Of a stretch of DNA of 41,142 bases, positions 1 to 41,142 are shown piece after piece; positions within the stretch are counted from its first letter, which is position 1, and each line of letters begins with the position of its first letter. Below the pieces are notes generated by a model. It was not told where the DNA came from. It made no database searches and saw only the letters and a program-made list of their open reading frames with translations. The DNA is from Hyphomicrobiales bacterium (GTDB taxonomy: Bacteria; Pseudomonadota; Alphaproteobacteria; Rhizobiales; Beijerinckiaceae). The position numbers were made by a program, and so were the translations under genes. Location: contig JAQGJH010000130.1 of assembly GCA_028290705.1 (NCBI GenBank), positions 1 to 41,142 of the forward strand, written 5' to 3'.

Positions 1-1
1 G

Positions 2-307
2 GTGGATCGCTACGTCAAGGAGACCAACCGTCTCTATGGAGTGCTCGACCGGCAACTCGCGCAGCATCCCTTCGTCGCCGGCGACTATTCCATCGCCGAC
101 ATGGCCTGCTATCCGTGGGTCGTGCCCTATGAGCGTCAGGGCCAGAAGCTGGAAGATTTCCCGAACGTGAAGCGTTGGTTCGAATCCATGCAACAACGTC
201 CGGCCGTCATCCGCGCTTATGAAAAGGGCGAAGCCCTGCGGGCGCAGCCGATGGACGACGAGGCCAAGAAGGTCCTGTTCGGACAAACGGCCCAAACCGG
301 CCGCTGA
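2..307 (+). CDS. Glutathione S-transferase, C-terminal part (cut by window edge)
   Basis: The frame is open at the left edge, so only the last 101 or so residues are present. The N-terminal thioredoxin-like domain and the true start lie outside the window. What remains is an all-helical GST C-terminal domain: a segment reading FVAGDYSIADMACYPWV carries the typical helix-6 N-capping S-x-A-D pattern, and it is followed by FPNVKRWFESM and RPAV, as in the YfcG/YghU (Nu-class-like) group. These cytosolic enzymes bind glutathione and act as disulfide reductases or conjugases. The substrate cannot be read from this fragment. The gene ends 105 bp before the next start and nothing links it functionally to its neighbours. 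Confidence 0.85.
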   Translation: MDRYVKETNRLYGVLDRQLAQHPFVAGDYSIADMACYPWVVPYERQGQKLEDFPNVKRWFESMQQRPAVIRAYEKGEALRAQPMDDEAKKVLFGQTAQTGR

Positions 308-412
308 AACGACGCCTGCCCATCGGCGCCCCGGCCGCGGTTCGGGGCGTCGCGACCGAAACAATCGATTAACTGGATGCCTCTAGCCCTCGATGGTGGG
401 TTACGGGGTTTC

Positions 413-847
413 ATGATGAATTCGGTTTCTGTGGCGCGTCCCAAGTTCGGTTTCGTTCTGGAGCATGACCTTCGCATTCTGTTCATGGCGCACGACCGAG
501 AGGTCCTGGGACTTGCGCGCACGCATTTGGCTCGGCCCGGACTCGAGATCGAAGCTGCGCTTGGGATCGAGACCGGCCTGCAATTGCTCGATGCACATCG
601 TTTCGATCTCGCGCTGATCGATCTCGCGAATGACGCGAGCGGTCTTCGCATGATCGATGAAATCCGCGGACGTCAGCATCTGCGACACATGGCCATCATG
701 GTCGTGACCGGGGCCGAGGACCTCGACATCATCGAAAGCGCCTATGTCGCGGGCGCAACGTCCTTCACCACGTCGCCCATCGACTGGCGCGTGCTCGGAT
801 CGCACCTGCGCTACGTGATGCGGGCACAAGGGCTGCTCGCCGCCTGA
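413..847 (+). CDS. Stand-alone degenerate receiver-domain protein
   Basis: A 144-residue protein made of one CheY-like domain and no output domain. I chose the ATG at 413 because the domain begins soon after it; an ATG at 377 in the same frame would add 12 residues. The likely phosphoacceptor is D70 (LALIDLA) and the conserved Thr is T99 (VVTG). The acidic pair is reduced to H27-D28, and the invariant Lys is replaced by Ser (FTTSPIDW, S121). The 'GAT-F-T-PI-W' ending resembles receivers found at the N-terminus of some GGDEF-EAL response regulators. It converges on the EAL gene with a 6-bp gap. It may bind a partner without normal phosphorylation, or be a remnant of a larger protein. The receiver fold is fairly certain; the function is not known. 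Confidence 0.7.
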   Translation: MMNSVSVARPKFGFVLEHDLRILFMAHDREVLGLARTHLARPGLEIEAALGIETGLQLLDAHRFDLALIDLANDASGLRMIDEIRGRQHLRHMAIMVVTGAEDLDIIESAYVAGATSFTTSPIDWRVLGSHLRYVMRAQGLLAA

Positions 848-853
848 GCGGCC

Positions 854-1735
854 TTACGGGCAACGGCTCAGAAGACCGGCCGGGATGGATGACAGTTCGG
901 CGGCTTCCATCGGCTTGGCGAAAAGATATCCCTGCAGGAAATCGCAGCCACATTCCGCCAGAAACCGCTGCTGGGAAGCCGTTTCCACGCCTTCGGCCGT
1001 GACCTGAAGGCCAAGCGCATGGGCCAGCGCGAGCACGGCCTTGACGATCTCGGCTCCGCGCCTGTCGCCAACCTCTGCAATGAATGACTTGTCGATCTTG
1101 ACCTTGTCCAGCGGCAATCGGCGCAAGTAGGACAGCGACGAGTAACCGGTGCCGAAGTCGTCCAGCGCGATGCGAATTCCCTTTGCGCGCAACTCGCGCA
1201 ATGCGGCTGCGGCTCCGTCCGGATCGTCGAAGTAGGCGCTTTCCGTAATCTCGATTTCGAGTTTGTGGAAGTCGAGGCCCGACCGGCTCACGATACCGGT
1301 GACGAAGGACACGAAGTCCGGCCGGCGGAACTGCAGAGGCGAGACGTTGACGGCAACGCTGATGTCACTCCACCGCGCCGCTTCCCGGCAGGCATGTTCG
1401 AGCACCCAGGATCCCAGATCGTCGATCAGTCCGTGCTGCTCGGCCTGCTGGACGAAGTGGTCCGGTTCGACGATGCCGCGCGAGGGATCGCGCCAGCGCA
1501 CGAGCGCCTCGGCTGCGACCAACTTTCGGCCGTCCGCCGTGACCTGCGGTTGATAGAGCAGGAACAGGTCATCGTTGCGAATGGCCGCCGCCAGTTCGGG
1601 AAGCATCTTCGGTCCGGCACCGTGGCGACGACATCCCTGCGCGGAGACCGGCGCAGGCGTAGCCACTCGCCACTCATGCCCCGGAAATGCGACGAGCGCA
1701 AACCCTTGGCCAACTTCGTACGTTTTGCACTGCAC
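854..1735 (-). CDS. EAL-domain cyclic-di-GMP phosphodiesterase
   Basis: An EAL domain fills nearly the whole protein and would hydrolyse c-di-GMP to pGpG. Visible catalytic and metal-site motifs are EAL (residues 76-78 from the GTG at 1735), the N in NVSPLQF, the E in EITES, DDFGTGYSSL, KIDKSF, AEGVET and QGYLF. All key residues are present, so it should be active. No GGDEF, PAS or membrane segment is attached. The first 43 residues are not recognisable and the domain begins at MLPELAAAIRNDDL, so an ATG at 1606 is an equally good start. It converges on the degenerate receiver gene and is divergent from the TRAP transporter. Confidence is high for the domain and moderate for the start. Confidence 0.9.
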   Translation of the reverse strand: MQCKTYEVGQGFALVAFPGHEWRVATPAPVSAQGCRRHGAGPKMLPELAAAIRNDDLFLLYQPQVTADGRKLVAAEALVRWRDPSRGIVEPDHFVQQAEQHGLIDDLGSWVLEHACREAARWSDISVAVNVSPLQFRRPDFVSFVTGIVSRSGLDFHKLEIEITESAYFDDPDGAAAALRELRAKGIRIALDDFGTGYSSLSYLRRLPLDKVKIDKSFIAEVGDRRGAEIVKAVLALAHALGLQVTAEGVETASQQRFLAECGCDFLQGYLFAKPMEAAELSSIPAGLLSRCP

Positions 1736-1868
1736 GGTCAGCCCTGCTTAACCTGCGGGCCAGCAAATCTTCAATTTACGGCGCTGCGAGAGACCGCTAG
1801 CATTCACTCGCGCCTGCAAAAAAGGGCGCTTCGACAAAGCAACAAAAACGACGCAGCAGGGAGGAGAC

Positions 1869-1904
1869 ATGACCGAGGGACTGCCCGTCAATTCGGTCAC
1901 CTGA
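1869..1904 (+). other. Possible 11-codon leader ORF with strong ribosome-binding site
   Basis: ATG at 1869, preceded by GGGAGGAG at a good distance, opens a frame of 11 codons (MTEGLPVNSVT) ending in TGA at 1902-1904, about 110 bp before the TAXI receptor. The ribosome site is better than that of many real genes here. It could be a leader peptide, a remnant, or chance. The rest of the roughly 280-bp gap between the EAL gene and the receptor shows no other coding signal. Confidence 0.3.
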
Positions 1905-2015
1905 GTTTCCAACTCATCGACAAATGCAAGCCGTGCGGGAGCGCGATCCCGTCCGCATGCCGGTGCGTCGTTCGTGCATGCCACCCGCCACCCATTCATC
2001 GACCGAGGTGTCCCC

Positions 2016-2969
2016 ATGTCGTCTTCTTCTCTTCGCGTGCGTCCGGCGCGGCTGCTTGCTGCGGCGTCGCTGCTGGTCGCCGCAACGACGCCGGCACTCG
2101 CCGACATGTCGTTTTCCACCGGCCGCCAGGGTGGCTCGCAATACCCCGTCAGCGTCGCGCTCAGTCAAGTGCTCGAGAAAGTGCCGGGCATCGGCACGGT
2201 GAGCCTCGTTCCCGGTGGTGGAGCGGCGAACATCGTCGCGGTCGATCAGGGGCTGGCGCATATCGGCATCACCCTCTCGAACAGCGCGCGCGACGGATTG
2301 CTGGGCAAACCGCCCTACAAGAGCAAGACCGAGAACGTCGTGCAATTGTTCGCCCTTCAGGCTTTCAAAATTGCCGTCATCGTTGCGGAAGAGTCGCCGA
2401 TCAAGACGTTCAAGGATCTTCAAGGCAAGAAGGTCAACACCGGCCCTAAAGGCTTCACGGTGGTGGAAGTCGCGAACCAGATCTTCGAACGCGAGAAGAT
2501 GAAGGTGAACATGCAGTACCTGCAGGTCGGGCAGGCCGTCGAGCAGTTCAAGGACGGCAACCTCGATGCTCTGTTCTACTCGCCCTCCGACCGTTTCGCG
2601 GCCTTCATCGATCTGGCGCAGGCGCGCAAGATCCGCCTGGTGCCCTTGCCCGCCTCGGTCATGGACACGATGATCAAGGAGGATCCGAGCTTCTACAAGA
2701 CGGAGTGGCCCGCGAAGGTCGCGGATTACAAGGGTCTGTCGGCATCCGTCACAACGCTCGGCTATCCCAACATCATCATCGCCCACAAGACGAAGGTGAC
2801 GGACGACCAGGCTTACGCGATGACCAAAGCCGCCGCCGAAAACATGGAAACGCTCGGCCAGGTCGAGCCCGATCTGCGCGGTTGGGACTTGAAGAACATG
2901 GCGACGGAGGTCGGCATCCCGATCCACCCGGGCTCGATCCGTTACTTCAAGGAACGCGGCTGGCGCTGA
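2016..2969 (+). CDS. TAXI-family TRAP transporter solute receptor
   Basis: Periplasmic substrate-binding subunit of a TRAP-TAXI uptake system, 317 residues. The start at 2016 follows GAGG and gives a clean signal peptide (Arg-rich n-region, Leu/Ala core, cleavage after PALA-D, about residue 29); an upstream ATG at 1974 would only lengthen the leader. Family marks are FSTGRQGGSQYPV near the mature N-terminus, the glycine-rich PGGGAANIVAVDQG segment, SPIKTFKDLQGKKVN, and GSIRYFKERGW at the end. TAXI receptors typically bind small carboxylates or amino acids such as glutamate; the ligand here cannot be told. The fused permease gene follows after 67 bp, so the two should form one operon. Confidence 0.92.
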   Translation: MSSSSLRVRPARLLAAASLLVAATTPALADMSFSTGRQGGSQYPVSVALSQVLEKVPGIGTVSLVPGGGAANIVAVDQGLAHIGITLSNSARDGLLGKPPYKSKTENVVQLFALQAFKIAVIVAEESPIKTFKDLQGKKVNTGPKGFTVVEVANQIFEREKMKVNMQYLQVGQAVEQFKDGNLDALFYSPSDRFAAFIDLAQARKIRLVPLPASVMDTMIKEDPSFYKTEWPAKVADYKGLSASVTTLGYPNIIIAHKTKVTDDQAYAMTKAAAENMETLGQVEPDLRGWDLKNMATEVGIPIHPGSIRYFKERGWR

Positions 2970-3036
2970 CGCCGGGGGCAGCGCCGCTCGTCGGTCGGCA
3001 GAGACCGCAGCGGCCCAGGGTTCAGAGAGGCCATGC

Positions 3037-4983
3037 ATGACCGAAACAGCAGCGACGACTCGCGGCTCAAAAAGCTTGCTCGTGACGATCGTGGCCGTCG
3101 CCATGTCGTTGTTCCACATCTTCACGGGCATTTTCGGCGTCTATGAAGTCGCGATCCAGACGGGCGTACATCTGTCCTTCGCGATGCTGCTCATCGTGCT
3201 GCTGAGGCCGAGCCCCCCTCCATCGAGATTGTCGCCGTCGGCGGGGCGCCTCGCTGCTCGGGCGTTCGATGCCTTCGTGGCATTCGCGGCGCTGGCTCCG
3301 ATGATCTATCGCTTCGCCAATCTCGACTATCTGACGTCCGGCCGATTCGAGTTCGTCACGCCGGTCACACCCATGGAAGCCGCCATGGGCCTGCTGCTCA
3401 TCCTGGGCATTCTCGAACTCTGCCGCCGGGAGACGGGCTGGCCGCTGGTCCTGATCGTGGCGATCGTGCTCGCCTATCCGTTCACGCCAGGCTTGCCCTG
3501 GATCTTCAAACATGCGGGCTATTCGCTCGGCCAGAGCGTCGACGCACAATATCTCACGCTGGCAGGCATTTTCGGGATCCCGCTTTCTGCATCCGCCGAA
3601 TACATCATCCTGTTCATCATCTTCGGCGCGTTCCTCGAGCGCAGCGGCCTCGGCAAGCTGATCATGGACATTACGGTAGGTCTGGTGGGACGGTATCGCG
3701 GCGGGCCCGCGAAAGTCGCAGTCGTGGCGAGCGCTCTGCACGGGACGATCTCGGGCAGCGCGCCGGCCAACGTGCTCACCGTGGGTGTGCTGACCATCCC
3801 GATGATGAAGCGTCTCGGCTATCCCGCTTACATGGCGGGAGCCATCGAGGCCGCCGCCTCGACGGGTGGAGTCATCATGCCGCCGGTCATGGGCTCCGTC
3901 GCGTTCATCATGGCGCAGTTCATCGGCGTGCCATACGGAATGATCGCCCTCTACGCGCTGATCCCGGCGTTCCTGTACTTCTTCGGCATCTTCCTCACCG
4001 TCCACTGGTCGGCCCTGAAGCATGACATCAGCGGGGTGCCCAAAGACGATCTGCCGGATTGGCGCGCAACCCTGCGTTCGCACTGGCACACGCTGCTGCC
4101 GCTGATCGTGCTGGTCTACATGTTGATGGGCAGCTATTCGGCGCAGTATTCCGCCACCGCCGCCATCTTTGCCTGCGTGGTCAGTTCGTGGGCGCGCAAG
4201 CATACGCGCATGGGTTGGCGGGAAATCTTGCAGGCTCTCGAGAATGGTGCGCGCGGCGCATTGATGGTGGCCATCGCCACGGCGGCGGCGGGTATGATCG
4301 TCGGAGTGTTCGAACTCACCGGCGTCGCGCTGAAGTTCACCCAGGTGGCGACCCTCGTGGTCAGTTCCCTGTTCGTGGGCCTTCTGGTCACCATGGCGGT
4401 GACGATCATTCTGGGCATGGGCGTGCCGCCTTCGGCGAGCTACATCGTGCAGGTGGCGGTGACGATCCCGATGCTGCAGGTCTTCCTCAAGAACGGCGGC
4501 ATGCCAGCCGACACCGCGATCATCGTGACGCATTTCTTCGTCATGTATTACTCGGCGCTGGCGGTGCTGACACCACCCGACGCATTAGCATCGGTTGCGG
4601 CGGCGGGCATTGCGCAGAGCCCATTCCTGAAGACCGGCCTGCACGCCACGCGCGTCGCATTCGTGGCATTCGTCGTGCCGTTCATGTTTGTCTACAAGCC
4701 AGCTTTGCTGACGCTGGGAACATGGGACGAGATCGCCTCGGCGCTCGTCATCGCCATGTGCGGGATCGCGATCATCTCGGTAGCCTTCGAGGGCTTCCTG
4801 CTTCGTCGGCTCCATCTGGCCGAGCGACTTCTTGCCTTCGCGGCGGGGGCCGCCCTCATCTTCCCCGGCATGCTCAGCGACATGCTCGGCTTCGGTCTCG
4901 CCAGTGTCTTCCTCGTCATCCATTTCGGCCCTGCGCTGGCCGCGCGTCGGGCGCGGACGGCTGCGGCGTCCGAAAAGACGTGA
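3037..4983 (+). CDS. TRAP transporter fused permease, DctQ-DctM type
   Basis: A 648-residue inner-membrane protein in which the small (DctQ-like, about residues 10-130) and large (DctM-like, about 150-600) TRAP subunits are fused, as is usual for TAXI systems. It uses a sodium or proton gradient to import the ligand delivered by the receptor. The sequence is a run of hydrophobic segments with the family signature in the first half of the DctM part: GTISGSAPANVLTVGVLTIP, then AAASTGGVIMPPVMGSVAF, and later LGMGVPPSASYIVQVAV with NGGMPADTAIIVTHFFVMYYS. A GAGAGG ribosome site sits 6 bp before the ATG. Length and motifs are complete. A strong hairpin follows at 4999. Confidence 0.95.
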   Translation: MTETAATTRGSKSLLVTIVAVAMSLFHIFTGIFGVYEVAIQTGVHLSFAMLLIVLLRPSPPPSRLSPSAGRLAARAFDAFVAFAALAPMIYRFANLDYLTSGRFEFVTPVTPMEAAMGLLLILGILELCRRETGWPLVLIVAIVLAYPFTPGLPWIFKHAGYSLGQSVDAQYLTLAGIFGIPLSASAEYIILFIIFGAFLERSGLGKLIMDITVGLVGRYRGGPAKVAVVASALHGTISGSAPANVLTVGVLTIPMMKRLGYPAYMAGAIEAAASTGGVIMPPVMGSVAFIMAQFIGVPYGMIALYALIPAFLYFFGIFLTVHWSALKHDISGVPKDDLPDWRATLRSHWHTLLPLIVLVYMLMGSYSAQYSATAAIFACVVSSWARKHTRMGWREILQALENGARGALMVAIATAAAGMIVGVFELTGVALKFTQVATLVVSSLFVGLLVTMAVTIILGMGVPPSASYIVQVAVTIPMLQVFLKNGGMPADTAIIVTHFFVMYYSALAVLTPPDALASVAAAGIAQSPFLKTGLHATRVAFVAFVVPFMFVYKPALLTLGTWDEIASALVIAMCGIAIISVAFEGFLLRRLHLAERLLAFAAGAALIFPGMLSDMLGFGLASVFLVIHFGPALAARRARTAAASEKT

Positions 4984-4998
4984 GGGGGAAAATAAAAT

Positions 4999-5021
4999 GC
5001 CCGCCTCACGAAGAGGCGGGC
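4999..5021. terminator. Hairpin after the TRAP permease gene
   Basis: A perfect 9-bp GC-rich stem (GCCCGCCTC / GAGGCGGGC) with a 5-nt loop lies 16 bp after the permease stop. There is no T-run on the plus side; the A-rich flank at 4990-4997 would give a U-tract only for minus-strand transcripts. It is probably a transcript end or 3' stabiliser for the TRAP operon. Confidence 0.55.
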
Positions 5022-5385
5022 AAGTCAAGGGAGGAGTAGCCCTGGGGTGTGACGCCCCTCTGGGGGACGGACGTCACAGGCTATCCCGCACCGGGATAAG
5101 TAATCGAATTCGCGAATTTCTCCAGTGGTACGACGCAAACTGGTGGGCGGGTAGCCAAAATGCCACACCCTTTGCGAGGTCGTGGTTAAGCAGATCGCGC
5201 ATCCGGTGGGGTCTTCGAGCCAGCCCAAGCGCAGAGATCCTGCCGCCGAGTCCAATTCTGCTTTCGAGGGCCCTCCCCAAGAGCCGCGTGACCGTCCGAC
5301 ATCAATCATGCATGCTGACACTTGAAGCCCGCGCCAAGCACGGGCCGTGACTGCGCGAATGGCGCGGCATCAAGGAGGAAGCGGC
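5022..5385. promoter_or_regulatory. Palindrome-rich intergenic block before the orphan NMT1 receptor
   Basis: This 364-bp stretch has no convincing gene on either strand. It holds several self-complementary elements in a row: TGTGACG/CGTCACA (5048-5054 with 5072-5078) enclosing a CCCC/GGGG stem, TATCCC/GGGATA (5082-5087 with 5093-5098), the perfect 12-bp palindrome AATTCGCGAATT (5107-5118), and CCAGT/ACTGG (5122-5126 with 5139-5143). The second half (5150-5370) shows nothing clear apart from the AGGAGG ribosome site before 5386. It may hold the promoter and operator, or a structured leader RNA, for the receptor gene. Confidence 0.4.
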
Positions 5386-6339
5386 ATGAAAAGCGGTTTC
5401 GCATGGGCGATGATCGTCGGAGCGCTCACGGCGCAGTCGAGCGGCGCACTGGCGCAGGACAAGCTGAAGGTCGCGATCGGCCAGCGGGGCGTCTACGAAA
5501 ATTCCATCTCCGAACTCGGTCAGAACGCCGGCTTCTTCAAGAAGCGCGGTCTCGAGCTGGAGGTCCTCTACACGCAGGGCAGCGGCGAAACGCAGCAGGC
5601 CGTGATCTCCGGCAGCGTCGACATCGGAATTGGCGTCGGTACGCACGGCATGATGAGCGCGTTTTCCAAGGGCGCGCCGATCCGGGCGATCGGCGCTACC
5701 ATGACGGGCGGTTATGAGTTCTGGTACGTGAAAGCCGATTCGCCGATCAAGACGTTCCAGGATGCCGCCGGCAAGACGGTCGCGTTCTCCACAAATGGCG
5801 CTTCGACCAACATGATGGTCAACGCCATGCAGAAGCAATTCGACACGAAGGTGCGGCCGACCGCGACCGGCAGCCCGACCTCGACCTTCACGCAGGTGAT
5901 GAGCAATCAGATCGACGTCGGCTGGTCGGCCCCGCCCCTGGCTTATGCCGCCGTTCTGGACGGGCGGACGCGCATCCTGGTACCGGGCAAAGACATCAAG
6001 GCCTTCAACAACCAGACGATCCGGGTGATTGCCGCGAATGCCGGGGATTTGCAGAAGCGGCGCGACGTCTACGCCCGCTATCTCGCCGCTTATCGCGACA
6101 CGATCGAATGGATGTATTCCGATCCGTCGTCCCTCGACGCCTATGCCAAATGGGCGGAGATCTCCCGCGAGATGGCGGAAAAGGTCCGCAACGAATTCCT
6201 GCCGAAGGAAAATCTGGATCCCAGCCGGATGAGCGGACTCGACGAAATGATGGATGACGCGGTCGCGTTCAAGTTCTTGCCCGCGCGGCTGACGCAGGAA
6301 CAAGTTTCGACGTTGTTCCAGAAGCCCGAGACCAAGTGA
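5386..6339 (+). CDS. NMT1/SsuA-like ABC-type solute-binding protein (orphan)
   Basis: A 317-residue periplasmic binding protein of the NMT1/THI5-like (SsuA, nitrate/sulfonate/taurine) fold. The ATG at 5386 follows AGGAGGAAG and starts a signal peptide ending at GALAQ-D (about residue 23). After it come KVAIGQRGVYENSISELGQNAGFFKKRGLELEVLYTQGSGETQQAVISGSVDIGIGVG, in the usual family layout, and later SPIKTFQDAAGKTVAFS. No ABC permease or ATPase is next to it; the following gene is a convergent MFS transporter. It may feed a transporter encoded elsewhere. The ligand is unknown. Confidence is high for the family and low for the substrate. Confidence 0.88.
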   Translation: MKSGFAWAMIVGALTAQSSGALAQDKLKVAIGQRGVYENSISELGQNAGFFKKRGLELEVLYTQGSGETQQAVISGSVDIGIGVGTHGMMSAFSKGAPIRAIGATMTGGYEFWYVKADSPIKTFQDAAGKTVAFSTNGASTNMMVNAMQKQFDTKVRPTATGSPTSTFTQVMSNQIDVGWSAPPLAYAAVLDGRTRILVPGKDIKAFNNQTIRVIAANAGDLQKRRDVYARYLAAYRDTIEWMYSDPSSLDAYAKWAEISREMAEKVRNEFLPKENLDPSRMSGLDEMMDDAVAFKFLPARLTQEQVSTLFQKPETK

Positions 6340-6345
6340 CCGTGC

Positions 6346-6373
6346 GACGCCCGCCCCTTCACGGGCGGGCGTC
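6346..6373. terminator. Convergent terminator hairpin
   Basis: A perfect 11-bp stem (GACGCCCGCCC / GGGCGGGCGTC) with a 6-nt loop lies between the convergent receptor (stop 6339) and MFS (stop 6385) genes. There is no clear T-run on either side. Its position suggests that it ends transcription from both directions. Confidence 0.6.
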
Positions 6374-6384
6374 CTTGCGCCCTG

Positions 6385-7644
6385 TCAAGCTGCCGCCTTC
6401 TTCTGCGTGTCAGGCATGAAGAACACGAACAGGTTCGCCACCACGATCGTCGCAGCCAGGAAATAGAAGGCAGACATGATGCCGAATCGGTCGGCCAGCA
6501 AACCCGCGCAAAGCGGGCCGATGGCCTGTCCGATCGCCTGGGTGCCGAACAGCACGCCGATGGCGCTGCCGCCGAGGTTGCGCGGCGTGGAATCGAGGAG
6601 CCAGGCCTGCAGGACGGCGCGCACCGAGAACAGGAAGAAGCCGAGCAGCGCCACCAGGAAGACGAAAGCCGGCGTACCGCCCGCGAAAATCATCGCCACC
6701 AGCACCACGCCCGTCATGGTCATGCTGGAGAGGATGATCTGGCGACGGCCGATCGTGTCGGAGAGATGACCGGCGATCGGTGCGGCGGCGAAGCCTGCCG
6801 CCTGCAGGGCGAACATGCTCGCTCCAACCCAGAACACCGGGTAGCCCATCTCACGCGCCAGATAGAGCGGCAGGAAAGTCAGCAACGCGCTCTGCGTCAT
6901 GGCCCGGAAGCAGGAGCTCGTGCAGAGCATGACCAGCGACTTGCTCTTCAACAGCGCAGCAAACGAGGAGAACAGGGCCTTCCCCTTCAGGCGGTCATGC
7001 TTCTCCCTGTTGCCGCCGGCCTTGGTCTCCGCCGAATACACGCGGCCGAGATAAAGCAGGATGAGCCCGGACATGATGATGCCGGGCACGACGTTCATGA
7101 TGACCACTTCCCGCCATGTGAAGGTCGCCAGAAGCGCACCGATCACCAACGGGGCGACCGCGTCGCCGAAATTGCCGCCCATGCCGTGGAAGGACATGAC
7201 CAGCCCCTTGCGCTCGGGGAAGCGATTGGCCAGCCAGGGAATCGCGGTGGGATGCCACAGGTTGTTGCCGATCCCGACGAGAACTGCGCAGCCGACCAGC
7301 ATCCAGTAGGCGCTGGACATTCCCATCAGCAGATAGGGAAAGCCGATCCAGAACAGGGACAGCGACATCAGCACGCCCTTGCGGCCGAAGCTGTCGACCA
7401 TCAGGCCGCCCGGGATGTTGGCGAGCGCGCCGGCAAAATATTGCGCCGCCAGGATCGAGCCGATCTCGCTATAGCTCAGGCCGAGTTCGTTGCCGATGAG
7501 GGGCAGCAGCAGATAGAAGGTGGCGGGGTACCAGTGGGTCAGAGAGTGACCGATGCTGACGACCCAGACTTCCGTGAACGAGCGTGGTTTGGTGGCTTGC
7601 GGGGCCGGCTCGACTGTGGCGGGGCCTGTATCGACGGCGGTCAT
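6385..7644 (-). CDS. MFS permease
   Basis: A 419-residue inner-membrane protein with about 12 hydrophobic segments. The MFS loop motif appears as GGLMVDSFGRKGV between helices 2 and 3 and is echoed as AGHLSDTIGRRQI in the second half. GGAGGAAG lies just before the ATG at 7644. The first helix (SIGHSLTHWYPATFYLLLPLIGNELGLSYSEIG) resembles the fosmidomycin-resistance (Fsr)-like group. It lies 112 bp downstream of the ftrD stop on the same strand, so it may be read through from the iron operon, but it could have its own promoter in the AT-rich gap at 7700-7740. A siderophore or drug exporter role is possible; the sequence does not decide. Confidence 0.88.
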   Translation of the reverse strand: MTAVDTGPATVEPAPQATKPRSFTEVWVVSIGHSLTHWYPATFYLLLPLIGNELGLSYSEIGSILAAQYFAGALANIPGGLMVDSFGRKGVLMSLSLFWIGFPYLLMGMSSAYWMLVGCAVLVGIGNNLWHPTAIPWLANRFPERKGLVMSFHGMGGNFGDAVAPLVIGALLATFTWREVVIMNVVPGIIMSGLILLYLGRVYSAETKAGGNREKHDRLKGKALFSSFAALLKSKSLVMLCTSSCFRAMTQSALLTFLPLYLAREMGYPVFWVGASMFALQAAGFAAAPIAGHLSDTIGRRQIILSSMTMTGVVLVAMIFAGGTPAFVFLVALLGFFLFSVRAVLQAWLLDSTPRNLGGSAIGVLFGTQAIGQAIGPLCAGLLADRFGIMSAFYFLAATIVVANLFVFFMPDTQKKAAA

Positions 7645-7756
7645 TCTTCCTCCAGTCAGGGGTCTCTGCGGACCCTTCGCGTGGGAACGATGCTGAGATC
7701 TCTAAGTGTGGTCTCTTAGGACTAAAAAATCCGTTTGACCAGCGGTCGGCGGCGCG

Positions 7757-9166
7757 TCACAGCGGCCAGAACAGCAGCGCCCAGCTGAGGATGCCGATGC
7801 TTGCGGCGCCGGCCGTGGCGCCGGTCGCCATCGCGCGACGGAACAAGCTTGGCGTATAGAGCTCGCTGACCCTCCAGGCGAGCCAGATCGACCAGCCGAA
7901 TGCGCCGGCCAGAAGTCCGGCTCGCAGCCAGGCCACGAAATCGAGTTCCACCCCTTCGGCCCGCAGCATGTTGACGGTCAGGGCCGACAGTCCAAGGAAC
8001 ACGCCACAGCCGGCGACGGGAATCAGCGTCTGGGCGAGATGATGGAAGCGCTGGCTCTTCCAGCTTCCGAAGCTTCCCGTGGCGAGCGCCAGACAAAGGC
8101 TGATGGCGCCGCCGATCACCATGCAGGCGGCGAGGATGTAGCCGACCAGCACAATGCCATCGAGCGGCGAAAGCGAGTCGTTCAGCTCGGGATAATTGGT
8201 GAGCATCCACCAGGGCAGATGCGGCTCCAGCGGCCAGAGCCAGCCGTGAGCCACCAAGCTTTCCGCGAGCGTCTGCTTGACGAGGATATAGAGTTCGCTC
8301 GACGTCCAGTGGAACGCGCCCGCGGCGATTCCCATCATGCCGAAAATGATGAGAGCGGTTTCCCACGGCTTGGCCGTGAGGCCCGCCACATGCACGATCT
8401 CATGCATGGGCGACCGACGGGACAGCGCGACCGCTCCGCGAAAACCGCTGCAGCGTCCGCACATGTGGCAATCGCTCGCGCCTTTCATCGTCCTGATGGG
8501 GACGAGAGGCGCGCAGTTGACGGCTGGACGGTGATGGTCCGCCGGCTTTTCCCACTCGCGCCAGCTTTTCTGGTCGACACGGAAATGAAGCGGCGCGAGC
8601 TTTGCCAGGAGGCCGAACACGCCGGTGACAGGGCACAGATACCGGCACCACACACGCTTCGAGCGGCCGTACAAATATCCCACGAGGATGGCTCCCGCGG
8701 TGGAGCCGCCGAGGATCAGGAGCGCGGGCCCCGGGTATTGATAGACGCTGACCATCTGACCGTAGATCGTCGTCAGCGCGAAAGCCACGAAGGGCCAGCC
8801 GCCCCAGGTCAGCCAGCGCGGAAGGGCAAAGCCTTTTCCGCGGTCGCTGGCAAACTCCGACAATGCGCCTTCCGGGCAGAGAAGCCCGCACCACAAACGC
8901 CCCACCAGCACCATGCTGACGAGGACGAATGGCCACCAGAGGCCCCAGAAAGCGAATTGCGCGAAAAGCGTCAGGTTGGTCCAAATGTGCGCCTGCCGGG
9001 GCGGCAACGACACGAAGGCCGGCACCGCCACCAGCGCGACATAGACGAGCACGACGCCCCACTGAAGCCGGCGCACGATTGCATGATGGCGCATCAGCCA
9101 ATCGCCGGTGGATTTCAGCCAACGATCGATGAGCGCTGATTCGACTGCCTTGCCCTGCACGTTCAT
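7757..9166 (-). CDS. ftrD: FtrD-type polyferredoxin membrane protein of ferrous iron uptake
   Basis: A 469-residue membrane protein with NapH/CcoG-like architecture: several transmembrane segments, the paired motifs GLLCPEGALSEF and WCRYLCPVTGVFG, and a cysteine cluster (CHMCGRCSGF) for an iron-sulfur centre. In the FtrABCD systems of Bordetella and Brucella, FtrD is the polyferredoxin thought to accept or recycle electrons when FtrA/FtrB oxidise Fe2+ before transport through FtrC. The start at 9166 overlaps the ftrC stop (ATGA), which fixes it and shows translational coupling; the frame is open further upstream, but that part is out-of-frame ftrC. It is the last gene of the bfd-bfr-ftrABCD block. 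Confidence 0.88.
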   Translation of the reverse strand: MNVQGKAVESALIDRWLKSTGDWLMRHHAIVRRLQWGVVLVYVALVAVPAFVSLPPRQAHIWTNLTLFAQFAFWGLWWPFVLVSMVLVGRLWCGLLCPEGALSEFASDRGKGFALPRWLTWGGWPFVAFALTTIYGQMVSVYQYPGPALLILGGSTAGAILVGYLYGRSKRVWCRYLCPVTGVFGLLAKLAPLHFRVDQKSWREWEKPADHHRPAVNCAPLVPIRTMKGASDCHMCGRCSGFRGAVALSRRSPMHEIVHVAGLTAKPWETALIIFGMMGIAAGAFHWTSSELYILVKQTLAESLVAHGWLWPLEPHLPWWMLTNYPELNDSLSPLDGIVLVGYILAACMVIGGAISLCLALATGSFGSWKSQRFHHLAQTLIPVAGCGVFLGLSALTVNMLRAEGVELDFVAWLRAGLLAGAFGWSIWLAWRVSELYTPSLFRRAMATGATAGAASIGILSWALLFWPL

Positions 9167-10011
9167 GCGTCGCGCCGCGTGAGACGTGAGGTCCACCAGA
9201 GCAGCGCCGCGACGGCGCCCCAGTAAACTGTGTAGACGAGGACTTCTGCGAGGTCCGGACGAGCCCGATAGCCTGTGAGGGCCGAGACGAGTCCACCGAT
9301 CGGCCCGGTATCGGACAGGATGGCCGACGTGTCCCAGAGCCGGCCGGCCGGCGCATCGATGTAGCCGAGGCCGATCAGATGATCGAAGCCGGTGACGAGC
9401 AACGAGGCCGCAAGGAACAGCAGCATGATCTCGGTGATGCGGAAGAATGTCCGCCAGTCGAGAACGCGACTGCCGACCTGCAACAATCCATAGGTAACGA
9501 CGCCGAGAGCAAAACCGAGCACAGCCGCCAGGGTCGGCGCGAGCATCGTGGCGCCCGTGGCGGCCGCCAGCGTTCCATACAGGAACACGACGGTCTCGCC
9601 ACCCTCGCGCGCGACCGCCACGGCGGCGAGAAGGAAGACGCCCCACCAGCTCGAGCGATCGGCCGCTGTCTGCAAGGCCGTTTCCATGTCGCGCTTCAGG
9701 GTGCGGCCACTGAGGCGCATCCAGACCACCATCTGGAGGATGAGCGCAGCCGCGATGAAGACCGCCACCGTCTGGTACAGCTCCTGCGCGTCGTCCGGAA
9801 GCACCTCGGAGAAACCAAGCAGAAGGCCGGCGAACACGAGCGCCGCGACCAGGCCCGCGGCCACCCCCGACCAGAGATAGGCACGGCCGCTGCGCCGAGA
9901 AGCCGGATCGGCCTGGCGGCCGAGCCACGCGCTCAAGATCCCCACGACGAGCAGCGCTTCCACGCTCTCGCGCCAGACGATGAAGACGACGTTGCCGAGT
10001 TGCGCACTCAT
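9163..10011 (-). CDS. ftrC: FTR1-family iron permease FtrC
   Basis: A 282-residue, seven-helix inner-membrane iron permease of the FTR1/EfeU family. Both REXXE iron-passage motifs are present: RESVE at residues 14-18 and REGGE at 135-139. It imports iron after oxidation by its periplasmic partners. The gene lies 4 bp after ftrB and overlaps ftrD by 4 bp, so it sits in a tightly coupled operon. Length and motifs are complete, and function is confident from motifs plus context. It is named ftrC rather than efeU because the neighbours are P19, a short cupredoxin and a polyferredoxin, not EfeO/EfeB. Confidence 0.93.
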   Translation of the reverse strand: MSAQLGNVVFIVWRESVEALLVVGILSAWLGRQADPASRRSGRAYLWSGVAAGLVAALVFAGLLLGFSEVLPDDAQELYQTVAVFIAAALILQMVVWMRLSGRTLKRDMETALQTAADRSSWWGVFLLAAVAVAREGGETVVFLYGTLAAATGATMLAPTLAAVLGFALGVVTYGLLQVGSRVLDWRTFFRITEIMLLFLAASLLVTGFDHLIGLGYIDAPAGRLWDTSAILSDTGPIGGLVSALTGYRARPDLAEVLVYTVYWGAVAALLWWTSRLTRRDA

Positions 10012-10015
10012 GAGA

Positions 10016-10372
10016 TCATTTCGCGATGAGAACTGCGGGAGGCGCTCCGGGGTGGAAATCGTCGAAGAAGTCGTAGCGCCCCGGCGCCAACGTCCGAATG
10101 ATCAGCGAAGAGGACGACTTGGGCGCGAGCACCTTCTCCTTGCGGAGTTCAAGGCTTTCGAATTCCGCGGGAGTTTCGCCCAGATTGTGCAGCTCGAGTT
10201 TGATCCGCGTGCCGGCCGGGACGACGAGCTCGCGCGGCGTCACCACGCCATCGCGGAACTCGATGCGAAAGACGGGATCTTCCGCAGCCCATGCGCCCTG
10301 CCCGGCCGCGACGATCGATACGACCATCGCACCGGCGCCGGCCGCCCGCTTCAGCCAGAACGTCAATCTCAT
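10016..10372 (-). CDS. ftrB: Periplasmic cupredoxin-like protein FtrB
   Basis: A small 118-residue exported protein. The signal peptide ends near GAWAA-E (about residue 29) and is followed by one cupredoxin fold (FRIEFRDGVVTPRELVVPAGTRIKLELHNLGETPAEFES, then RTLAPGRYDFFDDFHPG). It matches the short EfeO-type cupredoxin domain. In Ftr systems FtrB is thought to oxidise or hand over iron to the FtrC permease. Classical type-1 copper ligands are not all evident, as is common in this group. It lies 20 bp after ftrA and 4 bp before ftrC. Confidence 0.85.
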   Translation of the reverse strand: MRLTFWLKRAAGAGAMVVSIVAAGQGAWAAEDPVFRIEFRDGVVTPRELVVPAGTRIKLELHNLGETPAEFESLELRKEKVLAPKSSSSLIIRTLAPGRYDFFDDFHPGAPPAVLIAK

Positions 10373-10392
10373 GGCAAACGTCCGTTCAGCGC

Positions 10393-10932
10393 TCAGTAGG
10401 CGCCCTTCTTGCCGGTGCCCGCATAGGTGAATTCGTATTCGACGCTGAACGTCTGGAACCAGGGCGCGACGCCGGTCTCCTTGTCGACGTGGCGGCCGAA
10501 ATGGGCATGTGGATTGGCGTCGGGCGGCGCGATGGAAAGTTTGAGCTTGTATTTGCCCGGGCCCATCAGCTTGACGTTGTCGCCGTAGTGGGGACCATCG
10601 TTGGCGACCATCGGCATGAAATCGCCCTTGACGACCTCATCGGAGCCGACCTTCGTCACTTCGTAGGCGACGCCGAGATAGGGCATCCAGTCTCCTTCGG
10701 CGAAGCCATTCTTGTTGTCTCCCGCCGCCTTGATGTCCGCTTCCAGATGGACGTCGGACTCCTTGGCGTCTCGCATCATTCCCGCGGGCGCCATTTCGAC
10801 GGGCTGCAGATAGACGGCGGCGATCTCCATGCCGTTCTGGATCTTGGGCTTGCCGATCGGATATTCCTTGGCGACCGCGGCCGAAGCCGCGACCAGGCCA
10901 AGCAGAATTGAAGCCGAAAAAAGCCGACGCAT
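10393..10932 (-). CDS. ftrA: P19-type periplasmic iron-binding protein FtrA
   Basis: A 179-residue exported protein of the P19/Tp34 family (Campylobacter P19, Bordetella/Brucella FtrA), which binds Cu and Fe as a dimer and delivers ferrous iron to the FTR1 permease. The signal peptide ends at AAVA-K (about residue 21). Candidate metal ligands are H62, M106/M108, H115 and the PHAHFGRH stretch (H142, H144, H148). The ATG at 10932 gives the family length; the frame stays open upstream only as antisense overlap with bfr. It follows bfr by 25 bp, so it is probably co-transcribed with bfd-bfr. Confidence 0.92.
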   Translation of the reverse strand: MRRLFSASILLGLVAASAAVAKEYPIGKPKIQNGMEIAAVYLQPVEMAPAGMMRDAKESDVHLEADIKAAGDNKNGFAEGDWMPYLGVAYEVTKVGSDEVVKGDFMPMVANDGPHYGDNVKLMGPGKYKLKLSIAPPDANPHAHFGRHVDKETGVAPWFQTFSVEYEFTYAGTGKKGAY

Positions 10933-10957
10933 GGAGATCTCCGAATGTTTGCGGCGA

Positions 10958-11437
10958 TCAGCTTTCGAGGCCGCCGATGTGCTTCTGCGAGTAAAGCTGG
11001 ATGCCGACCTGCTTGACGAGTTCAAGCTGGGTCTCGAGGAAGTCGATGTGCTCTTCCTCATCCTTGGCGAGTTCTTCGAAGAGGATCTTTGAGACGCGAT
11101 CGTTGACCGTCTCGCAGTATTTTGCCGCTTCGAGGTACAGCGCGCGGGCGTCGAGTTCGGCCGCAAGGTCGCTGTCGAGAATCTCCTGCACGCTCTGACC
11201 GATCCGGAGCGGGTCGAGCGACTGCATGTTCGGGAAGCCTTCCAGGAACAGGATGCGATCCACAAAGCGGTCCGCGTGCTGCATTTCCTCGATGGACTCG
11301 GCGCGCCACTGCTTGGCGAGCTCCTTGTAACCCCAGTTGTCGAGCAGTCGAAAATGGAGCCAATACTGGTTGATCGCAGTCAATTCGCTCCGCAGACCAC
11401 GGTTGAGATACTCGATGACTTTGGCGTCGCCCTTCAT
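10958..11437 (-). CDS. bfr: Bacterioferritin
   Basis: A 159-residue haem-containing ferritin that forms a 24-subunit shell and stores iron. Ferroxidase ligands are all present: E18, E51, H54, E94, E127 and H130. The haem ligand M52 is in EEMQHADRF, and Y25 is conserved. I chose the ATG at 11437 ([12 protein letters not shown]), the family start; an in-frame start 5 codons upstream exists. It lies 69 bp after bfd and 25 bp before ftrA on the same strand. Having the store, its ferredoxin and a ferrous importer together suggests one unit for iron supply. Identity is very secure. Confidence 0.96.
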
Positions 11438-11506
11438 GCACTTACTCCGCAAATTTCAATTGCACAGCTCAAGCCATGCAGAACGCAAGAATACGACGGA
11501 GCGACC

Positions 11507-11749
11507 TTATTCGACCATAGCCTCGATGCGGATACTTGATGCACAGCAATCACAACCTGGCGGACACGCGACCGAGCCGGCAAACGCCTCCTGCATGATG
11601 GCCCTGATCGTGTTGGCGCAGCGCCCGCATTTCGGCGAGCAGCCAAGACAGGAATAAACCTCGCGCACCGAACGCGGGCATTCCCCGCCATCCTTGAGGC
11701 AGGCCTTGATGGCGCCATCCGACAAGACGTTGCAAGAACATACGATCAT
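11507..11749 (-). CDS. bfd: Bacterioferritin-associated ferredoxin with extra cysteines
   Basis: An 80-residue [2Fe-2S] protein. Bfd docks on bacterioferritin and donates electrons to release stored iron. The Bfd-type ligands are C4 and C6 (MIVCSCN) and C41 and C44 (PKCGRC). It is longer than the 64-residue E. coli protein and carries further cysteines: C17, C24, C34, C37 and a C-terminal cluster C62, C66, C68, C69. The role of these is unknown. It is the first gene of the block leading to bfr and ftrABCD, and an iron control element lies 14 bp before its start. The family call is firm. Confidence 0.93.
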   Translation of the reverse strand: MIVCSCNVLSDGAIKACLKDGGECPRSVREVYSCLGCSPKCGRCANTIRAIMQEAFAGSVACPPGCDCCASSIRIEAMVE

Positions 11750-11762
11750 CGCACATCCGTAG

Positions 11763-11779
11763 TTTAGAATTGCTCGAAA
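11763..11779 (-). promoter_or_regulatory. Iron control element (Irr-type ICE motif)
   Basis: The 17-mer TTTAGAATTGCTCGAAA has a perfect left half of the ICE consensus (TTTAGAA-N3-TTCTAAA) and a right half matching 5 of 7. ICE motifs are bound by Irr, the haem-responsive iron regulator of Hyphomicrobiales. It starts 14 bp before bfd, so it likely controls bfd and, by read-through, bfr and ftrABCD. Irr binding is inferred from the motif only. Confidence 0.75.
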
Positions 11780-11916
11780 CTGCTTCTGTTTCAGTAGGTT
11801 AGGCGTTGATGCCGTGGATCCGCCCGACTGTCAACAGCCGCGTTGGGCACGGCGTACGGCTGCGCCCGTGTGCCGCAGGGACAAGCCGGGAGTGAACTGT
11901 GCCAGGGACAGCGACG

Positions 11917-12195
11917 TCAGGCCGTGGCTTCACGGCCGTGGCGACGAACCTCGATGACTTTGAAAACAAGCAGGTTCAGGAGGAGGATGAGGCTGACCGA
12001 ATTGGCCACGACGATCACCCAGTCGCTCTTGATAAAACCATACACGACCCACAGGAAAATTCCCGTGGCGAGGATGCACAGCATTTTCAGCGACAGGTCG
12101 CCGGTCTGGCGAGTCTTCCAGCACTTCCAGACCTGCGGGATATAGGACAGCGACGTGCAGGCTGCGGCAAGCGTGCCGACGATGGTTTCGAACAT
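11917..12195 (-). CDS. SemiSWEET-type PQ-loop sugar transporter
   Basis: A 92-residue membrane protein with three predicted helices and the MtN3/PQ-loop signature SYIPQVWKCWKT (P20-Q21), the usual size of bacterial SemiSWEETs, which dimerise to move sugars down a gradient. The start at 12195 (MFETIVGTLAAAC) places helix 1 at the very N-terminus as in the family; a frame start 13 codons upstream is less likely. The C-terminus is basic (KVIEVRRHGRE). It lies downstream of an SDR gene on the same strand, separated by a strong hairpin. The substrate is unknown. Confidence 0.88.
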   Translation of the reverse strand: MFETIVGTLAAACTSLSYIPQVWKCWKTRQTGDLSLKMLCILATGIFLWVVYGFIKSDWVIVVANSVSLILLLNLLVFKVIEVRRHGREATA

Positions 12196-12224
12196 TGAGC
12201 GACCCCGGATTGAGCCGTTCAACA

Positions 12225-12255
12225 GGCCCGTCACGGCAAAGTTCCGTGGCGGGCC
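12225..12255. terminator. Hairpin between SDR and SemiSWEET genes
   Basis: A 12-bp stem (GGCCCGTCACGG / CCGTGGCGGGCC, one G-T pair) with a 7-nt loop lies 60 bp after the SDR stop on the minus strand. There is no clear U-tract. It probably ends or attenuates the SDR transcript before the SemiSWEET gene. Confidence 0.45.
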
Positions 12256-12315
12256 CTCGTTGCGCGGAACCGGACGCAGAAGAGACCAGTCCCGTCTGCA
12301 CCAACGTTTCCGATC

Positions 12316-13119
12316 TCAGAGCATGGTGGTCTTGCCGTCGGGTTGCACGCGGCCCTTGAAGGTCACGTAGCCGCCATCGATCAGCAGGTCGGTCCCGGTG
12401 ACGAAGGATGCGTCCGACGATGCCAGATAGGCTGCGCCGGCGGCGATCTCTTCGGGCTCGCCGGGCCGGTTGAGGAGATGTCGCGGCCCGTTGATCACGC
12501 GCGCCTTGTCCTTGCCGCCGACCCGCTTGCTCGATCGCTCGGTGAGGATGAACCCCGGCGAGATGGAATTTGCCCGGATGTTGTCCGCGGCATGATCCAT
12601 GGCGAGAATCCGGGTGAAAAAGATCAGCGCCGCCTTGGTGGTGCAATAAGGAGAACGGTTCTGGACGCCGAGGTGCCCGAGCTGCGAGGCGATGTTGACG
12701 ATGCTGCCGCCGCCAGCAGCCCGCATGTGCGGAACGGCGTATTTGCACATCAGGAACGCGCCCGTCAGGTTGACCCCGATGGCTTTGTTCCATTGTTCGA
12801 GCGACAGCGTCTCGACCGTCCCGTCTGGCGTGACGGTCGCGGCCACGTTCACCAGTGTGGTGATCTTGCCGAACGCCTCCATGGCGCCCGCGACTGCCGC
12901 AGCGCAGCTTTCGGGATCTGAGACGTCGACGCCGAGGCCTACAGCCTTGCCACCCGCTTCCACGACCTTCCGCACGGTTTCTTCGGCCTTCGAGGGTTCA
13001 AGATCGGCGACCGCGATGGACGCACCCTCCGACGCGTAGCGGAGCGCAATGGCGGTTCCGATTTCACCGCCGCCACCGGTGATCAAGGCGATATGGCCGG
13101 CCAGTCTGTCATTCAGCAT
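12316..13119 (-). CDS. Short-chain dehydrogenase/reductase (SDR)
   Basis: A 267-residue classical SDR. The Rossmann motif TGGGGEIG is at residues 14-21, VADLEPS follows strand 2 (Asp suggests NAD preference), N117 is in IGVNLTG, S145 is in NIASQLG, and the Y158-x3-K162 pair is in PYCTTK. The PG motif is in NSISPGFILTE, and the C-terminus (TGTDLLIDGGYVTFKG) is typical. The start at 13119 follows AAGGAAA; the open frame upstream lacks such a site. It oxidises or reduces an unknown alcohol/ketone. Its neighbours give no pathway. Confidence 0.93.
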   Translation of the reverse strand: MLNDRLAGHIALITGGGGEIGTAIALRYASEGASIAVADLEPSKAEETVRKVVEAGGKAVGLGVDVSDPESCAAAVAGAMEAFGKITTLVNVAATVTPDGTVETLSLEQWNKAIGVNLTGAFLMCKYAVPHMRAAGGGSIVNIASQLGHLGVQNRSPYCTTKAALIFFTRILAMDHAADNIRANSISPGFILTERSSKRVGGKDKARVINGPRHLLNRPGEPEEIAAGAAYLASSDASFVTGTDLLIDGGYVTFKGRVQPDGKTTML

Positions 13120-13307
13120 CGTGGTTTCCTTTTTGTTAGCGCGTGAGACAGGGCCCCATTCTACAGGGCGCGAGCCGCTGGGCACGAGTCCCGACGGCAA
13201 TCCGGAGCCCTTCAAAAGCGAGGATCGTGCCGAGGACGAGACTTGAGCTCAGGAACCTTGGCGGGCTGCCCAAGTTAGGTACTGCAACGTTTAAAAGGAA
13301 CATTCTC

Positions 13308-13718
13308 ATGCGTACTATGATGATCATTGCTACCTCCGCCCTGATGATTGCGGGCGCAGGCGGGTTGGCTCAGGCGCAGACTGGCGGCGCGGCAGCCGGT
13401 GCGACGACCGGTGCGGTCGGCGGCGCCATCGTGGGCGGCCCCGTGGGCGCAGTGGTTGGCGGCATCGGCGGCGCGATCGTCGGCGGCCTGGCCGATGACA
13501 CTCGTCCGCGCTTCCGCGAATATGTCGTCCGCGAGGGTCGTCCTTCCTACAGCTATCGCGAAGACCTCCGCGTCGGCGCGGAACTGCCCGAGAGCGGCGT
13601 CCAGTATTATGAAGTCCCGGCGGAATACGGCGTTCGCGACTACCGCTACACGGTCGTGAACAACCGCCCGGTGCTGGTCGATCCGCGTACGCGCCGCGTC
13701 GTCCAGATCGTAGAGTAA
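13308..13718 (+). CDS. DUF1236 exported protein with glycine-zipper segment
   Basis: A 136-residue secreted protein. The signal peptide ends near AQAQ-T (about residue 24) and is followed by a glycine-zipper stretch (GAVGGAIVGGPVGAVVGGIGGAIVGG, in two overlapping repeats) and then a DUF1236 C-terminal region with the mark YRYTVVNNRPVLVDPRTRRVVQ. DUF1236 proteins are common in Bradyrhizobium and relatives and have no assigned function. The AAAAGGAA ribosome site precedes the ATG at 13308. The gene stands alone and is followed by a terminator. Confidence 0.85.
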   Translation: MRTMMIIATSALMIAGAGGLAQAQTGGAAAGATTGAVGGAIVGGPVGAVVGGIGGAIVGGLADDTRPRFREYVVREGRPSYSYREDLRVGAELPESGVQYYEVPAEYGVRDYRYTVVNNRPVLVDPRTRRVVQIVE

Positions 13719-13735
13719 ACCAGCCGCTGATCGGT

Positions 13736-13761
13736 CCTCCCGGCTCATCCGCGCCGGGAGG
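13736..13761 (+). terminator. Terminator hairpin after DUF1236 gene
   Basis: A perfect 9-bp stem (CCTCCCGGC / GCCGGGAGG) with an 8-nt loop lies 17 bp after the stop. There is no long T-run. Confidence 0.55.
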
Positions 13762-13776
13762 GCCCATGATCGTTAT

Positions 13777-13815
13777 GCCGTGCGATGCCGCTTGCGTAGC
13801 GGCTGCAAGTACGGC
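13777..13815 (+). promoter_or_regulatory. Nested inverted repeat in the leader of the EntS-like MFS gene
   Basis: The outer arms GCCGT (13777-13781) and ACGGC (13811-13815) enclose inner arms GCCGCT (13787-13792) and AGCGGC (13798-13803). A competing pair CTTGC/GCAAG (13791-13795 with 13805-13809) overlaps the inner stem. It lies 35 bp before the MFS start and could be an operator or a switching RNA leader; no known motif was recognised. Confidence 0.3.
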
Positions 13816-13850
13816 ACTTGTCGGAGCCTGACGGGAGGGCTTCCGATACC

Positions 13851-15101
13851 ATGGTGATGCCACTGACACGCGTGTTCGCGCATCGCAATTACGCGTGGTT
13901 CGTCGGCGGCGGCACACCCAGCTACATGACTTCGTGGATGCAGCGCGTCGGCGTTGGCTGGCTCGCCTGGGAACTCACGCATTCGCCCTTCTGGCTCGGC
14001 ATCGTTGCGGCGGCGGACCTCGCTCCGATGCTGGTGCTTTCGCCCTTTGCCGGCGCCATCACGGACCGCCGAAATCCGCTGAAGCTGTTGAGGCTGACCG
14101 AGAGCCTGCTGCTCATCCAGTCCATCCTGCTCTTCGCTTTCATGCTCGCCGGCCTTCTGTCGATTGAATTGCTGGTGGGCCTTTCGCTGTGGTCCGGCCT
14201 GATCTACCCGTTTCATCAGGCTTCACGGCACTCGGTCGTCCCCTCGATCGTTCCGCGCGAGGATTTTGCGACCGCCATCGGGTTGGACTCGGCGCTGTTT
14301 CAGGTGTCGCGCTTCATCGGCCCGTCGATCGCAGCCATCATCATCCCGTTTTATGGCGTCGGCGGGACCTTCTTCGCCCATACACTCGGCAGCGCTCTTT
14401 ACCTGTTTTCGCTCTTTCAGGTGAACTACCCGCCGCCGGTCCGCACGCGCGTCGAAGGCCGCAGCATTCTGGCGGATGTCCAGGAGGGGCTGGCCTATGT
14501 CGCGGGCAACATCGGGATCTGGCCGCTTTTCCTTCTGCTCAGCGTCGCGTCGATCTTCCTGCGCCCCATCCAGGAGATGATGCCGGGTTTTGCAGGCCAG
14601 ATCTTCAACTCGGGCGCCGTTGGCCTGGCTTGGCTGACTTCGAGCATGGGCATCGGCGCGGCGGTGAGCGCCGTCTGGATCGCCAGCCGCGGCCGGCTCA
14701 AAGGCCTGACCCTCGTGGTTTTCCTGGGCTTCCTTGGCCTGATCCTGTCGACGGCCGCCTTCCTTCTCTCGCCCGTGCTTTGGCTCGGCGCGATTTTTAC
14801 CGGGCTGACCGGTTTCACCCTCAACACCATGTCGACCAGCATCCAGGCGCTCGTGCAATCGTCACTGCCTGACCACATGCGCGGACGGGTGATGTCGCTT
14901 TACGGCATGATCTGGCGCGGCGCCCCTGCCCTCGGTTCGCTGGCGGGAGGCCTCGCGGCTGAACGATACGGCTTGCGCATGACGTTCGCCGCCGCATGCG
15001 CGTTCTGCACGCTCGTCTGGTTGCTCGCCCTGCCGTCGCGTCGCGCCATCGCGCTCGTGGCGGAACGGGGCCGCGACAGACCGGGCTCGAAACGCAGTTG
15101 A
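13851..15101 (+). CDS. EntS/MFS_3-like exporter
   Basis: A membrane protein of about 416 residues with about 12 helices and the MFS_3 (EntS, enterobactin exporter-like) layout: an N-terminal FAHRNYAWFVGGG, GVGWLAWELTHSPFWLGIV, then the loop-2 motif SPFAGAITDRRNPLKLL, and later SLPDHMRGRVMSLYGMIWRGAPALGSLAGGLAAERYGLR, which is diagnostic of this group. I chose the ATG at 13851 (GGGAGGG about 11 bp upstream); an ATG at 13857 is also possible. It probably exports a small hydrophobic or siderophore-like compound, but no siderophore genes are nearby. Confidence 0.88.
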   Translation: MVMPLTRVFAHRNYAWFVGGGTPSYMTSWMQRVGVGWLAWELTHSPFWLGIVAAADLAPMLVLSPFAGAITDRRNPLKLLRLTESLLLIQSILLFAFMLAGLLSIELLVGLSLWSGLIYPFHQASRHSVVPSIVPREDFATAIGLDSALFQVSRFIGPSIAAIIIPFYGVGGTFFAHTLGSALYLFSLFQVNYPPPVRTRVEGRSILADVQEGLAYVAGNIGIWPLFLLLSVASIFLRPIQEMMPGFAGQIFNSGAVGLAWLTSSMGIGAAVSAVWIASRGRLKGLTLVVFLGFLGLILSTAAFLLSPVLWLGAIFTGLTGFTLNTMSTSIQALVQSSLPDHMRGRVMSLYGMIWRGAPALGSLAGGLAAERYGLRMTFAAACAFCTLVWLLALPSRRAIALVAERGRDRPGSKRS

Positions 15102-15110
15102 GATCCAGGC

Positions 15111-16130
15111 CTATTTCCCCAGCAACTTCTTGACGCGCTCGACCACCGGCTTGGGCGTCGCATACATGGCGCTCACGATGGCCTGGACCTCCTCCCCCGT
15201 TGTCGGTTCCACGTCCGCCTGCATCGCGGCAGCTTCAGCCAGGAAAGCGGGATCGCGCATGGTTGCGTCGAAAGCGCGGCGCAGATTGCGCGCCTTGCCG
15301 TCAGGCACACCCGGCGGAGCCACGAACGGGCGTGAAATTGCAGTGGTGCCAAGCAGGAGCGTCAACAATTGCCGGTCTTCGGCGCTTTTCGCCAGATCGA
15401 GCACCAGCGGGACGTCCGGCAAGTCGCCGCTCTTCTTCAGTCCCATCTGCAAGAGCACGTTCACCCGCTTGTCGCGGAGCCAGTCGGGTTTCGTGCTCTT
15501 CAGCGAGGACAGGCTCCAGCCGCAACGCCCGTCAACTTCTCCGCTCTCGATCGCCAGAATGGTCTGCTGGCTGCCGAGATAACCCGTGACGACCTTGAAG
15601 CGGGTTCCCAAAAGCTCGTTGAGGACGACCGGGAACGTATCGGTTTCCGAGCCCGCGCCGGTGCCGGCGACGATCACTTCCTGGCGGCCGGCTTCCTGAA
15701 TGGTCTTCACCGGCGATTCGCGACGCACGATGCACAGACTGACATCCTTGCTGATCGCTCCGATCCAGGTGAATTGACTCATGTCGTAGCCCGGATTGCG
15801 GTCTCCGATCAGAGGCTCCAGGATTGGCCCACCGGCAAAAATCGCCATGGCGGTTCCGTCGCGGGGCGCAGCCTGAACCATGTAATTGGCGGCGCGTATT
15901 CCACCCGCGCCGGGCATGACCTGCACGACGACTGCGGGAGTTCCCTCGATGTGACGGCCGATGTGCCGTCCCAGGAGGCGACCGAAGAGATCCACGCCGC
16001 CGCCCGCAGTGCCGGCTGCATAAATGACCACCTGAGAGGTGATCGGCGTCGTTCCCTGGGCGACTGCGGCGGTCGATGCGCAAAGGCACAGCGATGCAAA
16101 TGAAATCCATAGGCGCGCGATGGCCGGCAT
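15111..16130 (-). CDS. Bug/TctC-family periplasmic receptor (orphan)
   Basis: A 339-residue binding protein of the tripartite tricarboxylate transporter (TTT) family. The signal peptide ends at AAVAQ-G (about residue 25). Family marks are the AAGTAGGGVDLFGRLLGRHI ligand loop, the VVQVMPGAGGIRAANYM segment, APRDGTAMAIF, and a C-terminal FVAPPGVPDGKARNLRRAFDATMRDP. GGGAGGA precedes the ATG. Bug receptors bind carboxylates or amides. No TctA/TctB membrane subunits lie in the window, the usual situation for expanded Bug families. It converges on the MFS gene with only a 9-bp gap. Confidence 0.92.
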   Translation of the reverse strand: MPAIARLWISFASLCLCASTAAVAQGTTPITSQVVIYAAGTAGGGVDLFGRLLGRHIGRHIEGTPAVVVQVMPGAGGIRAANYMVQAAPRDGTAMAIFAGGPILEPLIGDRNPGYDMSQFTWIGAISKDVSLCIVRRESPVKTIQEAGRQEVIVAGTGAGSETDTFPVVLNELLGTRFKVVTGYLGSQQTILAIESGEVDGRCGWSLSSLKSTKPDWLRDKRVNVLLQMGLKKSGDLPDVPLVLDLAKSAEDRQLLTLLLGTTAISRPFVAPPGVPDGKARNLRRAFDATMRDPAFLAEAAAMQADVEPTTGEEVQAIVSAMYATPKPVVERVKKLLGK

Positions 16131-16208
16131 GATGTCCTCCCTTCCGCTGAGCGCTCTGCTGGCGCCTCACCGGTTCTTCGCCCGCGAGCTTACCCCGCGC
16201 CTGAGTCT

Positions 16209-17150
16209 TCAGGAAGCAGGCTTCTTTTTCTTCTCGGACAGGACGAGATAGATCGACGTCGCGGCGATCAGCGCCATGCCAGCAAAGCTCCAGACACCCG
16301 GTACTTCGCCGAACAGGAAGAAACCGAGAATGGCGGCATAGATAATCCGTGAATAATCCAGCGGCGCGAGCGCGGAGGCTTCCCCGAAATGCAGGCCGCG
16401 GGTGATGAGTCCCTGCCCCGCGATGCCGAGGAAACCGAGCAGCGTCAGAAGCGCGAATTCTCTCAAGGTCGGCGTCACCCAGACGAAAATGGCGGGCACG
16501 AGCGCGAACAAGGCGTTCCAGAACGCGTAATAGAACATGATGACGCGGGTCGGCTCGGTCTTCGAAAGTCGCTTGATGGCCACCACAACCAGGGCGGCGA
16601 AGAGACCGCCGAGTGCGCCGATCAACGCATTGGGATCGAAACCGGCGGTAAAGGGCCGCGCGTACATCCAGACTCCGACGAAGCCGACGAAGGCCACAAG
16701 GGTTCGGCGAAGACCCACGATCTCACCCAGGAACGTGAAGGCGAGCGGTATCATCCACAGCGGTCGCGAAAACTGCAGCGCCATCGCATCGGCCAGCAGC
16801 ATGTGCGTGATGGTCCAGAAGAAGCAAAAGTTTCCGGCCGACCCGAGGGCGCCGCGGATGAGATGCATGCCGGGTCGCTTGGTGCGGAACGGCTCCATCG
16901 GGTCGCGCAAGAACAAGGGCAGAATGAACAGGAAGCCGATGCCGGATCGGAAGAACAAGAGCTCGAACGCTGGGATCCGGCCGCCCAGGAACTTGGCCAG
17001 GGCCGCCATGGCGACCAGCATCAGAGAGCCGAGCGAGACATAGGCGGCGCCGCGCGCATTGTCGGACATCGCATCGAACCGCCCTCGGGCGCGGGACACA
17101 CGCGTGTCGCGCGAGGGCGCAGCTGGCTGAGAATCCCGAGCATCATTCAT
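16209..17150 (-). CDS. EamA/RhaT-type drug-metabolite transporter
   Basis: A 313-residue inner-membrane protein with ten predicted helices in two EamA repeats, of the DMT superfamily. Repeat features include ELLFFRSGIGFLFILPL in the first half and APLDYSRIIYAAILGFFLFGEVPGVWSFAGMALIAATSIYLVL in the second. The C-terminus ends in a lysine run (SEKKKKP). The first 27 residues are polar and Arg-rich; an internal ATG near 17073 (MSDNARGA) could be the true start. It probably exports an amino acid or metabolite; the substrate is unknown. It is divergent from the Bug receptor at 17503 across the operator at 17377. Confidence 0.88.
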   Translation of the reverse strand: MNDARDSQPAAPSRDTRVSRARGRFDAMSDNARGAAYVSLGSLMLVAMAALAKFLGGRIPAFELLFFRSGIGFLFILPLFLRDPMEPFRTKRPGMHLIRGALGSAGNFCFFWTITHMLLADAMALQFSRPLWMIPLAFTFLGEIVGLRRTLVAFVGFVGVWMYARPFTAGFDPNALIGALGGLFAALVVVAIKRLSKTEPTRVIMFYYAFWNALFALVPAIFVWVTPTLREFALLTLLGFLGIAGQGLITRGLHFGEASALAPLDYSRIIYAAILGFFLFGEVPGVWSFAGMALIAATSIYLVLSEKKKKPAS

Positions 17151-17502
17151 GAGTCGACCCTAGGGCACGCCTTGCTGCGTCGCAAACACCCAGTCGGATT
17201 TTTTCTTTCCAAACTTCGCTGCATTGCAAACCCCTGCGGGCGGAATCGTCGTCGCGATGCGATGGCGTTGCACGATTACGTGGCGCAGCGCGCGATATTG
17301 GATCAACAAGTGCCGGAAATTTCCGCTCATCGGCCGGGCCGAACCATTCCGTCCCCGGCGAGAGCGCGCTAGCGTGTTGACCATCCAGTCAAGTCCGGTA
17401 CGATCCCTTCATCGGTCGTTCGGCTCTGATCCAAGCACACCCGTTGCCGGCCATATCAACCGGCAAGATCGCAATGCAGATCACGCCTTTGGAGGTAGAC
17501 GA
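17151..17502. promoter_or_regulatory. Divergent intergenic region between EamA and Bug receptor genes
   Basis: 352 bp without a supported gene. It holds the TTGAC-N6-GTCAA operator at 17377-17392 and the GGAGG ribosome site at 17491. A plausible plus-strand promoter overlaps the operator: TTGACC at 17377-17382, a 16-nt spacer, and TACGAT at 17399-17404. Nothing else stands out in 17160-17370. Confidence 0.5.
17377..17392. promoter_or_regulatory. RutR-like TetR operator, copy 1
   Basis: TTGACCATCCAGTCAA fits the shared palindrome TTGACYRNNYRGTCAA found four times in this window, always between genes. It overlaps the -35 and spacer of the likely promoter for the Bug receptor at 17503, so binding there should repress that gene. 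The binding protein is inferred to be the TetR regulator at 28916. Confidence 0.65.
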
Positions 17503-18588
17503 ATGTCTTTGACGAGTAGGATCGATAGTCGTTACGCAAGCCATTCCCGAGCCGTTCGCAGCCTGCGCCAGATGTGCATGATTGCGGGCATGGTCGGCGC
17601 GACATTTGCCGGCGCAATGCGCCCCGCTTCGGCGGATCCAATCGAAGAGTTCTACAAAGGCAAGACACTGCGGGTCATTGTCGGCTACGCGGTCGGCGGC
17701 GGCTATGACATCTATGGCAGGGTTTTCGCGGAGTTCTTCGGCAAGTACATCCCCGGCAATCCGACCATCATCGTGCAGAACATGCCCGGCGGCGGCAGTT
17801 TCGTGGCCGCGAAATACCTTTATGGCGCAGCCCCACGCGACGGGACGGTCTTCGGCAGCGTGTCGCAAACGCTGGCTCTCGACGCGGCCATGAACGAAGA
17901 TCCCAAAACCTTCGACGTGACCCGACTGAACTATCTCGGTCGTCTGCTCGACAACGTCGACGTCGGAAGCGGTCGGCCGGGAGCGAAGTTCAAGTCCTTC
18001 GAGGATGCACGCAAGCAGGAAATCGTCGTCGGGGCGACCGGAGGAGCATCGCCAGGCTTTCTCGTCCCCGCAGCATTGCAAAAATACGCCGGCGCCAAAT
18101 TCAAGATCGTGTCTGGTTACGGTGGCAGCGCGGATGTCTATCTCGCGGCGGAACGAAGCGAGGTGGAACTGATCGGCTCAGTCGGTCTGACCTTCATCAT
18201 GCAGCGCAGCCCGACATGGATCACTGAAAAGTCCGCACCCATCATCTACCAGACATCACTGAAGCGCCACCCGTTGATTCCCGACGTGCCGACCATCGCC
18301 GAACTCGGCCAAAGCCCCGAGGGCACGAGCGTTCTGCGGGCGATCGCCGCTTCGTCTGAAATCGGCCGCTCGATCATCACGACGCCGGGTGTTCCACCCG
18401 AGCGCCTGGCAGCACTGCGGACCGCATTCCAGAAGATGGTCAACGATCCGGCGTTTCTCGACGCCATGAAGAAACGCGACGTGCCGATTTTCGGGGCAAC
18501 CGGCGAAGAGATGGACGACGTGACGCGCGAAGTCATGAAGACACCGCAGACGGTGCTCGACGCCACAAAGGCGCTTCTGAAGAAGTAA
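17503..18588 (+). CDS. Bug/TctC-family periplasmic receptor in the catabolic cluster
   Basis: A 361-residue TTT-type solute receptor. The ATG at 17503 follows GGAGG; the longer open frame upstream crosses the promoter and operator and is rejected. The n-region is long (about 30 residues), then the signal peptide cleaves near PASA-D. Family marks are FYKGKTLRVIVGYAVGGGYDIYGR, IIVQNMPGGGSFVAAKYLY, APRDGTVFGSV and TTPGVPPERLAALRTAFQKM. No TctAB partner is present. The operator in front suggests that it imports, or senses, the compound handled by the cluster. It converges on the dihydroxyphthalate-decarboxylase-like gene. Confidence 0.92.
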   Translation: MSLTSRIDSRYASHSRAVRSLRQMCMIAGMVGATFAGAMRPASADPIEEFYKGKTLRVIVGYAVGGGYDIYGRVFAEFFGKYIPGNPTIIVQNMPGGGSFVAAKYLYGAAPRDGTVFGSVSQTLALDAAMNEDPKTFDVTRLNYLGRLLDNVDVGSGRPGAKFKSFEDARKQEIVVGATGGASPGFLVPAALQKYAGAKFKIVSGYGGSADVYLAAERSEVELIGSVGLTFIMQRSPTWITEKSAPIIYQTSLKRHPLIPDVPTIAELGQSPEGTSVLRAIAASSEIGRSIITTPGVPPERLAALRTAFQKMVNDPAFLDAMKKRDVPIFGATGEEMDDVTREVMKTPQTVLDATKALLKK

Positions 18589-18609
18589 GCCCACCACGAT
18601 GAAAGAACA

Positions 18610-18631
18610 GCGGCCGGGGCGACCCGGCCGC
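18610..18631. terminator. Convergent terminator hairpin
   Basis: A perfect 9-bp stem (GCGGCCGGG / CCCGGCCGC) with a GCGA loop lies between the Bug receptor (stop 18588) and the minus-strand gene ending at 18640. There is no strong T-run. It probably serves both directions. Confidence 0.55.
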
Positions 18632-18639
18632 AACGCGTT

Positions 18640-19632
18640 TCAGACCAACTGCCCTTCACCGAGCGGGATGTCCCGAAGCGTGCTCGGGGCAAAGAGTTCT
18701 TCCATTGTCAGCAGTCGATCGCTCAAGCCCTGCTCATAGGTATATTGCAGCAACGCGCCAAGCGACTCCTTGTTGGGCGTCAGGCCGTAGGGATACCAAT
18801 CCTGGCCGATGATCTTCTGCTCTTCCTCGATCATCGGCTGAAGCCACGCGAAAGACGCCTTGGGCGATCCCGTCTCCATCAGCAGCCTGTACGAGCGCTC
18901 CTTCGCGGCGCAGAACGCCTTGTAGAGGCTCATCGCCACCCAAGGATCGCGATCATAGATCTCTCGCTTGATGACCACGGTGTGCATGATCGGATAGATT
19001 TTCGTGCGCCGGTAGTAGTCCTTTTCAACCTCGGCATAGTTGGGAAACAACCGCCGCACTTTGGGCGAGCCCTTGCGAAACGAGATCGGATTGTTGGCCG
19101 TCATCATGAAGTCGATCTCGCCTCGCTCCAGCAGATCGCCGAGTTCCACGCGCGGATCTCCCTGCTGCAGGCGGATGTCTAGCGGCAGTTTGCGGCCAAG
19201 CCGGTCCGTCCGGCCCTGAATCCAATCGATCTGGTTGGGCATCACGCCGTATTCGTGCTGCAACAGCCCCCTCATATAGACGCCCGCCGTCATGGAATAT
19301 TCGGGAACTCCTCCACGCTTTCCGACGAGATCGCGCGGGTGCTCGATGCCTTTGTCGGTGTTGATGAAGAAGTATCCATGTCGGAAGACGCGTGACGGAA
19401 AGACCGGAATGGCAATGAAGGGAGAGTTACCCTGACTGACGAGCGTCGTGTAGTTGGAGAGCGACATTTCGGAGATGTCGAACTCTTGGTATTGCAGCAT
19501 TCGCCAGAATATCTCGGCGGGCTGCAGCGTCAGATACGTCAGATCGATGCCGTCCGGCCGTATGGAGCCGTCGATCAGCCCCTGCGTCCTGTCGTAAGGA
19601 CCGCAGGCCAGGGTAAGCCGCAGATTTGCCAT
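18640..19632 (-). CDS. 4,5-dihydroxyphthalate decarboxylase-like protein (Pht5 family)
   Basis: A 330-residue protein with a periplasmic-binding-protein-like fold but no signal peptide, so it is cytosolic. The start (LRLTLACGPYDRTQGLIDGSIRPDGIDLTYL), EFDISEMSLSNYTTLVSQG, AIPVFPSRVFRHGYFFIN and EIDFMMTANNP match proteins annotated as 4,5-dihydroxyphthalate decarboxylases. In phthalate degraders Pht5 turns 4,5-dihydroxyphthalate into protocatechuate; many homologues have no proven reaction. GGGAGAT precedes the ATG. The AspDH-like gene lies 36 bp upstream on the same strand, so they likely form an operon. A ring-carboxylate decarboxylase role is plausible, but an SBP-like sensor cannot be excluded. 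Confidence 0.75.
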   Translation of the reverse strand: MANLRLTLACGPYDRTQGLIDGSIRPDGIDLTYLTLQPAEIFWRMLQYQEFDISEMSLSNYTTLVSQGNSPFIAIPVFPSRVFRHGYFFINTDKGIEHPRDLVGKRGGVPEYSMTAGVYMRGLLQHEYGVMPNQIDWIQGRTDRLGRKLPLDIRLQQGDPRVELGDLLERGEIDFMMTANNPISFRKGSPKVRRLFPNYAEVEKDYYRRTKIYPIMHTVVIKREIYDRDPWVAMSLYKAFCAAKERSYRLLMETGSPKASFAWLQPMIEEEQKIIGQDWYPYGLTPNKESLGALLQYTYEQGLSDRLLTMEELFAPSTLRDIPLGEGQLV

Positions 19633-19668
19633 TCCGATCTCCCGTTCGATTGTGGTTCGTCGATGAAT

Positions 19669-20487
19669 TCAGGCTGCGCGGGTTGGACGAGCCGTGAAGT
19701 AGGCGTCGATGGATTGCACCACGCTGAGTGCCGTCACCATCGATGTTTTCGGGTTTGCCGGCGAGGGCTCGTTGATGAATTCGAAGCGCGCCCGTCCGGC
19801 GGCGCTGCAGATCTCGATTTCATGCGTGTTGCCTGCCGCTTCTGGATCGACCACGACGCGAACCGAGATGCTTTGGCATGTGCCCTTGACGAGGGCCAAT
19901 GTCGCAGCGACGTTCAAATTGCGCGGGTAAAGTTGCGCGGCCTCCTGGACTGAACCGCGGAACAATTCCGTCGGCCTGGATTGTGCTTCTGCCCACTGCC
20001 CCCGCTGCTCGAGTTCATCGCGCCACGCCGCCGGTGGTTTGCGCGATGTGTAGATCACGGTTGTATTCGGGAGGGCCGCCACCGCCGCTAGGTAATCGAG
20101 CCCACCGATGGCGCCGGACGGTATGATGAGCCGCGCACCGCTGGCCTTTGCTTTCGCCGCAAGCACCTCACCGAGCGTCCCGTCGCCTGTGCTCTGGACA
20201 AGCGCACCCGCAGAGGCTGCCACCAGGCTGACGCCGGCGTCGAGGATGACAGGTCCGATCTGCTCGAGGGCGGCCTGGCCGGCAGCCTCGACGACGAGGT
20301 CCGGCTGCATCTCGAGCAGCGCTTCGACGCTTGCGACGTCTTGCACGTGTGAGAATCGTTCCTCACCATCGCTGGAAACTCGTCTCAGGACCAAGATCAT
20401 CGGGGGGTTCTCGCGCGCGGAAAGGCAGGACACGACGTCGCGGCCGATCGCTCCCAGGCCGATCAATCCGACGCGAATTTGCCTCAT
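19669..20487 (-). CDS. L-aspartate dehydrogenase-like protein (NadX family)
   Basis: A 272-residue NAD(P)-dependent dehydrogenase. The Rossmann motif GLGAIG is at residues 10-15; the family segment PSGAIGGLD is at 123-131, YTSRKPPAAW at 146-155, and YPRNLNVAATLAL near 187-199. H222 (THEIEI) matches the conserved histidine of the family. NadX interconverts aspartate and iminosuccinate/oxaloacetate, but no nadA or nadC lies nearby. The gene instead sits with a Pht5-like gene and is divergent from an aldehyde dehydrogenase. A catabolic role, releasing ammonia from an amino-acid product, is inferred. AAGGAAA precedes the ATG. Confidence 0.82.
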   Translation of the reverse strand: MRQIRVGLIGLGAIGRDVVSCLSARENPPMILVLRRVSSDGEERFSHVQDVASVEALLEMQPDLVVEAAGQAALEQIGPVILDAGVSLVAASAGALVQSTGDGTLGEVLAAKAKASGARLIIPSGAIGGLDYLAAVAALPNTTVIYTSRKPPAAWRDELEQRGQWAEAQSRPTELFRGSVQEAAQLYPRNLNVAATLALVKGTCQSISVRVVVDPEAAGNTHEIEICSAAGRARFEFINEPSPANPKTSMVTALSVVQSIDAYFTARPTRAA

Positions 20488-20645
20488 GGCGTTTCCTTCA
20501 GTTCCGGTCCGAATTGTTGATACCGATCATAGCGCGGAGCGTGCGCCGCCCAAGCGTTTTTTGCAGGAATGCCCGCGCGCATACTTGTGGCGCGTCATCG
20601 CCGTGATGCAGTAAGTCTTGTGGAGCCAAACGCGGGAGCGCCTGA

Positions 20646-22073
20646 ATGTCTTCCTCAGAATATGTCTCTTTCATCGACGGTCGCAGTTGTCCAACCGGTC
20701 AACAGAGCTTTCCCCTGATCGCTCCCGAAAGCGGCGCGCGTCTCGGCGAACTTCGGGAGTCTGGCGCCGACGGAGTCGAGGCTGCGGTGAAGGCCGCGGC
20801 CGGGTGCTTTCGAATTCATCGCTTTGCCCCGGTCCACCAGCGCATCGCCTGGTTGAGTCTCTGCGCGAAGGCGATCGTCAGTGCGGCAGACGAGCTGGCG
20901 GCTCTGATTTGCGAGGACGTCGGCAAGCCCATTCGCGTGGCCAAGGTCGAGGTGAAACGCGGCATCGAATTCGTCGAGGCGTGTGCGGCAGCTCTTCCGC
21001 AGTTGAGCGGCGAGGTTCTCCCTCTGGACGCCGTCGTACCGGGAACGGGGCATATCGGCTTCACCCGTCATGTGCCCTATGGCGTCGTCGCCGGCATCAC
21101 GCCTTTCAACGCACCGATCAACCTGCTGATGCAGAAGGCCGCGCCCGCCATAGCGGCCGGCAATGCGTTCATCGGCAAGCCGGCTCCAGCAGGAACCAGG
21201 ACCGCACTTCGGCTGGCCGAGTTGTTTGCCCAAGCAGGTTTGCCAAACGGCATGTTCAACATCCTCACGGGCGACCGAGAAACCGCGGGTGCGCTCGCCG
21301 GCCATGCAGGTGTTGGAGTCGTATCCTTCACGGGTGGCACAGAGGGCGGGCAGGCGCTCGCCCGGCTGGCGGGCGCGAAAAAGTTCCTGGCGGAACTCGG
21401 ATCGAACGCGGCCAACATCGTTCTGGAGGACGGGCGTGTCGTGGAAGCCGCGCAGAAGATCGCGCCTGCGGCATTCGAGGCGAGCGGCCAACAATGCATA
21501 TCGGCTCAGCGCATCCTCGTGGCTCGCGGCATTCTGCCGGAGTTCGTTCAGGAGTTTGCCGCGTCGGCAAAGAAATTGCGGGTCGGCGCCGCGTCGGACC
21601 CGGCTACCGATGTCGGACCGATGGTGAGTGCGGCCGCGGCGGAGCGCGTCATGGATTTCTGCACCGATGCGGTCGAGCGAGGCGCTCATGCCATTCTCGC
21701 ACCCGAGCGACGGGGTGCGCTCGTAAGCCCCGGCATTTTTACGGATGTTCCTCGTGAGGCCCGTCTTTGGCGGGAAGAGGTTTTCGGGCCCATTGCCGTC
21801 GTGACGCCGTTCGACACCGTGGATGAGGCCCTGGGCCTCGCCAACGACTCGCCTTTCGGGCTGCAGGGAGCGGTGTTCACACAGTCCCTCGCGCACGCCA
21901 TGCGGTTCGCAGATGAATTCGACGTTGGCGCGCTGTGGATCAATGAAGCCAGCCGGTTCAGGCTCGACGCCTATCCGTTCGGGGGCATGAAGCAGAGCGG
22001 CGTCGGGCGTGAGGGCGTTCGTTATGCGATCGCCGAATATTCGCAGGTCAAGTTCATCGGCATCAAGCCATAA
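20646..22073 (+). CDS. NAD(P)-dependent aldehyde dehydrogenase
   Basis: A 475-residue cytosolic ALDH, normal family length. The oxyanion-hole Asn is in GITPFNAPIN, the general base E250 is in LAELGSNAANIV, the catalytic C284 is in SGQQCISAQR, and EEVFGPIAVV and FGGMKQSGVGREG complete the set. It oxidises an aldehyde to an acid, or to the CoA ester in the acylating subgroup. GGGAG lies before the ATG. It is divergent from the AspDH-like gene with a 158-bp gap that holds no copy of the cluster operator, so it may be regulated separately. The substrate is unknown; a semialdehyde from ring cleavage is a reasonable guess. Confidence 0.93.
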   Translation: MSSSEYVSFIDGRSCPTGQQSFPLIAPESGARLGELRESGADGVEAAVKAAAGCFRIHRFAPVHQRIAWLSLCAKAIVSAADELAALICEDVGKPIRVAKVEVKRGIEFVEACAAALPQLSGEVLPLDAVVPGTGHIGFTRHVPYGVVAGITPFNAPINLLMQKAAPAIAAGNAFIGKPAPAGTRTALRLAELFAQAGLPNGMFNILTGDRETAGALAGHAGVGVVSFTGGTEGGQALARLAGAKKFLAELGSNAANIVLEDGRVVEAAQKIAPAAFEASGQQCISAQRILVARGILPEFVQEFAASAKKLRVGAASDPATDVGPMVSAAAAERVMDFCTDAVERGAHAILAPERRGALVSPGIFTDVPREARLWREEVFGPIAVVTPFDTVDEALGLANDSPFGLQGAVFTQSLAHAMRFADEFDVGALWINEASRFRLDAYPFGGMKQSGVGREGVRYAIAEYSQVKFIGIKP

Positions 22074-22079
22074 GACGAA

Positions 22080-22103
22080 GGGCCGGCAGCGCGCCGCCGG
22101 CCC
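22080..22103. terminator. Convergent terminator hairpin
   Basis: An 8-bp core stem (GGGCCGGC / GCCGGCCC), extendable by AAG/CTT across a bulge, lies between the ALDH stop (22073) and the minus-strand receptor stop (22110). Confidence 0.55.
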
Positions 22104-22109
22104 CTTCCC

Positions 22110-23204
22110 TCACTTCAACTTTGAGAGATCGACGCTTTTCGCCTCCGAGATGACGGCCGCGCGATCGTAATCATTGATGGCGTCGATGAACTGGTTCGTG
22201 ACGACTTTGTCCGGTTCCACCGCCGCCGGCATGATCTTTTGATCGACCATGAATTGAACGAGCCGCTTCCAGTCATCAGGAAACAACTGGCCATGCTTGT
22301 CGCCCGCCTTGGGCGTGTTCCAGATTTTCATGCGACCCTGGTTCACCATGACGCCGGCCGCCAAAGCCTTCGCGGGGTCAGGATCCTGTACGCGCGCTTC
22401 CGGATAGGCCTTCCAGGTGATCAGAACGGCTGCTTCGGGATTGGCCATGGTGAAGTCATAGCCTTTGGCCACAGCTCGTGCGACGCCGGTCAGCATTTTC
22501 GGATTCTTGGCAATCGTCTCAGGCTTTGCCAGCAGGCCGACGTCCGGAAGAGTCGCGAGACTCTCGGGCGAAGGAATGATCCGCAGGTCGAGACCGGCGG
22601 TGATGAACTTGGCCAGCGCTGCATCCCAGTAGACGACGCCGTCCACCATCTTCTGCTTCACGGAGGTAATCGCCTGCGCGCCCATGCCGATGGGAAGGAA
22701 CGCCACGTCCTTCTGCGGATCGAGGCCGGCGTTGTTGGCGAAGGCACGGCCGAAAGTGGTGCCGGCGCTTCCCATGGACTGCACGCCCAGCTTCTTGCCC
22801 TTGAGATCCGCCATCGTCTTGATCGGGCTGTCCGGCAACACTGCGACCGACCAGATGTTGGCATAATACAGGGAGTAGAAGTAGCGGATGTCGAGCTTGC
22901 CGGACTGGATTCCGACGAGCGCCTCACCGGGCGACGCGGCGCCGATCTCTCCATTCCCGGCCGAGATCTGGATGGCGGATTCGTTCGAGCCGCCGACGGC
23001 GAGAAGCGTGACGTCGTATCCTTCCTTTTCGAAATAGCCGAGTTGCTTGGCGACAACGAAGGGCGAGAAGGCCTCGTCGATGGCGCGGACTGGAATCAAA
23101 AGCCGGACCTTCTCGAGCGCAACGGCTGAGCTTATCCCGCCCGCGATCGACAGCGTCATCGCGATCGCCGCCGCCAGGCCATTGCGCAAAGTTGCTCGCT
23201 TCAT
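22110..23204 (-). CDS. SsuA/NMT1-like ABC solute-binding protein
   Basis: A 364-residue periplasmic receptor for the ABC transporter encoded with it. The ATG at 23204 follows AAGGAG and starts a signal peptide cleaved near AVALE (about residue 32). After it come VRLLIPVRAIDEAFSPFVVAKQLGYFEKEGYDVTLLAVGGSNESAIQISAGNGEIGAASPGEALVGIQ and SPIKTMADLKGKKLGVQSMGS, the usual NMT1/SsuA order. Relatives take up sulfonates, nitrate, pyrimidines (ThiY), aromatic acids and others. It lies 19 bp after the permease gene and is last in the operon. The ligand is probably the compound degraded by the cluster. Confidence 0.92.
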   Translation of the reverse strand: MKRATLRNGLAAAIAMTLSIAGGISSAVALEKVRLLIPVRAIDEAFSPFVVAKQLGYFEKEGYDVTLLAVGGSNESAIQISAGNGEIGAASPGEALVGIQSGKLDIRYFYSLYYANIWSVAVLPDSPIKTMADLKGKKLGVQSMGSAGTTFGRAFANNAGLDPQKDVAFLPIGMGAQAITSVKQKMVDGVVYWDAALAKFITAGLDLRIIPSPESLATLPDVGLLAKPETIAKNPKMLTGVARAVAKGYDFTMANPEAAVLITWKAYPEARVQDPDPAKALAAGVMVNQGRMKIWNTPKAGDKHGQLFPDDWKRLVQFMVDQKIMPAAVEPDKVVTNQFIDAINDYDRAAVISEAKSVDLSKLK

Positions 23205-23223
23205 GTTGAACTCCTTACCAGTG

Positions 23224-24009
23224 TCAGGTGACGATGGGCGTTTGCTCCCGACGGATCCAGAATACATATCGGCGTGCGCCGGCACGCACGATGGTGTGCA
23301 AGCTGATGCCGATGAGAGAGAGAAAGATCAGGACCGCGAAAACACCCGGGACATCGAGGCTGAAGTTCAGCGCGGTGATGAGATACCCTAGTCCCTGCTG
23401 CGCTCCGACGAATTCGCCGACGACTGCGCCAATGACGGCCATGACCGCGGCGATTTCCAGGCCTGCGAAAATGAGCACGAGCGCGGAGGGAAGTCGAAGT
23501 CGCAGCAGAATCTGCATCCGCGTCGCCCCGAACGCCTTCATCATGTCGAGTTGGTCCCGGTCGGTCGAATGGAAGCCCGCCATCACGCTGACGAGAACCG
23601 GGAAGAAGCAGACGAGCGCCGTGATCACGATTTTTGACGCTACCCCATAGCCGAACCAGATGATGAACAGAGGCGCGATGGCGATCTTCGGCACGGTCTG
23701 CAGCGCGACGACGTAAGGATAGACCAACCGCTCGACGGCTGGCACCAACGAGATCACCGCGCCCGATACCAATCCGGCAACGACGCCGAGACCAAAGCCC
23801 GACAGGACGGCCGTGAGGGTCGCGGCGAGGTGCGGCCAGATCGTGCCGGTCAGAATCAGATCGACGAAGCGCACGAGGATGGCACTCGGAGCCGGAAGGA
23901 TGAGGGAAGAAATGCCGACTAGGCGGCACGAGAGTTCCCAAACCAGCAGCACCGTCACGATGACGCCGAGGGATTGCAGCCGGTGGGCGATGTTGACGCG
24001 CGCCTTCAT
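23224..24009 (-). CDS. SsuC/TauC-like ABC permease
   Basis: A 261-residue inner-membrane permease with about six helices of the BPD-transport fold. The ATPase-contact (EAA) loop is MMKAFGATRMQILLRLRLPSALVLIFAGL, and the segment VVGEFVGAQQGLGYLI is characteristic of the SsuC/TauC group. The start overlaps the end of the ATPase gene by 4 bp (ATGA), showing coupling. It pairs with the ATPase upstream and the receptor downstream in one three-gene operon on the minus strand. Confidence 0.94.
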   Translation of the reverse strand: MKARVNIAHRLQSLGVIVTVLLVWELSCRLVGISSLILPAPSAILVRFVDLILTGTIWPHLAATLTAVLSGFGLGVVAGLVSGAVISLVPAVERLVYPYVVALQTVPKIAIAPLFIIWFGYGVASKIVITALVCFFPVLVSVMAGFHSTDRDQLDMMKAFGATRMQILLRLRLPSALVLIFAGLEIAAVMAVIGAVVGEFVGAQQGLGYLITALNFSLDVPGVFAVLIFLSLIGISLHTIVRAGARRYVFWIRREQTPIVT

Positions 24010-24830
24010 AGGGACACGGCCGAGTGATGCTCGGTCCCGAACATGGTGCGAATCTGGTCGCAGAGTTCGCCAAATCTCGGAAGGCCCATGGTCCTCAGGC
24101 TTCGCGGTCGAGGAATGTCAATGGGAACCACGGCTGAAATTCTGCCGGGGCGCGGCGACATGACGACCACCCGGTCGCCCAGAAGCACGGCTTCCGGAAT
24201 GGAGTGCGTAATGAAGACGACCGTCTTCCGCTCCTCCGACCAGACACGCATCAATTCCATGTTCAGCATCTCGCGGGTCATGGCATCCAATGCACCGAAG
24301 GGTTCGTCCATCAAAAGGATTTTGGGATCTCGCATGAGCGCGCGGCAGATGGAGACGCGCTGCTGCATGCCGCCCGAAAGTTCAAAGGGATATTTTTGAG
24401 CGAAATCGCCGAGGCCCATGAAGGAAAGCAGCTTGCGTGCCCGCTGCGTCGACTGCTCGGATTTGTCTCCTTTCAGATGCAGGGGAAGCAGGACGTTGGC
24501 CAGAACGTTGTTCCAAGGCAGAAGCGTTGCCTGTTGGAAAACCACGCCGACATCGTGCCTCGGCCCCGCGAGGGGCTGACCGGAGATGGAAGCAGAGCCG
24601 GAACTCGCAACATCCAGCCCCGCGAGAATCCGTAGAAGCGTGGTCTTGCCGCAGCCGCTCGGGCCGACCACCGAGATGAACTCATGATCGGCAACCTCGA
24701 GGGATACATCCGACAAGGCATGAACGGTCTCGCCGGAGCGCGTCGCGAAAAGCTTTTCGAGATGGCTGATGCGGATCAGCGGGGCCGCCCCTTCGGAGGC
24801 CGGCGACTGCATCGACCTCGGATGCGGCAT
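24006..24830 (-). CDS. SsuB/TauB-like ABC ATPase
   Basis: Cytosolic ATPase of the same importer, about 274 residues from the ATG at 24830. Walker A is GPSGCGKTT, the Q-loop QQATLLPW, the signature LSGGMQQR, Walker B ILLMDEPFGALD and the H-loop FITHSIPEA; all are intact. The start is uncertain: a GTG at 24872 and an ATG at 24812 are also in frame and none has an ideal ribosome site, but the domain begins only after these options. It is the first gene of the ATPase-permease-receptor operon. The operator at 24921 and a possible promoter at 24936-24907 precede it. Confidence 0.92.
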   Translation of the reverse strand: MPHPRSMQSPASEGAAPLIRISHLEKLFATRSGETVHALSDVSLEVADHEFISVVGPSGCGKTTLLRILAGLDVASSGSASISGQPLAGPRHDVGVVFQQATLLPWNNVLANVLLPLHLKGDKSEQSTQRARKLLSFMGLGDFAQKYPFELSGGMQQRVSICRALMRDPKILLMDEPFGALDAMTREMLNMELMRVWSEERKTVVFITHSIPEAVLLGDRVVVMSPRPGRISAVVPIDIPRPRSLRTMGLPRFGELCDQIRTMFGTEHHSAVSL

Positions 24831-25192
24831 GTTCGACAATGACGCCTCGTTTCCTGACGCTGGAGCCCGCACGTGGAACAGACCCGGATGATCGGGACCA
24901 AACCGAAACTTAGGCCGCTCTTGACCAGACAGTCAACAATTTGCGGACGTTGCCTGGTCACCTGCCGCGCCTGCTTGACGGAGGTGTGGGAATGGTATCG
25001 AAATAGCCGACAAACATGCTCTCCAGCTAGCCTCCGCTGTGTGCAAGTGTCGCTCGCTCAGTGCCTGCAACATGTGCTGCATGGCTGAAAGAGCGTCACG
25101 TGAACCTGGGTTTTTCGGCAACCATGAATGCCGGCGCGATCGTGCGCTCGCCGCGATGGCGCCGACGCTCTTTAGGACAATCGAGTTCCGAC
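24831..25192. promoter_or_regulatory. Divergent control region, ABC operon and molybdenum hydroxylase operon
   Basis: This region holds the operator at 24921-24936. On the minus strand TTGACT (24936-24931), an 18-nt spacer and TAAGTT (24912-24907) could be the ABC-operon promoter, with the operator over the -35. Between 25000 and 25190 no gene, clear promoter or operator copy was seen; the hydroxylase promoter must lie here or share the operator at a distance. Confidence 0.5.
24921..24936. promoter_or_regulatory. RutR-like TetR operator, copy 2
   Basis: TTGACCAGACAGTCAA is a second copy of the shared palindrome. The minus-strand reading, with TAAGTT 18 nt after TTGACT, aligns closely with the arrangement before the cupin gene, including an AGCGGC just after the operator. 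It probably represses the ABC transporter operon and may also affect the divergent hydroxylase operon starting at 25193. Confidence 0.7.
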
Positions 25193-26044
25193 ATGAAGCT
25201 TGCACCGTTTCAGTATGCTGCACCCAAAACTGTCGCCGAGGCCGTGGCGCTGCTCGGATCTTGCGATGCGAAAGCGCTATCGGGAGGTCAGAGCCTGATG
25301 CCAATCCTCGCTTTCCGACTTGCCGCGCCCGAAATGCTGGTCGACCTGAAATACGTGGAGGGTCTGGACCGCATCGCCATCGATAAGGATGGCGTGACAC
25401 TCGGGGCGAAGGTTCGGTGGTGCGACATAGAAGCGGACGAACGTCTTGCGACGGCGCATCCCCTGCTGGCCGAGGCGATCAGACATGTGGCGCATTATCA
25501 GATCCGGAATCGCGGCACGGTCGGCGGATCTCTCGCGCATGCCGATCCTGCCGCCGAGATGCCGGGCATCGCCGTGACGTGCGACGCCGTCCTGACGCTC
25601 GCGGGACCGACGGGTGAACGGCAGGTCGCCGCAGCGGGTTTCTTCGAAGGAGCGCTTCAGACGAGTCTCGCGGCGGACGAACTCATCACGCAAGTGCATT
25701 TGCCCGCGTGGCCGGCTGCGCGCCGCTGGGGATTTCGCGAGTTTGCGCGACGCCGCGGCGATTTCGCGCTGGCAGGCATTGCCGCCTTCTACGACGTCGA
25801 TCCACGGGGCCGCGCGGTCGATCCGCATATTGGCGTCATTGGCGCATCGGATCGTCCGCGCCGGCTCGCGCGCGCCGAAGCCGCCCTCTCGGGCAAGGTC
25901 GTCGACTCCGCGAGCATCGCAGAGGCAGCAGCGGCCGCCAGCGCCGAGGTCGATCCGCCTTCAGACATCCATGCGCCGGCGGATTATCGTCGCGCGCTCG
26001 TAGCAACCATGGTCGAGCGCGCGCTTGCGCATGCCGCCCGTTGA
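25193..26044 (+). CDS. Molybdenum hydroxylase FAD-binding (medium) subunit, CoxM type
   Basis: A 283-residue flavoprotein subunit of a xanthine dehydrogenase/CO dehydrogenase-family hydroxylase. The FAD contacts are SGGQSLMPI (residues 30-38) and NRGTVGGSLAHADPAAE (106-122); a CODH-type C-terminal domain follows. It passes electrons from the iron-sulfur subunit to the final acceptor. The ATG at 25193 fits the family N-terminus (MKLAPFQYAAPKTVAEAV); the open frame before it is rejected. It is followed by the iron-sulfur gene after 14 bp and then by the Mo subunit, the order medium-small-large. Confidence 0.93.
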   Translation: MKLAPFQYAAPKTVAEAVALLGSCDAKALSGGQSLMPILAFRLAAPEMLVDLKYVEGLDRIAIDKDGVTLGAKVRWCDIEADERLATAHPLLAEAIRHVAHYQIRNRGTVGGSLAHADPAAEMPGIAVTCDAVLTLAGPTGERQVAAAGFFEGALQTSLAADELITQVHLPAWPAARRWGFREFARRRGDFALAGIAAFYDVDPRGRAVDPHIGVIGASDRPRRLARAEAALSGKVVDSASIAEAAAAASAEVDPPSDIHAPADYRRALVATMVERALAHAAR

Positions 26045-26058
26045 TCAGAGCCGGTGAC

Positions 26059-26535
26059 ATGATGAAGATCGAATTCGAAGTGAACGGCAAGCCGGTGAGC
26101 GTGGACGTCGATCCGCGTCTGAGCCTTGCGGATTGCCTGCGGTCGGAGCTTGGCTTGACCGGAACGCATCTGGGCTGCGAGCACGGCGTCTGCGGCGCCT
26201 GCACGGTCATCGTCAATGGCGCGGCCGTTCGATCCTGCCTGATGCTTGCGGTCCAGGCGTCGGGCGATTCTGTTGTGACAGTCGAGGGACTTTCCAACGA
26301 CGAGGCGTTGACCCCGCTACAGGCCTCGTTCCGCAAGCATCACGCGCTTCAGTGCGGGTTCTGCACTCCCGGAATGGTGACGACCGCGCATGCTCTCCTG
26401 ACGCATGAGCCGGATTGCGATGAAGACCGCGTGCGTGACGTGCTCTCGGGCAACATCTGCCGCTGCACAGGTTACGTTCCGATCGTCGAGGCGGTGCTCG
26501 ATGCCCGCGCGGCTTACGGGAGCAAGGGAGAATGA
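26059..26535 (+). CDS. Molybdenum hydroxylase [2Fe-2S] (small) subunit, CoxS type
   Basis: A 158-residue protein with both iron-sulfur centres of the family. The plant-ferredoxin-like cluster uses C40, C45, C48 and C60 (GCEHGVCGACTVIVNGAAVRSC in two adjoining parts). The second cluster uses C99, C102, C134 and C136 (QCGFCTPG and CRCTGY). It moves electrons from the molybdenum site to FAD. It overlaps the Mo subunit gene by 4 bp (ATGA), so translation is coupled. ATG codons at 26059 and 26062 are adjacent; the first is used here. Confidence 0.95.
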   Translation: MMKIEFEVNGKPVSVDVDPRLSLADCLRSELGLTGTHLGCEHGVCGACTVIVNGAAVRSCLMLAVQASGDSVVTVEGLSNDEALTPLQASFRKHHALQCGFCTPGMVTTAHALLTHEPDCDEDRVRDVLSGNICRCTGYVPIVEAVLDARAAYGSKGE

Positions 26536-28829
26536 GCGTGCGGCCGGCAAATTCGTTCATCGGGAGCCCCATCGAGCGCGTCGAGGATCTCCGCTTCCTC
26601 CGCGGACGCGGCACATATGTGTCGGATTTGAACCGCCCGAACCAGTTGCATGCGGTGCTGCTTCGGAGTCCGGAGGCGCACGGCCGTTTGCGCGGCATCG
26701 ATTGCACGCGCGCGCTCGCGCTCCCGGGCGTTCACGCCGTGATCAAGGCCTCGGATCTGGGTGCGCGCGTTCCGCACATCCCCCTTCGCCTCCAGCCACT
26801 GCCGCAACTCGAGCCCTTCCACCAGCCGATGCTGGCTTTCGACAAGGTACGGTACGTCGGGGAGCCTCTTGCCGTCGTCATCGCCGATAGCGCCGGGATT
26901 GCCGAAGATGCCCTCGAGTTGATCGACGTGAGCATCGATCCCCTTCCGGCCATCACCGACAAGTCCAGTGCGGATGCGGCTGCGGCCGTCCTGTTCGAAA
27001 GCCACGGTTCCAACCGGGCTATGGTCTGGACCGCAACGCGTGGGGATGCGGATGCGGCTTTCGCATCGGCCGATCTGGTCCTGAAGGAATCATTTCGTGT
27101 GCAGCGGCATGCCGCCATGTTCATGGAGCCTCGCGGCTTCGTGGCCGAGTGGGACGTGGAGTCGGAACGGCTCACGGTCTGGGGCGCCGCCAAGGTGGCG
27201 TGGACCAACCGCCGCATTCTCGCAACCGCCATGGAGATACCCGAGACCTCGGTCGAAATGATCGAGGTGGACGTCGGAGGCGGGTTCGGGTCGCGCGGGG
27301 AGTTCTACCCGGAAGACTATCTCATTCCGGCGGCTTCCCGCATCGTCGGGCGACCGATCAAATGGACGGAGGATCGCCGCGAGCATCTGATGTGCGCCAA
27401 TCACGCCCGTGACATCGAGTGCGACGTTGAAATGGCGGTGGCGAAGGATGGTCGGATCCTGGGCCTGCGGGGCATGGCTTACGCCGACATCGGCGCATAC
27501 TTCCGGACCAACGGTTCGGTCGGGCCGCGCAACGTCGCGCAGTTCATGTCCGGCCCCTACAAGATCGAGAACATTCATCTGCAGACGACGCAGCTGACGA
27601 CGAACAAGACTCCGAGTGGCACATATCGCGGGCCGGGTCGGTTCGAAACGGATTTCATTCGCGAGCGCATGATTGATCTAGCGGCGAAAAAGCTTGGGAT
27701 CGACGGGGTCGCCATGCGACGGCTCAATCTCGTGGCCGATGCGGACATGCCGTATCCCCTTGCCTCGATCACCCCCTACGACAGTTCGACGGAGCTCGAC
27801 AGCGGCGACTATCACCACGTTTTCGATCTTTGCCTCGAAAAGTTCGGATGGAACGAGAAGTCTGCTTTGCAGGGAAAGTTGATCGATGGCCGCTATCACG
27901 GTCTCTCGGTCGGCAGTTTCATCGAAGGCGGCGCCGCCGGGCCCAAGGAAGACGCACGGCTCGTGCTCGAGACCGACGGCTCGCTGACGGTCTACCTCGG
28001 CTCTTCAGCCGTAGGCCAGGGTCTGCAGACGATCATGACGCAGATCGCGGCCGATGCGATGGAGTTTCCGTTCGAGCGCATTCGCGTGCTGCACGGCTCC
28101 ACCTCGCACGTCACCGAAGGGTTCGGCTCCTACCATTCGCGCTCGACCGTGATGGGCGGGTCCGCGATTTTGCTGGCGGCCGACAAGCTCAAAGCGATGA
28201 TCCGGGAGAGCGCGGCATCTAAGCTCGGATGCGCGGCCTCAGAGGTCCAGATCGATGGCGAGACGGTCGTGACCAAGGGGGCCAGCCATCCCCTGGCGGG
28301 CCTCGCCGATAAGCCGCTCGAGGCCGAGGCTACGTTCTTCAACAAGAAATACACCTATGCTTATGGCACGCAGGCGGCGCATGTCAGCGTCGACCCGGGC
28401 ACGGGCCACGTCCAGGTCCACGATTATCTCTCGGTCGAAGACGTCGGCCGGATGATCAATCCCCTGACTCTGCACGGCCAGGCAATCGGCGGCATCGTTC
28501 AGGGCCTTGGCGGCACCTTCCTCGAGCACCTGATCTATGATGAACATGGTCAGCTCCTCACCGGCTCGCTCGCGGATTACCTCATGCCGACGGCCAGTGA
28601 CTTTCCGGTGATCCGTTCGATCACACTCGAGTTGAAGCCCTCGCCCAACAATCCTTTAGGTGCTAAGGGAGCCGGCGAAGGTGGCATTATCCCGGTGGGC
28701 GGGATCATCGCCAATGCGGTGGCGAATGCGCTTTCGCATCTCGACGTGCAGCCGATGGAGCTTCCCCTGTCGCCGCCGCGGGTGTGGCGGCTCATCCGCG
28801 ACGCGCAAGAGGCGAAACGCAGCATGTAG
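26532..28829 (+). CDS. Molybdenum hydroxylase Mo-cofactor (large) subunit A
   Basis: A 765-residue catalytic subunit. It hydroxylates a carbon, typically next to a ring nitrogen or an aldehyde, using water-derived oxygen. Cofactor-binding signatures are VGGGFGSRGEFYPED, SGTYRGPGRFETDF and SSAVGQGLQT; the catalytic glutamate is E716 in GAKGAGEGG. It lacks the AYRCSFR loop that carries the active-site Cys of true CO dehydrogenases, so CO is not the likely substrate. AAGGGAG precedes the ATG. It is the last gene of the FAD-FeS-Mo operon, and a close paralogue is encoded at 30327. The substrate is unknown; a heteroaromatic is favoured by the cluster context. Confidence 0.94.
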   Translation: MSVRPANSFIGSPIERVEDLRFLRGRGTYVSDLNRPNQLHAVLLRSPEAHGRLRGIDCTRALALPGVHAVIKASDLGARVPHIPLRLQPLPQLEPFHQPMLAFDKVRYVGEPLAVVIADSAGIAEDALELIDVSIDPLPAITDKSSADAAAAVLFESHGSNRAMVWTATRGDADAAFASADLVLKESFRVQRHAAMFMEPRGFVAEWDVESERLTVWGAAKVAWTNRRILATAMEIPETSVEMIEVDVGGGFGSRGEFYPEDYLIPAASRIVGRPIKWTEDRREHLMCANHARDIECDVEMAVAKDGRILGLRGMAYADIGAYFRTNGSVGPRNVAQFMSGPYKIENIHLQTTQLTTNKTPSGTYRGPGRFETDFIRERMIDLAAKKLGIDGVAMRRLNLVADADMPYPLASITPYDSSTELDSGDYHHVFDLCLEKFGWNEKSALQGKLIDGRYHGLSVGSFIEGGAAGPKEDARLVLETDGSLTVYLGSSAVGQGLQTIMTQIAADAMEFPFERIRVLHGSTSHVTEGFGSYHSRSTVMGGSAILLAADKLKAMIRESAASKLGCAASEVQIDGETVVTKGASHPLAGLADKPLEAEATFFNKKYTYAYGTQAAHVSVDPGTGHVQVHDYLSVEDVGRMINPLTLHGQAIGGIVQGLGGTFLEHLIYDEHGQLLTGSLADYLMPTASDFPVIRSITLELKPSPNNPLGAKGAGEGGIIPVGGIIANAVANALSHLDVQPMELPLSPPRVWRLIRDAQEAKRSM

Positions 28830-28915
28830 CGTCGCGTCTGAGCCCTTGCCGCCTGAGCGCCCCGCCGGCCGACTTCTGACGAGTTGGCCGGTCCAGTTTG
28901 GAACGAAGGTGTCAA

Positions 28916-29632
28916 ATGGCAAGCCGCAGCCGCGATCCAGCACGAACGCGCGAGAAAATCCTCACGCACGCCACGACGGAGTTCGCCAAGAAGGGCTTCG
29001 ACGGGGCGCGCGTGGACTCGATCGCCGTCCGCTGCCGGCTCAGCAAGAACATGCTGTACTATTATTTCAAGTCGAAGGAGGGTCTGTTCGTGGCCGTCCT
29101 CGAGCGAATGTACGAGAAGCTGCGCAGCCAGCAGAAAGACTTGACCGTACGCGCCAGCGATCCGGTCACGGCGCTCGAACAACTCGTGCAGCACACGTTC
29201 ACGGCGCTTCTGGACAATCCGGAAGCCATTCGGCTGATGAACGAGGAGAACCGCCACAAGGGCCGTCACATCCGGCAGTCGCGGCGCATGCGCGACCTCT
29301 ACAATCCGCTGGTCGACACGATCCGCTTCATTCTGGAGCGAGGCCGAGACGACGGCGTCTTTCGCGCCGGGATCGACCCTGCCTTCGTGTATCTCTCGCT
29401 CTCGTCGCTTTGCTACCACTACCTCTCGAACCAATACACGTTGGAGGTTGCGCTCGGCGTCGATCTCGGTTCGGAACAGGCGCGCGAAAACTGGCTGTCG
29501 CACATCACCGAACTCGTGATGATGTTTTGCACATCGGGAGCCCCCGCACGGGATCTTCCCCTGCTGGAAGCGAAGCCGGGGCGCATCACGAAGCGCGCGA
29601 GCGTCAAGAAGCCGGCGCGTCAGAGCGCGTGA
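28916..29632 (+). CDS. TetR-family regulator, RutR-like recognition helix
   Basis: A 238-residue repressor. The N-terminal helix-turn-helix covers about residues 8-58; the recognition helix reads LSKNMLYYYFKSKEGLF, close in pattern to RutR (VSKTNLLYYFPSKEALY). The C-terminal ligand domain is helical, with a long basic tail (RITKRASVKKPARQ) not usual in RutR. The start at 28916 follows GAAGG; a start 6 codons upstream is possible. It lies 86 bp after Mo subunit A on the same strand, and an operator lies 50 bp after its stop. It is the only TetR protein in the window, so it is the likely reader of the four TTGAC-N6-GTCAA sites. No operator copy was found before its own gene. Confidence 0.88.
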   Translation: MASRSRDPARTREKILTHATTEFAKKGFDGARVDSIAVRCRLSKNMLYYYFKSKEGLFVAVLERMYEKLRSQQKDLTVRASDPVTALEQLVQHTFTALLDNPEAIRLMNEENRHKGRHIRQSRRMRDLYNPLVDTIRFILERGRDDGVFRAGIDPAFVYLSLSSLCYHYLSNQYTLEVALGVDLGSEQARENWLSHITELVMMFCTSGAPARDLPLLEAKPGRITKRASVKKPARQSA

Positions 29633-29681
29633 GGCGCTATCCTGGAACGACTCCGGTGTAAGCAGTCCTCTCATTGTCTTG

Positions 29682-29697
29682 TTGACTGCCTGGTCAA
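29682..29697. promoter_or_regulatory. RutR-like TetR operator, copy 3 (best palindrome)
   Basis: TTGACTGCCTGGTCAA sits inside 9-bp perfect arms (CTTGTTGAC / GTCAACAAG, 29679-29700). It overlaps a possible promoter for the cupin gene: TTGACT at 29682-29687, an 18-nt spacer and TAATTT at 29706-29711, ending 34 bp before the ATG at 29746. Confidence 0.75.
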
Positions 29698-29745
29698 CAA
29701 GCGGCTAATTTACATCATTCCAATCTCATTCAGGAGCCATGCGCC

Positions 29746-30273
29746 ATGGCAGTCGCCCGTCATCCCCGCCCGCCGGAACTCGTTGGCGTTCCGCTCGAAG
29801 ACATCATGAACCGCTATGTCGGCCGCTTTCGTGATCGCAAGCCGGACTGGGCCGCCTTCGAAGACGCGAAGATCGAAGGCTACAAGCGCGCGCAGCACCG
29901 CTTCATCGGAGCTGGCGGATCCGGCAAGCACGGAGATCCCTCCGTCATCCCGGCCGGCAACTTCACGCTGTCGATCATGTTCGTCAATCCCGGCCAGGGA
30001 AATGCGCCTCATACGCATGAGGTCGAGGAATGCTTCTTCGTCCTGCAGGGCTTCCTCGACGTCTTCGTCGAAGATGAAGATGGACGGCGCCTCACGACGC
30101 GTCTGGGACCATGGGAGTGCATTTCCTGTCCGGCCGGCGTGATCCACGGCTATGACAACAACAGTCTCGAGCCCGTCTATTTCCAGGTGATGCTCGGTCG
30201 CGGAAAGCCCGACACGATGGGCTATGCCGACGACCGGCTGTTCCAGAGCCGCGATGCGCATCTGCGCGACTGA
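29746..30273 (+). CDS. Single-domain cupin protein
   Basis: A 175-residue cytosolic cupin. Motif 1 reads GNAPHTHEVEECFFVLQG with metal ligands H89, H91 and E95; motif 2 reads PWECISCPAGVIHGYDN with H134. The full His-His-Glu-His metal set is present. The N-terminal 60 residues (RYVGRFRDRKPDWAAFEDAKIEGYKRAQHRFIGAGG) are not a domain I recognise. CAGGAG precedes the ATG by 9 bp. It is transcribed alone between the operator and a strong terminator, so it is probably a direct target of the regulator. It could be an oxygenase, an isomerase or a hydrolase-type cupin; the sequence does not decide. Confidence 0.85.
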   Translation: MAVARHPRPPELVGVPLEDIMNRYVGRFRDRKPDWAAFEDAKIEGYKRAQHRFIGAGGSGKHGDPSVIPAGNFTLSIMFVNPGQGNAPHTHEVEECFFVLQGFLDVFVEDEDGRRLTTRLGPWECISCPAGVIHGYDNNSLEPVYFQVMLGRGKPDTMGYADDRLFQSRDAHLRD

Positions 30274-30293
30274 CGGTTCTCGAGCCTGCCCCG

Positions 30294-30321
30294 GCGGCGG
30301 CTTCGGCCGCCGCTTTTTTTT
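30294..30321 (+). terminator. Rho-independent terminator after the cupin gene
   Basis: An 8-bp GC stem (GCGGCGGC / GCCGCCGC) with a UUCG tetraloop is followed by eight T (30314-30321). It is the clearest intrinsic terminator in the window, ending 5 bp before the stop of the convergent Mo subunit B. Confidence 0.9.
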
Positions 30322-30326
30322 AAGGC

Positions 30327-32606
30327 TCAGACGGCCTGGCGCTTCGCCTCGATCATGGCCCAGACCCGCGAAGGCGACAGCGGCAATTCGTTGGGTTGCA
30401 CGTCAAAGCTCGCCAGCGCCGCCGCCACCGCATTGGCGATCACGCCGCCCACGGGAATGATGCCGCCCTCGCCCGCGCCCTTCGCGCCGAGGGGATTTGT
30501 CGGCGAAGGCGCGAGTTCCAGCGCCACGACCTTGATGTGGGGGAAGTCGGTCGCGGTCGGAAGCAGGTAGTCGGCGAACGAGCCCGCAACCATCTGCCCG
30601 CTGTCGTCGTAGACGAACTGCTCGAGCAGCGTTCCACCAAGTCCCTGCACGATGGCGCCGACGCATTGTCCGTGCAGCGTGTGAGGATTGATGATCCGCC
30701 CGACGTCCTCGACCGCCACATAGGAGCAGATCTCGACGCCGCCCGTCTTGATGTCGACCGCGACGTGAGCGGCATGCGCACCATAGCTGTACGTGCGCTT
30801 GGGCGACGAGAACGAGCCGTCGAACGATGGCAGTTCTTCGGCAAACTCGCCAAAGCCAAAGCTCGCGCCGGCAGGCCCGATGGCGTGACCGTCGGCCAGG
30901 CGCACCTCGGAGTCTGCGCATGCCAGGCGTGTCGCTGCCGCCGACACGATCGCGGCCTTCAGTTTGTTGGCCGCGTCGAGCAGCGCGGAGCCGCCCATCA
31001 CGACGGATCTGGAACTGAAAGAGCCGACGCCATCCTTGACCAGATTGGTCGAGCCATGCTGAACCGGGCGGATGGACGAAAGCGGAAGCCCCAGGGCGTC
31101 TCCCGCGATTTGAGCCACGACGGTTTCGAGCCCCTGCCCGATCGCGGATGAGCCGGTGAAGACCGACACTGTTCCGTCGCTCTCGAGCCGAATGCGCACA
31201 CTCTCGCGTCCAGACCCCGCACCTTCGACATAGCATCCGACCGCGAGCCCATGGTAGCGCCCGTCGACGTGCCTTCCCTGAAATGCGATCTTGTCGCTCC
31301 ATTGAATTTCTTCAAGGCAGCGGTCCAACGTGGTTTCATAGTTTCCGCTGTCGGTTTCGCTCGAGACCTTTCCGACAGTGGGCATGGACCACGGCATGTC
31401 ACTCTCGCGGATGAGATTGCGCCGGCGGAATTCGATCTGGTCCAATCCAAGGTCGGCGGCGACGAGATCGAACAGACGTTCGCGAAAGAAGTCGGATTCG
31501 TATCGGCCGGGGCCGCGGTAGGTTCCGCTCGGCGTCTTGTTGGTGACGAGCAGCGTGACGTCGCTGCGCACGTTCTCGATCCGGTAGGGACCCGGCAGCA
31601 CCTGGGCGATATTGCGGGCCGGCGTCGACCCCGTGGTGCGCAGATAGGCCCCGCAATGAACCGCTGAATGCGCGCGGAGCCCAAGAATGCGTGCATTCTT
31701 GTCGCAGGCGATCTCGATCTCGCATTCGGACTCGCGTGCATGGTTCGTGGCGAGCAAATTCTCGCGCCGGTCTTCCACCCACTTCACCGGCCGACCGAAG
31801 CGGCGGGCGCTGTAGGGGACGAGAAAGTCCTCCGGATAGAATTCGCCGCGAACGCCGAAGCCGCCTCCGACGTCGTTTTCGACCATGACCACCTGGTCCT
31901 CGGAAAGCCCCAGATGAGCCGCGACCGCTGCGCGATTGTGAAACGGTACTTTGGCGGCGCCATGCACCGTCATGATTCGCGCAGCATCGTCCCATTCCGC
32001 CAGAAGTCCGCGGGTTTCCATCGGCACTGCCGAATGGCGATGAACCTTGAATTTTTCCTTTCGGGTATAGAAGGCGTTCGCGAAGGCCGCGTCCACGTCC
32101 CCCCTGATCCCCGAAATCGTGGCGGGCGAGTTGGTGCGATTTTCCTCGAACAGCAGGACATCTCCCGCCAAGGCTTCGTCCCGCGAAAGGACCGCAGGGA
32201 GAGATTCGATTTCGACGGCGATGAAGTCGAGCGCGTCCTCGGCTTGCGCAGCGGTTTCCGCGAGAATGAGGGCGAGGGGTTCGCCGACGTAGCGGACTTT
32301 GCGATGCGCGATCACCGGTTGCTCGAAGGCCTTGAATTCCGGCAACGGATCGAGCCGCAGTGCAATCTTCGGCACGTCGGGAGCGAGGTCGGCCCCCGTT
32401 ACGACGGCGTGAACGCCCGGCCGGGAAAGGGCATGCGTCGTGTCGATGGCGACGATCCGGCCGTGCGCGACCGAGCTTCTCAGGACCACTGCATGCAGAA
32501 GATTGTCACGAGTGAGATCGCCGACGTAGATTCCCTGCCCGCGCAGAAAGCGCATGTCCTCGCGTCGTTCGATCGGAGCGCCAATCAGCGCATTCACGGC
32601 CTTCAT
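30327..32606 (-). CDS. Molybdenum hydroxylase Mo-cofactor (large) subunit B
   Basis: A 759-residue catalytic subunit, a clear paralogue of the subunit at 26532 along the whole length. It has the same signatures: VGGGFGVRGEFYPED, SGTYRGPGRYESDF, SSAIGQGLET and GAKGAGEGGIIPVGG with catalytic E713. It also lacks the CO-dehydrogenase Cys loop. The ATG at 32606 begins MKAVNALIGAPIERREDMRFLRG, matching subunit A's start; a frame start 8 codons upstream is less likely. No FAD or iron-sulfur genes accompany it, so it may use those at 25193 and 26059. It is divergent from the amidohydrolase across the operator at 32704. Confidence 0.93.
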   Translation of the reverse strand: MKAVNALIGAPIERREDMRFLRGQGIYVGDLTRDNLLHAVVLRSSVAHGRIVAIDTTHALSRPGVHAVVTGADLAPDVPKIALRLDPLPEFKAFEQPVIAHRKVRYVGEPLALILAETAAQAEDALDFIAVEIESLPAVLSRDEALAGDVLLFEENRTNSPATISGIRGDVDAAFANAFYTRKEKFKVHRHSAVPMETRGLLAEWDDAARIMTVHGAAKVPFHNRAAVAAHLGLSEDQVVMVENDVGGGFGVRGEFYPEDFLVPYSARRFGRPVKWVEDRRENLLATNHARESECEIEIACDKNARILGLRAHSAVHCGAYLRTTGSTPARNIAQVLPGPYRIENVRSDVTLLVTNKTPSGTYRGPGRYESDFFRERLFDLVAADLGLDQIEFRRRNLIRESDMPWSMPTVGKVSSETDSGNYETTLDRCLEEIQWSDKIAFQGRHVDGRYHGLAVGCYVEGAGSGRESVRIRLESDGTVSVFTGSSAIGQGLETVVAQIAGDALGLPLSSIRPVQHGSTNLVKDGVGSFSSRSVVMGGSALLDAANKLKAAIVSAAATRLACADSEVRLADGHAIGPAGASFGFGEFAEELPSFDGSFSSPKRTYSYGAHAAHVAVDIKTGGVEICSYVAVEDVGRIINPHTLHGQCVGAIVQGLGGTLLEQFVYDDSGQMVAGSFADYLLPTATDFPHIKVVALELAPSPTNPLGAKGAGEGGIIPVGGVIANAVAAALASFDVQPNELPLSPSRVWAMIEAKRQAV

Positions 32607-32703
32607 CCCACAACCTCGAAGATCAATCATCCCAAGGTTGCAGGCTCGCGCGCGAGGCCCCGACTGTCAACCGGCGACCTCGAGCGCATGACGGAAGAGG
32701 GTG

Positions 32704-32719
32704 TTGACCGGACGGTCAA
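32704..32719. promoter_or_regulatory. RutR-like TetR operator, copy 4
   Basis: TTGACCGGACGGTCAA, with arms extending to TGTTGAC/GTCAACA (32702-32721), lies between the divergent Mo subunit B (start 32606) and amidohydrolase (start 32820) genes and could control both. No convincing -10 box at a matching distance was seen on either strand. Confidence 0.7.
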
Positions 32720-32752
32720 CATGACCGCTGGCAACCCGCAGCGGTGGAGGAT

Positions 32753-32771
32753 AGTCTCTCCATAAGAGACT
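32753..32771. promoter_or_regulatory. Second palindrome before the amidohydrolase gene
   Basis: AGTCTCT-CCATA-AGAGACT, a perfect 7-bp inverted repeat, lies 48 bp before the amidohydrolase start and 33 bp after the TetR operator. It could be a second regulator's site or a leader hairpin; no known regulator motif was recognised. Confidence 0.4.
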
Positions 32772-32819
32772 GGCGGCGGCGCGTGCGCCGCTTCGGCGAT
32801 CAACACACGAGGATCCCAC

Positions 32820-33773
32820 ATGTACCGCAACTGCCCCGTCATCGCGCTCGAGGAACATTACTGGGACGAAGAAATGTCGTCCAAGTTCGTGGGCCCCGAA
32901 GGCGTCTCGCCCGTGTCCAACCTGCTGCATGAGTTGGGCGAGGTCCGGCTTCGCGCCATGGATGAAGCCGGCATCGACATGCAGATCCTGTCACACGGCG
33001 CGCCGGCGGCCCAAAAGCTGCCGACCGACATTTGCGTCGATGTGACGAAGCGCGTGAACGACCGGCTGGCAGAGGCTTGTGCTCGGCATCCGGGCCGGTT
33101 TGCGGGCTTTGCCGCGCTGCCCACGCCGCGCCCGGATGAAGCGGCGCGCGAACTCGAGCGCTGCGTCAAGGACCTTGGCTTCAAGGGCGCCATGATTCAC
33201 GGGCTGACGCATGGCGTTTTCCACGACGACAAGCGTTTCTGGCCGATCTATGAGGTCGCGGAGAAGCTCGACGTGCCGATCTATTTTCATCCGGCCGTGC
33301 CGCATCCGGACGTCATGAAGGTGTATTACGACGCATATGCCAAGGAATTCCCGACTGTCATCCGTCCTGCATGGGGCTTTACGGTCGAGACCGCCACCCA
33401 GGCCATCCGGCTCATCCTCAGCCGGGTTTTCGAAACGCACACCAAGCTTCAGATCGTGCTCGGGCACTTCGGCGAGACCCTGCCCTTCCTGCTGTGGCGC
33501 ATCAATCAGGCGCTGTCCCGTCCGGGCCAGGAAAGTCTCGGCTTCCGCGAATCGTTCTGCCGCCATTTCCACGTGACCACGAGCGGCAATTTCTCCACGC
33601 CCGCGCTCGTCTGCACCATGATGGAGCTCGGCATCGACCGCATCATGTTCTCGGTGGACTATCCGTATGTCGTGAATTCCGATGCAATGGACTGGATTTC
33701 ATCTCTGCAGATTTCGCCTGACGACCGGCGCAAGCTTCTCGGCGGCAATGCCCAGAAGCTTTTCCGCCTGTGA
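32820..33773 (+). CDS. Amidohydrolase-family (COG2159-type) decarboxylase or hydrolase
   Basis: A 317-residue TIM-barrel protein related to gamma-resorcylate, 2,3-dihydroxybenzoate and ACMS decarboxylases. The N-terminal ALEEHYW gives E11 and H13, equivalent to E8/H10 of gamma-resorcylate decarboxylase. Further metal-site candidates are H157 (YFHPAVP), the His of LGHFGETLPF, and D280 (MFSVDYPYV). The set fits a non-oxidative decarboxylase of aromatic or heteroaromatic acids; isoorotate decarboxylase belongs to the same superfamily. GAGG precedes the ATG. It is divergent from Mo subunit B and followed by an MFS gene after 75 bp. Confidence 0.87.
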   Translation: MYRNCPVIALEEHYWDEEMSSKFVGPEGVSPVSNLLHELGEVRLRAMDEAGIDMQILSHGAPAAQKLPTDICVDVTKRVNDRLAEACARHPGRFAGFAALPTPRPDEAARELERCVKDLGFKGAMIHGLTHGVFHDDKRFWPIYEVAEKLDVPIYFHPAVPHPDVMKVYYDAYAKEFPTVIRPAWGFTVETATQAIRLILSRVFETHTKLQIVLGHFGETLPFLLWRINQALSRPGQESLGFRESFCRHFHVTTSGNFSTPALVCTMMELGIDRIMFSVDYPYVVNSDAMDWISSLQISPDDRRKLLGGNAQKLFRL

Positions 33774-33780
33774 CGTGACC

Positions 33781-33806
33781 GCGCGGCCACTGGCACGCGG
33801 CCGCGC
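33781..33806 (+). terminator. Hairpin between amidohydrolase and MFS genes
   Basis: An 8-bp stem (GCGCGGCC / GGCCGCGC) with a 10-nt loop lies 7 bp after the amidohydrolase stop, with no T-run. It may only weaken read-through into the MFS gene on the same strand. Confidence 0.4.
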
Positions 33807-33848
33807 TCTATCCTACAAGGCGCTCAGATCATTCGGGAGCCGGACGCA

Positions 33849-35072
33849 ATGAGCCTGCGCGCAGAAAACGGGATCGCGGCAGCGGCCGAGGTCGAGCCGA
33901 AGCCGGCCCTGCCCGGCACGGCCTATGCGGTTCTCTTCGCCATTAGCTTCTGCCACCTGCTCAACGACATGATGCAGGCGCTGGTGCCGGCCATCTATCC
34001 GTTGCTCAAGGAATCGTATGCGCTGGATTTTGGGCAGATCGGGCTGATCACACTCTGCTTCCAGATGACCGCATCGGTCCTGCAACCCGTGGTCGGAGCT
34101 GTCACCGACAAAAGACCCAGCCCGCGTTCGCTCGCCGCCAGCATGGGCTTCACCTTGATCGGCTTGCTGCTGGTGTCGCGCGCGTCGAGCTTCGGCATGC
34201 TGCTGTTGGCCGTTTCGTTGATCGGCGTGGGTTCGGCGATTTTTCATCCTGAGTCGTCGCGCATCGCCCGCATGGCTTCGGGCGGCCGGCATGGCTTTGC
34301 CCAATCGCTGTTTCAGGTCGGGGGCAATGCCGGCACGGCGATCGGCCCGCTGACGGCCGCATTCATCATCCTGCCGGCCGGTCAGAAGGCGGTCGCGTGG
34401 TTCGCAGCAGTCGCCCTTCTGGCAATGCTGATCCTCTCGCGCATCAGCACCTGGTACACGACCCATCAGGTTGCGCGCAGCAAAGCTGCGGGACCCGTGC
34501 GTTCCACCGGTCTCTCCCGCAACAAGACGCTGCTCTCGCTCGGGGTGCTCACCGCCCTGCTCTTTTCGAAGAGCTTCTACACCGCCAGTATGTCGAGCTA
34601 CCTGCAATTCTACCTGATTGAAACCTTCGGAGTGAGCGTCGCGATGGCGCAGCTCTACCTGTTCCTTTTCCTCGGCGCCCTCGCGGTTGGCACGATGGCG
34701 GGTGGTCCGCTCGGCGATCGTATCGGCCGCAAATACGTGATCTGGTTCTCGATCCTCGGCGTGCTTCCATTCACCGCCCTGCTGCCCTACGCTTCCCTGA
34801 TGTGGACGGGCGTGCTGGTGGTGCTGATCGGCCTCATCCTCGCCTCGGCCTTCTCGGCCATCGTGGTCTTCGGGCAGGAATTATTGCCGGGTCGGATCGG
34901 GATGGTCTCAGGCCTGTTTTTTGGCCTCTCGTTTGGCATAGGCGGGGTGGGCGCAGCGGTGCTGGGGGAAGTGGCGGATTGGACCAGCATCGGAACGGTC
35001 TTCAAGATCTGTTCTTTCCTGCCAGCCATCGGCATCCTGACGATCTTTCTGCCGAACATGCGCAAGGCCTGA
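33849..35072 (+). CDS. Fsr-like MFS permease
   Basis: A 407-residue, 12-helix membrane protein of the fosmidomycin-resistance (Fsr) subgroup. The diagnostic first helix is ISFCHLLNDMMQALVPAIYPLLKESYALDFGQIG. The A-type loop is PVVGAVTDKRPSPRSLA, the FHPESSRIARMASGGRHGFAQSLFQVGGNAGTAIGPL stretch is characteristic, and the second loop is GGPLGDRIGRKYVI. It lies downstream of the amidohydrolase in the same direction. In this setting it may export a toxic intermediate or move the substrate; drug export is the family's known activity. Confidence 0.92.
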   Translation: MSLRAENGIAAAAEVEPKPALPGTAYAVLFAISFCHLLNDMMQALVPAIYPLLKESYALDFGQIGLITLCFQMTASVLQPVVGAVTDKRPSPRSLAASMGFTLIGLLLVSRASSFGMLLLAVSLIGVGSAIFHPESSRIARMASGGRHGFAQSLFQVGGNAGTAIGPLTAAFIILPAGQKAVAWFAAVALLAMLILSRISTWYTTHQVARSKAAGPVRSTGLSRNKTLLSLGVLTALLFSKSFYTASMSSYLQFYLIETFGVSVAMAQLYLFLFLGALAVGTMAGGPLGDRIGRKYVIWFSILGVLPFTALLPYASLMWTGVLVVLIGLILASAFSAIVVFGQELLPGRIGMVSGLFFGLSFGIGGVGAAVLGEVADWTSIGTVFKICSFLPAIGILTIFLPNMRKA

Positions 35073-35079
35073 CGAAAGA

Positions 35080-35106
35080 CACGGGGCGGCCGAAGCGCGC
35101 CCCGTG
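35080..35106. terminator. Convergent terminator hairpin
   Basis: A perfect 9-bp stem (CACGGGGCG / CGCCCCGTG) with a 9-nt loop lies between the MFS stop (35072) and the minus-strand Bug receptor stop (35116). Confidence 0.55.
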
Positions 35107-35115
35107 GCGCTCACG

Positions 35116-36150
35116 TCATTTTCCGGCCGGGTTGGCGATGCGGCGGAGGCGCTCGACGATGGCGGGCGGAGTTGCATAAGCCTCATCGACCAGCGTCTTC
35201 ATCGTCTCCGGCGAACGCGGCGTGTTGACACCGAGATTGAGCTTGTCGGCTTCGGCCAGGAAGTCGGGGTCGGCGAACGTGGCCATCATGGCCTTCTGCA
35301 TCAGTTGGACGCGGTCGGCCGGCACGCCGGGGGGCATGAGGTACGGACGCCCCAGAGCCAACGGTGCAATGGCTGCCCGAAGCAGCAACTTGTCCTCTTC
35401 CTTGGTCAAAAACTGCTCGACGGTGGGCGTATCGCCCGCGTCCTTTTCTTTTTCCGGGCCGTATTGCACGACATACTTGACCCTGTTGTTCTTGATCCAA
35501 TCGGGCCGCGTCGCCGCGAGCGAACTCCAGAAGATGCTTGGATAACCGTCCACCTCTCCGCGCTCCATCGCGATGAAGGACTCGTTCTGGCCGGGATAGC
35601 CGACGACGATCTTCAGCTTCAGGCCGAGAAGTTCGGTCAGGAGCCGCGCAAAGAAGCTCGGGGTCGAATTGGCGCCGGAGGAACTGACCGTGATCTCGTT
35701 CTTCCGAACGTCATCCACGGTGGTGAACTTCACCGTGTGCCAGACGATCAACAGGCCGGTTTCGTAGCTGGGCGAGCCGATCCAGTTGAACTTCTTCGGA
35801 TCGTAATCCGCCTCCTTGGTGCCGAGCAAGGGCTCGAACGGCGTGTTGTTCTGCACGCCCCCGATCGTCAGCCCATCCTTCGAGGCGATGTTGTAGAGGA
35901 AGTTCGTGGCGACGATGCCGCCGGCGCCGGGCATGTTGCGGACGGCAACGGTCGGAGAGCCCGGGATGTGCTTGGGCAGATGACGGGCGATGGTTCGCGC
36001 CAGCGTATCGTAGCCGCCACCGGCGCTCGAACTGACGACCATCGAGATGGTCTTGCCCTTGTAGAAATCGGCTGCGCTTTGCGCGGCGGCGGGAACCGCC
36101 GAGATCGACAGCGCCATTGCGCCGGCCATTATCTTGAGAAGCGTCGTCAT
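35116..36150 (-). CDS. Bug/TctC-family periplasmic receptor (third copy)
   Basis: A 344-residue TTT-type receptor. The ATG at 36150 follows AAGGAA; the signal peptide ends at PAAAQ-S (about residue 24). Family marks are FYKGKTISMVVSSSAGGGYDTLARTIARHL, VAVRNMPGAGGIVATNFLYN, a central GYPGQNESFIAMERGEVDGYPS and LMPPGVPADRVQLMQKAMMATFADP. It is more like the receptor at 17503 (shared FYKGKT start) than the one at 15111. No membrane subunits and no operator copy are nearby, so its link to the catabolic cluster rests on position only. Confidence 0.92.
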   Translation of the reverse strand: MTTLLKIMAGAMALSISAVPAAAQSAADFYKGKTISMVVSSSAGGGYDTLARTIARHLPKHIPGSPTVAVRNMPGAGGIVATNFLYNIASKDGLTIGGVQNNTPFEPLLGTKEADYDPKKFNWIGSPSYETGLLIVWHTVKFTTVDDVRKNEITVSSSGANSTPSFFARLLTELLGLKLKIVVGYPGQNESFIAMERGEVDGYPSIFWSSLAATRPDWIKNNRVKYVVQYGPEKEKDAGDTPTVEQFLTKEEDKLLLRAAIAPLALGRPYLMPPGVPADRVQLMQKAMMATFADPDFLAEADKLNLGVNTPRSPETMKTLVDEAYATPPAIVERLRRIANPAGK

Positions 36151-36220
36151 TCTTGTTCCTTTTTTGCAGTGCCGATCGGCTCGGTCGGGTCGATCATGCA
36201 AGAATATCGCCAGCTGCGAT

Positions 36221-36430
36221 CTATGAAGCTGCCGGCTCACCCGAGGGAGGCGAAGACGACGGCTTGCCGGCCAAGGGCCGGGTGCGAATTCGCCCGCGCG
36301 CCAGACGCGTCGTGACGTGCCCGCAATGAGGACATCGCATGTCTTCCGGCTCGGGAGAGGTCATGCCGCCGCCGATTTCCACGACTTCGAACGGCTGACG
36401 ACATTTGCTGCAAGTCACGACATCGGTCAC
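36221..36430 (-). CDS. Small zinc-ribbon protein
   Basis: A 69-residue protein with two Cys pairs, CSKC and CPHCG, about 22 residues apart, forming a probable zinc ribbon, then a basic, Ser/Pro-rich tail. The GTG at 36430 is preferred because GGAGG lies 4 bp before it; an ATG at 36451 in the same frame lacks a ribosome site. Similar small ribbon proteins occur in Bradyrhizobium-type genomes without known function. It is not clearly linked to its neighbours. Confidence 0.6.
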   Translation of the reverse strand: MTDVVTCSKCRQPFEVVEIGGGMTSPEPEDMRCPHCGHVTTRLARGRIRTRPLAGKPSSSPPSGEPAAS

Positions 36431-36504
36431 GGAGCCTCCGGCGGCAGACACTGGAGCACCAGTCTGCCACGTCCGGGCTCCAGCGCAATCGACTTCGGGC
36501 TGGG

Positions 36505-38145
36505 TCAGGCGGCCGTCTTCAATTCGGGTTCTTCGTCGTCGCTGGCGGCGAAGCGCTCGAGTTCAGCAGACCCGGCCACACAGTTGCGGCCGAGTTTCTT
36601 GGCGATGTACAGCCGAACGTCGGCGGCTTGCATGATATCGCTGGTGGAGCGCGCTGATTCCGTGGCGACGGCCGCACAGCCGATGCTGACCGTGACCCGG
36701 CCGATCTTCGAGCCCATGTGCTCGACGTCCAGCGCATGGATGGCGGCGCGGATGTTTTCGGCGACAGCGTAAGCCAAAGCCTCGTCACCCGAGACAATGA
36801 CACCAAACTCCTCGCCGCCGAGACGGGCCGCGAAGGCGCGATGTACTTCGGCGACGGAATGAATGCGATCCGCCACGAGGCGGAGCACGACGTCTCCAGC
36901 CTGATGGCCGTAGCGATCATTGTAGTTTTTGAAGAAGTCCACGTCGATCATGACGATCGCAAGTTGTCGCCCTTCATCCATCCAGCCTTCCCAGGTTTCG
37001 GAGAGTTGCTGTTCGAAGCAGCGGCGGTTGGCGATCTGGGTCAGCGAGTCGCGGAACGCCAGGCCGACGAGTTCGTCGCGCGCGGAGGCGAGCATCTGTT
37101 CCCGATTGGCGATGCGCTCGGCCATGGCGTTCATCGATTGCGCCAGAAGGGCGAATTCACTCGACGGGCGCCCCGGCAGCACGGCGCGCGCGTCGAGCTT
37201 ACCGGCGCCCCAATCACGGGCGGCGCGCCCAAGCGCATGAAGCGGCCTGACCAGGAGCACGTCGCCCCCGAGCCCCATGGCTGCGGCGATCAAAATGGCC
37301 AAGGCCAGAACTTCGAGCGCAGTCCGCCAGTCGCGCTGCAGGACGTCCGACAACGCGACGTCGGTTGGCATGCCGACGACGAGCGTGGCCTGCGTATAGG
37401 GCAATGTTCTGACTGCGTAGATACGCTCGATGCCGTCCGACCCGGCGCCCACCACGGTTCCGTTGGGCGACAGCTTCGCCCGCCCAATGAGTTCAGCCGA
37501 CAGGGACTGCTCGCCGTCGGGACGCGACAGGAAGGCCACGCCGCCCACGACCTTGTTCTTGACCTGAGCCACGGCCTTGTCGAGTTGCTCCAGATCGAGC
37601 GTCGCCACCAGGACGCCGCCGAGGTCGCCGTCGACGATCATCGGCATGGCGGTTGCGATGGTCGGCCGGCGCGTCACCCGGGCGATCAGCAGATCGCTCA
37701 CGGAGTAGAGCCAGTGGGCGATCGTCTGCTGGATGTAAGGACGGTCGGCGAAGCTGACGCCGACGGCGGCCGGACCGGTCGAGCAGCGCGCGACCGCGTC
37801 CGTATCGAGGACCGTGATCGTGATCGCCCAGGGCCGGCTCTCCAGGATCTTGGCGAGAAACTCGGGGCATTCGCGCGCGGCGAACTTGTTGACCGCCGGC
37901 ACGTGAGACAGCACCTCCAGCGTGCCACGCGCTTCCTCCAATACGTTCACGGCAGCGGAGAGGCCGCGGTCTGCCAAGCTCGACACCAATTCGCTGGCGC
38001 TGGCGACGGCGCGATCTGCTTCTCCGCTCCGTTCTGCGAGCCGGACCAGGCCCAGCGGAACGATGGCGAGCAGAGCGAGGCAGTAGAGCCGCGCCCTCAG
38101 GCTGGACAGTAAGGGTCGGCCAAGCTTCAGACCTGAGACGTTCAT
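36505..38145 (-). CDS. Membrane-bound diguanylate cyclase (sensor-HAMP-GGDEF)
   Basis: A 546-residue protein. It has a first transmembrane helix at about residues 18-38, a periplasmic sensor region to about 265 (Cache-like: RPYIQQTIAHWLYSVSDLLIARVTRRPTIATAMPMI is a dCache-type stretch), a second helix at about 268-290, HAMP, and a GGDEF domain with GGEEF at 443-447. The catalytic motif is intact, so it should make c-di-GMP. The RxxD inhibitory site is absent at the expected place. It probably senses a small ligand outside the membrane. It stands alone. The ribosome site before the ATG at 38145 is weak. Confidence 0.92.
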   Translation of the reverse strand: MNVSGLKLGRPLLSSLRARLYCLALLAIVPLGLVRLAERSGEADRAVASASELVSSLADRGLSAAVNVLEEARGTLEVLSHVPAVNKFAARECPEFLAKILESRPWAITITVLDTDAVARCSTGPAAVGVSFADRPYIQQTIAHWLYSVSDLLIARVTRRPTIATAMPMIVDGDLGGVLVATLDLEQLDKAVAQVKNKVVGGVAFLSRPDGEQSLSAELIGRAKLSPNGTVVGAGSDGIERIYAVRTLPYTQATLVVGMPTDVALSDVLQRDWRTALEVLALAILIAAAMGLGGDVLLVRPLHALGRAARDWGAGKLDARAVLPGRPSSEFALLAQSMNAMAERIANREQMLASARDELVGLAFRDSLTQIANRRCFEQQLSETWEGWMDEGRQLAIVMIDVDFFKNYNDRYGHQAGDVVLRLVADRIHSVAEVHRAFAARLGGEEFGVIVSGDEALAYAVAENIRAAIHALDVEHMGSKIGRVTVSIGCAAVATESARSTSDIMQAADVRLYIAKKLGRNCVAGSAELERFAASDDEEPELKTAA

Positions 38146-38485
38146 GGGGCTGCCGTTGTTTGACTACAGCACCATCATCCCACTCGAATATTTAAGAAAA
38201 GGCGCGTTAAGCCATGTTGAATAGTAACCGTGGGCCTGGCCATAGAAGTCGCACGCTTCAACGACGCGGGAAGACCTACGGGGGCTAAACCAATGCCAAA
38301 TCCGGCCTTTTGGGATACGTCGAGGCATTTTACTCGCCCCGAGCCTGTTTTCTGAGGCTGCTCAAAGTCAAGCTCTTTTAACCATGAGCGCAGCTTGTGA
38401 GTTATGTGGGTAAGTCGATCGTTCGCGATTGCGTGAACGGGCCGAATCACGCTGTTGTTGGGTCGATCCAGCGGCGGCGGACAAC
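38146..38485. other. Intergenic region without a supported gene
   Basis: 340 bp between the diguanylate cyclase and the DUF6894 gene. It is more AT-rich than its surroundings around 38185-38230. A weak imperfect stem (GAGCCT / AGGCTGCTC, near 38340-38365) is the only structure noticed. Short open frames exist on the minus strand, but none has a ribosome site or family resemblance. Confidence 0.4.
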
Positions 38486-38710
38486 ATGACCCATTTTCAT
38501 ATGCACCTGCGCATGGGGGCCGACATTCGGCCCGATATCGACGGTATGGAACTGCCGGATATGGAGGCAGTCTTCGACGTCATTCGGCTGGCGGCCAGCG
38601 ATGCGGAACGATCTCCCGGTCTCTCGTACGATCGGTACGAGGTCACGGACGACGGAGGGCGGCTTCTCGCCATCATTCCGCTTACCCGTGTGGTTTCGGC
38701 CCTGCATTGA
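38486..38710 (+). CDS. DUF6894-like small protein
   Basis: A 74-residue protein beginning MTHFHMHLRMGADIRPDIDGMELPDMEAVFDVIRLAA and ending DDGGRLLAIIPLTRVV, the pattern of the short DUF6894 proteins abundant in Hyphomicrobiales (aromatic first strand, 'D-G-E-x-P-D-x-E-A', then a closing hydrophobic strand). Function is unknown. The ATG at 38486 matches the family start; a frame start upstream at 38429 is not supported. It lies 108 bp before a response-regulator gene on the same strand. Confidence 0.7.
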   Translation: MTHFHMHLRMGADIRPDIDGMELPDMEAVFDVIRLAASDAERSPGLSYDRYEVTDDGGRLLAIIPLTRVVSALH

Positions 38711-38818
38711 GGCAGGGCCTTTGGCCAGCGCGAAAAATCGTTTCGAAAACGGCTAAAAGCGCTTGTGGTTATACACAGGCTTGGCATTGTGGGGGACCAT
38801 CCTGTTCGGGGGGTCCCA

Positions 38819-39202
38819 ATGCCCGCGAGGCTGCCTTCGGAATGTGTCGTGCTGGTTCTCGAGGACGAGATTTTCATCTCTTCGCTCATCGAGATGATGC
38901 TCGAAGATCACGGGTGGTCGGTCGGCGGCCCCTTTCGCAGTAATCGGTTGGCGCTCGACTTTTTGGATCAAGCGCGACCGGACGTTGCCCTTCTCGATTT
39001 CAACATCGCAGATGGCAGCAGCGCCGAGACGGCGCATCGGCTGCGGGAGTTGGGCATTCCGTTCGTGGTCGTTTCCGGCTATCCGAAGTCCATGACGAAA
39101 TCGCCGGATCTCCAGCAGGCCGAGTGGCTGGACAAGCCCTTCAGCGAAGACAGGGTCATCGAGAGCCTGGCGACGGCCATGCGGCGGGGCGTCGCCGCCT
39201 GA
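38819..39202 (+). CDS. Single-domain response regulator
   Basis: A 127-residue CheY-like receiver with no output domain. The acidic pair is E15-D16 (VLVLEDE), the phosphoacceptor D60 (VALLDFNIADG), the switch Ser is in VVVSGYPKS and the Lys in WLDKPF; the set is complete, so it should be phosphorylated. This 'LEDE...DFNI' type is common in rhizobia beside hybrid kinases, but no kinase is present here. The ATG at 38819 follows a G-rich ribosome site. A 6-bp stem (GGGACC 38793-38798 / GGTCCC 38812-38817) ends one base before the ATG and overlaps that site. Confidence 0.88.
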   Translation: MPARLPSECVVLVLEDEIFISSLIEMMLEDHGWSVGGPFRSNRLALDFLDQARPDVALLDFNIADGSSAETAHRLRELGIPFVVVSGYPKSMTKSPDLQQAEWLDKPFSEDRVIESLATAMRRGVAA

Positions 39203-39310
39203 CCTCACGCCTGCTTCCTGCGGCTCTTGGTCCGCCCTGCCGGTCACGACAGCACCCGCAACTTCATGGTAGAGACCTGGGTCGCCAACGACACGGGAGT
39301 CTGTCGCCGC

Positions 39311-39538
39311 ATGTCCACGCCCATGATGATCGCGGTCTATTTCACAATCTGGTGGATCGCCCTCTTTGCGGTGTTGCCGTTCGGCGTGCGCTCCCAGCAC
39401 GAAGAGGGCGACGTATCCGAGGGCACCGATCCGGGTGCGCCGGTCGCACCCTTGCTGCTCAAGAAGGCCATCGCCACGACCGTGCTGTCGGGTGTGATCT
39501 TCGCGGCCTTTTATCTGTTCGTGAAATGGATGGATTGA
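39311..39538 (+). CDS. DUF1467 family small membrane protein
   Basis: A 75-residue protein with two helices: MMIAVYFTIWWIALFAVLPFGV, then the family signature RSQHEEGDVSEGTDPGAPVAP, then a second helix (TTVLSGVIFAAFYLFVKWMD). This matches DUF1467, found in nearly all alphaproteobacteria and often near proline-tRNA ligase and lipoprotein-release genes; function is unknown. The start at 39311 with GGGAG upstream fits family length; an in-frame ATG at 39266 is less likely. It lies about 145 bp before tRNA-Lys. Confidence 0.88.
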   Translation: MSTPMMIAVYFTIWWIALFAVLPFGVRSQHEEGDVSEGTDPGAPVAPLLLKKAIATTVLSGVIFAAFYLFVKWMD

Positions 39539-39684
39539 GACGGCGCATCGCCGGGGCGCTTGACCCTGGCGACGCAGCCGTTTAGTTGAGGCGCACCCTC
39601 GACGGCCCGGGCTGCAGCAGTTCCTGTTGAGTGCCAAGCAACGAGGGTTCGACGAAGAGACGTGTCGCATCCGACACGAGGTGA

Positions 39685-39760
39685 GAGCGCGTAGCTCAGT
39701 TGGTAGAGCACGTGACTTTTAATCATGGGGTCCTGGGTTCGAGTCCCAGCGCGCTCACCA
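39685..39760 (+). tRNA. tRNA-Lys (anticodon UUU)
   Basis: A 76-nt cloverleaf: acceptor GAGCGCG/CGCGCTC, D-arm GCTCAGTTGGTAGAGC, anticodon stem CGTGA/TCATG with loop CTTTTAA (anticodon TTT), T-arm CTGGG-TTCGAGT-CCCAG, and an encoded CCA end. A short hairpin CGTGTCG/CGACACG lies just upstream (39660-39677). No repeat of the tRNA 3' end was noticed elsewhere in the window, so there is no sign of an integrated element. Confidence 0.97.
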
Positions 39761-39793
39761 TTCCTTCAGCCTCGCGGCCTCTTACCGGAGCTG

Positions 39794-40048
39794 TCAGTTC
39801 GCAGAGCGTGTCCGGACGACGCGCTTGCGCTTGGTCGTGCGCCGCGGCTCGGAGACGCCGGTTTCGCGCGCGACGGTTGGGCCCGTCGCCGCGCCAACCA
39901 CACCGCCCGCCACGGCTCCCACCGGACCGGCGACCGCCGCTCCCGCAACGGCGCCGACACCTGCGCCTCCGGCGCGTTCCTGGGTCGTGCTGCAGGCCGC
40001 GAGCGCAAGCGATGCGACTGCGAGTGTCAAAAGAGCTGGCTTGTTCAT
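39794..40048 (-). CDS. Small glycine-zipper lipoprotein
   Basis: An 84-residue exported lipoprotein: MNKPALLTLAVASLALAACST has a lipobox (LAAC) at about residue 19, then come glycine-zipper repeats (GAGVGAVAGAAVAGPVGAVAGG and following) and a basic C-terminus (RRTTKRKRVVRTRSAN). It is likely anchored in the outer membrane. Similar proteins occur widely in rhizobia without known function. The ATG at 40048 fits the signal peptide; the in-frame ATG at 40096 would bury it. Confidence 0.78.
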   Translation of the reverse strand: MNKPALLTLAVASLALAACSTTQERAGGAGVGAVAGAAVAGPVGAVAGGVVGAATGPTVARETGVSEPRRTTKRKRVVRTRSAN

Positions 40049-40140
40049 GACGACGGTCTCCGGTTCCGGACATGCCAGTCCGTGCCTCCGAAACATTGTC
40101 CCGCAGAACTGGTTCCGCAGCTCCGCTGAACCCCCTTCGC

Positions 40141-41142
40141 CTAGTTGCGCCGTTCTCTTCTCCGATCCATCCCGGTGTCGAGGTAGCGAAGCCTCTTCTG
40201 TTCGTACATTTCAAAGTCAGCCCGCCTGATGAGCGATTCCATGCGCTCACCCGGTTCACTGGTGGCGGCCCCGACCGACAGACGCAGGACGGGCTCTCCG
40301 TAGAACTGATTGTTGATCTCGATGAGTTGGCCAATGCTTTGAATCAACGCTTTGCCGGCCTGCTCGTCGCACCCTGGCATGATGACGGCGAATTCGTCGC
40401 CTCCGATGCGCGCTGCATTGGAAGGCTTTTCAACGAGCCCGTTCAACACCTCTCCCAGCCGGGCCAGCAGAGAATCGCCGACCGCGTGTCCGAGCTGGTC
40501 GTTGACTCCCTTCAGTCCGTCCAGATCGATCATCACCATCGTGACGGGCTGTGGCCCCTTTCGATCGAGCCTGTTGAGCTCGTCGACGTAGAAGGATCGA
40601 TTGTGGAGCTTGGTCAGTACGTCGTGCTTGCCGAGATATTCGAGGTAAGCCTCGGCCTTCTTGCGCGCTGTGATGTCCGTCAAGGCAATCTGCACCTGGG
40701 ACCATGTCTTCTCATAGCCGGGCAAGACCGAAAATTGCATGTAGAGATGCAGTTCCGTCCCGTCGAGCGCGTAATTGACGACTTCGCGCTGCTGGAACAA
40801 TTGGTCGTTCCAGAGATCGATCAGCTGCTCGCGGAAATGCCGACGCATGTCGTCTCGGAATGCATCATCGAGCCGCTGCAGCAACGTGGCCTTGTCGGGA
40901 GCTGCAAAGAGCTCGAGCGTCTGCCTGTTGACGTCAATGACGCGGATCTCGCTCATGCACCGATCGACGAAATCCGGATGGACGTCGGTGAAGACGCGAA
41001 AGTCCTCGATGCCGCGCGAACGGATATCTTCCAGCAATCGCTTGATGACGCTGAAATCCTCCACCCAGAGCGAGACCGGCGAATGGGTGAAGAGGCCGCG
41101 GGCGTAGGCCTCGCTCGCCGTCAGCTGACGCCGCGCAGTCTC
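40141..41142 (-). CDS. PAS-GGDEF diguanylate cyclase (cut by window edge)
   Basis: The frame runs off the right edge, so the N-terminus is missing. A PAS domain starts at ARGLFTHSPVSLWVEDFSVIKR near 41095-41040 and covers about 145 residues through YALDGTELHLYMQFSVLPGYEKTWSQVQIALTDITARKKAE. Then comes a GGDEF domain (HDVLTKLHNR, MVMIDLDGLKGVNDQLGHAVGD, ARIGGDEFAVI). GGDEF is intact, so it should make c-di-GMP; no RxxD inhibitory site is visible. The GTG at 41064 lies inside the PAS domain and is not the real start. Confidence 0.9.
   Translation of the reverse strand, partial: ETARRQLTASEAYARGLFTHSPVSLWVEDFSVIKRLLEDIRSRGIEDFRVFTDVHPDFVDRCMSEIRVIDVNRQTLELFAAPDKATLLQRLDDAFRDDMRRHFREQLIDLWNDQLFQQREVVNYALDGTELHLYMQFSVLPGYEKTWSQVQIALTDITARKKAEAYLEYLGKHDVLTKLHNRSFYVDELNRLDRKGPQPVTMVMIDLDGLKGVNDQLGHAVGDSLLARLGEVLNGLVEKPSNAARIGGDEFAVIMPGCDEQAGKALIQSIGQLIEINNQFYGEPVLRLSVGAATSEPGERMESLIRRADFEMYEQKRLRYLDTGMDRRRERRN

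Follow-up and report, generated by a model that had tools for sequence, protein, structure and literature searches.

RutR of E. coli and of rhizobia (TIGR03613) is a uracil-sensing TetR-type protein that controls genes of catabolism and uptake and recognizes the operator TTGACCA-NN-TGGTCAA. The regulator studied here shares with it the TetR fold, the presumed control of such genes, a recognition helix starting with S-K and a nearly identical operator word, and in a PDB fold search with the model of the regulator RutR structures appeared at ranks 2 and 4-8. It differs in having a TetR_C_29 instead of a TetR_C_3 domain, in belonging to a separate clade and in lacking the HYADF stretch. The solved protein nearest to it, in sequence (2.8e-22) as well as in fold (25% identity), is DIP1788 of Corynebacterium diphtheriae (3npi), which is described merely as a TetR family regulatory protein and for which we know of no operator. 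Gamma-resorcylate decarboxylase, which yields resorcinol, is the closest solved relative of the amidohydrolase of the cluster. Aromatic catabolism of Corynebacterium glutamicum is regulated by the TetR-type resorcinol repressor RolR, but the DNA-binding motif given for it in PMC3086911 (IxxxAxxGxGxFYxxF) is unlike that of the local protein, and no protein named RolR appeared among the 60 best matches by sequence or the 50 best by fold listed for the latter. The riboflavin/lumichrome (Lum) operon described in PMC12746152 combines, as does the cluster, a xanthine-oxidase-type hydroxylase with a cupin, and acts on an N-heteroaromatic substrate, whereas the words "aspartate", "TetR" and "aldehyde dehydrogenase" are absent from the main text of that paper. 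No characterised equivalent of the pathway was found among plasmid homologues, solved structures and the literature searched, and this regulon was not described in the open-licence literature searched.

In the window, by which the whole analysed stretch of 41,142 nucleotides is meant, a TetR gene of a soil bacterium lies in an uncharacterised cluster of uptake and oxidation genes (Table 1). A preliminary description had proposed that this regulator coordinates the two functions through four RutR-like 16 bp palindromes. Coordination by the local TetR is strongly supported in silico by the co-occurrence of sites with its orthologue (15/15 genomes), by sites that follow their targets, by the lack of a RutR above the cut-off and by the palindromes of paralogues (32/71). 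The total of four sites and the 16-mer had to be revised, and the protein is assigned to TetR_C_29, not to RutR. We put at about 0.87 the probability that the TetR_C_29 protein binds five operators with the 20 bp palindrome TGTTGACYRNNYRGTCAACA and acts as repressor of the uptake-and-oxidation cluster. This reading, drawn from sequence comparisons, builds on the sites with their specificity and conservation, on the protein family and on a helix-operator association, all of which were established by computation.

Table 1. Operators, genes and other features of the cluster (window coordinates; targets are putative)
Feature	Position	Strand	Remarks
Operator 1, TGTTGACCATCCAGTCAAGT	17375..17394	.	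before Bug/TctC receptor; 27.1 bits
Bug/TctC-type solute receptor	17503..18588	+	PF03401; target
Phosphonate-binding-like protein	18640..19632	-	PF12974 with 22.8 bits, under its cut-off of 27; product presumably 4,5-dihydroxyphthalate decarboxylase-like
Aspartate-dehydrogenase family protein	19669..20487	-	target in relatives
Aldehyde dehydrogenase	20646..22073	+	target
Operator 5 (new), AGTTGTCCAACCGGTCAACA	20685..20704	.	within aldehyde dehydrogenase codons 14-20; 20.8 bits
NMT1-type ABC importer (binding protein, permease, ATPase)	22110..24872	-	target
Operator 2, TCTTGACCAGACAGTCAACA	24919..24938	.	between divergent ABC importer and Mo-hydroxylase operon; 28.9 bits
Mo hydroxylase operon (FAD subunit, 2Fe-2S subunit, large subunit A)	25193..28829	+	target; start inferred from orthologue alignment
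TetR_C_29 regulator, 238 aa	28916..29632	+	recognition helix LSKNMLYYYF; presumed reader of the five operators
Operator 3, TGTTGACTGCCTGGTCAACA	29680..29699	.	before cupin; 30.0 bits
Cupin	29746..30273	+	target
Terminator-like hairpin with T run	30293..30314	.	between convergent cupin and MoL_B; hairpin scan overall 11 found, 12.4 in shuffles
Second molybdenum hydroxylase large subunit B (MoL_B)	30327..32630	-	target
Operator 4, TGTTGACCGGACGGTCAACA	32702..32721	.	between divergent MoL_B and amidohydrolase; 28.8 bits
Amidohydrolase_2	32820..33773	+	target; closest solved relative gamma-resorcylate decarboxylase
MFS transporter	33849..35072	+	downstream of amidohydrolase

The regulator matched PF17938 (TetR_C_29) with 138.2 bits (gathering threshold 26.2) and TetR_N with 49 bits (threshold 24), and its AlphaFold2 model (mean pLDDT 79.8) is an all-helical TetR fold with an N-terminal HTH. 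Its recognition helix SKNMLYYYF is identical in 16 of 16 orthologues, and the S-K at the start of the helix, common to the local TetR and RutR, bears out the resemblance noticed earlier. As judged from its sequence, the local regulator is a TetR_C_29 protein, not RutR. Identity with RutR was rejected by TIGR03613 (62.4 bits, cut-off 368) and PRK15008 (52.2 bits, cut-off 230); the RutR of genome G051, the positive control for the RutR model, scored 420 bits. A TetR_C_3 (YcdC-like) domain was likewise rejected (20.4 bits, under the cut-off of 25). In a tree with long branches, midpoint rooted for drawing only, the 16 orthologues formed one clade (100/100) and four RutR rows another (100/100). 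The HYADF stretch, present in E. coli RutR, in a RutR homologue of genome G305 and in both halves of a G051 fusion, is absent from the local TetR orthologues, which have SLCYHYLSN at about that place.

The four exact TTGAC-N6-GTCAA sites had been located correctly, in coordinates as well as letters, at 17377 (TTGACCATCCAGTCAA), 24921 (TTGACCAGACAGTCAA), 29682 (TTGACTGCCTGGTCAA) and 32704 (TTGACCGGACGGTCAA). The measured distances agree with the intergenic placement of all four and with the neighbours named for them, the Bug receptor, the ABC importer, the cupin and the divergent MoL_B/amidohydrolase pair. Site 1 is 110 bp upstream of the Bug receptor start, which was set by hand to the ATG at 17503; site 2 is 48 bp from the ORF start of the ABC ATPase, and the MoFAD gene, which probably starts at 25193, follows 256 bp after it; site 3 is 49 bp past the TetR stop (50 bp had been stated) and 48 bp ahead of the cupin; site 4 is separated from MoL_B by 73 bp and from the amidohydrolase by 100 bp. 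The estimate that 0.04 exact sites are expected per window by chance was sound, and four or more were reached in none of 100 dinucleotide shuffles. The count of four holds for exact sites; a fifth site at 20687, TTGTCCAACCGGTCAA, has one mismatch. It was scored with a matrix trained without the window, which detected exactly five sites in the window, the next-best match having 3.2 bits, and gave a maximum of 11.7 bits on 30 random 41-kb sequences. Operator 5 occupies the same codons in all five genomes compared (window included), with TGT, GGT and CAA in each. Weak 11.0-bit matches were recurrent in L052, L053 and L055, away from the cupin.

The 16-mer is the core of a longer motif of about 20 bp, as the TG and CA flanks outside the selected core were each 74% conserved. 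In a genome-wide count, one of the checks proposed at the outset, all four exact TTGAC-N6-GTCAA sites of the own genome (3,021,310 bases in 148 contigs, 74% complete) fell in this window, and a backwards control pattern occurred twice in the genome. Allowing one mismatch to the YR form yielded 8 extra matches (7 outside the window), while the control gave 6, and such matches are thus as such not above chance. A promoter scan showed no excess, with 3 candidates (2.8 expected), one of which begins with the left arm of site 1.

Phylogenetic footprinting, another of the proposed checks, detected exact sites in 15 of 15 genomes possessing a TetR orthologue (59-90% identity). Because these relatives were collected by one scan on TetR similarity, the result speaks for sites accompanying the TetR, not for the converse. 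The 15 relatives had 40 exact sites against 10 occurrences of the backwards control, the two counts being equal in four genomes (3/3 in G302; 1/1 in G308, G309 and G311). The exact sites of these four genomes are nonetheless at cluster genes. Taking the relatives and the own genome together, 41 of the 44 exact sites are at cluster genes, one probably is and two are not; 39 were assigned by script near starts of window-gene homologues, two further ones, before the Bug receptor in G298 and G299, were placed by hand, one of G298 stands at a contig end where in relatives the cupin comes next, and two of G305 are off the cluster, one inside a hydrolase ORF and one 285 bp before a tannase-family gene. 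The sites keep the same target genes after rearrangement: in G299 MoL_B was relocated to another contig, and the site is still beside it. The orthologous Bug receptor is preceded by a site in five relatives (exact in three, inexact in two), and the cupin operators of G299 (18.4 bits), G302, G303 and G305 are inexact. In eight chosen cupin upstream regions the invariant columns were both arms (TTGAC and GTCAA), the ATG and two further positions. Within 600 bp of tetR itself, a site of this layout is missing in six of the 16 orthologues, and one more has only an AAC-armed one. All seven carry sites elsewhere in the cluster. The cluster was seen in MAGs of Beijerinckiaceae and other Hyphomicrobiales, in Bradyrhizobium and in Rhodopseudomonas, including R. 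palustris 2.1.18; an orthologue of the cupin (E up to 1e-40) was found in one of 397 genomes of the order, the own genome.

Similar palindromes were found at paralogous genes. Among 71 paralogue TetR loci, chosen on similarity to the window TetR and not each tested for PF17938, 32 were flanked by AAC-YR-NN-YR-GTT palindromes of the same layout (2.3 in shuffles). When xxRAC-YR-NN-YR-GTYxx was sought near the own gene, the R was A in 32 of the 71, G in one, and 38 had no such site; the window TetR has one 49 bp after its stop. All 32 A-armed paralogues have N or Q instead of S in the recognition helix. In 10 of the 11 S-helix paralogues there was no palindrome of this layout, and no common alternative was recognised by eye. 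In the paralogues alone, with one S locus, the S/N-G/A association has a p of 0.03; the value of 2e-12 treats the 16 orthologues as independent and uses hand-entered counts, and is not a fair probability.

In the mechanism that we envisage, a TetR dimer would occupy the five operators and repress the Bug receptor, the ABC importer, the Mo operon, MoL_B, the amidohydrolase, the cupin and the aldehyde dehydrogenase. The left arm TTGACY may double as the -35 element of the cupin promoter, so that bound repressor would exclude RNA polymerase, and the operator in the start codons of the aldehyde dehydrogenase gene could act as a roadblock. As tetR is at the end of the Mo operon (same strand, 86 bp gap), the protein would limit its own synthesis. 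A substrate or intermediate of the cluster would bind the C-terminal domain and free the repressor from the DNA.

That the local TetR, bound to the sites, would work as an activator or in both ways is improbable. The site-to-start distances obtained by script, from inside a gene to about 390 bp, could be taken to favour activation, but most TetR proteins repress, one operator sits inside a coding start, and the cupin operator overlaps a -35-like hexamer that is followed 16-18 bp downstream by a -10-like one (identified by eye). Still less probable is that the sites are read by a true RutR encoded elsewhere in the genome and that the local TetR serves another function. The operator has the arms of the RutR word, with YR beside them rather than strictly CA, and among 397 genomes of the order the exact 20-mer occurs in one of the 396 others, G051, next to a genuine RutR gene (420 bits) in a pyrimidine cluster, divergent from AptA, MMSDH, allantoate-amidohydrolase-like and dihydropyrimidinase genes; this site has 31.8 bits on the present operator matrix. 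Similarly, when 14 kb of the rut region of E. coli were scanned, the best matrix match (19.5 bits) was in the rutA-rutR intergenic region, and since the own genome is 74% complete, rutR could be missing from it. Against this, the RutR model detected no RutR above the cut-off in any of 16 genomes (own and 15 relatives). Its top match in the own genome was the local TetR itself with 62 bits, the next listed having 39, and the G305 homologue (294 bits, below the cut-off) has no such site in the surrounding 16 kb, where the best match had 5.3 bits.

Reading of the palindrome by a different local or global factor is just as hard to credit. The G310 cluster encodes another TetR_C_29-like protein, with 41% identity and an SK helix, and the search for DNA-binding domains covered part of the window ORFs; however, among the cluster regions examined a second TetR was seen in G310 only, no other DNA-binding family was matched among the 32 window proteins scanned (10 NCBIfam, 28 Pfam), and the helix-operator association points to the local TetR as reader. 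An FNR/CRP-type site was rejected, the half-site spacing of these proteins differing from the N6 between the TTGAC arms. That the palindromes are chance occurrences or a repeat element can be dismissed: one-mismatch matches beyond the window stay at the level of the control, but nothing of the kind holds for the exact sites, which exceed the expectation given above, keep their arms across divergent flanks in the eight chosen upstream regions and vary in their central bases between copies, as would not be expected of a mobile repeat, and a chance origin was rejected by the shuffles, the genome count and the matrix controls.

A pyrimidine ligand, suggested earlier, is unsupported because the HYADF stretch is absent and no pyrimidine-pathway (rut/pyd) gene was named among the same 32 proteins. 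An aromatic or N-heteroaromatic acid would fit the enzymes and is our guess for the substrate. For the cluster a ready operator and regulator are now at hand, and screening inducers with a reporter built on TetR and its operator could reveal the substrate directly.

We consider it possible, at somewhat less than even odds, that in this TetR_C_29 lineage the recognition-helix residue at position 43 sets the operator, N or Q going with AAC arms and S with GAC arms. By taking S, the clade would have come to read the RutR word, and a single DNA code would serve two catabolic regulons of one order that are unrelated to each other. The clade also has an operator within the start of the coding sequence of one target. 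In Rhizobiales, sequence alone does not suffice to credit a RutR-like box to RutR, and a simple, testable helix-operator rule is offered for a large TetR subfamily. If it is true, cross-talk would be possible wherever RutR and an S-helix TetR_C_29 regulator meet.

The preliminary description had placed four exact TTGAC-N6-GTCAA palindromes in the window, and all four coordinates were confirmed; none of 100 shuffles of the window reached at least four. It had also held that the palindrome is found nowhere else, and that equal frequency across the genome would speak against a regulon. A search of the organism's own genome (3.02 Mb in 148 contigs, 74% complete) turned up only these four window copies of the ten-base palindrome and two of the backwards control (reversed pattern), so it is not equally frequent elsewhere. 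One-mismatch matches in the genome numbered 8 (7 outside the window) versus 6 for the control, and weight is therefore given only to exact sites and matrix scores.

Window and relatives together gave 44 distinct exact sites, and in their alignment two positions flanking each arm, which played no part in site selection, are conserved (T 74%, G 74%); the predicted operator is therefore TGTTGACYRNNYRGTCAACA. A matrix built on 32 relatives' sites, with neither the window nor its closest relative contributing, gave the four window sites 27-30 bits and picked out a fifth match within the aldehyde dehydrogenase (ALDH) gene; the next window position scored 3.2, and random first-order sequences as long as the window (30 of them) reached 11.7 at most. 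Thus the four exact sites of the proposed four-site regulon stand, but the count has to be raised by an inexact fifth. In each of five genomes, the window among them, this fifth site falls on the same codons and includes TGT, GGT and CAA, while an inner residue changes (T/I/A). Across eleven of the window's cluster genes, TGT, GGT and CAA account for 14, 12 and 23% of the codons used for their amino acids; within the five ALDH genes TGT (2-3 of 7-9) and CAA (4-7 of 14-16) are commoner, so that the rarity of these codons counts as no more than moderate evidence. In the relatives from Bradyrhizobium and Rhodopseudomonas, an ordinary intergenic operator is present at the same aspartate dehydrogenase (AspDH)/ALDH gene pair instead of the intragenic one.

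Features of the window and of loci from other genomes
Feature	Position	Remark
Operator 1	17377	exact; Bug receptor
Operator 2	24921	exact
Operator 3	29682	exact
Operator 4	32704	exact
Operator 5	20687	overlaps codons 14-20 (SCPTGQQ) of ALDH; 20.8 bits
Local TetR gene	28916..29632 (+)	238 aa
Second Mo-hydroxylase large subunit (MoL_B)	30327-32630	no adjoining FAD or Fe-S partners
FTR1 iron permease	9163-10011	towards window end
EAL-domain gene	854-1735	towards window end
GGDEF genes	36505-38145, 40141-41064	towards window end
Fused RutR, G051	L113:109-1383 / L115:7167-8441	424 aa; two TetR_N and two TetR_C_3 stretches
Weaker matrix match, G051	L115:11680	21.4 bits; within allantoate-amidohydrolase-like ORF
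Strong operator, G305	L104:7898	29.7 bits; 285 bp before tannase/feruloyl-esterase family gene
Second TetR, G310	L106:4283-4894	41% identity; SK helix; between cupin and ALDH
Palindromes, Desulfotruncus arcticus (distant TetR match)	L058:7393, 7428	35 bp apart; both one base short of the YR form
Weak match AACTGTCTAGTCAGTCAACT	L052:7869, L053:7871, L055:7996	11.0 bits; away from cupin

A scan with the TetR protein yielded 20 loci, 15 of which are orthologues (59-90% identity, Hyphomicrobiales); L056-L060, fragments or distant TetRs, were excluded from the counts. Exact sites were present in all 15 genomes with an orthologue, 40 in total against 10 for the backwards control, with equal counts in four genomes (G302, 3/3; G308, G309 and G311, 1/1 each). 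Together with the window, 39 of 44 exact sites were placed by script at homologues of window genes (up to 100 bp into the gene or 450 bp upstream of it, off-cluster places included). Three of these (operator 1, one in G297 and the second in G299) had been assigned by the script to the adjoining DMT gene or to a receptor query that was too long; manual placement puts them roughly 110-185 bp upstream of the Bug receptor start. Of the remaining five, two (G298, G299) lie about 65-75 bp upstream of a Bug receptor after start correction, and one, also in G298, lies at a contig end 57 bp beyond the tetR match, where the cupin comes next in relatives. G305 has the last two, away from cluster genes: one is within a hydrolase ORF and the other before the tannase-family gene, a possible substrate hint.

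The sites go with the genes through rearrangement: in the Bradyrhizobium clusters the cupin, AspDH/ALDH, the amidohydrolase/Mo operon and the ABC importer each have a site of their own, and the MoL_B gene of G299, located on another contig, has one 103 bp upstream. No exact site was found in the neighbouring paralogous Mo/ABC clusters of L050-L053 and L055 (large subunits 30-39% identical), but the weak 11.0-bit match recurs in L052, L053 and L055. The divergent cupin/MoFAD region of G310 carries two operators. In eight aligned cupin upstream regions, hand-picked and all with exact sites, the columns without variation are those of both arms, the ATG and two further positions; among those left aside are G299, G302, G303 and G305, which have inexact sites at the cupin. 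By eye, a TA-rich hexamer follows 16-18 bp after the left arm TTGACY in most of the eight, and reads TATGAT in three (L052, L053, L055).

The presumed reader of these sites is the local TetR, a TetR_C_29 protein (138 bits) and the sole DNA-binding family match among 32 window proteins scanned; the lone receiver domain and the GGDEF/EAL proteins near the window ends gave none. The local TetR falls short of the RutR models as well as of the C-terminal domain of RutR. No RutR over the cut-off was found in the 16 genomes (own and 15 relatives); G305 has a homologue below it (294 bits), with no operator-type site in the surrounding 16 kb. In a 91-row, midpoint-rooted tree, whose branches are long, the 16 orthologues form one group (100/100) and four RutR rows another (100/100). 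The structure closest to the AlphaFold2 model (pLDDT 79.8) is 3npi, with RutR structures next. For RutR, of which no DNA complex structure is known, comparison with QacR suggests a guanine contact by K52, the residue with which the recognition helix begins (PMC10891134). By eye its counterpart is K44, which is invariant; the helix stretch SKNMLYYYF is identical in all 16 orthologues.

The exact 20-mer was found in 2 of 397 order genomes, twice in the own genome and once in G051. The G051 copy has a tandem-fused RutR (420 bits, cut-off 368) on one side and on the other an operon for omega-aminotransferase AptA, MMSDH, an allantoate-amidohydrolase-like protein (by context a ureidopropionase) and dihydropyrimidinase. 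The DNA word is therefore truly that of RutR, but in the window it appears to be read by a TetR_C_29 protein. The fused TetR pair, divergent from this reductive-pyrimidine-type operon, looks unusual, and the weaker match at L115:11680 is possibly another intragenic site.

Palindromes of exactly the same layout were sought within 600 bp of tetR at 71 paralogue loci (36-45% identity: 29 others of 30 scan loci, 40 more among the matches listed and two from G310). AAC-armed palindromes (GTAACCANNTGGTTAC and TCAACCANNTGGTTGA types) were present at 32 loci, a GAC-armed one at a single locus and none at 38; the controls gave 2.3 loci in shuffles and 0-7 with other central gaps. Sorted by the residue starting the helix, N (57 loci) gave 30 with A arms, none with G arms and 27 without (one also with a C-armed match), Q (2) two with A arms, S (11) one with G arms and ten without, and T (1) none. 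The layout therefore seems to belong to this family, and the base in the arm goes with this residue. Against a clean rule are the ten S-helix paralogues lacking such a site, the orthologues being one clade, which the single G-armed S paralogue joins weakly (86/80, long branch), and AAC-armed operators within the orthologues' own clusters, e.g. TTAACTGAATAGTTAA in L051.

No characterised equivalent of the cluster was found. The closest solved relatives are 6-hydroxypseudooxynicotine dehydrogenase for the Mo large subunit (2.5e-143) and gamma-resorcylate decarboxylase for the amidohydrolase (9e-70); the cupin has two weak matches only among solved structures, and a Paracoccus plasmid carries a related cupin (41%) with AspDH and ALDH, a ring-hydroxylating dioxygenase and a TPP enzyme in its neighbourhood. 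As a guess, the substrate would be an aromatic or N-heteroaromatic acid. MoL_B may share the FAD/Fe-S partners of the first Mo hydroxylase.

By these computed signs the cluster carries a conserved five-site local TetR regulon. A dimeric repressor would occupy the five predicted operators and be released by a cluster metabolite. Since the TetR gene lies behind the Mo operon in the same orientation, the TetR level may likewise depend on operator 2; two relatives, G308 and G309, have a weak palindrome 203 bp before tetR (18.6 and 19.0 bits). The regulon is ordinary in kind; what is unusual is the overlap of its operator code with that of RutR.
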